Positions 1 through 64,000 of a stretch of DNA of 64,000 nt are shown piece by piece (position 1 is the stretch's first letter; each line of letters starts with the position of its first letter). Both the position numbers and the translations under genes were made by a program. Origin of the DNA: Prostheceraeus crozeri (Eukaryota; Platyhelminthes; Polycladida; Euryleptidae); assembly GCA_907163375.1 (NCBI GenBank), contig CAJQUW010007072.1:268279-332278 (forward strand). The letters are read 5' to 3'. Under the pieces are notes generated by a model that was not told where the DNA came from, did not search any database, and worked only from the letters and a program-made list of their open reading frames with translations.

Positions 1-2689
1 AAGTATTCGTGTCCCCGCGCTCAACTTCTCAACTTCAGCAGGCTGCTGAACGGACCAATCACAGCGCTTTTCGCTGAAACTTCATGAATCGGGTAAAAAA
101 ACATAGTCTATTCACACATCGACACAGCAATGCAGCAGTGCATCGTTAACACTGATTTCTAGAGTTTGGGCCTTATAAGGTACTGGGCCTTATTTGGCTC
201 ACCTACCTTAGGATGATATCACAATGTTTTGAGGCCTATCTTCATTAAAATCGAACATTTTTTCTAGGGACAAAAAAATTACGAAATTTTCTGGATTTCA
301 CCATATCTGGGACTGTGAAATTAGAGTTGCCGTGAATCGTAGATGTATATCATTTACCTAGGACAACTTGAGACAAATGTGGATCTAGGATAACTGAACT
401 TTATTTTCCTCACCGGTGTTATATTTTCTACGATAAAATATAGCACTGCTCTCTAATACTAAACATGCTTTAAATCAGATAGAGTACTTTATCATCATAC
501 TCTAAGACAATAAAGCACTCAGACTTTCGGTCTTTGTGCTTTATTGAAAGATACATCATTTTGAGCAATAACTTGTCTCATATTGTTATAATAATGGATA
601 TGGCTTGCAGTTTGAATTTTAGCCTGAATGAGAGTATAGCCTATGCATGTACTTTTTCATGTACTACGGTATCATCAGCCCGTCTCTATTTCTTCTTCAT
701 CTCTTAGAAAAAATTCGTTATTTACACCAAAGTATAATTTGTTAGGAGAATTTTTCCCATTGCTTCATAGTTATCAAAATTCATCTAGAAGGATAAAATC
801 GACACTGCAGCGACTGGCTCATCAATTTCTCTGATCATCAAAGACGAAAGTCCTGATTAATAGACTGTGCTTAAGGGCATATCGGTGAGGGTATCTGAAG
901 AATCTTTCTTCGGGATAGTGCGGTGTGTCAAATAGATTTGTATTTACATGTGCGTTAACTGGGAATTCCGATTTGGGACAGTACTATAGTACCTGCAGTA
1001 TTCTAGTTGAACGTAGTTGATAGACTACAAGTAGGCCTATTTGCTTTTCATCTTATTCCATTTGTTTCCAGTCTTCATGGATGATATTAGGCTTACATCC
1101 TTCGCTATAGCTTTGCTGATGATGCTTCCCATTTTGTGCCGTCCCAAATTAATGCTTCCCATTTTTGCTTGATCTCGCTCGTGCAGATTTCGAGAGAATT
1201 TTGAAAACCTAAAAACCCAGAAAAATTTGTATTTTGGCCGGGGAGGCCTGAACTAATAGCAACATTTTGATAGCGTTGGAGAACTATTAATAATATATCA
1301 TTGCTCTATAATACTGTAATACTAATATAGAACTACTATATATACTGTAATACTAATTATTGTTTTTGGAATTATTTGATGAATACGATTGTCGCAAACA
1401 AACGATTCTTCATGATGAACCAAAAGTACGTTGAGGTATCTTCTTAAAGAATTTATTGGCTATACAATTGTAATAAAAACTATGTTGGCTTACAGGACCG
1501 ACGTTTTGCGTATTCACGCTTCTTAAGGGGCAAAAAAACTAAAAACAATCAACAGAAAGTCAGTGTAGCGTCAGGGGGGACAAACATAGTTATTTACGCA
1601 GTGGGTTAAAGAATTCTACCCTTACAATAATTGGTCAAAGTCTTTTGCAGAAGTAGCCAGTAACATAACGCTTTAAGGATTTTTTGTTTTGTTTCATCTT
1701 CGAATTGAAAATTTTATTATAGAAGAGTAGAAGTGCATGCCTCACGACGATTCTGTGATGAAGATTTACTTAAATAAAACTCGGAAACATTTCATCCACC
1801 GGACCGTATTATGTGAGTCTAAACATTTCTTCTGCCATTCCATTATGGCCCGGTGATGTGTCATCGATTTCAGTGTTACTTCCTCTCGAGTGACACAGAG
1901 CGGTCGAATACATGAATAGGCCTAATCCATTTCTATGGCCTGATCGCACGAGTTCTGAGATCACTAGTTGCACAGAAATAGTCACAAAGCCAGAACGAGA
2001 TTCTGCTAGGAACGATGCCGAAAATGAGACTTTCACAGAATGTAATAAGCCTACCATGAAGCTGCGCGTCTGCCGAGTTCTATCCGGTTCCTTATCTTGT
2101 CAGACACGATCAAAGAAAAACGCATTTTAATGCAATAGGACGAAGATTTTTTATATGCAGTTTCTTCAGATGATTTTCTATGCATCAAATCTGTCTGTGA
2201 GGCTATTCACATTCAGATTTGGCAAGCCTCCTAATGTTGAAAAATACAAGTATTTTCAGCAATTTTTCATGTACACCTCAAATTCGGTAGTTTTGAATCC
2301 TTCTGGATGTGTTGATGTATCCATTGGATTGAAAATTACGTTGCTTGAGGCTTGTCGGCATCTCTGTTATTTTTGTTTGTTTTTTCTGTTATTGCATGAA
2401 TTGTATGAATGTTTTAGTTGTGTGTACGTGTAAGTAGGTAAGATAAGAATCGTTATTCGGCATTCAATCAAAAATTGTGCCAGAAGCCAGTGGATCCCCG
2501 GATTGTATAGATTACAATTATCTGTCCGATCTGAGGATTAGTTGGTTTTTGGATTGTTCATCATTGGCGGATAGTTTCACGCATCGATTGTACAGTGTAT
2601 AACCAACGAATATCGAAATCAAATACTAGATGACAGCGTAGGGATAGCAAACTGACATCGAAGTCGCGATTGTTACATATCCATTGTTA
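1..2689. other. Non-genic AT-rich sequence
   Basis: I see no supported gene. Open frames here are short, lack splice context and resemble nothing I know. Two TAGGCCTA palindromes occur (1032, 1917). No RNA gene was recognised. Confidence 0.5.
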
Positions 2690-2960
2690 ACTATGGGATG
2701 CCAGGCGGATAACCAGAATGCACAGCCGATGGCACGGATATCCGTCAAAAACTACGAACCAGATATCGGTTGGATATCAAGCATATCCGCTTATAAGATA
2801 CGGATCTCCTTGGGATAAAAATTTGTTATCCGCGGAGATAGACTGGATATCCAAGCGGCTCCTGATGTAGAAATAATGGTGTGTGTCCATTCAATCGTGA
2901 AGATCCGTTGATATCCGGAGAAACTATAAGATGCTGATCGGATCCGTTTGCTCGGAGGAG
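2690..2960. repeat. Cluster of ATATCC/GGATAT motifs
   Basis: The hexamer-like motif ATATCC or its complement GGATAT/CGGAT recurs about ten times in roughly 270 bp (for example near 2738, 2765, 2785, 2850, 2915, 2938), in both orientations. It looks like the subterminal repeat cluster of a small decayed DNA transposon, but I could not identify tips. Confidence 0.35.
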
Positions 2961-2978
2961 TGCGATTTAAAGAAGGCG

Positions 2979-3016
2979 ACAATGATGATGCTGTGGCGCT
3001 TCAGCATCATCATTGT
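2979..3016. repeat. Perfect 15-bp stem hairpin
   Basis: ACAATGATGATGCTG at 2979-2993 is exactly complementary to CAGCATCATCATTGT at 3002-3016, with an 8-nt loop. It could be a MITE tip pair or a structured transcript element; nothing else is visible around it. Confidence 0.6.
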
Positions 3017-4383
3017 GCGTAACTTAGCTATGGTACAATGCAGACGAAAGTAGACAGTAATGTTTTCTCGTAATGATGATGTCTGCACATGCATGTGACA
3101 GATATTTCAGAAGTCTAATTATCGTATGTCTACATGTGTATTCATGCCATTGCTGCCCACTGCGATTTCTTGCTTTTTTAGATTTTCTCATTTTTTAATC
3201 CCAGCATTATAAAAATTTAAGAACCTCAGAGCCCTATCGAATGCTTGGAGTGAATTTTGGTAGCCTACTTTTGGCTTTAATTCATAATATCAAGAAAATA
3301 ACAAAAATCATTGAAAACCATAGCCTGAAAGGGACGTAACATCTGCTGATATCTTTCTATTCTTGCTGTTTGTCCTATTTATATTAATTATTTGTTGTCA
3401 AGTTTTTCCTCTAATTTTTGCTCACTTGGTGTGAGGCCTATAAATGCTCTGCTGTTTTATCCCTTTACAAAGTTCTTATTGACAATAGGCCTATTGCTTT
3501 CGGATACTATAACTTCCATACTGTGCTCCCCGCCACATCCTTGCTAAATTCACATTCCAAAAATTAGACCTAAAAAATTTTCTCAGTTTTCAAAAATTCC
3601 TTTCTCCAGTTTTATGCATCTTCAAGGAATAACATGCCTACTTGACGATCCCTTGAATAAACCAAAGAATGTAGGCAAGGCCTACTATTCAAGTCATGTC
3701 GTTGCCCTCCTGATAAACGGAGTGTCAACTTTCCGTTCTCATTACTTGACATGAGATGGCAATTTTCTAATTAATCGATTCGAACATTCTGCAAATTATA
3801 TTTCGATTACGATGAATGTTCCAGATGATACAAAATTACTCCTGCGATTAGCTCATTTATAGTGTCATGATCATTAAAACTTTGAGCAAATTATCCTGAC
3901 AAATAATTCTAACAGTGGATAACATTGAAAAAAAAGAAAGAAAGAAAGAAAAAAATGCTTTATTCACTGTCAATACAAAAGCGGTATATGACATTATTTT
4001 GCGATACAACTTCTCAAACACATTTTGAATACTTTACAAAAGAATTCGTGTACAGCGCAGAGGAACGTTTAACAGCGAACATTATTCTTGTTTGTCGAAG
4101 ATCATACATGCTTTTGCTACGAAAGGTGAAAAACTGTGACAACGGGTGACAATATCTGTTACTAGCAACTTTCCTGGTTTAGAAGAAATTAGAAGAAAGC
4201 ATGATCACCTTATTTCTGTTGTGCAAAATTTACCATGAACCGCTGTCTGAACTAAGATTGTAAATTTTGGGCATCATTTAATATAGCCTAGGCCTATTAT
4301 CCATGTTAACTTGATCTTTTGAGATAAGCGCTTTATTCGATACATAAAATTGTTGAGAGGACTTGTGACCGTATATTTAGATA
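3017..4383. other. Non-genic sequence with a GAAA microsatellite
   Basis: No supported gene. A short A/GAAA-rich microsatellite lies near 3929-3954. TAGGCCTA occurs at 3486 and 4289. Confidence 0.5.
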
Positions 4384-4620
4384 ATGATATACCGCATTGC
4401 ATTATCGATCGTTTTTGAGTCAAATATACCAAATGCGTCAAAAAGTGTGACTTCAATATTCATTTACTTCAGCTTGAGTCAAATATACTTCTTGCGTCTA
4501 ATATACCATTTGCGTCATAAAGACCGATTTGCGTCAAGTCACGTATCTGAAGTGACGAATTCAGTTGGTAAAAATGGTTTTCTGCGTCAAATTGTCCGAC
4601 TTGCGTCATTGAAAATCTCC
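4384..4620. repeat. Degenerate TGCGTCA-rich repeats
   Basis: The motif TGCGTCA or GAGTCAAATATAC recurs at irregular spacing about eight times (AAATGCGTCA, CTTGCGTC, TTTGCGTCA, CTGCGTCA and similar). It reads as a decayed tandem array with no clean period. Confidence 0.35.
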
Positions 4621-4766
4621 TTTAACCTTACCTATGACCGAGAGCGACTGGCTGTGACACTCAAGAATTTGATTTTTGAATTCAGCGTTTCAAGATTTAC
4701 AAATCCATGCTATGAAGCCCTTTGTGCGCGAATTTAGGAAGAAAGTGTCAGTAGCTCCCGGACCAT
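4620..4766 (+). repeat. Solo arm of a foldback element family
   Basis: This stretch, from ACCTTACCTATGACCGAGAG to the segment ending GTAGCTCCCGGAC, is closely similar to 20546-20695, the right arm of the foldback element at 19851-20695. It is therefore a dispersed fragment of that family. Confidence 0.7.
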
Positions 4767-4814
4767 GAGTAACAGAATTCCCGCCCTAATAGGGAAATGA
4801 TTTCTTTATATTCT

Positions 4815-4945
4815 TTGATAATTTTACATTATAGTGATATAACTACGACATCTGTACTACCACAGAAAATGTAGCACGAGGCGAAGCCGAGTGCTACATC
4901 TTTCTATGTTAGTACAGATGGAGTAGTTATATCACTATTATCAAA
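4815..4945. repeat. Foldback MITE-like hairpin
   Basis: TTGATAAT... on the left pairs with ...ATTATCAA on the right. Arms of roughly 60 bp carry AGTGATATAACTAC and GTAGTTATATCACT, and the centre is GTAGCACGAGGCGAAGCC. The whole ~130 bp can fold into one long imperfect hairpin. Related GTAGCAC/TCTACAT motifs recur near 5262 and 5318. Confidence 0.7.
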
Positions 4946-5740
4946 CGATCAAGAAATGTCAATGAACTCTATGGACCAGTGACGATATAGACAATCTGCT
5001 AAGAACACAAACGTGGTTGGCTTTCCATGGCATCCAAAGTCCTAGTAGATAGCCTATCCAATATTGATGTCATGCATTTCCATAGAAATTAACAATACCA
5101 TAGAAAGTACTATTATCTACTTCTATGTGCATTTCCTTCATTTGAATTTCAAGTGAACCGATATTTAACTGGCATTTGCATGAGGTGTAGCCTTATTATC
5201 TATACCCAAGATATCATCTAAGCTTACTTGCAATTTGGGTGCATTGTAGGGTAAAAAAATGTAGCACGGTAGCCCATTGGATTACATGTATTTTGATTCA
5301 TAGAAATTCCGTTCTACATTAGAAAATGTAGAACGCATAGTTCAACATAGTGGAGATAGGAAGGGAGTTTGATAATATGTTTTGATGTCTATTTATAGCT
5401 AGCTGATGAAGTCACGTTTGATGTCTATTTCCGTCATTACTGGTGTCATTTTGCATTGGATGCATAGAAGGAAATTTTGAGTTATCTATGAGAAAACAAC
5501 ATTACTGGTGTCAAATCTGATAAATAAAAGAGTAATTTTTCTTTCCCGTCCAGAAGTTGTATATCTAGGACTCCAATGACATTTTCAGGCGCTAATGCTC
5601 TCTCAAAAATCCATGTTAAAGACATAGTTCGATGTACTACATAGACATGGGTTCAGTAATGCAAAGTGTACTAGCGGTTCGACATCTGGCCTCCATAGCT
5701 ACTTTAGATTAACAAATTCAAAATTCATAAATCCACGATG
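4946..5740. other. Intergenic sequence upstream of the secreted-protein gene
   Basis: No gene is seen. AT-rich sequence at about 5747-5760 could serve as a core promoter for the gene starting at 5804, but there is no strong TATA consensus. Confidence 0.4.
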
Positions 5741-5803
5741 CAGATATTTAAAAATATATCTTCACTAGTGGACATCAATTGAAGTGTGAGCTAAAATATC
5801 GTA

Positions 5804-6298
5804 ATGAGCTCAGGTGAAGCAATACTATTATCATTAATTATAATTTCTTTTGTATCACATGCAGTGGCCTGTAACAGAGTGAAGCACTCGGGAAATGATT
5901 GGTCAGCGTTGTATGTACTGTATATCCCGGAAGATTTCCGCTACAAAGCGGATGAAAAGCATTGCTCCCCTAGTTCTACATATACCAATCGAAAGTATCG
6001 AAAATTTTTGTGTACAACACATCTTGCCCCAGGAATTCACAGCTTTGCAGAAATGAAAAAGTATTTGCAAAAATTGTTGATTGGGAAGAAGATTGGCACG
6101 ATTGTTCAACGTCGTACTCGCGTCGATGGCAAAAATTATGCGATGGTCAGCGATCCACTTAGAGGAAGGTATTTCCGTAGTAAAGATGGAGAGTGGGCTC
6201 CGTCAGGCTACACCGACTCTTGGTTTGACGGCTTCAAAGTTGGAGAAATTTTCCTTCCAAATTCTCCACCATATACAGTCATAGAAGTGCATCCTTGA
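5804..6298 (+). CDS. Small secreted protein of unknown function, 164 aa
   Basis: An uninterrupted single-exon frame starting at the first ATG. Residues 1-22 form a clear signal peptide: a short N-region, the hydrophobic core AILLSLIIISFV and a SHAVA cleavage site just before Cys23. The predicted mature protein of about 142 aa has three cysteines (23, 54, 70), so at most one intramolecular disulphide and one free Cys. It has a strongly basic middle (RKYRKF near 63-68; KKYLQKLLIGKK near 85-96) and an aromatic/glycine-rich tail with WAPSGYTDSWFDGF near 131-144. AATAAA signals at 6505 and 6528 lie about 210-230 bases past the stop. There is no transposon motif and no recognised family. A distant resemblance of the early DWSALYVLY segment to DNase II-like proteins was considered but is too weak to use. 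Signal peptide, intact frame and poly(A) signals favour a real gene; the absence of a known relative keeps confidence moderate. Confidence 0.6.
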   Translation: MSSGEAILLSLIIISFVSHAVACNRVKHSGNDWSALYVLYIPEDFRYKADEKHCSPSSTYTNRKYRKFLCTTHLAPGIHSFAEMKKYLQKLLIGKKIGTIVQRRTRVDGKNYAMVSDPLRGRYFRSKDGEWAPSGYTDSWFDGFKVGEIFLPNSPPYTVIEVHP

Positions 6299-6592
6299 AA
6301 CCAGCACTGGTGATGAAGATTTCGCAACAAAATCCGATCTCATGCACGTGTGTCTCATCAAAATGAGCTTGTCGAAGGAATCAATCATTTGCCTCCATTT
6401 TATTTCACAGAATCCTCTACACGCTGACTCAACCATTCCCTATCTGTTTCATTTATTTTTTCTGTTTGATCTATTATTTCATTTTATCGCGCTCATTGAG
6501 GAGCAATAAATGTCTCATTTAAATCTAAATAAATGCGCAGTTTTACTTTTCACTCACGGATATGTCTACTTTCATATAGCGGTGTACGAAAT

Positions 6593-6727
6593 GGGTGTAA
6601 TTCATGCAATACAAATAAGCATTTCAATTTAACAGGCATAGAATAACTGCCCGTCTCGACGGACTTCAGCCATCTGCCCTTGCATATTACGTCATCTCCA
6701 GCTGACCTATCAACGCGAATAAACTTT
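6593..6727 (+). repeat. Fragment of the foldback family (central part)
   Basis: Starting GGGTGTAATTCATGCAATAC and ending CAACGCGAATAA, this 135-bp segment matches 20104-20238, the central segment of the foldback element at 19851-20695. It contains the short palindrome CCCGTCTCGACGGAC. Confidence 0.7.
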
Positions 6728-7084
6728 TATAATAAATACATTTATACAGAAGACATTTTAGGAAATCGTGAATTTCTTATTTATTTAAAAGTCAATGACG
6801 TAGCGTGGACTGTGTTCATAGTATTCGCTGATCGCCTATTTATCTTGTGTAAAGTTGTGAATTAATTCCATCGATATTTATGATAATAAGTAAACAACGG
6901 AGATTTTCATTATTCAACCAATAACTTATATATTGAATTCTGCTTGATTCCAAAGTAGCTTTTGTGACAAGCTCATAGCGATATCAATGAGCGTTGATTC
7001 TGATTGTATGTGTTCTTTCTTGGACGTCTGTTCTAACTTTTAGTAGCAACAACAGGCATTAGGTGAGTGCTTTTTCATCTTGCC
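6728..7084. other. No recognisable feature
   Basis: AT-rich sequence with no supported gene between a repeat fragment and a transposase pseudogene. Confidence 0.4.
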
Positions 7085-7960
7085 TTTGGGAGTGACCGGG
7101 CATCTCATCATCATGTGTTCTCTGAGAGTTCCTGTCGCACAATAATTCCAAAGGGTAACTCGTCCATGAGAGAAATAGAGGAAAAATAATTATCACAATA
7201 TAATTGGGATCCAGCCGTTGCATGGTCTGCAAATCCAAGAATCACACTGACAGGAAGAGTGAATTCCTCTGAATATTTTCTAGTATAACTGTTTGGACAT
7301 TTCCCACAGTAAGGATCAAAGTTAATAGGGCATCCATTTGATAGATTGAGTCCAAACTTTGAATCCACAACGTATCGGCTTGTTCCTGATACAATGGTTG
7401 GTACCATGCTTAACAAAATATTCTACCATGCTTTCATCAATAGAAGAGCACGGGTTCACTGACAATATTTCAAGCACGATTTTTGAGTGATATCAAAAAT
7501 CCGACGAAACTTTGTGAAATTATCGTTCGTATCCAGTACATTCATATTTTTGAAATGAAGATGCTGAAGAATTTCTCGAATGTATCAAACTACATAGCTT
7601 TTTAACCATGCCATTTCCCGTCTTCATCCTGTGTCCAATAATACCTACGCCGTAAAAGTACTACATAGTCTGACAAGATATGTATAGCAGTGAAATTTTT
7701 CATTTGTTTGATGGAGACAGTAAAAGAAGGATCATTTTCTGCTCGTCGGCATAGTGAATTGTTTTGTCTTGAATAATTTTCATCTTTTCATTGATATAAA
7801 ACAACTCAAAACATTCTGAAGATGCGTCGAGAGATGACAAGTCATCAACAGGAGGCGGCTTTTGAAACTCTACATCAGGACTTTTTTGATCAGTTTCGTT
7901 GGATGATCATTATTTTCCGACTGTTGTAGTGGATCTGTTTTATCACTATGGACATGAGCA
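7085..7960 (-). pseudogene. Decayed piggyBac-family transposase
   Basis: Reading the minus strand from about 7960 down, fragments of the piggyBac (DDE_Tnp_1_7) transposase core appear in the right order in shifting frames. They are a helical stretch with FTAIHILSDYVVLL and RRYYWTQDED near 7640-7730; LHFKNMNVLDTNDNFTKFRR near 7490-7560; SSIDESMVEYF near 7425-7450, which carries the first catalytic Asp; and a 101-codon open block at 7111-7416 with NFDPYCGK and QLYCDNYFSSISLMDEL, which carries the second catalytic Asp. A trace of the downstream RENR/CP motif lies near 7090-7115. At least two frameshifts and internal stops break it, and no C-terminal part or terminal repeat is preserved on the left. 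A possible right tip is TTAA at 8608 preceded by GACCCATTCGGATGTATTGGG. It differs in sequence from the two other piggyBac copies in the window. Confidence 0.75.
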
Positions 7961-10409
7961 TTTTCTGATAAAAGCCCATGTCCAAGATGATGTATATCGA
8001 CAAGTTCGTTCACATCTTACAACGTTTTCAAAATCCACGATTTGAAAATAAAAAGTAGCTTTAAATTCAATTAAATAATTCAATATCAAATTACATAAAT
8101 GTTCTATATGACACAATGTTATCATAATTTTGTATTGTTGTTAATTATTTTATCAAATGAGTTTTGTCCGATTTTTAGGGGTTCCGAGTAGGTCGACTGT
8201 CGACACCGGTCCAACTTAAGTTTTGCTTTGATAAATATAAAAACTATTCGGAAAAGTAGCATAAGTGTATTTCTCAGTTAAATTGATGTATCAATGAAAT
8301 AAAAAATCGCCAGATATGCTTTAAAACCATATAGTAGAGACGTCTGTGACATCTGCGAAATACCTCATTTTTTTAAATTTTGAAAATCGACAAGCTGCAA
8401 AGGATGCATGCAGTTGATACGATTTGAGAGCAAGTACATGTATTTCTTATCGCATTTCACAAAATCACCTAGAAATGCATGTCATTATTAAATATAGATT
8501 ACATAAACACAAACTGCAACAATAATTATACGGCATTATTGAATATTAGCTCGGCAGCCTGGCTTGAATGAAGTTGGCTCGTTTTCGACCCATTCGGATG
8601 TATTGGGTTAATGATTATAGGTAATCAAATACTTAATCAACATCACCCCTTGCCACATCTAATGATACCCGTGTGAAAGGCGCGGATTTAAGTAGCATAG
8701 AAAACGGTTACCTTAAAGATAATATGCAACCGACAATCCAATGTAATGAAAGAAAATGGCAAATGGGTCTGTGTCAGAATAGAAGCAAAGATATTAAGAT
8801 GCAAATTTTTAAGGTATTTTGTGCAAGCGTATTTTAATTCATTAGCCAAAGTTATCATCTGATCAAATGATTCCAGTTCGAATTTCTAATATTCCAACTT
8901 GCATAGACATAAGCACACAGTTTCAATTTCTTGATTGATGAAATACACCAGCTGTGTCCGAAAGTATATTGAATAAGGCCACAAGCTAGTGTGCAGAAAA
9001 TGAGTGTTAAAATGTTTAAAATAATGAAAGGCAAATTACTTATAATAACCGTGTAAAGTGCAAGATACAGTTTTATAGAAGATGATGAAGCATGTCTCTT
9101 TTATATAATAATAAGATCATATACAATTACATACTAATGGACAGAATTAAAGATTTACAGAACGTGTATGAATAATGGATAAATTGTGTTATTAGATTTA
9201 TCAAGCTGCGCACATTAATTTCGATAAACGTCGCAAATTTTCATGCTACCGCGTTGTGAAGATGTCGTTGGAGACAAATGAAAACGAGGAAATGTAATTA
9301 AAAAAAGTTGCCTCCTACACAAAATGTCTGACGTCGTCTGTCTATGAATTTGATCTCCAAATGTTCTAATTTTATTACCATGAGCGTTTTGTTCTAATTC
9401 TGGAAACTTACAAATTCGTCAATTTCAGGATTAATTTGAGACAAATTCCCTTGCATTATAGCCGTCAGTGCGAAGCTGTCAATGATTGAGAAAGCTATTA
9501 TTGCGACGAATGATTACATTCACATCTAATTACACCCACGCATTTTATCTTTGTTTAATCAAATACTGAAACGATCAGAACTGATGTTACTTTACATAAC
9601 AATCGCCTTTAAATGAGAAAGTGTGATATCACGACTGTGTTGAGAATTCTTTGAAGATTTTCTCCGCTGTTGTGGATTTTTCATTTTAAGCTCGTTTCAC
9701 AGTACGATTATATTATTAGGACCGGTCCAGCTTCATATAATTCATAATTAATGTTCTCACTCCGTTCACTTTATAATCGCTGATGACACTAATTTGATTT
9801 TGTCAATAAGAAGTGGCGAAGAAGATCTTTTGAATCAAATAATAATTGAATCCTTTAATAAGAATCGAATTATTCATGATCATAGCTGCAGTTGTGTTAT
9901 ATAATGTCCATTCAAATAGAGGCCTATGCTCTATGTAACAATGCGGTAAAACTTTTCCTTAAGGCCGAGAAGTCATTTTGCCCAGAGTTGGAAGTGGGTC
10001 AACGAAACTTGGCCCACGACCCACGTGACCCACTTGACCCATGACCCACTTCCGACTCTGATTTTCCTATCTTCTGCATGATTTAATCCCCTAACGCTTT
10101 CTTCGATCCAATCAGTTTTTTGTTGAATTTACTTGAACTTTAAGAACACATTCAGCATTTCCAATTTACATTGCTTCATTATTGAATTCCATCCGCTGAA
10201 AATTAATTGCACATGGTTTATAGAAATATTTGTGCTTTATGAGCGATCAAATGCATGTATTAATTATCATTTAATGAATAAAAATTTCCTATTTGTTTTG
10301 CTTAGTTAACCGCAGTGCAATCTGGACCATGGAGTAAGCATATTAATAAGTAGAGTAGCAACTCGTCAGCATTAGTTGGATCCCAGATATATATACAGTT
10401 TCGATTTGA
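7961..10409. other. Non-genic sequence
   Basis: No supported gene. The only structure found is the inverted repeat at 9983-10060. The TTAA at 8608-8611, after an inverted piggyBac-like tip, may mark the end of the decayed element to the left. Confidence 0.45.
9983..10060. repeat. 19-bp inverted repeat with GACCCAC repeats between
   Basis: CAGAGTTGGAAGTGGGTCA at 9983-10001 pairs with TGACCCACTTCCGACTCTG at 10042-10060 (one mismatch). The loop is rich in GACCCAC copies, so alternative pairings are possible. Confidence 0.6.
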
Positions 10410-10427
10410 TTAACCCTTTCGCTACTA

Positions 10428-10521
10428 ATGACACGCTGAGCGTGTCATACGTCATAGTTGCAAGTATCAAATAATTGAAAGAGGCTTTACTTGATTAACA
10501 ATGACACGCTGAGCATGTCAT
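10428..10521. promoter_or_regulatory. Left subterminal palindromes of pB-1
   Basis: Two near-identical palindromes built on TGACACGCTGAGC(G/A)TGTCA lie at 10428-10448 and 10501-10521. Their position just inside the tip and their repetition at the other end suggest transposase binding sites (inference). They also precede the transposase gene and could affect its transcription. Confidence 0.6.
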
Positions 10522-11012
10522 GAAAAATTTAGTTAGACTAACGATCTTTTTAAGTTATCAAGTTTGCCTAATTCACGGTATTGGAAAGATAATTAGAAGA
10601 GAAATTTATTCCTCATTGCAAATAACAGTTGTTCATACATTCCGTATAGCTACAATTCTTTGTAACCGTAATAACTAATAACCAAATTACATATAGGTTA
10701 TGTTTGATTGTTACTGATTCTAAATTAGAAGCACAATGTTCACAAAATATAATGAGATTTGCATCAAAAACTACAAACTCAAATGAAATTTAGAATCCAA
10801 TTCAATCGTCATTTAGTCTAACTTTTAATCTAAAGATTTGTCCTATATCTTCATTTATTGAGATGATGTTGGCTCCATAGGTTTAGCATGCGGTGATAGA
10901 GAACTTTTCAGTCTTGAAAATTTTCAAATTCATTTAGTGATTTATAATCATTGATCTGCATAGAAAGCTGAGCCTAATATTTGATTTCACTACACAGCGT
11001 TGACTTTGCTGT

Positions 11013-12539
11013 ATGCGCTGTCCTAGCATATATTTGAATACGTGTGTTGACTTCACTTGTGGAGATATAATGAGCATAATGAACTGCTTCGGTACACGTC
11101 GCCGTCCTGGAAGAGCGGCATTGATTAATGTCCTTGATGAAATTGGTCATGACGACACAAATTTACAGTATTCAGATAGTGAGGATGACATAGAAGTTGA
11201 GGAAGACATTCCTTCACTACGTGGAACTGATTACGACGACGATTCTGATGAGCGAAATTTGTCTTCAAGCGATTGGACGATAGTTAAACCTGATGGAACC
11301 GATCGACGCCGTAGTGACTTACCTGAGTTCGTAGCCACGGCTGGAATACATCCAGATATCGATTATCCTAATGAAAATATGATGTTTTTCTTTGACATTT
11401 TCCTCAACGATAATCTTGTCACAGAAATCATGAACTCAACAAACAATAGGATCTGGCAGGATGTGGATGAATCACCAGATGATAACAATCTACTAAGCAA
11501 CAAGAAAGTCACAGCTAATGAGCTGAAAAAATTCTTCGGAATGCAATTTTTAATGTGTATAAATAGAAAACCAAAACTAAATCATTATTGGAGTCGTGAT
11601 GTATCCTTTCGTCAAGATGCGTTTTCTGCACCAGAAGCCTTGTCGCGCGATAGATTTCTTTTCATTTTGAAATACATTCGATTTGCTGATCCAGACAATT
11701 TGTCACAAAATGATTATCTTGCCCGTATTCGTCCATTTTTGAAGAAAGTTAATGAACTTTGTCAAAACAGATGCATGCCCAATAAAGAAATATGTGTCGA
11801 TGAAACTCTCATGCTTTTCAAGGGAAGGCTACAAATCAGGCAATACATACCAAGTAAGCGCAAGCGCTATGGTTTAAAATCGTATGCGGTGTGTGAGTCT
11901 GAGTCTGGTTATGTTTGGAAAATACAACTTCACAGCCTGTCAAAAGAAAATCATCAATTTGGAACCACTTTACCTGGGACTGATGAGTTGTCAATATCGG
12001 AAAGAATCGTAGCTATGTTGGCAAATGATCTTTTTGAACAAGGTTATCATCTCTACCTAGACAATTTCTATACATACTATAGACTGGCAAAATATTTACT
12101 ACAAAACGATACATTAGTGACTGGAACAGTGAAACAAAATCATGGCGTGCCAGAGAACTTGAAAGCACTTCCTGTGGCAGCCAAAGATCAAGCCTATGCT
12201 CGATGCGATGATGTCTTGTGTGTGAAAATTGTCGACAAGAAATCGTCAGGTATGAAAACCGTTTTCGTTTTGGACACTTCTGCGACTGCGGAAAATGTGG
12301 AAGTTGAAGCATTCTTCAAAGGCGGTCGTCGGGAGCTAGTATCAAAATCTCGATCTGTGTTGAACTATAATCGTCACATGGGAGGCGTGGATCGGCTTGA
12401 TGCTGCATTGAAGCACTACGATATAAATCGAAAGCAATACACTTGGTTTATAAAGTACGGCTTACATCTTGTACAAATATTACACTACAACTCATGGATA
12501 TTATATCGGAAATGTGGTGGTGAAAAAACTTTATCCTAA
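11013..12539 (+). CDS. piggyBac transposase (pB-1), 508-codon frame
   Basis: A DDE/D transposase that cuts and pastes the surrounding element at TTAA. The acidic N-terminal region (about 40-85, runs of Asp/Glu/Ser) is typical of the family. The catalytic core has the three expected Asp residues: D263 in ICVDETLMLFKG, D350 in HLYLDNFYTYY and D460 in NRHMGGVDRLDAAL. Spacing fits the family (268/346/447 in the cabbage-looper enzyme). The first ATG gives 508 codons; Met20 (MSIMNCFGTRRRPGR) is a more family-like start. The frame ends early, just after WILYRKCGGEK: in the A-run near 12525 one base appears to have been lost, because the missing C-terminal domain continues in another frame downstream. 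No introns are visible. Expect a catalytic core without its zinc-binding tail. Confidence 0.92.
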   Translation: MRCPSIYLNTCVDFTCGDIMSIMNCFGTRRRPGRAALINVLDEIGHDDTNLQYSDSEDDIEVEEDIPSLRGTDYDDDSDERNLSSSDWTIVKPDGTDRRRSDLPEFVATAGIHPDIDYPNENMMFFFDIFLNDNLVTEIMNSTNNRIWQDVDESPDDNNLLSNKKVTANELKKFFGMQFLMCINRKPKLNHYWSRDVSFRQDAFSAPEALSRDRFLFILKYIRFADPDNLSQNDYLARIRPFLKKVNELCQNRCMPNKEICVDETLMLFKGRLQIRQYIPSKRKRYGLKSYAVCESESGYVWKIQLHSLSKENHQFGTTLPGTDELSISERIVAMLANDLFEQGYHLYLDNFYTYYRLAKYLLQNDTLVTGTVKQNHGVPENLKALPVAAKDQAYARCDDVLCVKIVDKKSSGMKTVFVLDTSATAENVEVEAFFKGGRRELVSKSRSVLNYNRHMGGVDRLDAALKHYDINRKQYTWFIKYGLHLVQILHYNSWILYRKCGGEKTLS

Positions 12540-12814
12540 AAACAATTAACCATCTTATATTTAAGACTGGAAAGGGCCGACAACTTTCCAGACGTCGTTC
12601 TCATTCAATCACTTCCCTTCCAACTGCATTTCATCGTTTGGAGCGAATTCCAGGACGACCTGGTCAAGAGCGGCCACACAAACGGTGCCGAGTTTGCTAC
12701 AGAAATGACCGGAGAAAGGAGACTGTCTTCCAATGCATCGATTGTGAAGAAAAACCCGGATTATGTGCTGCGCCATGTTTCACAAATTTCCATGTTGTTA
12801 CCGATGATGAGTAG
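12540..12814 (+). pseudogene. Out-of-frame Cys-rich C-terminal domain of the pB-1 transposase
   Basis: In the frame shifted by one base, the sequence reads through a basic linker (TGKGRQLSRRR) into RCRVCYRND, FQCIDCEEKPGLCAAPCF and FHVV before TAG at 12812. This is the usual piggyBac cysteine-rich, zinc-binding C-terminal domain, needed in the family for binding terminal repeats. It confirms that the early stop at 12537-12539 results from a one-base loss, not the true end. Confidence 0.85.
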
Positions 12815-13080
12815 GGTACTATAGACCGTATTGTTGTGTCTCGTTTTCAATATTCAATGTTAATATTATTCATGGAAGTATTTTTCCGTTTTTCATTATC
12901 TTTTCGGGTTGGTTAATTTCTAGAATTCCAAAAAAGATTTATATCTTACGATGCGTATCAATACATATGAATGACTTACATGCACAGAGTCTATAGATCG
13001 GTAAAAATAGTATTAGGTAAATTTATTAATTCAGATAATATCTGCTAAAAAACAATTCTTCATAAACTGATTTAATCTTT

Positions 13081-13220
13081 TGACACGCAGAGCATGTCAT
13101 CGGGACTTTCAGCCAAGAAGTTTATGACACGCTGTGCATGTCATCGATATCTTGACAAATTAGTTTAAATCATACTCCGCTACAATGACAATAAATGGCA
13201 TGACACGCACAGCATGTCAT
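13081..13220. promoter_or_regulatory. Right subterminal palindromes of pB-1
   Basis: Three degenerate copies of the left-end palindrome occur at 13081-13100, 13124-13144 and 13200-13220, each of the form TGACACGC(A/T)(G/C)(A/T)GCATGTCA. They lie 25-175 bp inside the right tip. Confidence 0.6.
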
Positions 13221-13259
13221 CGAGATATTCAAAAGTTCTTACCGTAGCGAAAGGGTTAA

Positions 13260-14246
13260 ATGAACTCGAGTTGAGACCCAATGCCGAATATGAGATAAGC
13301 GTATGTTTACAGCATTGCAGAAATCTTCACGGCTTTGATTGATCATGATAGCAATATACAAGAAATAATGTTACTTTACAAATCCTCTGAATCATGACAA
13401 GAAATTTTTGCTAAATTATCAATTCAGAGGGTTACTATTACTTTAATACTCATAGCCATATTGATGAGAGTATATTCTTGAGCGTGATCATATCACAAAA
13501 CCTGCCACTAAAAGAGCTCTTCTATTATATTTTGTTCTAGTCATGTATTCGCTCGAACTAGTCATGCAATGAGTGCATTTCTGTACAACACAACAAGTTT
13601 AATAACTTCATTGAAACAGCTTGTACAAGTACTATTGTGAGCATAATTATACTGTTAACGCTAAATGGAAAAATTGTTAGCAAAAAATGGCACCATTTCA
13701 ACGTATAAGTCTGATGTGCATTTGCCATCGTTATTTTTAAATGCGAAGTCTTATTTGCTATCAGGATTCATCATTTTGATAATTAAAATGTAGAATCAGT
13801 TGTTTACCGCCATAACATTACGAGTTTACTTAATAAAATGACATTGGAGTTTCAAATGGGTTCGCGCCGGACTTATCAATTTGAAGGAGTCAAATTATCA
13901 ATCATCGTCTCAAATAAACACACCACTTGATTTTTACTATAAATTTGTGAGAAAGATGCGATTTTGTAAGTCATAAATGACACTTTCAAATGGAAGTGGC
14001 GCCCTTTTGTTAATGTAAAGTGATTGATAACTGTCTCGTTGACGATATGTTTTGATAAAGATTTCAACCTATGACGAATTTCATGTAGATTTATTTGATA
14101 TAACTCGCTTGCCTGGAAATCACGAGACCAGAGTTATTGTCCTGGTGAACCACATGAATAACGGTCTTTACAAAAGTCGATGACAAATCAGAGCCTATAG
14201 AGCAAGTGGCAGTAAAGCGCCACTTAAGCGCCGACGTCTCAGTAAA
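13260..14246. other. Non-genic sequence
   Basis: No supported gene or repeat between pB-1 and MITE copy M1. Short open frames have no recognisable content. Confidence 0.45.
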
Positions 14247-14710
14247 CACTAGGTGACATCCCACGCGTAATTGACGCGTAATTACGGAACATCCCAAACA
14301 CTCGTGGCTAAAGACATTCTATTCTTCTACCCGCGTACATACGCGCTGCACTAAGAGTCAAAAATCACTTGATCTGATGCTGCTAAAACATGGGGAAAAC
14401 ACATGGGAAATGTTCATGAATACGCGCGGGCGAGCGTTTAGTTTGCGCGTCTTCTACAGTTGTCTGCGTTGCCGCTTGAACCACGGATGAACCGCTAAGC
14501 ATGTTCTGTCTTCCCTGAGCATGAAATTGAGGTCCTATCACATTGTTTAGCTTCTGATACATGCAGACACATGGGACGCAAAGTCTTTATAACAGGACTG
14601 CCGACAAATGCTGCAGCAATGTCACGCATAACCATGGATGTTTAGGGTCATGTGACATTGTGTAATTACGCGTAGTTTACGCATAATTGAGCGTAGCATG
14701 TCACCTAGTG
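14247..14710 (-). mobile_element. CACTA-tipped MITE, copy M1
   Basis: Begins CACTAGGTGACAT and ends GCATGTCACCTAGTG, with further inverted copies of the AATTACGCG motif inside each end. It is 464 bp with no coding capacity. Its interior is the reverse complement of the copies at 32791-33216 and 40563-54519, so it lies in the opposite orientation. AAA flanks both sides, consistent with a 3-bp target duplication. CACTA tips are typical of the CACTA/EnSpm superfamily (known); placing this MITE there is inference. Confidence 0.85.
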
Positions 14711-16049
14711 AAAAAAGCAGCTTTGAAATAAAAACATCTGATGAATTCTTTGGTTCATCCCCTTCAATTTGAATATGATTTTAGGCAGGTTACGAAACTC
14801 CATACACCCTATGTGAAATTTTGAATTTTTGAAAAGTTCCAAATGTATCATCTTGGACACTGGGGTGGGTAAGATGATACACCTTGAAATAATATTGCCA
14901 TTTATTTTCCCAAAGTCATTCTTCATCATTTGATATGCCACTAAATGTGTTTTACAATAGAGAAATGCCCTTAAAACTGCATTTTATTAGGCCTACCTAA
15001 ATGAAATAGGCATAGGAAGCGTTGAAACAAGCTGTATCGACAGGAAACGAAATATTTATTCATATCAGCTGATCCACGTCATCTTAATCAAAACTCATGT
15101 TCAACAATATCTACTTTTGTCATATGCATCTTCTATTGAAGAGATTATTATCTCAATAAGAAAATATCTCAAAACTTGACAATTGCATATGAAAACACAC
15201 ATGCAAATATAAGCACAAGCAAATAAATCGAGCGCTATATACTGGCTTCCACTCTAGAGGCGTATGGAGCAACAGGAGCAATATATCTGCAGCACATGAG
15301 TGTATGGCAGCTGTTAAGATGAAATATGAACAGAGAATTAATGGATAAACAGCGCTTTTATGAATCTGAGGGGATGCCTCTTGTACATGTCTACTTCAGC
15401 GTCATATGTATCTGTAAGTTTTTCACAGATATCACAATTTCCATGTTTTCTTTAGAGCGTGTTTCAGCATTTTTTTCCAGTTTCAACAACCAGGGACAGC
15501 GGCAATGATGTTGCAGGTGTTGCATGTGTACCCTCTTCATAAGTTGAGGAAATACTCCTTAATAAGATGCAGTTTCACGAATTTCAAATCAGTGTTGAAT
15601 CTAGGATTGGAATTCCGGGGGATCCAGAAATTTTCGGGAGAGCCAAATCTATATTGCATCGAGTAAATGAGGCCAAAAAAGGAGCTGTGTGACACATGCA
15701 GAACCATAGCTAGATTTGTGTATTTGTTTCAATGTGTGCTGAACATATGTTGCATTTTTATACACAGATGACCATAAGAAGTTGATAGGAAGAAATAATA
15801 CATGTAGGGCTAATAGAATTGAGCTAAATCGAATATTAATCTCATATTTTCCTGTTAAGCATATGCCTACTGATATTAGCCCACCCAACTAGATCACACT
15901 TCTGTATAAGATACTGTACATAATGAAAAACATAGTAATACATAACACAATATCCTATGCAAAAAGAAGATATATGTGTAGACCTATACTGGCATGCATA
16001 ATTCTTTTCAAATTCTCCTAGCAGAGTTTTCTGTGTTCAAAGTACACGA
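14711..16049. other. Non-genic sequence
   Basis: No supported gene. One TAGGCCTA at 14988. An imperfect repeat of ATGATAC-type motifs lies near 14840-14885, too short to classify. Confidence 0.45.
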
Positions 16050-18307
16050 TTAACCTTTTACACGCCAACGTTCCATTATCGGAACATTTTTGTTGACGCA
16101 GATTTTAGTTATCTAAATACTAATTATAATCACTTTGACAATTTTTTATTACTCACAATGCATAAAAATTTGAATATATAAACTCATTTAGCCCTTTTAC
16201 CCCTTGAGTACAGTACCGGAGAACCAAGAAAAACGCATTTTTTGACTTTTTTTAGAGATTTTTCTAATTTTCAAATTTCAAGTCTATTATGAATCATTAC
16301 CTAAAACCAATCATCGATTTTTCAATCTTAATATCATCTTTTATATTTTGTTTTCCATTATTATTCATTAACACACATATTTTACAAATGACACGCATCT
16401 TTCCATGTATGTTCCAGTATTGGAACGTTGGCGGGCACGATGCATGAAATGTACATGATTTCTATTATTAGACTTCAGTCGACTAAACTTGATATTTTTG
16501 TGGTGACTGCTCGCTAATATGCTTAGAATGAAATTATCAGCGATGATTAGAATGATCGCTATTAGATGATTATTAGAATGATTTTCAACAGAATTGTAAT
16601 ATTTCTGTTTCATACTGATACTCATAAATAAACATGTCGATATCATACATATAATGTAGATTTATCATTCTTATGACACAAAATCTGGTGTATTTTGAAT
16701 AAGATTGACACCAACTTTAGAACGATGAATTCAATCCTAGATTCGGTGATTATAAGGCTTCGCTGTAGCAATTATCATCTGCAGTTACCATAGAAGTTGG
16801 ACAATTGAAGTGTTAACCTTCTCACAATCTGACTCTTTGTATTCTCTTTTTTATCGCCGTCTGTAAAGTTTGAATTTCAATTGCGTTGTTTGATCATGGA
16901 TATCCATGGTTTGATATAAGCTTAAAATATAATAGATATGTGAATAGATTTTTCAATCATTTCATGTGTCATCATGCCTAGAATTAGACGACATCTCACT
17001 CTAGAACAAGCTGTTGAATAAATTCAAGATGATGATGATAACTTTTTCTACAGTTATAGTTTGTTTTCCAAACTTCGCGAGAAGAACATAAAAGCAACAG
17101 GCACCATTCGAGAAAATCGCACCGGACGATGCCCTGTTGCTACAACGAAAGTTATGAAAAAGAAAGAGAAGGGTGATTTGGACGTCCGAAGCGACGGCAA
17201 TATTCTTATTTGTCGTTGGAAAGACAATGCTGTAGTTACTGTGGCATCAAATTTTGAGACTGTCCATCCACTTGGTACCGCTCGTCGCTAGGTTAAACAA
17301 CAAGGTCAAAAGAAAGACGTTCCCCAGCCAGCTCTCATTTCCAGTTATAATAAATATATGGGAGGTGTCGACGTCATGGATAGACTCCTTGGATCCTATC
17401 GTCCTGTTCTCCGTAGCAAAAAATGGTTCTGGAATTTGTTCAACAACATGTTGAATTTAGTGGTTGTTGCAGCCTGGAAACTTCATGTAAATGTCATGCA
17501 AGACAAAATGCCGCATTTACAGTTTCGACGTGATCTCGTCATTGCACTTTTAGCAAAGTCAAGACAACCCAATTTGAAACGCAGGCGTGGGGGACCTACT
17601 ACACCCACACTAAAGCCATTTCGTATATCTGGGCAACATTTTCTCGTCAAAGCGTATTCACAAGGTAGATGTGTGTATTGCTCCAGAAATACTACAAAAA
17701 TGTGCAAGAGTTGTGACAAGAGAATTCATGAAAGGTGCATGGCTGATTATCATTCATAATGACGTGTTTCTTGATGCATTGAAATGAAATATCTGCATTT
17801 CCATACAGAATAGTATATGATATTATGTAGGCAATCTGTAATTGAAAAATAAACTTTGACAGATGAATGTAATGGACATGAAAATTGTTTTGCAACAAAA
17901 TATTCAAATCATTCATTTTATGGAAAATTGACCGGTTCACTAAGTAGGCCTATAGGTACAAAGGGATAGGCGATGGTAATTCTTTAAATGATGATACAAT
18001 ACCTAAGACATCATGACATGATAAAAACATTAAATTAAATAAAAAATAGATCAGATAAAAATGTTGCATACAATAAAAATCATCGTCCATTCTTAGAGCA
18101 ATCATACTGTGATCGCAAAAATATGTTCATTTTCGAGATCACAGCCGCCAACGTTCCAAAAATGGAACATTCATTTAAAAAACTAAGACAAATTCATTTT
18201 TCTTAAATTGTAGTTTATTTTACTTATTTGACCCACAAAGACATGAAAAAAGTAAAAAATAAATACAAGTTTACAATTTTTCTGTAAGCGGCGGGTAAAC
18301 GGGTTAA
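16050..18307 (+). mobile_element. Internally deleted piggyBac element (pB-2)
   Basis: TTAA at 16050-16053 begins a tip reading TTAACCTTTTACACGCC. The other end, complemented, reads TTAACCCGTTTACCCGCC and finishes at TTAA 18304-18307. Just inside both ends lies a second, different palindromic repeat, CGCCAACGTTCCAnnnnTGGAACnTT (16063 on, 16409-16435 inverted, 18145-18171). The body holds a remnant of its transposase from which the catalytic core is missing. The tips are imperfect, so it is older than pB-1 and belongs to a separate piggyBac lineage. Confidence 0.85.
16974..17759 (+). pseudogene. piggyBac transposase remnant lacking its catalytic core
   Basis: One continuous frame runs from ATG 16974 to the stop at 17757, broken only by TAA (17019-17021) and TAG (17289-17291). 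It starts MPRIRRHLTLEQAVE, a typical piggyBac N-terminus, then passes after a run of Asp straight into FYSYSLFSKLREKNIKATG, the segment normally just after the second catalytic Asp. Some 250-300 codons, including the first two catalytic Asp, are therefore deleted. The third Asp survives in KYMGGVDVMDRLL, followed by the C-terminal Cys-rich module (GRCVYCSRNTTKMCKSCDKR, then HERCMADYH). Nearly all of the frame is open, so the deletion probably predates the two nonsense changes. It cannot encode an active enzyme. Confidence 0.88.
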
Positions 18308-19850
18308 AGCCAAATTGATCTTAAAGCAAGCCAGATTACATGCATAATGATAAAATAAAACCATAATATAAAGAAAGTGAAAACAGGACCCACACTACGA
18401 CAAATATGGATCACCAATGCCTTTGGTTTATAAATTCTGGGTTCTGCTGATTCTATAAGTACACTAGCATTGATAAAGCCAGGCAGTTGCTATGCAAAAA
18501 TGCACAAGTCGCACTTGTATATGAAAACAAGCACAGTATAAACTTTCATAACGTCGTTCAATAGAGCACACTGCCAGAATAAGTTCATTTTCTCCTGAAG
18601 AGAATCTTGTGTTTTCGGGGGGGGGCTTTCCATCCTCCGAAATACCGCCGTAGATTCTTTATTGTTCTGTATTGAACATATTTCAGAAGTCCCTTGATCT
18701 TATTCAAAGGTAAGTATCATAGCTCATTTCGTGTGCAGAAATGAATCATCAAGATAAGGATTAGAATTGTTTTATACATCGTTCTGCTGCATACACATAA
18801 GCAATAGAATGAAATCTTTTTGTTCCAAAACAAACAATAGTAGTATAAAGTGTCGCACCGAATTTTTAAATTGTGTTGTTATGTGATTCAAAACAATTTA
18901 TGTATAAAATAATAATACGATGTTATAACAATTAAGCAAGAGTTGCAATTGTCTCAGAAAACGTTTTGTAGTTAAAGTTGCCGTAAAGACCCTTGATATA
19001 TCAGCATTCATTTTATAGGCCTACTGGAAAAGCAGAGCAATAGAAACTCTAATGTAGTTTCCAGTGGATAAATGCAAGCCATTTCCATGTAAAAAGAAAA
19101 TGCTTTGCCTAATTTAAGATCCATATAAATAGAATTAGACCTTTTGTGCTAAAATTTATTTGGCTATTATTATAAATTTATTATTTAACTTTTGTGCAGG
19201 CAACAATAGTCGAAATAAAGTTATAGTTATCAATCTAAAGTTAATAGGTACAAAACCTGTTTGCAAAGCCTCAATAGGTTTATAGCGTAAATGAAATATT
19301 AAGTTTGAGTTTGGAGGATGCGGATATCCTAATGCTCTCTCCTTGAGGTCGATAAAACACCTGCCCTAGACACGCACCGGTGTCCCTCCTAACAAACCGT
19401 ATGTTTGCAAATTAGAGACACTGTAAATATTTTAATCGATTTTATTGAAACCATCGGCACGAGATCTTTCGGCCTGCGTCGGACAAGTCATTCTCAAGCG
19501 ACGTCGTTGAACTTTCACTTATTAATTAAAGGCGGTTTAAGTATGCGCGTTTCCTCATGTTTTTACTAGTCATTTCACATTTTTCATATCTTTTAATATT
19601 TCTCTACTTTTATAACGTCAGTATTGATACATCCTTATGACCAATGCAAGTATACAAAATGTGTGTACTTCGGTTCATTTCATCATTGCAGTCGCGACTC
19701 GCTATATCGAACCTCGCGAGATCAATGCAGAAAGGTTCGCTGTAGCGAGGAAGGGGTTATAAAACATGCAGAAATGAAATCATATTTTTACTTCTCTCTA
19801 CTGTGAACTTGGGGTGTCGTGAATTCAAAAAAGAATGGATCGATAAATGA
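18308..19850. other. Non-genic sequence
   Basis: No supported gene. A nine-base G run occurs near 18620 and TAGGCCTA at 19016. Confidence 0.45.
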
Positions 19851-20695
19851 TCCGGGAGCTGCTGACACTTTCTTCCTCAATTCGCGCACAAAGGGCTTAA
19901 TAGCATGGATTTGTAGATCTTGAAACGCTGAATACAAAAATCAAATTCTTGAGTGTCACAGTCAGTCGCTTTCGGTCATAGGTAAGGTTAAAGGATTCCC
20001 ATTGGAATCCAATGGCAAAATTCAAGGAATATCAATGGATTCTGAAACACTGAATTTGATACATGATTGAGTTCAGAACATCAACCTCGATATAAAAGTT
20101 TAAATGGGTGTAATTCAAGCAATATAAATGAGCATTTCAATTTAACAGGCGTAGAATAACTGCCCGTCTCGACGGACATCAACCATCTGCTTCTGGAAAT
20201 TAAGCCATCTCCACCAGCTGACCTATCAACGCGAATAAGCATTTTTGGGACTCATTCCATTATTCAGTATTTGATGTGTGAGAGCCTCTACAAAATGAGT
20301 AAAATCGCCAAAATTAAGTCAAACATGACATTTACTCATCCTGTAGAGGCTCTCACACATCAAATACTGAATCATGTGACTCACTTCAACTTTTATATCG
20401 AAGTTGATGTTCTGAACTCAATCATGTTTCAAATTTCATGCGATTCTGATCAATAGTTTCTTTTCTGCAACAGAAAATGTAGGAAAATTGCCAAGTGTTT
20501 CACAATCCATGGATATTTCTTGAATCTTACCATTGGATTCCAATGGGAATCCTTGAACCTTACCTATGACCGAGAGCGACTGGCTGTGACACTCAATAAT
20601 ATGATTTTTGTATTCAGCGTTTCAAGATCTACAAATCCATGCTATTAAGCCCTTTGTGCGCGAATATAAGAAGAAAAGTGTCAGCAGCTCCCGGA
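19851..20695. repeat. 845-bp nested foldback element
   Basis: The left arm begins TCCGGGAGCTGCTGACAC and the right arm ends GTGTCAGCAGCTCCCGGA. Similarity continues inward on both sides (TTGGATTCCAATGGGAATCC; GAACATCAACCTCGATATAA paired near 20390). In the centre sits a second, nearly perfect hairpin at 20262-20372. Fragments of this family lie at 4620-4766 and 6593-6727. No coding capacity is seen; this looks like a foldback transposon. Confidence 0.8.
20262..20372. repeat. Inner hairpin, 42-bp arms
   Basis: 20262-20303 (starting ATTCAGTATTTGATGTGTG) pairs with 20331-20372 with only two mismatches across 42 bp and a 27-nt loop. It is much better preserved than the outer arms, suggesting a recent inverted duplication or gene conversion. 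Confidence 0.8.
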
Positions 20696-20904
20696 CTAAC
20701 ACATATAACTTAGGTGAAAATGCTTCACTCATACAACTTTGCTTAAGAGAGAAATTCGCTAACGTAGAACCCAACGTTGAGTCCATACCAATGACGGTGT
20801 GTGTGTACGATTTGGCGATGTTGCATTGCCATTAAAAAGCAGACATTCATTGACTGCAAAAAATAATCTCTTTTTAAAATGGTTTTATCATATTAGGGCG
20901 TTTT

Positions 20905-21050
20905 TTTGGTACACGACCTCTACATCGGTCGGTCCACAACCCAGGATCTCGGAATCCTACCAGGATTCAGGGAGATCGAGAGTGCGTCTGAGGATATAGG
21001 CACTGCCCAACAGAGCAGCTTTCTGTAACTGAGGTACGATGAAGTCCGGG
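20905..21050 (-). pseudogene. Possible 3' tail of a LINE-type ORF
   Basis: On the minus strand the frame reads VPQLQKAALLGSAYILRRTL followed by DLPESW and a stop. A leucine-rich block of the type LQK-LLGTA-ILRK is, as I recall, common at the C-terminus of reverse-transcriptase proteins of non-LTR retrotransposons in invertebrates. No reverse transcriptase motif is preserved, so this is at best a 5'-truncated relic. Family assignment is tentative. Confidence 0.35.
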
Positions 21051-22806
21051 TACTTCTCTCAAGTATTTTGCGAGATTCTGAGTATGAGCACAGAAGGGCT
21101 TACTATTGTTGCTTTCATTATATACAATGTGCACAAGATCTGTCGCTAAATTAATTACTCTTTTATCGATACATTTGTGAATAGTGATTCGACGTCAAAC
21201 AGAAGAAACTATTTGAGTTAGTTTCTCAGTTACTTGAGATAAGCAAATACTTCGTGTTGAATTGCCTTTTAATTATTTAGTTCAAATACATAGCTAAACC
21301 GGATGCCAGAGTGGCAATGGTGCTGACTACTGACAGTTGGTGTTGGTCCTATAGTTTCTTTATGAATTTTAATTCATTGATTAAAAGTTTGGAGTTAATC
21401 TAGCTGACAAATTGTCTTCAACTTCTAGACCATTAGATTCACCATGAATCCGCAAAATTTCCATTCAGATTTTTTTTCTAATAGCCATTCCATTTTGACA
21501 CACAAACATTAAAATATTACTGCATGAAACTCTATTTGTAGATGTCCTGATACTAGAGATTCCAATCCCGAAATCCCAGATTGAGAAATTTACTGTATAA
21601 CTGTATTCCGTCTAAAGTAAGACAAATTGGCTAAGATAAGGCCACCAGAAATCTGCTTTTTGAATGAGGCTTGAGTGAGGCTTCTTTTGAATAAAGGTCG
21701 AGACTTTTGAGCTTGTCATTTGCCAAAGCATGACCAATTTGAAGATAAGTATTTGCGATGCAGACCTATACACAATACCGGGATTAGGAATAGAGTTAAT
21801 CCTCAGGATTAACTTTAGGAGGCAAATTTCTAATTACCCCACAGTTTTCGTTTACATATTAGCCATTGGTTAACTCAATACCGGTATTAATCTGTTCAGG
21901 AAGAATTATTCTCATTTGACCATAGTTGTTAGTCAGCTTAGCTAACGGTTAAACAGCATGTAAAATATTCTTCAATCGTACGATGCCGAGCTATGGATTT
22001 TAGAGTCTCAATGTGCTCGTGCAATGCATTGAGGAAATAGTTGTGATTTTGATTATCTTGCCATTTTACCTGTATTTAGATTTAGCTGCTGTGCATATAT
22101 TTTGTTAATCTTGATCCCGGGTCAAAGCTTGTAATGCCGGGATCAAGAAAAGACGGGATTTTGTAGGCACACTCTAATCCCGGGTCTTCACTCTGCCGAT
22201 CCCGAATCTCAAGAAATCGTAGATTGAAAGTGCAAAAATCAGGAATTCGTAACTGTTCTCTGTTGCTCTCAACGTTGCCGTTATCAATTTGTGCAAAAGC
22301 GCAATAACCTTAAAGTTGACTTATCAATTGTGATATAGGCCTACTGCAATTATACCGACTTTTGGAAATTCCCTCTCTCTGCTATTCCAACATTCCGACA
22401 TAATTATTAGCATACACATGTGCTTTGTCATAGCATAGTTACTATTACTCAATCCCGGAATCCCGTGACCGAGATTTTCCGGGATTGTGGAATCTCTACT
22501 CTGTACATACACGTATGATAAGAAAACATACAAATAACACATACAAATAACACAACTGTAATATGTAGGCTATAATTCTTAATAAGAAATCCAAACAAAG
22601 ATATTGAAAAGTCTTCGAAAATCGATTAGGTTTCCCCTCCCGCAGCAGTAAAACAACTATAAAATACTACCAAAATAACAACTGAATTAATAAATCAATC
22701 CTAGGATTTCGGGATTTGCACATACTCAAGGAAACCAAGGAATCTTCAATCCCTACCCGCATCACATGCTATCAACATGTAGGCCTATCTGTGCTTTGTA
22801 ATGGGA
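21051..22806. other. Non-genic sequence
   Basis: No supported gene. Several AATCCCGG/CCGGGATT words recur (about 21780, 22125, 22180, 22455), possibly from one decayed repeat. TAGGCCTA at 22336 and 22780. Confidence 0.4.
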
Positions 22807-22808
22807 TA

Positions 22809-24451
22809 CCCTGTGGGAAAGGATCGTGCTAATCACCGGCAATGATTAGCAGGCTAAAAGCATGCCGGATTTCAGTACTTTTTATTCAGCTTTTCGCCAA
22901 CTATGAAGCCGGTCAATATCTGATTTTTCGTAAGCTATTCGCTCGCAATAATACCTACTTTTAGCTAGATAATTTTAGGTTCGTACTCGCCATTTGTAAA
23001 ATTGATAAATTAAAAACAATTCAGGACCTGTTAAATTATGATTAGCATACCTGGGGAAGCAAACATATCCAATTAGACGATGCTGGTTATTGTCAAGAGC
23101 CTTTTGTGAATGAAATCCTGAGGAATATCAAGTATATCAACTTCGCTCAGGATTCCAGAGAATAGAGGCTTTAACAAGTAATTCAGGGGCATTCAATGGC
23201 ATTAGAACGACATAAAGATTTAGAAAAATCAGCCGAACAATGTCAAAAGATGCCGATGTTAGATATATTTGACCATGATCAAATTTGATTTCGAAGAATA
23301 TCTGAAAACCCACCTGAAATATGAAGAGAACTGTTTATAAGGCATGTATGAATGAGATGAAGTCATATAATTATGATAGTAATACAACTACTACATTATG
23401 TAGTAGCTACATCAAAATACCAAATAAACATAATGCATGTTGTGTATACTTCCCATCTACTAGTACTCATTCTATGTACATAAAGTTCCGAAAAAAATTG
23501 AAAACTTAATCGCAGATATACGCATTTGTCTGATACTAGAGAGTGAAGCAACACTGCGTTGATCAAACATCTCCAGCATATCAATTTTCTTTATCACATG
23601 CAAGAAGACAGCCGGATGAATGATATATAAACCAATCAAGGCCAATGCAAATGTTAGTGATTAGTGACGACATTGAAAATCACGATTGAAAGGGTATCAA
23701 CCTCCGTCATGAAATCACAGTAAAATCAAGACAAATTATTCCCTAAGACATTTTTGTCATCTATGCGAAATCTAGAAACCTTTTGAAAATTAAGTTTTTT
23801 ATTTCATATTACATCTGTAATGACTGTCTATCATACTAGTCAAGTAAGAAATGTGTTGTTTCATTCAAGTTGCTAATTTTGATATCGACATGGCTTTCTC
23901 AAACATCACATCTCAGATTTTCAAGTCACTATCTATAATTAATTGATAACCAGTGTGTTTAAGCGGATCAAAATTTATCTTTCGCTCGCTTCATTGCTAA
24001 TTTGCCCAAAATCACTTTATCACTCGCCCACCCCTCATTTCCTCGTAATCGCCCTTTCGCTTGCTCACCTCTCAAAACCTTCACAAAATGCCGCTCGCTC
24101 TAACACACGGGATAAGACATACAATTGTGTGAACTATCATTCCCTTACTCGATCAACTTCAAGTTATAACAATATTTACGAAATGTTGTATGATGACAAA
24201 AAGTATTAATCCAACGCAACAATTTTACATTAAACACAATTCCTTGTAAATGTATTTAACAACAGGTTTTAATAGATTCCTAGATCAAGTTAGAGAAATT
24301 ATATCTACAGGAGTTATAGCTTTTAACGAAACAGAACAAAGCAACTTAAGGTAAATATTTGCTCATTACTAATTTATATTACAAAACGGAATCTATGTAA
24401 ACTTCAGACCGAACAAAAATGTCATGCGCATAACTGAAAGCAGTCATTATC
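22809..24451. other. Left (3') flank of E1, no gene seen
   Basis: Within 60 bp of the tip are short inverted TGATTAGC/GCTAATCA and GCATGCC/CCGGCA words, probable subterminal motifs. The rest is AT-rich without a supported exon. Confidence 0.4.
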
Positions 24452-26377
24452 TCATATGTCAAGTATTTCACCTAAATCATCATCCAAACAAATAGAACTT
24501 ATAACACCATCTGGTTTCACATTCTCACTATGCCTTCGTTTGAGTCTGTTTGAGTCTTTCGTCGATTTGCAACAACGTTTGATGGCATCTATAACTTCGG
24601 CTTCCGTTCCACTTCCAGGTAATCTTCTTACAACAGCATCTACAGATGAAATTCGTGTATAAAATTGACTTTAATCAATATTTGTACTCAATATATGCAC
24701 ATAGAAATACAAACAAAGGATTTTTCATGCTTTGAAAATTCCCAAGACACCAATTTTTTAAAATCAACTTTTTTCTTTTTACCATAGGCGAAGTGATTAC
24801 ATCTTCTACTATTGATCAATATTCAGATCTGGTGATACAGTAGTAGGATATTCTTAATGAATACACTGTTAATCCTCCCATTCTCTCTTTGATTGAAATA
24901 ATACAATGAAAGGTCTGAAACTTAAAAGTTTACACTAAATATTAAGATGTTAGTTAACAGCAATTAACAGAAATATTTCCTTACATGATATTAACGGCCT
25001 GAGTTTTTCTAACACTGAAATGTTATGACAACGCTACCATTTCATCGTTACTTGGTTAGTCTAGATTTCCAGGCAGAACACTTACTTTTGATACCCTTTG
25101 CAATGGTTGCAGGAAATTTCGTGCAGCCACAAGATCCGTCCCAATTTAATTTGAGGATCACATCATTTGAAAAAATGCGTCGCACACAAAAGTAAACTTG
25201 GACGTTGTAGTTCCACCAATAACTGCCATTGTATCAGCCTGAAATGATGTTTGGACAATTATTCTACGTAGAAGGATTGAGAAGCAAAGCCTGTTATAAG
25301 TATAACAACCTGTGAAGATTGTTATAAGTATAACAACCTGTATAAACCTGTGAAGATATAAAAGTATAACAACATATAACAACAGTATAAATTACTTTTA
25401 CAACAATGAATGACTTTATATTTGTGTGACGGTGAAATCAAAATTGTATCAGAGTGGATATGAATTTGTAATGCACGAAAGTATGGAGCTGTAAATGTGA
25501 AACATCGTTCTTTTTGTTTTCTAAGTATTTCTTATTTCTAATCATAAAATATGTACATATATAGTACATTGATATGAATAGGTTGTAATTTGTTAAAATT
25601 CAAAGATATGAGAGTATATACTTACAAAGCGGTCAAATTTTTGATGGTCTTCCCGTATCTCTGTATCAAAGTTCATTACTGCCTCCAACGAAACCAATGG
25701 CAATCGATTCCGTAGTTCGTTGTTATCACCGCGATTGATTTCCATTACAAATTCTCTAAGCAACACTTGCTCTTTTCTTAGTTCTTCTTGCATCTTCACC
25801 AATGCTTCTGTCCTTGAGTTTATCAAATTCAATTTCCTTACCGGAAAAGATGTGAGTGACTTACTCTGCTTTTCTGACACATGTACATCTTGTCCTACAT
25901 CGCTGATTGGCGACGACTGATTGACGCTGATCGGTGGAGGTTCTGTTTCGACACTTTTAGTTGTGCCACAACTATTACTTGAGATGCAGTTCTCATTCTT
26001 ACTTTTCTTAGTGGATGTTTCATCCCCGCTGGTGAGGATCTGATTTAATGGCTCATGAATTATTCGCTTTCCAACATGAAAACGTGGTATTCTAATTAAT
26101 AGGTCGGGTAGCTTCTTCTTCTTTTGGTTCAAGAGTGCAAGGCATCTATCCTCCGTATATTCCAAATCATCTGCAGTAAAACCAAACTGAATAACGGTTG
26201 CGTTGTACGTTTTTCCAGCATATTCTGACTTAATATCAATCTTTGCAGATGGATTACCTTCAATTTGCTTAAGGTGCGTTGGAGATAGGGAAGTATCTGA
26301 TGTTTTGACAATTGCAATAGTTTCATCTACTTCGAAATACACCAGGGCGTATAAACATCGGTCAAACGGGAGCATTT
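24452..26377 (-). CDS. DUF4806-type protein gene of E1, three exons
   Basis: Exon 1 (26377-25626) follows a TTTTCAG acceptor. From ATG 26375 it encodes 250 aa: an N-terminal block (YALVYFEVDETIAIV), a Ser/Thr/Lys-rich linker, a coiled segment (ALVKMQEELRKEQVLLREFV) and LPLVSLEAVMNFDTEI. It ends at GTAAGTAT. Exon 2 (25238-25086) lies between TTTCAG and GTAAGT and holds AVIGGTTTSKFT then VRRIFSNDVILKLNW. Exon 3 (24639-24452) encodes AVVRRLPGSGTEAEVIDAIK and a stop. The order LPL-helix, VR-I--LLSN-L---NW-G, AV+ is that of DUF4806 (PF16064), a domain of unknown function often seen in invertebrate transposon-associated proteins. Exon phases agree except for one base inside exon 2, so this copy appears frameshifted. 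The start lies 24 bp past the transposase stop. It may be an accessory protein, but the role is unknown. Confidence 0.7.
25290..25390. repeat. Short tandem AAGTATAACAACCTGT repeats in intron 1
   Basis: The word GTATAACAACCTGT/AAGTATAACAACAT recurs four times at irregular spacing within the first intron of the DUF4806-type gene. Confidence 0.5.
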
Positions 26378-26401
26378 CCTGAAAACATGAGGGTAAGTTA
26401 A

Positions 26402-28428
26402 TTAAGGTAGCGGAATCACCAGAAATTCATTTTTTTCATTCAATAGGATGCATTTACCAACTGGAAAAACATCTCTAACCTTGAGCCTGGTAAGTGAGTA
26501 ATAGCCAACATTCAATGTTTGTGAAGGATACGGATACGTGTATAGGTTTCTCGAGAACCTTAAAACTTTGCCACTGATACGATTACAACTGACGGAGGTG
26601 ATCCATACAATTCTTCCATCTTCGAGGGTCGCACAATTATCAGGTGGATTTTTGGAAAATATCAAACCTCGAACTGGGACATGTTTGTACACTTCTCTAA
26701 TGTGGAAAATACGGTTCACGGACTGTTCAAAAATCTTAGAACTGGGTTTTATTCTTCTTTTTAGTATACCAAGGTAATTCTCAAATGTAAAACTTGAAAA
26801 TTTATCTAAAGGTCCATGAAGCGGGACGAAGTCCGGTAAATGTTGCAGAACATGTACATTGTACGACATACCTCGTAAAGCATATATCTCCGGAAACATT
26901 TCAACAAATTTAATCACACAGGCTTTTGCGTTGGCATGATACAGACCATGGTATTTTTCAGAAACTAGGCAATATATTCCAAAACTAAGTAACATGAAGT
27001 GATCGTACACTTCTGGCTTCATATACGGTCGGAAAATATATGGTCCAGCAAACAATAGTAGAGTGCGATACTCGGTGGCCTTAAAATGAACTAATTCCTT
27101 GAATCCTTTGTAGAATCTTCTTTGGAACTCTCTCGGAAGAAATTTGGAAAAAAACATTAAGTCAGATGACAAACTTTCAATTTGAGAATGGGACAATCTG
27201 GATTTCATATGACAGCCTTTAATGGGAGTAAATGTGTATAACATCATCTGTTTCATCACACCAAGTAACACAAGGTGCATGTATTCAGGAGGAAATCCAG
27301 TCATTAAAGGAACAATACCAATTAATGGAGACTCTGAGCATTGATTATTTCCCCGAAATGTTGATAACCTACATCTGAACGAGGAGTAGTATTTGTTTCA
27401 GGAAATATTATCCTATTTTCATGATATTCGCCTTTTTCCCTGCAATAACCACAACCGTAATAAGCGGTATGCGGATGGATGCATTGGATATACGAACGCG
27501 TTGGTGCATCGCGAATACATACAACGCTTCCCAAAAGAAATTTTGAATTGCCAATCTGAAACCCACTAGTTTTCAACTGCAATAACTCATCACGCAGTGG
27601 ACTTAAAAAATCCCGAATATCTGGTTTCCCAACACCCCCAAACAATCCCAATGGCAAAGGTCTATCATAGCCATTGACTAACATTAAAATTGTCCATAGC
27701 TGAAAATTCGACCCAGAAAAAAGAGGTAAACCGTCAATGTTTATCTTCAAATGCAATTCATATGGAGACATTTTATCTATATCTTCTATCAAGTTATGCT
27801 CAATTAGAAATTTAAGGTTGTCAACAATCGTGAAATAAGCTATTTTACCATTGCTGACTGTTTGACAATGCATCTCACTATTCTCAGCCCCTTTCATAAG
27901 CATGTGAACCGATTGAGAAGCAGGTATGTTGTGCCTATTGAGACTTTGTAAAATAAAGGTCATGCCTTCTCTACCCGGATGATACGTAAGATAAAAGAAA
28001 CGAAGATCATCGGTTAAGGAATTTTCCTTAGGACATTTCCCATCAACCTCACCGTGCGACAGAATTGTTTCATCAAAATCATCTGATGATCCTGAAGATA
28101 AAGAATTACTTCCTTGAGTAAGCCAATCATTCCAATCAATATCAGTTTCAATGTCTTCATCAATTACTATCGATTGGTTACTGGCATCTTCCAAATCAAC
28201 TGGAATGCTATCCTTATTATCTACTTCATTCCGATCAATGTCAATGTCTTCATCAATTACTGTCAATTTGTTATTAGAATCTTCCAAAACCACTGGAATA
28301 CTATCTTCACTATCATCTATCGGCCTATTCTCGCTTGATAATTGCCGTCCCTTTTTGTCGTTTTCGATTTCCTGCAATATCACAGCCGATTCCTTTGCAG
28401 CTTGAAGGTAGATTTTTCGGGATGCCAT
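26402..28428 (-). CDS. CMC/CACTA-like transposase of E1 (one frameshift)
   Basis: Two abutting frames encode one protein of about 670 aa. The first opens at 28440; ATG 28428 (MASRKIYLQAAK), just after a TTGCAG acceptor, is the likelier start. A Ser/Asp/Glu-rich N-terminus contains a tandem duplication (DSIPVVLEDS/DSIPVDLEDA). Then follow NSLTDDLRFFYLTYHPGREG, the first catalytic Asp in KINIDGLPLF (236 from the 28440 ATG), the second in CIRDAPTRSYI (311), and a Cys pair YYGCGYC. Near 27320 a one-base shift moves into the second frame: PLIGIVP, then FPPEYMHLVLLGVMK, a His-rich helix and FTFENYLGILKRR with the presumed catalytic Glu, ending at TAA 26402. The DGLP / DAP / EYMH-LG / FEN-LG series is that of the Transposase_21/CMC group (established family knowledge). 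A broken homologue is at 50224-50924. Apart from the frameshift the gene looks recently functional. Confidence 0.82.
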
Positions 28429-28551
28429 TCTGCAATACAAGTATTCACAATCAAACTTTTGTAATAGGTCTACATGTTACAGTCTATACCATACATAACA
28501 TTTTTTAGTACTCTCTACAGTGAGCACATAAGTTTGTGGATGATAATTCCT

Positions 28552-29541
28552 TACACTGTAAATCGCTGGATACGAAAATTACATACAAACACATACCAAG
28601 TTTACATACAATTTGAAACCAACATTTGATACGAGATTCTGGTATATATAAAGAAATCTGGTATGTTTTTCATACGAATGGCCATTTACTTTCGTATGTG
28701 ATTGGTATGTAAACGATACGAACTATGCTAACTGTGATTGGCTGTTTTACGTTGAAATACGAATTCTTGGTATGTTTTATATACGAGACCCGATGCAAAT
28801 TGGTATGTGTTTCGTATGTCTTTCGTATGAATAGCTTTATGTCATATGGCAAAAAATATGTTATACTACATACTACTTACAAATAACTTTTTTCCAGTAA
28901 TACCAGTCGTGAATATTTCTTTGTGAAAGTGTGGTATTTAACTAAATTAGATTTATTGTGAAATTAAAGCCGCATGTCATCTTTGCAACTTGTCATAGTC
29001 AAGACTCATAATTAGCTCATTTCCTTGAACTAAATTGATAATCATCATTTCAATAAAACGATGACTTTTCAGCAACCATGTTGACTTATATATCTCAAAC
29101 ATAACTATTTTTGCGTTCATGAATTATAATGTGTCTTTATTTTGGATTGATAATATACTTAGTTCCAAAATTACATAATGCATAATTGTTGATGGTCAAA
29201 TACTTATTGATTATTTATGGAATGCCTCGGACTTACATGTATTAAAATCGAATTCAGTGTTGTTAGTTTGACTATAAAATGTCATTATCTCACTACTTAC
29301 AAAGCAGTAGTAGCATTAGTGTGATCTTTATTGACAAAAGGCCTTAAATCAACATACTTTGGACATGATTGATGCTTTCTTTTAATATTGTGCTGGTATG
29401 GCTTTAGTATGTAAAGCATACCACACTTGAAATAACATGCGAAAAGCATACAAATATATACCAAGATCATACAGAAATATACCAAAAAAATATCTTGGTA
29501 TGCATCCTTCGTATGTGATTGGTATTGAGCGATTTACAGTG
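28552..29541. mobile_element. CACTG-tipped non-autonomous element inside E1
   Basis: Begins CACTGTAAATCGCTGGATAC and ends AGCGATTTACAGTG, with TA on both flanks. The 990-bp body has many copies of GGTATGT and ATACGAA/TTCGTAT in both orientations within the outer 300 bp at each end, the subterminal repeat pattern of CACTA elements. No protein is encoded. It lies just upstream of the E1 transposase gene, so it may separate that gene from its original promoter. Confidence 0.8.
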
Positions 29542-29881
29542 TAGGCATAGAAGAATTATAGGCCTAGACACGAACTCATCGGACATTAAAGGGGCTACAT
29601 TTAATCTACGCACGACCTACGGAAACTTTCAGTAAATTTCCTACATCAGTCAAACGTTTATGTTGGATCTGGTAAATCGTCCAAAAATTCAATCAAAACA
29701 TGGGTATGGACATTTGAATTTTGTGAAATATATGAAGTTTTCTGAATGGCATGGAAATAGATATTTGTCAATTGTCTACACGATATTCCTAATTATTCGT
29801 GGTTATATAAACAGGTTTCAGCTAACTAATTAAAGACGAAATCGATTTGTTGTAATTTCCTAGCAATAACATCGATGCTCC

Positions 29882-29883
<2 letters not shown>

Positions 29884-29954
<71 letters not shown>
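29884..29954. repeat. (CT)n microsatellite, about 35 units
   Basis: An uninterrupted CT dinucleotide run of about 71 bp. Confidence 0.98.
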
Positions 29955-29959
<5 letters not shown>

Positions 29960-32483
29960 GTGCGGTATTAAGAATAATAATAAATCTCAATAATTCTGTC
30001 AGTTAGTATCACAATGACCTAAACACCATGTTCCTTAAAATTGAGTTATGCTCCTAGAGATGTTCTTTAACATGTTTTCCATTATGTGACAAAGGATGAA
30101 AGTGATTCGTACCTTAGTATCTACTCGTACTTGACAGAATGACAAAACTTGACTTAACGCATGGAAACACACGAGTAAGCCAGGTATTTATTTCTCAACA
30201 ATTTCCTCTATGGGAATTTTTTCTTTGGTCTGGGGGCTATTTTCTATTAGGTCACTTTGAAACGAATTGACAGAATTATTGTATAACATCCTACAAGGTA
30301 AAATGTATGCAAAAAACTTAAAGACTTTAAAATTTGACAAATGACTGCATGCATAGAACTTTAAAAATTAGTATGATGTAGGCCTATATATAATGCCCAC
30401 CATTACTTGTGCTTAGCAAAGATCACCCATACTCACTCGATCAACAATGTGCGTCGTCAAATACCGCATTCTCATTGCTTATTATTAGACCAAGTAGGCC
30501 TAAACACATTTTACCCGAATCGACTCGCTTCGTCTCGATTTTGACAAAAGCGCGACTCGCAGGGTCCTAAGTCCTTGTGAATGCATTGTGATCTCAAATT
30601 TAATAAAATGGACAGAATGAAATAAAATAACTAACCACTGCCCACGGCGTCTAGTGTCTGTAACTATTCATCGGAATGGTGATGAATTTACTGCATCCGC
30701 GAAATTTAGTTTCAGAATAACAACAGTTTATGACAACTGAACGGTTACACCTAAAGGTTTGCAGGTTGTTCATATCTAATCAGGTTTTTTAATAAAGTAC
30801 ACTAAATCTATTATTATAAAAATGGATATAAAAAACAGATTTGAAAGGCCGTTATCTGTACGATTTTTACATATTCATATATCATTTATTGTACCGGGTA
30901 ATATGATTTAAACATTTTTATTACATTTATACGATATGCATAAAGCTTACCATTTATGGTCTCACTATTTCATGTTATTCTCAAGTTTATCAGATTTTTT
31001 GTGAAATTATAACGAACTCGGTTTCTGAATTTTACAGACCTACTAAGTTTTACTTATAGGGTTCGTAGTATAAGATCTTGAGGGTGTCATGGAGGACCGA
31101 CAGTGTCCGGGAGAAACAGGTAGGGCCGAGGGTTAAGACAAGAAAAAGACGAAAAATGTTAAGAATTAAACAAGAAAGCCGAGGAAATGGGACGAGTGGA
31201 AATATTGGGCTATTCGCACGAAAAAAATCGTGCTAATAACAGAATTGAGTAGACTCGGCTATTCACACCAAAAATTCGCGTGGGTAGTCACTGCACATTC
31301 GAAGTATTAGTTTAGCTAGCCTACCAAGGCCAAGTCTTTTAAGGAACTCACCCGGCCATGAATCTGACGTCTGAGTTTCATTATCAAGGCTGATTTGCCT
31401 AACATACAGGTAGGCCTACCTAAGGTTGACAACATTCACGATATCAATATATCTCATAAATACCGTGTTAATGGCGAACTTTGATAAGTTGTCAATCAAT
31501 GACATGGTGAATTTATGAAGGTAATGTATCCAAAATAAGCTTTACTGACATACTTGGTTTTTATCATAAATAATAGCGTGCAGCCAAGACACCATTGACA
31601 ACAACACTATTTAGTCACTCAATAAGTGTTATATTTCATGCTTTTGCCTATGTTTTACAATTATTTTATTCAACATTTTTCAATACTAATAGCAAAATAT
31701 CAGCTCCAACGCATCTTAATGATACAGAATGATTCGCTTGAAATGTAAAATAAGTACAGCTAGACAACGTGAAAAACTGAAAGAATTTTTTGACCATGGG
31801 TAGGTACTGAATAAAATCTCATTACATAGCTTAAACAAATTCATAATAAAAAAAATTCAATGCCATCATGTTATCATCTTACATAAAACTTTGTTGTATA
31901 ATGCTCTATTCAACATTAATGGAAGAAAAAAAGATTTCGCCAGTACGTTTACTTCACATAACTTAGGAAATACTCATAATGAGAGTCAACATAAAAAAAT
32001 ACTGAAGGATCTATATTTTGATGTAGATCCATGATCATCTCCATAAACAACGGATTCTACAATATAAGGTCTTAGTAATGCAGAATCCGATGTCTATGAT
32101 CTTCTGTCTTTTTAGACAAGAAAAGATTTTGTGTTAATCAAATTCTTAAGGGTTACACTAAAGCAGTCAAATTAACCAAGAATGTGTGTGATAAGATGCT
32201 GGAAAAATAAAATATATAATTTTATATTTAATTTCGTTTCTGTCCAATGTCTCGAATTAATTTTGTCAATTTAGTGTCTTTTTATGATTCTTGACAACAT
32301 AAACGTTCTAGAATTTGAAGTGGCTAATATGAGACTATTTTAAGCAATTGTTTAGCGGTTTAACCGTTTAGATAAATGTAGGATAACAATAGCCGGTTTA
32401 TCGCGGTTGAAAGTTTAATTTCGCTATCAATATCCACCTGACCAGATATTAGCCGGCTTTTTGCAGGATACGTTCCCACAGGG
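29955..32483. other. Right (5') part of E1, no exon recognised
   Basis: No gene is seen; TAGGCCTA occurs at 30379, 30495 and 31411. The last 150 bp before the tip contain GCGGTTTAACCG and TAGCCGG words that may be subterminal repeats. Untranslated first exons of the minus-strand genes could lie here. Confidence 0.4.
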
Positions 32484-32790
32484 TATTTATGATTCTACTC
32501 AATCCCAGGACTGATCCCAGGATTAGCTCAATCCCGCGATGGAGATTTTCCGGGATATTGAAATCCCTACTTGATACCCAATACTTGGGACAAACGAAAC
32601 GTAGATAACATCAAAGAATAAAGGAACACATAAGAGGCAACTCAGCTATAAGTAACCATTTGTGCAATGACACTATATAATACGAGTATGTGCAATTAAT
32701 AACGAGGTACCTCAGCTGTAAGTAGCCATCTGAACATACATGTACGTGTAATGGCAAACATACCCTTGCTAAATATGGATGTGCTTAGTT

Positions 32791-33216
32791 CACTAGGTGA
32801 CATACCACACTCAATCACGCGTAATTACACATGACCCCAAACATCTGTTGCTATGCGGGATATTGCTGCGATATAAGTTATATAAGTTAGTATAGTTGGC
32901 AGTCCTGTTATATAGGCTTTGCGTCTCATGTGTCTGCATGTATCAGAGGCTAAACAATGTGATAGGACCTCAATTTCATGCTCAGGGAAGACAGAACATG
33001 CTTAGCGGTTCATCCGTGGTTCAAGCGGCAAAGTATAAACGCTCGCCCGCGCGTATTCATAAACATTTCCCATGTTTTAACAACATCAGATCAAGTGATT
33101 TCTGACTCTTAGTGAAGCGCGTATGTACGCGGGTAGAAGAATAGAATGTCCTTAACCACGGATGTTTGGGGTGTTCCGTAATTACGCGTCAATTACGCGT
33201 GGCATGTCACCTTGTG
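32791..33216 (+). mobile_element. CACTA-tipped MITE, copy M2
   Basis: Begins CACTAGGTGACATACC and ends GGCATGTCACCTTGTG (426 bp), uninterrupted. The interior matches the two halves of M3 (40563-40726 and 54179-54519) in order and orientation, so M2 serves as an empty-site reference for the E2 insertion. The open frame inside is a by-product of the repeat. Confidence 0.88.
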
Positions 33217-33240
33217 TTTCACAGCCAAAGTAACGTAAAT

Positions 33241-33318
33241 GTAATTCAGTTAAAATGTGTGCATGTCGATATTAAGATGAATCTTAAAATCGACATGCAA
33301 ACATTTTAATTGAATTAC
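33241..33318. repeat. 78-nt near-perfect palindrome
   Basis: 33241-33278 (GTAATTCAGTTAAAATG on) pairs with 33281-33318 with three mismatches in 38 bp and a 2-nt centre. It is not part of M2, which ends 25 bp earlier. Confidence 0.85.
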
Positions 33319-34260
33319 CTTTTGCCACAATTTCGCATATCATCGATTGGAAGCTGGAGTTATCATAACAGTGACATGGTTGGAAAATGATTTGAAGACA
33401 TTCCAAGCCAAATAACTATAATTTTTGACTTAGTAGGCTTACTTCTCAATCAATCGAAGAAAACACAGAAAATCTGACTTAGTCGAAAACCTCAGTCTGC
33501 TTTCTATTGGATTTACAATGTGTTTTATTTGATGTTATCTGACAAGAAAAGGAATCTCACAGAACTCGATAGACGCGCAGATTCGTGGCAGTCGAAAAGT
33601 GAGCTTCACTACCTGCGAAAAACATGTTGGCGGCCAGACTTGTACTCACTTACATTCAGTTTAGTCATGCAAATGCTATGTGCTTGCTAACAAATGAACT
33701 GAACCAAACACAGAGTTAGATTGTTTAGGCGTACACTGTAAACCAACACCTCCGAAAATCGAGGAAACCTGCATCTAAAGCCCCACACACTTGAATTTTG
33801 GGAGGTTGCGCGAAATAGAATGTTGACGTACTAAAGAGAACAATAGTGCTCTAGCCTCTGAAAACGCTTTGCTTTAGGATTTTTATATTAGTTGCGAATA
33901 GTGTCTTGCTTTAGTGTGTGATTTAAGAGGTGCTGTTTTAGAGTGTATCACTTTGCTAGAAGTGCAAGCTGATTCAAAACGATGGCACATGCAGGAACTT
34001 ACTAAGTGGACTAAAAAGAAATTTTTAATGCCTTACAGAGATAGGAGTTATTGTTGTGCGTCGCTTGCGGATTGCTATGAACTCCTTCAAAATGATCCGA
34101 TCGTCACGATTCCTTCACATTCGAAGAATTCAGATCATTGAGCAAAAGTTTTCTCGATAATGTTGGGCCTCCGATAATTATTAAAAAAAGTTAGCAGGTG
34201 CACGAAAAAACGTTCACAAACTTATCTGTAGAACTTGACATCGACTGTGTCTCTTTGCTG
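33319..34260. other. Non-genic sequence
   Basis: No supported gene. A 75-codon open frame at 33914-34141 has plausible composition but no recognised motif, signal or splice context; I do not call it. Confidence 0.4.
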
Positions 34261-34261
34261 T

Positions 34262-35185
34262 GTGATCCAGCTGATAACAGTCACTGAAACCTCACACAAT
34301 TTGGCGTGTTTCATGTTGAACTGGCTGCTGATTGTTCGATTGCTATGGTACTATGTCAGCAGATTGTGCCATTTCATTAACGCTACATGTTCCAATGTTT
34401 CCTTTCTAAACAGAAGAAGAGACGACTGGTCTAATTCTGTGGGACCAAGGACTGTCTTTGAGCGGACGATATAACACTAATTTAGATAACGTGCCAAAGG
34501 ATTTGCGTGCTGAAAGTAGGATATTTTACACCTACACTACTGATGTGTTAGTTTGGCATACCATACATGGACGGCATTCTGCTGATTTCAATATCAAACA
34601 CAAACTGTTGAAATTTTAATTGAAGTATGATGACATGCTGATGACACTTGTTAAATTGTGGATATAGCTGCCTGTGATGACTGGCAACGACCTGAAGACG
34701 CATAGGTAATTCCTCACTTATTCAGGTCACTGGCTTGTGAAATAGTTTTTATTAAATTACTGGATTCACAAGCTTTTGATAAGTAGAAATGTTTGTATGA
34801 AAGCATTTATACTCGCCTACATTTTGACACATATTTCATTTTCCTACCCATCACTTTGACATCAAAGATGACAAAATGGCATGAAAGAAAGTTAGCGATG
34901 TTGGAAAAATTGCATGTACTGAGTGGGCAGAGATTCATGGATGCAGACATTTAATATAGTCAAAAAATTAGACAGTTCGTCTCAACTTCTGATTGACTAG
35001 AAAGGAAACATTGGAACATGGAGCGTTAATGAAAATCCACAATCTGCTGACATAATACCATAGAAATCGAACAATCAGCAGCCAGTTCAACATGAAACAC
35101 GCCAAATTGTGTGAAGTTTTAGTCACTGTTATCAACTGTAGGCAGTGGGCAGAGATTCAGGGATGCAGTCATTAAATACAGTGCA
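34262..35185. repeat. Inverted repeat pair with a short direct repeat
   Basis: 34262-34413 is the reverse complement of 34998-35136 at roughly 85-90% identity by eye (for example GAAACACGCCAAATTGTGTG against CACACAATTTGGCGTGTTTC). The right arm is bracketed by a direct repeat of GTGGGCAGAGATTCA(T/G)GGAT at 34923 and 35145. It is probably a foldback element or two copies of one repeat in opposite orientation, just upstream of the aminotransferase gene. Confidence 0.7.
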
Positions 35186-35391
35186 TCTTTCAGATCAGAC
35201 AGAGTCAGTGCATGCAACCTGCATGAAGCAGTAGACAATTATACTACACAAAACAATGCGGATACAAAGTGATAAGCGAAGCTTTCATTCTCGTCATCTG
35301 TCGAGGTTCAATGTCCAATCTGAAATGACACGTAACACAATAACAGAGTCAATGATAGTTTCAGTACACAGTCAATCTGCAGCCTTCAGAA

Positions 35392-36576
35392 ATGGCAGAA
35401 TCAAAAATCCTCCCACCAGTCTTCAAATTGGAGCGCTATTTCGCAGATTATGAATTCACCGTTCGTCATATGCTCAGCACGTCCGACGCACAAACCATCT
35501 CGCAAAAGGAACTTTTGTCCCGCGCTCTTCCAGAGCATTTGAAACTATGGGAATCGCTAACGCTGGGTTACACAGAATCTGCAGGCCATCCGGAGCTCCT
35601 AAACGCCATTGGTGAAGCTTTTTATCAAAGTTTGAATCCAAAAACAGATATTATGACATGTGTTCCACAAGAAGGGATTCATATTACCATGCGTTGTTTA
35701 ATTGAGCTATTATCTCGAAATGGATCTTTTCACGCAATTTCTACATTTCCAGCATATCAAAGTCTGTATGAATGGCTAAAAACGGATCATGTTCATCTTT
35801 CCTTTTGTACAATCGACGGAAGTTCACCTGAAAAATGGCAGTTTAATATTGAAGCAATGAAGAAAATGGTCAGATCCGACACAAAGTTATTAGTTGTTAA
35901 TTTTCCTCACAACCCAACCGGTTTCGCTCCAAGTACTTCAGAATGGGAGGATTTGTTAACATGGTGCAATGACAAGAATATTTTGCTGTTCTCTGATGAA
36001 ATGTATCGATACACGATAGCTGATCCACATATCAAGGAGCCTTTAAGACCAGCCTGTGAAATATCTCAAACAGCAATTACTCTTAGTGGCCTTTCTAAGA
36101 GTTTCGGAATGCCAGGGCTTCGATCAGGTTGGCTGGCAACGCGGAATAGAGAAGTTATGAAACTTTGCAAACAATATAAAGATTATTTGACAATCTGCGG
36201 CTGTGCACCCGGAGAGATTTTGTCAATCATCGCTATAAAAAACCACAGGGTTTTCTCTTCACAGATCGATTCCATTGCACAATCTAACTTGAAAGCGATG
36301 GAAACATTTATGGAAGAATTTGGAAATTTGTTTATATGGAGGCAGCCTCAGATGGGACTGACAGGTCTCTTAGAGGTCAAAGCAATGGTTTTGAATGAGT
36401 TTGGGAACTCAACTCGGCTTGCCGATGCTTTGAGAAAGGAGTGTGACTTGTTGGTGGTACCATCTCAGTGCATGGATATAGAGGACAAGTACCTTCGCAT
36501 CGGATTTGGTAGACAAAACTTTCCAGATGCACTGAAGATTTTCGCAAACTTCTTTCGAAATAGAAATTTGCAATAA
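35392..36576 (+). CDS. PLP-dependent class I/II aminotransferase, intronless, 394 aa
   Basis: A fold-type I PLP enzyme, probably transferring an amino group or catalysing an elimination on an amino acid in the cytosol; substrate unknown. All hallmark residues are present: Y60 in LGYTESAGHPELL, N174 in NFPHNPTG, D202 and Y205 in LFSDEMYRY, the Schiff-base K236 in SGLSKSFGMPGLRSGWL with R244 close behind, and the carboxylate-binding R369 in LRIGFGR. Length (394 aa) is normal for the class. ATG 35392 sits in a good context (AGAAATGG). There is no signal peptide or organelle leader. The architecture resembles ACC-synthase-like and capreomycidine-synthase-like aminotransferases. The gene is a single exon in a genome whose element genes carry introns, suggesting retrocopy origin or past acquisition from bacteria; this is inference. 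The frame is fully intact, arguing for function. A possible poly(A) signal lies near 36957. Confidence 0.9.
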   Translation: MAESKILPPVFKLERYFADYEFTVRHMLSTSDAQTISQKELLSRALPEHLKLWESLTLGYTESAGHPELLNAIGEAFYQSLNPKTDIMTCVPQEGIHITMRCLIELLSRNGSFHAISTFPAYQSLYEWLKTDHVHLSFCTIDGSSPEKWQFNIEAMKKMVRSDTKLLVVNFPHNPTGFAPSTSEWEDLLTWCNDKNILLFSDEMYRYTIADPHIKEPLRPACEISQTAITLSGLSKSFGMPGLRSGWLATRNREVMKLCKQYKDYLTICGCAPGEILSIIAIKNHRVFSSQIDSIAQSNLKAMETFMEEFGNLFIWRQPQMGLTGLLEVKAMVLNEFGNSTRLADALRKECDLLVVPSQCMDIEDKYLRIGFGRQNFPDALKIFANFFRNRNLQ

Positions 36577-38242
36577 TGTCATTTAGTTGTTCAATTTACT
36601 ACACCTCTGCTTCGTTAATTTGTGATTGATAAAAGTTGTGTCATTTCAACTTCGAAGTCTTTCGTCAATTAGCCGATGTCAAAACTTTTTTTGGTCATGT
36701 ACAATGAATTGTATTGAAATGCACAAATTTTAATCAGTGTTATTCATGCTATTCATGCTTTCAATTTGGGATTCAACTTGATATATCAAAGACTGAATTG
36801 ATCTCAGTCAACGTGATGTTTACAAGGAATAACTACATTTTCAAATTAGCAAGAATCAAAAAAATTCAACAGTTGAAGGCAGGCATTTAACTGATGTGGA
36901 AAGTAATCAATCATTATATGATGGACATGCTTGTTTCAATCGGATATAATACAATTGAATAAATAATATTCATTGAACTTAGGTTTCTGAGACTAATGTA
37001 GTTTCTCCATCAGGCAGTGACTAATTAAGTCCAGATTATTTATGTCATTTGAAGTACCGGCAGCCTTATTTCTGCGAATTATGCATTTTTAACGAAAAAT
37101 AGATTTTGAGTATAAAGTCATATTAAATGTACACTTAAGACATCTGTTTGAAATACCACACTACATCGATGCAATATCAGCATTTGCAACAATCAGCAGT
37201 CATTGTGATAAAGTCAAACCATAAAATTATTGTTTATATTCCAACAGCAATGTGTGAACTTAATCATTACTGAAAGAGCATGAGAAATAATGGCGGAGAT
37301 TGATTCATGCAACGAAGACGGACGCACCAGAAGAAATGTACATGAGTCTAGACGTCAACGAAATATCCCAAGCAAAGTTTTGGAATGTGGAGACTAATTA
37401 GCGTGTTTTGAAAGAAAACATTAGTGTTAACCTTCAGATCCACACTGACATGTCTATTATTAGACTCGCAAGGCTATATTTAACTTCACAAAACGTAATA
37501 ATGCATTGTTTGTAATAATGCATTAGAAATCGGAATATAGGACACAGGCTTCGATTGTGATGAAACAAAAAATTTCAAAACAATTGGAATCACATCCAAA
37601 CTTTTGAAAATGATTTTTTTTTAAAAACAAGCTTAATTCTTCTTAAAGCATCCGTTAATTAAGAGATAGAGTTTTCATTTATATAAATTACATCTACATG
37701 GATTTTAATTGAATTCAGTGTTCAACTTGCAACGATCTTTTTTGTTTTTTGTACTCTTTCAAAGTTTTCATGTTAATAGGTTTTTATAGCATGCAACAAA
37801 ATCAATGGAACACAAATGTGCAGCACTATGACATCAAACTTCCGAAGTAATTGACCAGATGTTCTTCATTCCGTTTATTCCATTTTTATCATAGCCTGGT
37901 CGACGTATCCTGACAGTCTTATGTGCGCATGACATGCATCTTGAATTGGAAATTTATCAGAAAGAAATAGCAACTGAACGAAGCCCATGGATGAACCAAC
38001 CAACTTCAAAAAATCGTCACGTGCGCCTTTTCTTTTTTTAAAGGTTATGGCAAGAAAAGTTTGGTCGACTCAATAGTGTGGTACCGGTAGGCCTATTTGT
38101 TCCAGTAACTTGCGGCAGGTAACCTGCTCATATGTAATTGGAATTTTAGAAGGCCGATAGTCTAGCACAATCTCAAAGACTTAGGCATCAAAAGCCCAAT
38201 TTTCTAATGTAATTGTGAATGATCCCGTCAAAGTTGATGCAG

Positions 38243-38243
<1 letters not shown>
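36577..38243. other. Non-genic sequence downstream of the aminotransferase
   Basis: No supported gene. Contains the 3' flank of the aminotransferase gene (AATAAATAAT near 36957) and TAGGCCTA at 38088. Confidence 0.45.

Positions 38244-38317
<74 letters not shown>
38244..38317. repeat. (AT)n microsatellite, about 37 units
   Basis: An uninterrupted AT dinucleotide run, followed by TATTATTATATATTATTAATATG up to the left tip of the mariner element. TA-rich DNA is a preferred target for mariner insertion. Confidence 0.97.
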
Positions 38318-38320
<3 letters not shown>

Positions 38321-38349
38321 ATTATATATTATTAATATGTATATACCGG

Positions 38350-39745
38350 GTGTTAAAAAAGTAACGCAAAATTTTCATCATAGTCAGCAAACAACTGAAT
38401 CGAGAACGACTGAATGGAACTGATACCATAGAAAGCTAGCTACCATAGAAATATTGCAAAACTACCAGACTTGCAGCACATTTATGTTTAGAATCGTCCA
38501 CTTCACGAGTCGCTGCCATAGTTTCAAAATTGATTGTCCAGCATTGAATTGTACTCATCTACTAATGTCACTCCTCGTATTCAGTCAATCAGCTTTGCGT
38601 ATTAACGTATCAATCAGCTCTACGTTAATGGCTCGACGTTTCACAATCAAAGAGAAAATAAATCTGCTGAAAAATTATTATTCATCTGGATGTAATGCAT
38701 CTGAAGTTGCAAGACAGGCTGGTGAGAGATGTTTCAACAATAATGAGACTCATTCACAAGTTTGAAGAAAGCGGGTCTGTTGCTGATGAGGGTCGTTCTG
38801 GTCGGCCATCTGTATGCAAATCTCAAGAGTTTCAAAGAGTTGTGTTGCAAGAAATTGAACCGAATACTACCGTCGTACCGTGAATACCGTCGTATTGCAC
38901 GTCAAATATCCAATACTTCAGAATACAATGTATCTCACGTGACTGTGTTCAATACCTTGAAAGAATTAGGATATAAGCCGTACATTCCTCGATTATTTCA
39001 TGCCATCAATGCGGATGATCCAGACAGGCGAATGCAAAGTTGTGAGAATTTTGAAGAAATGTTCAGAGCAAATCCTGCAAGTATTGATAACATCATCTGG
39101 TCAGACGAGGCCACCTTTAAATTAAATGGTCATTTGAATCGGCACAACTGCATTTATTGGAATGACACCAACCTGCATCACATTATCGAAAAAGACGTCA
39201 ATATGCCTGGAGTGACTGTATGTTGTGGTATTTCTTCTGTTGGAATAATCGGTCCCTATTTCTTTGATGGCAGTGTTACCGGACAGTCTTACCTTTACAT
39301 GCTTAAACATTTTTTTATCCCTCGCTTAGCAAACTACGACGATGACGTTATGTTTCAGCAGGACGGTGCTCCCCCGCGTTTCGCAAGCACTGTGCGAGCT
39401 TTCCTTGATGAAAAATTTCCCGGAAGGTGGATTGGTAGGAGGGGACCAATCGAGTGGCCAGCCAGGTCGCCCGATTTGACACCAGCAGATTTTTTCTTGT
39501 GGGGTGTCAACCCAACTTCTCTCGACCAGCTGCGGTTGCTTATTTCTGAACAGTTGCAGACCATTGATGTGACTCTTTGCAGAAAAGTGTGCAGGTCTGT
39601 GCGAGACAATGGCGAAGTGTGTTCCAAATGACGGAGGACACTTTGAACATCTTCATTGATCGTTTTCTACGTTCTCACTTCTCATTATGATCTATGAATT
39701 GAATAAAACTTTTACCAATTAAATTTTGCGTTACTTTTTTAACAC
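38350..39745 (+). mobile_element. Decayed mariner-family element
   Basis: Perfect 25-bp terminal inverted repeats lie at 38350-38374 (beginning GTGTTAAAAAAGTAACGC) and 39721-39745. The 1.4-kb body is occupied by one transposase gene in plus orientation, broken by frameshifts. A TA duplication could not be placed exactly because the outer bases of the tips differ (ACCGG left, TCTGA right). Confidence 0.88.
38628..39631 (+). pseudogene. mariner transposase with DD41D-like spacing
   Basis: The start is ATG 38628 (MARRFTIKEKINLLKNYY), a helix-turn-helix N-terminus. Frame changes near 38720 and 38870 lead through HKFEESGSVADEGRSGRPSV into the catalytic domain: first Asp in IIWSDEATFKLNG, second in MFQQDGAPPRFAS, third in SPDLTPADFFLWG. 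Counting from the QQD Asp to the PAD Asp gives 41 intervening residues, against 34 in classical mariner. DD41D spacing is, to my knowledge, that of rosa-type mariner elements. After FLWG a short segment appears to be missing before NPTSLDQLRLLI. At least two frameshifts make it inactive, yet the tips are perfect. Confidence 0.87.
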
Positions 39746-40562
39746 TCTGATTGAATTCCTCAAGAGATTTTTCAACTAAATATAGAATTGGATTTTTTTT
39801 AAGAGTAAATAAATTTAGAATTGTAAAATAATGAGCTTATATAAAGGCTACAATGTATTAATTTCTCCAGAAGATTGTTCAAAAGTAACTGGAATTCGAA
39901 TTTAATTCAAAAGTAAGGAGTTAGTAATTGCCGATTCACAGCCTATGTAGCGTCCCAATTCATCCTGACCAAAGGAATGTTCTTCAAAGGAGACCTATTG
40001 CGCAAGCATTCTTAGAAATTCCTGTCGTTTCTTGCGGTTGTTTATTGATAAAAATGAATTAACACTTACATGATATATAGTTTCTCGATATAGCAATTTA
40101 CCAAATATTTGTAATAAAATAATTGGGGTAAATAGCGAATTGTATAACAGTCAAATAGGTGTATAACAACACATAGGTAGTGTTGAAACCCGTCCTATAC
40201 GCGTTGAAATCAGAACTGTGCCACCGAAAAAGTTGAATAAACCCAATAAACAAATGCTTGAATAATTGTCCGTGCATAAAAAATCTAAAGTTCAAATGTT
40301 TTGGCTAAAAGATCGAGAGCTCTTGCAGATAATTGAAGGATCATTGCTGCTCAATACTGTGATGGTGAAGTGCATGTGCGGAGGTGTTGACGGTTGACAT
40401 CAACAGAAAGGCATGTTTATCAAAATTAGCAAAGACAAGGGCTGGCTAACCTTAGGAGAACGTGCCTAATATAATTAAAAGACAAACTATATCGCACCAT
40501 ATAGTAAGTAAAACCACAGTGAAAAATTAAAGTATAAAACGTAGTCTATAATAAATATATAG
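39746..40562. other. Non-genic sequence
   Basis: No supported gene or repeat found between the mariner element and M3. Confidence 0.45.
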
Positions 40563-40726
40563 CACTAGGTGACATGCCACGCTCAATCACGCGTAATTCA
40601 CGTGTGAACCACGCACAATTACACATGACCCAAACATCCGTGGCTATGCGGGATATTGTTGGGATATTGCCGCAATATAAGTTATATAAGTTAGCATGGT
40701 TGGCAGTCCTGTTACATGTATATAGA
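40563..40726 (+). mobile_element. CACTA-tipped MITE M3, left half
   Basis: Starts CACTAGGTGACATGCCACGC and follows M2 through TTGGCAGTCCTGTTA, then stops at TATATAGA, where E2 begins. The continuation is at 54179. Confidence 0.88.
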
Positions 40727-40905
40727 CCCTGTGGGAATGCATCTAGCTTTTCCCTGGCGAATTATAGCATGCGTGAAGCATGCCAAAGTTCAATCATGTT
40801 TGCTGGCTATTAGCTGGATAACATAGCTGCCAGGTCGCCATCGATTAGCTGTCATTTAGCCAGTTGCTATCAACTTGCGAAAATTATCTGCAGCTGTTGT
40901 TGCTT

Positions 40906-41090
40906 GTATACTGTAAGTGTGATTACCATTATGAGATCTGTTAAAAGTGAGAATAAGACCATTATAACCATCATATAACACATTGAAATGATCCATTCAA
41001 TTTAATGTATTGATTCATTACATTATGTGATGGTATAATGGCCATACTCACTAGTCAGAACTCATTATGGTTATCACGTGTACGGTATAC
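40906..41090. repeat. 185-bp foldback MITE inside E2
   Basis: The outer GTATACTGTAAGTGTGATTA pairs with the complement ending CCGTATAC-type sequence at 41090, and the arms stay alignable for about 80 bp (ACCATTATAACCATCATATA against TGTGATGGTATAATGG). Only a short loop remains in the centre near 41000. Confidence 0.75.
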
Positions 41091-41139
41091 GTTACAAACG
41101 ACAACTAGGAGCAACAAACTAAATGACACGTTGACTTAC

Positions 41140-41193
41140 TTGGCATAAATTGTCTGCAACTTCAACATAATTCGGCATTGGTTGAGCAGTTTT
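41140..41193 (-). CDS. Possible 54-nt internal exon
   Basis: On the minus strand a TTGATTTTCAG acceptor and a GTAAGT donor frame exactly 54 bases, in phase 0, encoding KTAQPMPNYVEVADNLCQ. Both splice sites are strong and the peptide is protein-like. I could not find convincing neighbouring exons. It may belong to the 3' gene of E2, the counterpart of the DUF4806-type gene in E1, or to a captured gene. Confidence 0.3.
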
Positions 41194-41199
41194 CTGAAA

Positions 41200-42193
41200 A
41201 TCAAAAACTGAAACCAAGAAAACAATACAAGACTATACATGAGTTTCAAAAATAGCTGATTATTGTCAGAAGTCCTCGATTACTCATTAACAACGACAGA
41301 TGATTAAATAGAATCGATCTGTTGGAGTAATGGCCATGTAAAGACAACAACAATGAAGGATAACAGTTGAATGTCGATTAACACCGTCTTTTACTTCTTC
41401 CATATCACTGGCAGATTACGATTTATATGAAATCTATCAGAGAATGCATTCGCTAAGACAAGCTGCATTGAGATCCGCTATTGCGTCCCTGTTAGCAATC
41501 AAACATGTACATACGCTTACCTGATATTCAAGAAAGGTATGTGTAAGCAAGGTTCGTCCGGTATAAGGAGGTATACCTGCCCTGAAATACGGACATTGCT
41601 ATCATGTATTGAGAATCGCAAAATGTCACAGCAATGGGATGGGAAGCATGGGCCTGAGTTAATAAATGACGTTAGCAAAGCTAATTATGCACTCAGAGTC
41701 TCTTTACACCTCATGCTATAAAAATGCGAAGAGGGAAATTCATCAGGCTTTATTGGTAGTGGTATGTTTATCAGTAGATTGATGACGCGCTGAGGCCAGT
41801 TTAGTCAGAATTTGGATACAGAAGAAATTGTGCTAAAGATTGTCTACGAGCATTATTTTCGTTTCCCGAAACTTCATTTGAATATAGTGAAAGTGAATAA
41901 ATACTAATTATCGAATACAACATGAAAAGCATTTCCTAAGTATATTTCAGCTGTCAACTTACAATTTGGACACAATAATTTTATATTAATTTCAATACAA
42001 TAATTAATTCCATTTTCCGTGATTTTTTATTTTTCTAAGTCAGTTAAACATTTAAATGAAGCAGCCCGTTGGTAGTCTAAAATAAGTTTCACACATTTGT
42101 GTCATACTGTAATAAAATATTAAAACCCAATATCAGAACTCAATCAATACATTTTCATTACATGAAAAGTAGTGCGCAATGCATTGAAAATCC
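41200..42193. other. Non-genic sequence in E2
   Basis: No exon or repeat supported. Confidence 0.4.
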
Positions 42194-42484
42194 AAGAATT
42201 TTCAAAACTAATTTTGTTTGGGAAAATGAAGTATTCATGTTGTTATTACTATAACTGTTTTTTTAAATGTCAATATATTTAAATAGACTAGACGTCGTTA
42301 TCATCAGGGCGTGCATCTTAAAAAAAATTTTAATTAGAAATTCATCTATATTCTAAGATCTATGCCCCGATGATAGCGACGGTTAGTCTGTTGAAATATA
42401 TTGGCATTAAAAAGGCAACAATATACTGGCATCAAAAATAATAATATTAAAAATACTTCATTTTCCAAATCAAAATTATGAAAA
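42194..42484. repeat. About 290-bp foldback element in E2
   Basis: Left arm words GGAAAATGAAGTATT, GACTAGACGTCGTTATCATC and right arm words GATGATAGCGACGGTTAGTC, AATACTTCATTTTCC are reverse complements in mirrored order over about 125 bp per arm, folding around AAAATTTTAATTAGAAATTC. Confidence 0.75.
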
Positions 42485-45203
42485 CAAATGAAGGTCCTTT
42501 AGCTCCATGCTTTTTTATTGATTCAACCATTTCATGAAACTCTGTCAGTATTTCTTTAGAAGAGCAATATTTGATTTGAAATACTAACGTATGATGACCT
42601 GATAGACATTAAAAGCTGGACATTCATAGCTAGCATTTTGTAAGATAGGGTATCTTGTCTAAAAGTCGCACACGAGACAAGGAACTACTGCGTCACTTTG
42701 GGACTTAACTTTGCTCACCCACAATGAAATCAAACTAGTACATATACTCCATCGTAGTTATGCATGTATGTAATAACTAGATAACTAGATATGGAAAAAC
42801 TAGATTAGCAGAATTATCTACGTCACCATGATTTCCCAATATTACTTGGAATAGATCCTTTAAGCGCATTGATGAGACTAAACACATGCCCATTTAAATT
42901 TCGCAAACTCATCATGAACTGATGCATTACTCCTTCAATCCTTTCCAGAATGATTATTCCGTGTGCCTTAATACAAATAAGCTAACACGCATGGACTTCG
43001 AGCGCACTTCGTAATAGTTTCCATATTTCAGAATCTTTCCCAAAACCTTTAATAAAGCCAGGAAGAAGCCGTGAACTGCAGAGATCTGTGGATTTTTGCC
43101 ATCCACTTGAGGAAAATGATGCCTAACATGAAAGATATAGATAGGTATTAGTACTAAAAATGCTTAAAATACTTAGGAAAATTTACCAGGCAATGGCAAA
43201 TCAAAACAATAAGTTGAAAAGGAGAAACGTGAGAAAACAGGAGGGATGAAGAGGGCAATCATGCATGATAAATTATTTCAAGTTTGGACATCAAACGCTT
43301 CGCGTTCAGATATTCAGATTTTTTTCTTGAAAAATTAGGAAATCAATCATGTAACATTTCAAATGGAAAGATGATTTGATACGTTGATAATCAATGCCAG
43401 TAAGCCAACAAGGTAGCGCTAGCATACTATAGGCCAAAGGAAGTTGAAGCTTTAAATGTTCTTGGTGAAACCTGCTGTGTGGTTATTCATTCAAATGGGC
43501 CCCTGCGAGTACTCAGAAATCCCAGCCGATTTATTCGACAATTAGACAAACGTATTCGGATTGGAAGCTTTTATCAATTGTGTATAGTTGTACGTTTAAG
43601 TTGTTTTGTTCATTTTCTGGATCAATAGACTAAAAATCTTGTGAATATCTTGATATCAAAAATGGTGTTTCCTTTGATTGATACTGCCATTTCCGTGGCT
43701 TTCATTAGTTTCATCAAAATTTTGACTTCAGAATTTTGAGAAAATCCATAAAAATGGAATATACCCATAGACTGACAATTAATGGATAAGAATCATATTC
43801 ACAAGCATACACAAAGCAGATAATTTATTCGACCTGCATATATAATTCTAACTTGAGCTCAGTGATGTCTTAGCAAGGTCTATGAAGTTCTATGAAGCGA
43901 CATTGGTTGTTGATGGTGAACCTACAGGGATCAATACAGAACCCATGTATAAATCAATTTGTTTGTTTGAAGCAGCCAACCCTTGTCTTAACAAAATGCA
44001 GAAGTAGGCATTATACTTTATATTCCGCATCATATAGCCTATCCCTACAAGTAAATACATGAAGCATATTACAAGTAAGAAGCGCAACGTAGTTGATAAA
44101 ATCTATTTAGAAACATCAATAGAAAAACAAATGTCAGTTCATGCAGGATGTCTACAAAAATCTGAGACTTTATTTTAGGACTATTAGGACTCCTTGAGGC
44201 CAACATTTAGGAATTCCATTTATGGATTTAAGCAAATTAACTTACCAGTTGATTTGTTTTCAAATTAAAGGGCAATTCATCCCTTTACTTTTTTATCCTT
44301 TGAACTGTAGTGTTTTACGTCGTGAAATGCATTTCATAAGATTTTCTTAAATACAAGGCGACATTCAAAAAATGTATTAGTATTTAGAAAGTTTCCATTG
44401 TCCATACCCAATCATAATAAAGACACAGTAAAAAGAATAAATGATTGTTAAAAACTACAGAACAAAATCACAATAAGTAGTCCACCGATAATAATTTTCA
44501 GAGACAGGGATATTTCTGAATAACCTATACCAGAAGACATCCATCCGCTTAAGAACACATTTTCCTGCAGTGCCATGCGAGAGCCAGATACGGGAAACAA
44601 TAATACCCAACGATGTAGAACTTGTGTTATTGTGGCTATTACATGAGCATCCTACGTCAAGTACAACGATGGGACTGGCTACCATGAATTGTGAAGAAAA
44701 TGAAATGATTTTCTTTTTTAAATATCAGAGCTTTGTTTTAGAACATGGAAACAAATATAAAATGCAAGTATTATAGGAAGGAGGCGGCTAACTGAAAAAC
44801 TGATTTCATAATTCATGTTTTATTAATTTCATAGTTGAACACGAAGAGAATTTGCAATTTTCAAACGAATTTTGCAAGTCTTCGCCTTAGTAACTTTGCT
44901 AAGTTAGAAACTAGGTAGTCCAGATGGTGAAAAAATTAGGATCTCTGTAACGGAAGCAGTCGCTGTAAAATTCGCATTTGTAGATGCTTTCTGCGAAAAT
45001 CAAAGATCTCACACTCTGATGCTTATGACTTTGTAGACACCCTGTTGATAACAAAAGGGAGGATCATTCTGAATGTAATAGTTATACATTCCATTCACTT
45101 TGATGGCCCTTATCCAGACATCAATGTAATTACAAGTCTGATCATAAAAAACGGACCACCGATATTATGTCTAACTTCAATCGATTCTAATACCTTACAG
45201 CTA
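42485..45203. other. E2 interior, possible exon fragments only
   Basis: No gene is certain. On the minus strand a 55-codon stretch near 42960-43125 (with HHFPQVDGKNPQISAVHGF) and two similar short stretches near 44460-44530 and 45005-45165 (YYRWTTYC and YRWSVFYDQTCNYIDVW) look protein-like. The latter two resemble each other and could be duplicated exons. None has a full set of splice sites. Confidence 0.3.
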
Positions 45204-46571
45204 TAGGGTAAATCCAATTTAATCCACAACATTTGACGAAAATGTGTCTTTGATTTGTAAAATCCATATTTCTGAACCGATTTCAATAGTTTTTTTTTAA
45301 TCGAACCGTAAAGATCTCATCTATTATGGCATGGTTTTTAAAAAGTCACAAAGCCAAGACCTTCTTCACAAGTTGCCGTTTTTTGCCGAAAAAAGACCAA
45401 AAAAGCATGTCCAAAGTTGCAGTACTCTCAGTTCAACACGGATTTTCGATTAGATACATTCAAATACACCCACTAATATTTATATCATCTGAAAGAAGAA
45501 GATCAGCTCTTTAAGACAGTCTAATTTTAAATGTTATAATCAATATTAATCATTGAATTTTCACTGGGTTTCCATTGTCCAATGAAAAAAATGTCCTCTG
45601 ACCGAGACGTTTTCTGTCCTCTGACCGAGGTACCTTTTCTCGAAGAATATTGATTCTTCCGTTAAACGTTTTGCACCAAACGAATCCTCTAGTGTGCTAG
45701 TTTATAAATCCGTAAAGAAAATTCAGTTTGATGCCGTTACAAGTGTGCAATATTGATTTAAAAATATTTTTATCCGTTTTTTCGACCAGAGAATTTAACT
45801 ATTCCCAAAAATTTCATATGGATGCTGAAACCAGAAATTTTGTCAGGAATCGATGAAATTTCACAGCATAGGAGGGATCCATGCTCTTAACATCTATGCA
45901 AAAGAAATTTTTCATTTATATCAATTAGCCCTCTCAAAATCTCCAAAAACCACGAAAATGTCCTCTGACCGAGACCCTAAAAAATCTCGGTCAGAGGACA
46001 ACGTTGAAATTGAAGATCTCGGTCAGAGTACAAGGGTCTCGGTCTAAAGACATGATAATGTATGCAATTACATTTAGATCACTTCGTTTTACGCGTTCAA
46101 GTATTCGTCCAAAGTTCCCGCAGTCTCATGAACCCAAATGCACAAACCGAAGAGTTTCCTGTTCGACATCAATTTGTCCTCTGACCGATACCTTAAAAAT
46201 CTCGGTCAGAGGACAAGGTGGGTCACGGTGAACGGACATTATATGCAATACATTACATTTTGGTCACTTCGCTTTACGCATGCAAGCATTCATCCTAAGT
46301 TCCCAGTTTCATCAGCAACCCAAATGCAGAAGCCGAAGAGTTTCCTATTCGACATCTATCTGACCGAGATCAATTTGTCCTCTGACCGAGATGTAGAAAA
46401 AATGGCTTTTTAAAAGTGCTAGATTTCTATGGAAAGTTTTTATTTGGTGTGGTCGCCGCTAAGATTTTCGTGTTCAGCGTAAAAAATGAGTATATATGCA
46501 AATTTTCACGGAAATCTGAGACCCAAAGTTGAAAAGACAGAAATGTTGTGGAATAAATTGGATTTACCCTA
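45204..46571. mobile_element. TA-flanked non-autonomous element E4 with an internal motif array
   Basis: The 31-bp terminal inverted repeats start TAGGGTAAATCCAATTTA (45204-45234) and are mirrored at 46541-46571 with one mismatch. TA duplicates flank both sides (45202-45203, 46572-46573), as in Tc1/mariner-type transposition. The 1368-bp element has no coding capacity and contains the TGTCCTCTGACCGAGA cluster. Confidence 0.87.
45592..46391. repeat. Ten copies of TGTCCTCTGACCGAGA in both orientations
   Basis: Direct copies begin near 45592, 45615, 45959, 46175 and 46376; inverted copies near 45985, 46017, 46037 and 46200; a partial copy lies at 46359. Some pairs face each other across short gaps (45959/45985; 46175/46200) and can form hairpins. 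Part of the multiplicity comes from a tandem duplication of about 170-180 bp (46048-46220 and 46227-46392), but the single copies outside it show that the motif was already repeated. Confidence 0.9.
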
Positions 46572-47420
46572 TACCGAACATTAACGCGCCATGCACCATT
46601 CGAGAGCTTGTGTTCTCAACTTTTAAATGGGCTGTCATACACTCGTGTATGTACCCGGGACGAACACACCAGATGCTTTTGTTAAATATTTGGCAAATAC
46701 TTGACAACATTTTACTAAACTTCTACTAAAATTTTATCAAATATTTATCTAACATATCTAACCTAATTATTTACAAGATTCTCCACTAGGGAAATTGTTT
46801 AACTTTGGCGTCTTCCGTTTCCTGGATCCTTCGAATTTTTTTGACCGTGTCGTGTCTTGATTTGATAGCTGATGATTTGCCAATTTTTAGCAAATAGCAA
46901 ATTATTTGGTAAAATTCTAATTAAATGTCTCAAATTTCTCTCTGATATTATCTTACACAACTCTTACGTGAATTCCCAACAAAAAACATTCTACAACTGT
47001 TCAGAAAATGTCGTGAATTTGCTATAAAAACATTCCAAAAAATGTTATATGTTCAAATGACAATACATGAGAATATTATGAAAATGTTTTCTTAAAACAT
47101 TTTTAGAATGTTTTCTAGACATGCCCCAATATTTTGCCACAACATATATCGTAGATGAACTGTAGTTTTATCAATAAAATGTGAGCATCCTGCGAATCCA
47201 CTTAATGAGTCAAGATGAAACTAAGTTTAACGATGTGTAAATATATTGCATTATAATTATAACATGTATAATTTACACATCATAAAACTTGTGGGTTTGA
47301 TCTTGACGCATAAAGTGGGTTCGCAGACCGCTCACATTCTATTGATAAAATTACAGTTACCCTACGCCGTGGCAAAACATTGATGAAATTTACCGTTGAT
47401 ATTAATTGAATATATTGTTG

Positions 47421-47756
47421 ATCGAAGTCATCCTGCTGCGAAATGCTCCAAGGATTAACAGCAGAAAAACTCAATGCTGCTAAAGCCAAAACATTCGGAG
47501 GCAGTGATAAGAATAGCCCTACATATTTATACATTATAACTGTTGATTGCTGTCATCATGCTACGAAATGCTCCAAGGATTAACAGCAGAAAAACTCAAT
47601 GCTGCTAAAGCCAAAACATTTGGAGGCAGTGATAAGAATAGCCCTACATATTTATACATTATAACTGTTGATCGAAGTCATCCTGCTACGAAATGCTCCA
47701 AGGATTAACAGCAGAAAAACTCAATGCTGCTAAAACCAAAACATTCGGAGGCAGTG
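47421..47756. repeat. 125-bp tandem repeat, 2.7 copies
   Basis: Units start near 47421, 47546 and 47671 (ATCGAAGTCATCCTGCT and variants), each containing GGATTAACAGCAGAAAAACT. Units are over 95% alike by eye, so the duplication is recent. The minus-strand frame across it that looks like a signal peptide is a product of the repeat. Confidence 0.92.
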
Positions 47757-50200
47757 GCAAAGAATCACATAATTTAAAGACTCACCTCATCAGCAGATGT
47801 CAGCCTACAGAACTGTCGTAATTGTTCCTCTACCATCAATTGTGCTGGTTTGGTCAGTTTCAATCAGTTCCTATTTATGATATCTCTTTGATAGACAATG
47901 ATATTGCGGTCTGAAATGCACAATAGAGTTTTTGATGCAAAAAGTATTGAACGTATTTGACGCACATAAGAGAAGGAATAGGCCATACAGAATGTAGCAT
48001 AATTGAAAAATAGGAAGATGACACAGGTTTTGATCGAGCTTCTATTATAAGAATCAATCAGGTGATATTTTTAACTATCTTAGTATCTTTTATCATCCCA
48101 ATAATTTACAACAGCACGAATTAATCCATAACACATTTTCCCACGGTGGACAACATATGCCGGTTAAGCAGAAAATCCGATTTGATATTTGATGTCAAAT
48201 AATTTCCCCATTAACTGAAATCAGTAACAATAACGTACCCTCAAATGTCTTGCACAAATCCAAATTATACAGTGAAGCATTTGACCTATTTAAAAAACCA
48301 CAAAAATTCGTATTTAAAAAAGTATGCCAACCCTGCATGTAGGCCTGACAAACGACGGTTTGGATGTGCACGCAAGCTACATTATCGACAGTATCAATCA
48401 GCGAATTAAAGGAAGATTCAATCTTTTTCCACACGACTAGCTGGTGCAGTGATAATAGTGTGGTCCCAAAGAAGCCCTGTGATCCTGATGTTTAGCACGA
48501 CCACTTCACTTCAGTCATGTATCTTGGACAGTTTCAATGCCACATTGGTGGACTACTTTTTAGTATCCCTTTCTCTCTCAAGAATAGATTTTCAGTAGAT
48601 TCAATGACACATGAGACGACTGCTGTGCACATTGCTAAGAGGTGCGCGCTGTCATGGTGAGGATTGTCCATAGAATATGGATTCTCTCTCTATCCTCGAT
48701 TCTGATGAATTTCAGAGGAAGTTAACTTTCTTATGATTTGATACGATTTGATGAGGGACCACACTATCATCATCGTACCGACCAGCTCCCGAATGAAACA
48801 CCCACTGGAAGGCAGCCGCATACGCTGCGGATTCTATTCGAGAATCCGGAGAACGCTTGCAATTTTTTTAAATGGAGGAAATTGATGTTTATTTACCACC
48901 CATTTTGGGAAATATGCCTCATCATCAAGGATCGAAGTCTCCATCTCCTATCATGATGAATCACACGATTAATTCTTTAACTGAATGTACATTTTATTTG
49001 GTAATTGAAGGACATTATAATTTGAATGGTTGGCTTAGAATGTTTTTTCAAGTCATCTGTTTTTACACCTGATTTACAAATACAATTTATTTGCTACTGA
49101 CATGTCTGAATAATAGTGACGCACTATATGCACTCCATCTGGACACCCGACGCTAATGATCTTAAACAAAGGATGACAACATGCATATTACAGTATCTTC
49201 AATGAATAGAGAAAACTGCGCCGTCAGTCTTCACTTCGACGAGCGGAATCACACCCACACACAATTCATGAGGAATCCGTGAACTGACTGATAGACGTAG
49301 AGCGCGGCGAAGAAATGCTGTGCAATGTTCGAAGTCGGGAGGCTCGCCATCTTGAAGACATGATAATCCCTTATCAGAATAGGTCAGAAATATAAATCCG
49401 ATAATTGCAGAGGTTGGGATGCATTAGAATAAAGTAATGCTTTAGAAATAATCATGAAAACTGATTACTCGTGCAACATGCTCGTGACACACTCGTGAAA
49501 CATCGGGAAATGATGGCAACTCTCTGAGCGCCTTATACAGACTTCTAAATATAGCACATAGTATAGGATTCTCGTCACGGGAATTCCTATCGTTTCCTGA
49601 GAACGGTTAGAGCAAGTTCGAAGCGATTACTACAGTTTGATAGGATCTCAGAGTCGGTGAAATTTCACACGACTTAAACTGTTTCTTCGATTTAAGGCTC
49701 TCGATATCATGACGTATCGAGTAGTTTTCACACAGATAATACACAAGATTCATACAAGCAATATGGAAGTAAAACATACAATTTCGAACACAAGATCTGA
49801 TTGCTACATTCGTGTTGAAACTTATTTTTAAGCTCATTTGACCAAGCATCGAATCACAGGTCTTCAATGAGATATATTAGTGAATCAATGCCTTTTGTGA
49901 CAATTTCTCATCGATTCTTGTCAATCAAAAGTTTAATGATCCTGACAACACACTGCGTTTTGGATGGCATATCAGATCTTATCTGAAAACATGTATTTAA
50001 TTAATATTTTGTTCTGACATTTAGGATAATTTGACTAATATTTCATAAATATTTAACAAAATTAAAAAGTTTTTTATAATTTTATTATTTTGCTTAGAAA
50101 CTGGTAGGCCTCTAACAAAATTAGCAAACATAGTAGGAATTTATCAAAATTTCTATTTTTCACAAAATTAGCAAACAGCTAGCAAGTTTCTAACAAAATT
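47757..50200. other. E3 interior, no gene recognised
   Basis: Apart from the possible short exon noted under E3, I see no gene; the last 200 bp hold subterminal repeats. Confidence 0.4.
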
Positions 50201-50223
50201 ATTCGGTTTGCTCGTCCCGGGTA

Positions 50224-50924
50224 ATTGTACAGTCTGGTTTACTCTGGACAGATGTCAAAATGCAAAAACCGCCTCTCAGAAATCACAACTTTCAAACAGA
50301 AGTATTGGCCATAAAGTATGGTTAGAAGAACTGAATAAAGTTAGTCCATCTATATTTACTTTGATCTCAAGTGAGTGGCTGCCCTTACCGCTCTCTAAAT
50401 TTGAAATGAGACCTTTCGAAACAAGAAATTCAATATTCTCAGATATCGAAAATTATCCTATTTTTCCTTCAGAACGATCTTTCTCGTATAAACCGGACGG
50501 ATTGTTTGCTGCCTCAACATATGTAACGATGATGGAACTGAAATTCCATGTCGATTTAAACTCTGCAGAAGAAAATTCATTCCTGCCCTGCTCGGGTGGT
50601 ATACATGATAGAACTCCAGAAGATCATCAGTGAGCGAAGTAGGTGATGCTGAGTTATCTAGATCTTGGTGTGGGGTTACTTAGGGCTATCTTCGAAACCA
50701 CTTCCACTTTCTACTTCGGAATAATCCTCTACAGCATTCCAATCGATTTCATCGTCTGAATCAAAAAGGACATGTGAATAGGATGCCTTGGTGTCTGGAA
50801 CTGAGTTGTCAAAATAGGGCTTATCGGAGTCATTATCAGACCTATCTGCTCGACCAAATAGCCTAATTGCATCTGCTGCTGTAGCCGAAGAAGTTCTGCT
50901 GTTCTCCTCGACATTTGAATATAT
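50224..50924 (-). pseudogene. Broken CMC/CACTA-like transposase of E2
   Basis: Read on the minus strand from an AG acceptor at 50925-50926, it encodes a Ser/Asp-rich segment (FDSDDEIDWNAVEDYSEVE) matching the acidic N-terminal part of the E1 transposase (ETDIDWNDW), then a stop at 50676-50678. In another frame follow SLTDDLLEFYHVYHPSRAG and NFLLQSLNRHG, matching SLTDDLRFFYLTYHPGREG and FILQSLNRHN of E1. A further shift reaches KVNIDGLTLFSSSNHTLWPI, with the first catalytic Asp, matching KINIDGLPLFSGSNFQLWTI. Soon after a KPD-like segment the sequence meets the right end of E3. At least two frameshifts plus an insertion inactivate it. It ties the E2 tips to the E1 gene family. Confidence 0.85.
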
Positions 50925-50929
50925 CTATA

Positions 50930-53900
50930 AAGAGATACCATACTACGCTGCTTCTGTTGGATGATAGGGACATCACCGCCAATTTTGTAAGGTGACATAC
51001 CTGAGGTATAGTTGTGTTGATTTTGTGCATCATGGAAAGTCCCAGAGATAGGTTTTCATGCATTCAGCAATATAGCATTTACTTTTTGATATCTATGTGG
51101 GAGAGGAATCGGGGCTGCTACTTGGGCTTTATGACTGCGGTGTTATAAAAGTAAAAATTGTCAGTGTTCTTCATTCGTGGGAGAAACACAGGAGTAAGTT
51201 ATGAAAATTTATTTCAATAGTAAGTGCTACAATTCTAAAAAAGTTATTCTGCTTATTGCCATAATGAGTTTTATGACTTCACTACTTCTTCGCGTGGTAC
51301 CGGTATCTACTCTTACTGGAAGCTTCATTCTTTTGATCGTGGTGATATACTCCGTTTTCTGTGTAACATTTTTTCGATAAGCTCTCTATAATTTGGGATG
51401 ATTTTGTTTGTAGTCAATAATTCGTTTATCAGATTAAGTCAGCAAATTTTAACAGGCATGTTTTAGAAATCATGCAAGTTGTAAAGAACTTTCAGGTTTT
51501 TGTTAGTTAAGCTCTAGGACTCATAAAACTCAAGTTCCCTTTAAGTCCTTCGCAAGCGGCCTAGATTTTACTTAACATTTCAGCTAGGGGTCTCGAATAT
51601 ATCAGCCTTACTTGGGGAACTGTTTCCTTATGATAAATGATAATATTTGGAGCTCCTGCTTCAGGAATAGAAATATCAATTTCAATGTACTGTGCTAATA
51701 TTCTATCAATTCTGAAAATTAGATCATGAAATGGTGAATATTATTACAAATAAATAGGAATTCTCTCTATTCATACATGTAAACCTGTTACAAGAGTGCT
51801 TACCTAAGTTCACAGTTCAGAGTTAAAAGAGTTTTCCACATGGGGCAAATATAGGGGCTATTCCATCGTAGTGATAAACACAAGTATTGGATATACCTCA
51901 AATCCGTAGGTCTAATACTTGCTGCCTCACTTCAAAACCCCATTCGCGCAGCTGCATACCGATGCGAGGTGACATAACCAACATAAGCATACATTTATGA
52001 ACAGGTGAGAATATCTACGATTTATGAAGCCACGTAATTTTACTGTCAAAGAGATTGAATCTCAAATTTACAATAAAAAACATCGTCTACTTGCAGCAAA
52101 TTTCATGTGTATCGTTATTATAAGCTTGTTGCTCCAAAATTCATTACGAGTAGCCTGTCAAGCTTAGTGGTGAAAGCTAAAAATATATGGGCTGTAAACC
52201 AGAACATCATCACATCACAGTGTTCGATTTCGGTGACATTGCATTTTTTTCATTCTTCGAAAATGCTTTATTGAACCCAATGTTAGCATGTGCAAGAGGT
52301 GAAAAGTTGAAATCTCCAACCACAAGTATTGTGTGCAAACATCTCCTAGCTAGCCATTGCAGAACTGGGCTCCTTTTCAATCTACACCCATCAACTAATG
52401 ATGCAAATCCTTGAATGGCGTATAGAAGCACGAAACTTTGTCCAGAATTATAACACAGGGGAGATCATAGTATGTTTCATAATTCAACAAGTGCAAAAAC
52501 TTGAATGTCGCACACCCAAAATCTAATTCATGACAGTGCAAATCACGCATTTAATAAGATCAAAAGATTTATACCTAATAGAAACACATTAATTATTGCT
52601 GCTACCGGTCACCACTATTATTGCGACAATTATGTTCTCTTACTCAGTTAACATAATGATAAGTAGATTCCATAACGAAAGGCTTAGCGAAAAGTCAATT
52701 GCATAGTAATAAAAATCAAAATCATTTCATAAATGACCACCTAAATACGAACAGTGCTATCCATCTGTCATCGATAGACTTCTCCTCTCATTATGTAATA
52801 ACTTCATTCCCAAAATGAAAGTGGCTTCGTAATGCGTGTAAATTGTGGCAGTACAAGGGGACTAATATGCAATTGCACCCTTAGCTCCCTCTCGTCTCCT
52901 GATGGTCCTGATCGGTTGATCTGTTGTCCAATATCAAGATTTATAGAAGACCATTCGACAATCGGGATCCCTGTCATACCCAAACCCTACTTGCAAAATT
53001 TCGTCCCCAATCCAGGCGACAAATGTCCACTTTCTTGTTCCCCTGCAAGTTCGTGCACGCGCAAATGTAGGCCGACCAACGTTGAAAAAAATATTTTTGA
53101 AAAAAGCCAGATTTTAACGAGTTCGTGTTAGCAAATACAAATTATCAGATGGCAATCAATATACATTCAGCAATTTTTACATCTCCAATGATGATAATTA
53201 TAATCTGTTAAGCATTGATAAGTAACCAAGTTTATAAATACTCTGAAGGAATCATGAAAAAAGTGCATCGGCAAAGTATGAAGTATCATATATGGACTTA
53301 ACTTGTAGTACCTTATTGAATAAATAGATGTGTGTTTTTAAAATTTACAAGCTTAGACAAAAATATTTTCATCGAAGGCATTCATCCGCGCAGAATGAGG
53401 TCAAAATGTAAGATCTACGCCCACGCGAAGCTTAGGGGTCTAAAACCTCTATTAATATTTATTAAAGAAATTTTATCAGTGAATTGCTCCAAGCAATTCA
53501 TGTGTTCCTTGAAGTACATGGTTGAAGTACAGCATAGTAGTATGTATGTATAATAATATAATGAGACATGAATTAATTTTTTTCTGTAATTTTATATTAT
53601 AATCTATGTTATATTTTAATAATGATGTTAATTTTGAAGAACTTCAGTGTCACATGAGACAAACGTGCCATAAGAAATTGCATATAACTTTAGAAAAATC
53701 TGCAATTCGATGACGGGTTCTTTTATGTTTGTAGCGTGCTCAGCTGTATGCATTTGTTGTAACCTATGTGCTGTTGCATTTCAATCGTGTGTTTCTGGCA
53801 TCAGAATCTCTTGCCTAACTAAATCTAGTGTCGTTTCAAAGTCACATCAACTTCGTTGAAGTTTTAAGTCTGAATGAAGCATTCGGGTATTCAATTTATA

Positions 53901-54178
53901 TAATTTTTTTGGCTGCTAATTAGTCGCTAAAATATCCACGATTTCGCCGATTGGCGAAAAATCAACTCGGATTAGTAAACAAATATCTACCAACTAATTA
54001 TAGCAACTTTTTCGAAACCTGTTGTTTTTTAATTTTACACATGTTTTTGGATAGATAATGACCATTTTCACATGTGCAGATAGTTTTTACACGAAAATGA
54101 ACCTTTAAAAAAATTATCCACAAAATCGCTATCTCGCCGGATAATCTGTTGATATTAGCAAGATGCGCTCCCACAGGG
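50930..54178. other. Right part of E2, no gene supported
   Basis: Upstream region of the broken transposase; untranslated or N-terminal exons may lie here but none is certain. A 73-codon minus frame at 52210-52431 contains ILVVGDFNF, like an endonuclease motif, without further support. The last 60 bp hold the TGCTAATATC-type subterminal words shared with E1. Confidence 0.4.
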
Positions 54179-54519
54179 GACTTTGCGTCTCATGTGTCTG
54201 CATGCATCAGAGGCTAAACAATGTGATAGGACCTCAGTTTCATTCTCAGGGAAGACAGAACATGCTTAGCGGTTCATCCGTGGTTCAAGCGGCAGCGCAG
54301 ACAACCGTAGACGACGCGCAAACTATAAACGCTCGCCCGCGCGTATTCATAAACATTCCCCATGTGTTTTCCCCATGTTTTAACAGCATCAGATCAAGTG
54401 ATTTCTGACTATTAGTGCAGCGCGTATGTACGCGGGTAGAAGAATAGAATGTCCTTAACCACGGATGTTTGGGGTGTTCCGTAATTACGCGTGAATCACG
54501 CGTGGCATGTCACCAAGTG
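54179..54519 (+). mobile_element. CACTA-tipped MITE M3, right half
   Basis: Resumes at GACTTTGCGTCTCATGTGTC exactly where M3-left stopped and ends GGCATGTCACCAAGTG. With 40563-40726 it makes one MITE split by E2. The open frame within it is a repeat by-product. Confidence 0.88.
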
Positions 54520-54670
54520 ATGCATCGTCTACGGCTATCTCAGTACAAATGTATTGGAATAAATTCATGATATAGAAATGATCAGTAGCCCGATTTGATG
54601 ACACGATTTGGAATTTTCTCAAAGGAGTCATGTGCGAAAAGTTTCATAAGATTATTTGATTTTTATCAAT

Positions 54671-54750
54671 TAGCTACCCGGTTTAACGGTTTATGAGGCC
54701 TATAATTAAGTACCGCGGTACCTATATTCAACCATTAAACCGGGTAGCAC
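54671..54750. repeat. Imperfect palindrome centred on GTACCGCGGTAC
   Basis: GCTACCCGGTTTAACGGTTT on the left pairs with AACCATTAAACCGGGTAGC on the right, around the perfect 12-bp palindrome GTACCGCGGTAC. Confidence 0.7.
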
Positions 54751-54897
54751 TGTCACGTTGGCAAGGTACACGGCAAAGGTGGACCTATAATTTTCACAGC
54801 TTTTCTAGTAGGCAGTAATCAAAACTTGAGAAAGATTATTATTTGAGGGCAGCTTAATTTAAGTACCGGTACCGTATGCTTAATTTGGATGGAACCA

Positions 54898-54949
54898 CAC
54901 TGGGTGACATTCCGCGCGTAATTCACGCGTAATTACGGAACACCCACAC
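54898..54949 (+). repeat. Solo tip fragment of the CACTA-tipped MITE (M4)
   Basis: CACTGGGTGACATTCCGCGC and the following AATTACGGAACACCC match the tip of M1. The rest of the element is absent. Confidence 0.75.
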
Positions 54950-55740
54950 GGTGTCCCCAAATCAAGATTAAGATTAAAAAATATACCATGAGCGAAACCG
55001 TGATTTTCTGTTAGAATACAACCTTAGGGTCTGAGAAACGCGAAAACAAAAATCCTTTAAAGCCAAATTTTTGAGAAATCGCAATTTTAAAAAATTGTGA
55101 GGAAATCAATAAAAAATGACCTCATATTTGTAGTTTTAAAGGAAACTGCGTCAAACAACTCCATGAAATACGGTAGTTAAGCCTATATACATCATATATT
55201 TAGTGGCAAATGCAAATTATCTGTAATGCATGTATATACATACTGAAAGCTTGTAATTGTTTATAAGTAGTATAATATGCGTTTTACAGCAAATTTAATT
55301 TCACCCGTAAAATTAAGTTAAAAGTGCTTGTAATTTCAAACGATAACATGTGTAATGCATGTCAGTGGTTGCCTGTAAATCAAACCTCAGCGTTTATGTC
55401 CATCAAATTATGTCAGCAAATATTTTTTCTCAGTTCATAATTTTAGCGCGCATGTTGCATCCTCAGAAGCATAGATATCCGACCATTCTTCTTTATACAC
55501 GCATCGATTGTCTTTGGCTGCTATGTCCTGCTGTCGGATATCTAAGTTTGAACAAGTAGATGACGCGTGCGTCCGTGTCCGTCCTTTTCACACATCAGTC
55601 ATCATACCATAGCGCATCACGAGATCGAAACAATACTCATTTGAAACACACATCTAGTAGAGGCTCGTGCATGAGGTGATGAGTCATCACTTCGTATTGA
55701 TATATGCCTACATCGATTCTCATGAAAGCGATCGAGCGAA
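54950..55740. other. Non-genic sequence
   Basis: No supported gene or repeat; possible promoter region of the Cys-rich pseudogene. Confidence 0.4.
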
Positions 55741-56435
55741 ATGGCTGCAGCCTGTAAAATCGTCGACGAAATTCATGACCGAAATAGAAAGAAAGTTTGT
55801 GTTATTTGTTATCGCAAATCGTCTCGAGCCTTTTCACCGAAGGAAACTGACTACGTAAGAGAACATCTGATTGATAATTTTACCATCCATAACTCAGATT
55901 TTCCATCTGGCACCTGCAACGGTTGTCATCTGCTACTGGTGAAAGCTGATAAGAATGAGGATGTCACTCTTCCTTTAGCCGACGACTACGATCCTCAGCG
56001 TTCTATCGCAACGGTTGCATCAGCGTTGCATATGCAACGGTTGTCATCTGCTACTGGTGAAAGCTGATAAGAATGAGGATGTTACTCTTCCTTTAGACGA
56101 CGACTACGATCCTCAGCGTTCTATCAATACTCGTTCGTCGGAGACATGTGACTGTCGAATTTGTACCGTCGCGAAGAAGAACAAGCAAGATGCCATCAAA
56201 CTTAAACGAAAATCTGGTCGTTGACTATAAAGTCTGTGGTAATTGTTATACTAAACTCTATCGAGGCTGCAGTCATTCGGCACAAATGTGTTCTTCCATA
56301 CGACAGAAAGTTTCCAACGCCGAGGCTCTACTCGATTCTCCAAATGCAAAAACAAAGCAACGGGTTGCTGCCCGAATAATCAAAGAATCGCCCATGTTAT
56401 CTACAGTCCGTTTCATAAAAAGTGGATCATCCTAA
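55741..56435 (+). pseudogene. Cys-rich, probably zinc-binding protein broken by a tandem duplication
   Basis: From ATG 55741 the protein begins MAAACKIVDEIHDRNRKK, then KVCVICYRKSSRAFSP, a helical stretch and SGTCNGCHLLLVKADK, then LPLADDYDPQRSI. A 118-bp tandem duplication (copy 1 at 55917-56007, copy 2 at 56035-56125) repeats the CNGCH to DYDPQRSI part. Since 118 is not a multiple of three, the first frame is thrown out. The second frame continues with ETCDCRICTVAKKNKQ. A further shift near 56220 leads to YKVCGNCYTKLYRGCSHS and a Lys/Arg/Ser-rich tail ending at 56433. Paired C-x2-C motifs suggest zinc coordination. Similar Cys-rich proteins occur repeatedly in invertebrate genomes as far as I recall, but I cannot name the family. 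Poly(A)-like AATAAA follows at 56446. Confidence 0.6.
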
Positions 56436-56560
56436 AATTTGACTAAATAAAACATAAGTATGATACAGAAAGCATTTTTCATGTTATTTCATGTCCCTAA
56501 TATATTTAAATGTCCTTATATAATCTGATAAGCTATGATACAGTAACGGTTCTTAAGAAG

Positions 56561-56676
56561 CTAATATTTTTTGGCCCTACCCTTATTGTCAATGACATTA
56601 CCAATTCGTCTAGGCATTGATTCGATGATATCGTTGATTTTTGACTGATCTAACTTTCTCCACTCTCTTTTTAACA
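56561..56676 (-). pseudogene. C-terminal fragment of a Tc1-type transposase
   Basis: On the minus strand: LLKREWRKLDQSKINDIIES, then MPRRIGNVIDNKGRAKKY and a TAG stop. The ESMPRR-----I--KG---KY ending is the characteristic C-terminus of Tc1 family transposases. The catalytic domain is absent upstream (higher coordinates), where the satellite array begins. Confidence 0.8.
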
Positions 56677-56717
56677 GTGACGTAAGTAGTAACAAAAGGT
56701 CCAGAATAAACACAGCG

Positions 56718-59470
56718 CGCCCCCCCCCTCCCCCCCCTCTGGAACGACAGAGTCTGTCGTGGTGTGCCGGCCAGGTGGGTTCACAACATGTTCGCTGACT
56801 CCCCCCCCCCTCTGCAACGACAGAGTGTGAGACTCGAGTGAGTTGGTCCGACCGCCTGGTGGACTTGGGCGACCGTCTAGGTTGACGTGGGCGACCGTCT
56901 AGGTTGACGTGGGCGACCGTCTAGGTTGACATGGGCGACCGCCTAGGTTGTCTTGGATGGTGAAACGGTGGCCAGATTCGGATTCAGCGTCAAATTCTGC
57001 ATCTGTGGTGTGATTTCCAGCTCAATCGGCGAGAAAAAATTTTTCTTCAAAATTTTAACAGAGTTAGAATTTGGGACGTTTTGGTGTGTAGCGCCCAAAC
57101 GAAGCATCGGATGAGAAAACGGAGGCCAGATTCGGATTCAGCGTGAAATTCTGCATCTGTATGGTGAATTTGAAAGCAATCGGAGAGAAAAAATTTTTCG
57201 CTGACGTCCCCCCCCCCTCTGGACAGCTTGCTTCGATTTTGGCTTCCAGTGGACGAATTTTGTCGTGCGATAGCTCGTTTGAAAGCTAAGAGTGAGACAA
57301 ATTCAGTGAAAGAATCGGCTTGTTCCTATCTGTCTTCGTTTAGATGTGAGACGCCATTTAAGATTTTGGGACATTGGTGAAAAACGACAGAGTTAGAATT
57401 TGGGACGTTTTGGGCTGTAGCTTCAAAACGAAGGCTCGGATGGGTAAACGGATTTCAGATTTGGAATCAGCGTGAAATTCTTTATCTGTATGGTGAGTTT
57501 CAAGTCAATCGGAGAGAAAAAATTTTCAACATTTTTCGAAAAAACGACAGAGTTAGAATTTGGGACGTTTTGGTATGTAGCGCCCAAACGAAGCATCGGA
57601 TGAGAAAACGGAGGCCAGATTCGGAATCTACGTGAAATTTTGGGTTAGGAAGGATGTTTCCAGCGAAATCGGAGAGAAAAAATTTTCACTGACCTCCCCC
57701 CCCCCTCTGGACAGCTTGCTTCCAGTTTGGCTTCCAGTGGACGGATTTTGTCGTGCGATAGCTCGTTTGAAAGCTAAGAGTGAGACAAGTTCAGTGAAAG
57801 AATCGGCTTGTTCCTATCTGTCTTCGTTTAGATGTGAGACGCCATTTAAGATTTTGGGACATTGGTGAAAAACGACAGAGTTAGAATTTGGGACGTTTTG
57901 GGCTGTAGCTTCAAAACGAAGCATCGGATGAGAAAACGGAGGCCAGATTCGGATTCAGCGTCAAATTCTGCATCTGTGATGTGATTTCCAGCTCAATCGG
58001 CGAGAAAAACTGTTTCTTCAAAATTTTGGCAGAGTTAAAATGTGGGACGTTTTGGTGTGTAGGGCCGAAACGAAGCCTCGGATGAGAAAACGGAGGCAGA
58101 TTCGGATTCAGCGTGAAATTCTGCATCTGTATGGTGAATTTGAAAGCAATCGGAGAGAAAAAATTTTTCGCTGACGTCCCCCCCCTCTGGACAGCTTGCT
58201 TCGATTTTGGCTTCCAGTGGACGAATTTTGTCGTGCGATAGCTCGTTTGAAAGCTAAGAGTGAGACAAATTCAGTGAAAGAATCGGCTTGTTCCTATCTG
58301 TCTTCGTTTAGATGTGAGACGCCATTTAAGATTTTGGGACATTGGTGAAAAACGACAGAGTTAGAATTTGGGACGTTTTGATGTGTAGCGCCCAAACGAA
58401 GCATCGGATGAGAAAACGGAGGCCAGATTCGGAATCTACGTGAAATTTTGGGTTAGGAAGGATGTTTCCAGCGAAATCGGAGAGAAAAAATTTTCACTGA
58501 CCTCCCCCCCCCTCTGGACAGCTTGCTTCCAGTTTGGCTTCCAGTGGACGGATTTTGTCGTGCGATAGCTCATTTGAAAGCTAAGAGTGAGACAAGTTCA
58601 GTGAAAGAATCGGCTTGTTCGTATCTGTCTTCGTTTAGATGTGAGACGCCATTTAAGATTTTGGGACATTGGTGAAAAACGACAGAGTTAGAATTTGGGA
58701 CGTTTTGGGCTGTAGCTTCAAAACGAAGGCTCGGATGGGTAAACGGATTTCAGATTTGGAATCAGCGTGAAATTCTTTATCTGTATGGTGAGTTTCAAGT
58801 CAATCGGAGAGAAAAAATTTTCAACATTTTTCGAAAAAACGACAGAGTTAGAATTTGGGACGTTTTGGTGTGTAGCGCCCAAACGAAGCATCGGATGAGA
58901 AAACGGAGACCAGATTCGGAATCTACGTGAAATTTTGGGTTAGGAAGGATGTTTCCAGCGAAATCGGAGAGAAAAAATTTTCACTGACGTCCCCCCCCCC
59001 TCTGGACAGCTTGCTTCCAGTTTGGCTTCCAGTGGACGGATTTCGTCGTGCGATAGCTCGTTTGAAAGCTAAGAGTGAGACAAGTTCAGTGAAAGAATCG
59101 GCTTGTTCCTATCTGTCTTCGTTTAGATGTGAGACGCCATTTAAGATTTTGGGACATTGGTGAAAAACGACAGAGTTAGAATTTGGGACGTTTTGGGCTG
59201 TAGCTTCAAACCGAAGCATCGGATTGGAAAACGGATTTCAGATTTGGAATCAGCGTGAAATTCTTTATCTGTATGGTGAGTTTCAAGTCAATCGGAGAGA
59301 AAAAATTTTCAACATTTTTCGGAAAAACGACAGAGTTAGAATTTTTGCGATGGCTGCCTACTGTAGAGCCAAAACGAAGCATCGGATGGGAAAACGGAGG
59401 CCAGATTCGGATTCAGCGTCAAATTCTACATGGAAATGGTGTATTTCCAGCTCAATCGGAGCACTAGAAC
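56718..59470. repeat. Higher-order satellite of ~163-bp monomers with poly-C runs
   Basis: GGACAGCTTGCTTC recurs at 57221, 57709, 58189, 58516 and 59004 (spacings 488, 480, 327, 488), each preceded by a run of about 7-11 C and TCT. Between them, CGACAGAGTTAGAATTTGGG recurs about every 160 bp. The spacings fit multiples of roughly 163 bp: trimer, trimer, dimer, trimer. Monomer classes can be told apart by GGGCTGTAGCTTC versus TGTAGCGCCC. Copies of the same class are nearly identical, so the array is young or homogenised. The 78-aa frames found twice inside are repeat by-products. The flanks (56718-56860 and after 59330) are more diverged. Confidence 0.93.
56862..56949. repeat. 22-bp minisatellite, 4 copies
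   Basis: GACGTGGGCGACCGTCTAGG-type units repeat four times in a row (period 22), with a diverged fifth just upstream (GTCCGACCGCCTGGTG). Confidence 0.92.
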
Positions 59471-59536
59471 CGGAGATAGACGGGATTTTTAGTGTTTGGA
59501 TGATGGGTATTACGTCATCAGCTGATCGCCACACAC

Positions 59537-59544
59537 TATATAAG
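59537..59544 (+). promoter_or_regulatory. TATA box at the edge of the satellite
   Basis: TATATAAG lies where the satellite ends and unique sequence begins. No clear ORF follows closely; it could drive a non-coding transcript into the 59640-61170 region. Confidence 0.4.
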
Positions 59545-60642
59545 CTGAGAACCGACGGAGACTTGTCATTTAGAGGAGAACGATTGTCAGAGGTAGGTCG
59601 TCTCTCTGAGCTCCGATGATAGCTTCGGACATTCCAAATCCCGAGTTTCTGTAAGAAACCGACTTAGAAAATTTCATTGCTGATATCAGCTAAGGCGTCA
59701 GACTTCGAGGTTCGCCAGGAGATGGCCTTCGTCTCCAGGCCATAAAAGACTCCAAAACTTTAAAGGCTTGTAACTTTGCTTCTACAAGTCCGTTTGACTT
59801 GATTCAAAAAAGGTTCGGTCGCTATTGACCTGCCCTAAGTGATGGACTACTTATAAAATTTCATAAGTAGTGCTAAAAAGTTGATAAATTTAAATTCACT
59901 ATTTTTGGAGGTTTTCTGGGGTTTTCGACCCTGCTGAAGTCAATGAAAGCATTTTTAATGATGTCTGAGCCAGTCTTCTCATGCTATAAGCGGCTTTTCA
60001 CTGAAAGCGAGCAAGACACGGAGAGTTTTGCTGTAATATTCCACTGACAGGGTGTTCCTTCGGGACGGCGGACGATGCCGTAGTGATAAGTGTGGCAAGG
60101 GAATGTGTCATAATGGAGACCGTAACCGCTGGGGCAACTCATGTTGGGCATTTGACACAGCTCTCAACGTAGCACTTTGAACGCCAATCGGTTGAGTCTT
60201 AGCTATCTTGTCATGGGTGGCCTCTAAACATCTCCATTGCAAAACGCTGGTGAATCAAGCTCTCTACGGCTTGCTATCAAGCTGATCAAAGCAATAACTT
60301 GGGATGTTTCCTCAAGGTTTTCAAGTATGCTGAGTTCAAATCTGCTATCAGATTTCAAATTTAGCTAAGTCTAAGGCAGCTTTGAGGGGTTAGATCCCAG
60401 CTACTGATCACTACCTTTGACTCGGCGTTCCTGTTACCACTTCGGGGCAGTGACAATGATGTCTTCAGCTGTAAAGAGCGGGTCTCGGGGAAGATCTCTC
60501 ACTTCCCTAGTGATCAGTACAAGGCCTTCGGGCTGTCGACGGGATCGAGTGCCACTCACTACACTCAAATCTATCATTCCTCACTAAGTGTAAATTACTG
60601 ACTATACATTTGTCCTGCTATCAGGTTGTTTTGACTTGGTAT

Positions 60643-60996
60643 CTAGTTGAATAGTCTCTTGCTATCAAGAGATTCACTTCTGCTCATAAAGCACATCATC
60701 GCTGTAATACCTCCTTTGCTCGAGCGTTCCTTCGGGACGGCGGGTACTGCCGTAGAGGGATTGTGTTGCACGGGTTGTTCGTCGTTTGTTATACCGAAAC
60801 CTCTGAGCCGTTGCTCATGTTGGGCGTTCGACTTCATACTCAACGTGACGTTTTCTCTCGCCAGGTCAAGTACTTCAGCCATTCGACAAAGGTTAGTCTT
60901 TATGATATGGAGTAGAGTGAAATGTAATTCATTAGATGCCCCTTCAATGATTGCTCCCATGATAAACGTTGATGAGACAAATGAAATGATTCTCAT
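60643..60996 (-). CDS. Hypothetical 117-aa frame, member of a three-copy minus-strand repeat
   Basis: Starts MRIISFVSSTFIMGAIIEGA and includes HIIKTNLCRMAEVLDLAREN and KSNAQHEQRLRGFG. Diverged counterparts occur on the same strand at 60050-60260 (LQWRCLEATHDKIAK, VSNAQHELPQRLRS; frameshifted) and in the frame at 62500-62841 (MQWKVLGNLRQLAK, KHDAERFNKI). Conservation of a protein-like pattern across diverged copies favours past coding function. No family is recognised and no splice sites are certain. A plus-strand frame overlaps it; I prefer minus because the repeats keep their pattern there. Confidence 0.3.
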   Translation of the reverse strand: MRIISFVSSTFIMGAIIEGASNELHFTLLHIIKTNLCRMAEVLDLARENVTLSMKSNAQHEQRLRGFGITNDEQPVQHNPSTAVPAVPKERSSKGGITAMMCFMSRSESLDSKRLFN

Positions 60997-61050
60997 CTTC
61001 CTTTTTCAGTGATTGAAATCTACTAACACACTACCGTATAATCGTCCACT

Positions 61051-61157
61051 ATGGGACAAGACATGATAGATCCTCCACGCGCTTTGCTCTGGGCAGTCTT
61101 CGGACTGGCGAATACTATCATTAAGTTGAATCTGCTATCAGTCAACTTGAACGTTGC
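61051..61157 (+). repeat. Direct repeat block R, first copy
   Basis: 61051-61076 (ATGGGACAAGACATGATAGA on) recurs at 61528-61553 with two differences. 61091-61157 (GGGCAGTCTTCGGACTGGCG on) recurs identically over 67 bp at 62550-62616. In the first copy the two parts are 14 bp apart; in the second they are separated by the G-rich tract. Confidence 0.92.
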
Positions 61158-61172
61158 GTCGCGTTAGAGGGG

Positions 61173-61180
61173 TATATAAA
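61173..61180 (+). promoter_or_regulatory. TATA box before the 88-aa frame
   Basis: TATATAAA lies 32 nt before the ATG at 61212. With usual spacing, transcription would start about 61203-61210 within CATTTCAATC, leaving a very short leader. Confidence 0.55.
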
Positions 61181-61211
61181 CCACTACCTCTCATTTCATT
61201 TCATTTCAATC

Positions 61212-61478
61212 ATGCAGACGCCGAACAGTCAAGTCAGCTCTCCTCGCGGACCGCAGTTAAGGCCGCGAAATTTATTTGAGGAGTTTGTCAGGCTAGAGGA
61301 GCAAGACAGAGTTTTTAATAATCTTGCTCGGATTGGCAATCCGATGACAGCAAACTGCTTCAATCCAACGGAATGGCGCTACATTCCACTTTTTAGCCAT
61401 GCGCCAGCTAGTGTGGAAGTCGACAGTGCTACCAAAGAGAGAGTCAAAGACTCTCTCAGCAGAATTGGTAGGGTGTAA
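61212..61478 (+). CDS. Hypothetical 88-aa protein behind a TATA box
   Basis: Starts MQTPNSQVSSPRGPQLRPRN, a Pro/Ser/Arg-rich lead, followed by a charged helical segment (LFEEFVRLEEQDRVFNNLAR) and FNPTEWRYIPLF, ending RVKDSLSRIGRV and TAA. No signal peptide, membrane segment or recognised domain. A TATA box just upstream and a balanced, non-repetitive composition support it as a real short gene. There is no poly(A) signal before the G-rich tract that starts 80 bp past the stop. It lies between the two copies of direct repeat R, so the whole unit may belong to an unclassified mobile or viral element (inference). Confidence 0.45.
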   Translation: MQTPNSQVSSPRGPQLRPRNLFEEFVRLEEQDRVFNNLARIGNPMTANCFNPTEWRYIPLFSHAPASVEVDSATKERVKDSLSRIGRV

Positions 61479-61560
61479 GATGACGTTTACTCCCGAGAAC
61501 GAACCATCGGCTCTCTTAAGGGCCACCATGGGGCAAGACATGATAGAACCTCCTCCGTTT

Positions 61561-62325
61561 GGGGGGGGGGAGGGTTGGAGTGGGGTTGGGTTGGGGGGGA
61601 GGTGTGGGGGTGGTGGGGGTGGGGGGGAGGTGGTGTGAGTTGGGGGGTTGGGGGGGGGGGGGTGGGGGGGGGGTTGGGGTGGGTTTGGGGGGGGGGGGGG
61701 GTTGTGGCTCGGGGCTTAGTGTTGAGGGGGAGAGGCGGGGGGTGGGGGGGGGGGTGGGGTGTGGTAGAGGTGGGCGTGGAGGGGGGGGGGGAGGGGTTGG
61801 GGGGGGGGGTGGTGGGGAGTGTGGGGGGGGGGGGGTTTGGGCGGTTGGGTGGGGGGTTGGGGGGGAGGGGGTGGCGATGGGGGGGGGGGGGGTGGGGGGG
61901 AGGGGGTGGGGGGGGGGGGGGGAGGGGCGGGGTGGTGTGGGTGAGTGGGTCGGGGGGGGGGTGGGGCGGGGGGGGGGGGTGGGGGGTGGGGAGGGGGGGG
62001 TGGGGGGGGGTGGTGGTGGGGTGGAGGGGTGGGGGTAAAAGGGGGGGGAGGGGTGGGAGGGGGGGGTAGGGGGGGGTGGGGGAGGGGATGTGAGAGGGGG
62101 GGGGAAGGGTTGGGGGGGGGGGGGCTTGGGGGGGGTGTGGGGGGGGGAGGGTGGGGGGGGGGGGGGTGGGGGGTTTTCCATAGGGGTGGGGAGGGGGGGT
62201 CGCGGGGGGGGGGTTTTTCGTTGGGGGTGGGGGGAGGGGGGGGGGCGGGTGGGGATGGGGGGGGGGGTGGGGGGGGGGGGGGGTGAGTTGTGTGGGTGGG
62301 GGGGGGGGGGGTGGGGGGGGGGGGT

Positions 62326-62364
<39 letters not shown>

Positions 62365-62480
62365 GGGGGGGGTGGGGGGGGGGGGGGGGGGGGGGTGGTG
62401 GGGGGGGGGGGGGGGGGGGTGGGGGGGGGGGGGGGGGGGGGTGGTGGGTGTGGTGGGGTGGTGGTGGGGAGTGTGTTGTG
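61561..62480 (+). repeat. G-rich low-complexity tract of about 0.9 kb
   Basis: Almost entirely G with scattered T and rare A or C. Many runs exceed 10 G, the longest in the 62330s. All long open frames across it (poly-Gly plus, poly-Pro minus) are compositional artefacts. It sits exactly inside the second copy of repeat R, between its two halves. It could be a real expanded G tract with strong quadruplex potential, or a consensus artefact of a tract that sequencing could not resolve. Confidence 0.95.
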
Positions 62481-62499
62481 TGTTATGTGAAGTGTTGTT

Positions 62500-62841
62500 T
62501 TAGTCTGTGGTGTCAGTCGTTGGATATCTTTTCTGGGGTGGGAGGCCCAGGGCAGTCTTCGGACTGGCGAATACTATCATTAAGTTGAATCTGCTATCAG
62601 TCAACTTGAACGTTGCAAAAGAAGTTCGGTGTAATACTTCCTTTCGACGGGCGTTCCTGTAAAGGGCGGCGGTGAAACCCGTAGCTATGTATACCGCAAG
62701 GGACATTCGGCAATGGTCAATCTTGTTAAACCTCTCTGCGTCATGTTTGCAAGTGATTGCCTCTGTCTCAACGTAGTATGCATTCGCGCCAGGGCGACAT
62801 TTAGCCAACTGTCGAAGGTTGCCTAAAACTTTCCATTGCAT
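62500..62841 (-). CDS. Hypothetical frame, third copy of the minus-strand repeat
   Basis: Starts MQWKVLGNLRQLAKCRPGAN and includes EAITCKHDAERFNKI. Its N-terminal 60 residues align by eye with the frame at 60643-60996 (NLCRMAE, NAQHEQRL) and, better, with the broken copy near 60050-60260 (LQWRCLEA, IAKTQP). The C-terminal third reads through repeat R, so the real coding part probably ends earlier. Function unknown. Confidence 0.28.
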   Translation of the reverse strand: MQWKVLGNLRQLAKCRPGANAYYVETEAITCKHDAERFNKIDHCRMSLAVYIATGFTAALYRNARRKEVLHRTSFATFKLTDSRFNLMIVFASPKTALGLPPQKRYPTTDTTD

Positions 62842-63060
62842 ACGTTATGAGAACCATGAGTTCTACCTGTCTCTATCAATGAGACGAATTGATGAATGGA
62901 ATGAAATGGGAGGACACTCACGCGCCACACGCAACATAACACACTTCTCTCTTCCGTAGTCTAACAAGCTCTTTACACATGGATCGCAGTCGATTGCTAT
63001 CCCTGTATCAGAAGTGTAAGCTATCTTAATTTATTTGACACTATTTCATCTATTATCATC
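62842..63060. other. Short unique stretch
   Basis: An ATG at 62980 opens MDRSRLLSLYQK before a GTAAGC that could be a splice donor; too short to call a gene. Confidence 0.3.
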
Positions 63061-63099
63061 ATCGTCCATATGAAATGTTTTAAGATTTACAAGTTAGAC

Positions 63100-64000
63100 T
63101 AAGCGTTCTACTATTTGTAAATGAAAGATATAGTTTCAACAGTTTACAGATTGAAAATAAAGTTTCAATAGTGTTTCAATAGTGTGTGTATGTTAAGAAT
63201 AAAGTTTTATCTGTTTGTATGTTAGAAATAGAATGAAGTTTCACCAGTTTACAAGTTAAGAATAAAGTTCTATCTGTTTATATGTTAGAAATAAAATAAA
63301 GTTTCAATAGTTTGCAAGTTAAAAATAAAGTTTCAATAGTTTACAAGTTTTAAAATAAAGTTTAAATAGTGTGCAAGATAAAAAATAAAGTTTGAACAGT
63401 TTACAAGCTGAAATAAAGTTTTAATAGTGTACACGTTGGAAATAAAGTTTTAATAGTTTATGTGCTTCAAAATAGAGTTATAACAGTTTATATGTTAGAA
63501 ATAAAATGAAGTTTCATCAGTTTACAAGTTAAGAATAAAGTTCTATCTGTTTGTCTGATAGAAATAAAACAAAGTTTCAACCGTTTACAAGTTAAAAATA
63601 AAGTTTCAACAGTTTACAAGTTAAAATTAAAGCTTCAACAATTACAAGTTAAAAATAAAACTTCAAAAGTTTACCAGTTAGAAATAAAGTTTCATCAGTT
63701 TACAAGTCAAAATAAAGTTTCAACAGATTATAAGTTAAAAGAAAAGTTCCAATAGTATGTGCATTAGAAATAACGTTTCAGCTGTTTGTATGTTAGAAAT
63801 AAGATAAAGTTTCAATTGTGTGTACGTTAGAAATAAAGTTCTATCTGTTTCTATGATAGAAATAAAACAAATTTTCAACCGTTAACAAGTTAAAAATAAA
63901 GTTTCAAGAGTTTACAAGTTAAAACTAATGTTTCAATAGTGTATGTATGTTAAGAATAAAGTTAGAACAGTTTACAAGCTGAAATAAAGTTATGAATAAA
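63100..64000 (+). repeat. Tandem array of ~29-bp units each with an AATAAA-like signal
   Basis: Units of the type AATAAAGTTTCAACAGTTTA followed by CAAGTTAAA repeat about 30 times to the window edge, varying in length by a few bases (CAATAGTGT, CTATCTGTTTGTATGTTAGA variants). I count over 20 exact AATAAA hexamers, all on the plus strand. The array continues past the window. It would present dense polyadenylation signals to any transcript entering from the left. Confidence 0.95.

Follow-up and report, generated by a model that had tools for sequence, protein, structure and literature searches.

Two large elements, E1 and E2, lie within the 64-kb stretch of DNA analysed here (the window), and a sequence-only reading had regarded them as two copies of one transposon family, forming a distinct lineage with CCC tips and 2-bp target duplications. 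The locus raises the question of what kind of transposon these elements are, and whether that kind is new. We favour the view, with a probability of roughly 0.85, that they represent two families of large CACTA-related (CMC) transposons, with the animal TRC elements as their nearest known relatives, and would move by a DDE cut-and-paste mechanism. A pattern scan of the window located exact matches to CCCTGTGGGANNGNATC at all four tips, on the plus strand at 22809 and 40727 and on the minus strand at the ends 32483 and 54178, as the sequence-only reading had placed them. When up to two mismatches were allowed, the pattern matched the window four times, as compared with 0.18 matches expected, and four matches were reached in none of 100 shuffles. 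A search of the source genome (2.05-Gb assembly, 14165 contigs; probably that of an animal, given its size, introns and kinds of transposon) with the 17-base tip pattern bore this out, yielding 3424 exact matches (1723 forward and 1701 reverse) versus none for the reversed control pattern on either strand (0+0). Subterminal repeats like those of plant CACTA elements were not detected, as 7-mers in the four 300-bp ends showed no enrichment over dinucleotide shuffles (P 0.13-0.73), which counts against this view. Among the literature matches listed for the exact tip, the sole one carrying both the 10-mer and the word "transposon" appeared to deal with bacterial triplex repeats; the E1 and E2 families may have been catalogued earlier in Repbase.

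The coordinates of the elements, their flanks and their coding remnants are collected in Table 1. The dinucleotides at the borders, TA for E1 and GA for E2, were read from the sequence as claimed. We found matching 2-bp flanks in all three further E1-family copies for which both tips were found (TG/TG, AT/AT and AG/AG), and identical flanks in 10 of 12 short elements of about 775 bp with both tips exact (TT, CG, AT, TA, TA, AT, TT, GA, TT and CA). The other two short elements with exact tips, L029 (TT/TA) and L053 (GC/TA), have unequal flanks and are counted against the TRC-like reading. Overall, the flanks match in 15 of the 17 elements with both tips exact (E1, E2, the three E1-family copies and the 12 short elements), and the chance of at least 15 such matches is 7e-16, given the base composition of the window. 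The addition of two short elements with one degenerate tip, L037 with matching flanks (TA/TA) and L047 with non-matching flanks (TT/TC), brings this to 16 of 19. The duplicated dinucleotides vary (TA, GA, TG, AT, AG, TT, CG and CA), and a 3-bp flank match was present in none of the 12 short elements with exact tips. E2 was inserted within a repeat, two further copies of which lie in the window. The occupied site reads ...TATATAGA[E2]GACTTTGCG, and both paralogues are uninterrupted, the one at 14466..14605 with a single GA, indicating that one GA was duplicated at the insertion of E2. The claim of CCC-tipped transposons that create 2-bp duplications is supported.

Table 1. Positions of E1, E2 and associated features in the window.
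Feature	Position	Strand	Basis
E1, 9675-bp TRC-like element	22809..32483	- (transposase strand)	exact tips, 10 further family loci
E1 left target duplication, TA	22807..22808	.	sequence
E1 left tip, CCCTGTGGGAAAGGATC	22809..22825	+	pattern scan, exact
Possible further E1 3' coding pieces (25170-25238, 25051-25173, 24455-24664)	24455..25238	-	short open frames, weak
Probable third E1 coding piece, via short intron (GT..AG, by eye)	25626..26378	-	251-aa frame
E1 transposase piece 2: PPEYMHLVLLG, HVLQH, FENYLG (presumed catalytic Glu)	26456..27328	-	291-aa frame
E1 transposase piece 1: acidic N-terminus, NIDGLPLF (first Asp), RDAP (second Asp), CGYC	27331..28428	-	366-aa open frame
Nested CACTG-tipped insertion within E1, 988 bp, with a TA/TA duplication	28554..29541	.	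sequence, family alignment
E1 right tip, CCCTGTGGGAACGTATC	32467..32483	-	pattern scan, exact
E1 right target duplication, TA	32484..32485	.	sequence
Uninterrupted paralogue of E2 insertion site, TATATAGG followed by CTTTGCG, reads ...TATATAGGCTTTGCG	32813..33030	+	sequence comparison
Second uninterrupted E2-site paralogue, single GA, TATAAAGA followed by CTTTGCG, reads ...TATAAAGACTTTGCG	14466..14605	-	sequence comparison
E2, TRC-like element of 13452 bp that has lost most of its transposase	40727..54178	-	exact tips
E2 left target duplication, GA	40725..40726	.	sequence
E2 left tip, CCCTGTGGGAATGCATC	40727..40743	+	pattern scan, exact
E2 transposase remnant, first-Asp motif NIDGLTLFSSSNHTLWPI, in-frame stops	50294..50679	-	tblastn to E1, motif scan
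E2 right end, 92% over 265 alignment columns to one L033 end	53916..54178	-	alignment
E2 right tip, CCCTGTGGGAGCGCATC	54162..54178	-	pattern scan, exact
E2 right target duplication, GA	54179..54180	.	sequence

The claim that both elements carry homologous transposase genes on the minus strand was borne out for E1, whose gene is near-complete but frameshifted, piece 1 being out of frame with piece 2, whereas E2 retains fragments alone, with stops. The motifs that had been listed for the transposase are correct for E1. The frame reads through at the junction of the two pieces in three other copies (C577, C1845 and C13588), and the C577 copy provides a frame of 592 aa with NIDG at position 234, CDAP at 310, CGYC at 330, EYMHL at 386, HVLQH at 530 and FENYLG at 553. 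By these positions, 75 residues separate the two Asp, a CxxC lies past the second of them, and the frame as a whole shows the order D, D, CxxC, H(3-4)H, E of CMC/CMCT transposases (pattern from PMC12730594), the motif order by which we place E1 and E2 in the CMC group. Box I of DeMarco surrounds the first catalytic Asp; its strict form was found in E2 and in 7 of the 10 E1-family loci. In E1 and C2255, W-T stands where box I has W-P, and C356, with a W-to-R change, and C13310 were unmatched. Strict box A, [LVI]-D-x-[LM]-H-x3-L-G, occurred neither in E1 nor in any of the 10 E1-family loci, and a variant, PEYMHLVLLG, in which P-E replaces [LVI]-D, was present in E1 and eight of these loci. For 463 aa of the C577 copy, an AlphaFold2 model built from 3 rows had a mean pLDDT of 33.4, too poor for comparison with the RNase H-like fold of the Transib/RAG1 type.

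When 1141 bp of the E1 transposase were searched against the genome, 29 stretches matched. Thirteen of them, counting E1 itself, cover 1100 or more bases of the query with 95-100% identity. Ten further E1-family loci were fetched; they are 92-100% identical to E1 per aligned block of at least 140 bases, and both tips were located in three of them. The 988-bp CACTG-tipped insertion nested in E1 is missing from that site in all ten.

E1 and E2 had been taken for two copies of one family. This did not hold, as their DNA is alike at the tips and otherwise in short scraps alone (the best blastn hit having an E of 0.009), and, weak hits aside, tblastx detected similarity in the transposase stretch alone (E 2e-24). 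E1 and E2 are two families with common tips, not copies of one element. The E2 remnant consists of two fragments that overlap and correspond to residues 122-208 and 192-250 of E1 piece 1 at 40-45% (tblastn E 6e-12 and 2e-10), each with one in-frame stop, and translated comparison with E1 found no EYMHLV or FENYLG part in E2. The sole other genome match found to the E2 transposase stretch, C3215:51139-51788 (95%), lies 350 bases from a 56% match to E1 piece 2 that has a stop-free open frame of 667 aa. Because of this adjacency, E2 is probably a member of a family that shares about 56% identity with E1 in the catalytic region.

The short elements came from 30 loci among the first tip places listed, which were grouped by eye into 18 distinct sites: 12 with both tips exact and a length of 726-791 bp, two with one degenerate tip, and four with one tip (L040, L041, L044 and L052). 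The 12 exact-tipped elements have mean mutual identities of 95.0-96.9%. L033 (~775 bp) was the one among the 12 to be compared with E2; one of its ends aligns with the right end of E2 (Table 1), and the other is 74% identical to the left end over 92 columns. From this similarity, the high-copy ~775-bp elements appear to be derived from E2-type ends.

The combination of CCC tips with 2-bp duplications had been proposed as the mark of an undescribed lineage. Both features have, however, been published for animal elements. In 2006, DeMarco and colleagues described Transposons Related to CACTA (TRC) from animals. The tips begin with CCC in Schistosoma, Tribolium and Aedes, where the element measures 9.2 kb; 7 of 14 SmTRC1 copies have 2-bp duplications, three empty sites are given, and the transposases show box I, box A, CxxC and an Asp spacing of 80. 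A Pfam Transposase_21 match was reported for SmTRC1, and protein hits were also obtained in the genomes of a sea urchin, a tunicate and fish (PMC1636069). E1 and E2 have in common with the TRC of SmTRC1, Aedes and Tribolium the CCC tips, the 2-bp duplications, box I, CxxC and the large size, and differ in the tip after CCC, in the P-E for [LVI]-D of box A and in not reaching Transposase_21 (PMC1636069). For this last reason, we call the elements TRC-like rather than proven members of TRC; they look like additional cases of what was first reported in 2006. Hydra Spongebob_HMa / EnSpm-4N1_HM, filed as TRC/CACTA by Zhang and colleagues in 2015, likewise combines CCC tips, a 2-bp duplication and a high copy number (441 listed), although its tip is CCCAGCCAACATTGAC, its length 5.8 kb, and its transposase not recoverable (PMC4298943). 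A Daphnia paper cites DeMarco for its CACTA tips (PMC2884549).

The animal CACTA elements ENS1_Cis and CMC-NA have 2-bp duplications like E1 and E2, but 5'-CAC..GTG-3' tips (PMC6004678), so that the 2-bp duplication alone is not diagnostic and the CCC tip is more telling. Plant CACTA/EnSpm elements resemble E1 and E2 in DDE cut-and-paste and a multi-exon transposase, but have CACTA tips and 3-bp duplications (PMC4158355); the tips here begin with CCC, and none of the 12 short elements with exact tips matches over 3 bp. Fungal CMCT elements (Plavaka, ESTA and others) share the D, D, CxxC, HxxxH, E layout, and PlavakaA makes 2-bp duplications, but the tips are TGT or CATCA (PlavakaA, PlavakaB), and the ESTA duplications are TA (PMC12730594).

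One alternative is that E1 and E2 form a separate CMC lineage, apart from TRC/EnSpm, Mirage and Chapaev, in which the CCC tips and the 2-bp duplications arose independently. The Pfam searches speak for this possibility, as no match above the cut-off was obtained to Transposase_21, DUF1258 or any other Pfam family. At E<0.1, the E1 pieces gave two below-cut-off hits to unrelated families and none to Transposase_21, with no match at all for the 251-aa third piece, and Transposase_21 was still absent up to E=10 for the 592-aa copy and the two main pieces of E1. The proposed assignment to CMC/Transposase_21 thus stood as regards the catalytic pattern of CMC, but not as regards the Transposase_21 profile. 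In addition, a genome search with E1 piece 2 gave at least 135 matches (134 of 1690 first-look candidates scored), and all 135 listed are more than 5 kb away from every one of the 150 Transposase_21 matches listed (of 189 candidates) and the 150 DUF1258 matches listed (of 476 candidates). Among the matches listed, Transposase_21 and DUF1258 share loci in 73 of the 150 Transposase_21 cases. The deviation from strict box A points in the same direction. Nevertheless, we regard a separate lineage as improbable, as box I, CxxC, the CCC tips and the 2-bp duplication agree with animal TRC, and the subthreshold similarities lie where they would be expected, that to DUF4218 (E 0.14) on the HxxxH..E part of E1 piece 2 and that to DUF1258 on the 592-aa frame. 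DUF4218 is a companion of plant CACTA transposases, and Pfam profiles commonly fail on divergent, decayed copies.

Far less probable still is a Mirage-type transposon. DUF1258, which has been equated with Mirage (PMC3985635), was the sole transposase-like Pfam hit for the 592-aa frame up to E=10 and is its nearest named catalytic profile, covering the second Asp and CxxC; however, its score (E 0.23, 11.4 bits) is below any cut-off, its own being 33.1, and the listed DUF1258 loci keep the distance from E1-type matches given above. Chance resemblance of four short motifs, with no element behind them, is refuted by the expectation for the window, the genome count against the control, the duplications and the empty sites.

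On the TRC-like reading that we prefer, a DDE transposase with the D, D, CxxC, HxxxH, E arrangement would bind the CCCTGTGGGA tips and excise the element for cut-and-paste transposition, as suggested by the family and the duplications. The element would then be inserted, with little sequence preference, at a target cut staggered by 2 bases, which would give rise to the 2-base duplications. E2 is a decayed element, and an E2-family enzyme may have mobilised the many ~775-bp elements, because their ends are shared. E1 and E2 open no new kind of transposition; they add families, in the form of transposase-bearing, decayed and high-copy short elements, to an animal TRC-like group for which few descriptions exist. 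Since this CMC-type group, with its at least 135 scored matches, falls below Pfam thresholds in the copies examined, domain-based annotation could miss it.

The 135 piece 2 matches listed fall into identity classes of 85-100% (20 matches), 53-63% (10) and 36-44% (105), and no relative was found in the viral contigs searched. A tentative extension, which we consider rather doubtful, is that transposases of the E1/E2 type form a deep and diverse animal branch of CMC that Pfam does not recognise; the CCCTGTGGGA tips would have been kept across families that share only about 56% identity in their catalytic regions, and the 36-44% paralogues, which appear to lack exact tips, would use others. By eye, among the first tip places listed (C6-C491), no exact 17-base tip was seen near the 36-44% paralogues on C25, C65, C99, C136 and C241. 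For the paralogue on C259, the nearest exact tips among these first places were those of a short-element pair 1.4-2.2 kb away.

Nested within E1, a 9675-bp TRC-like transposon, is a 988-bp element, the 21-bp tip pattern of which gave 3306 + 3253 matches in the 2.05-Gb source assembly when up to two mismatches were allowed, as compared with 0 for the control. Besides the relatives of the E1 transposase, the same genome was found to contain at least 150 matches to Transposase_21 and at least 150 to DUF1258, both Pfam families of CMC-group transposases. Among the matches listed (150 for each family), 73 of the 150 Transposase_21 matches coincided with DUF1258 matches, representing loci common to both.

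Three further open frames were observed in the window, one of them, matching DDE_Tnp_1_7, being a piggyBac-type transposase, and another, matching aminotransferase class I/II, lying between E1 and E2, a 13452-bp TRC-like transposon of another family. Repeats were also present, both inside E2 and elsewhere; GC content and GC skew rise in the stretch holding the G-rich tandem repeat, the consensus of which is almost entirely G.

Additional features of the window
Feature	Position (strand)	Details
DDE_Tnp_1_7 frame	11013-12539 (+)	508 aa; E 2e-68
Element nested in E1	28554-29541	Tips CACTGTAAATCGCT; flanks TA/TA
Aminotransferase class I/II frame	35392-36576 (+)	394 aa, single open frame; E 2e-30
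Putative Tc3-type HTH frame	38762-39631 (+)	289 aa; weak match (E 4e-4, under family cut-off)
Repeated motif, E2 interior	45583-46400	CTCTGACCGAGA, both orientations
Tandem arrays	56836-59446	22-bp units, next ~327- and ~488-bp units
G-rich tandem repeat	61559-62469 (+)	~900 bp
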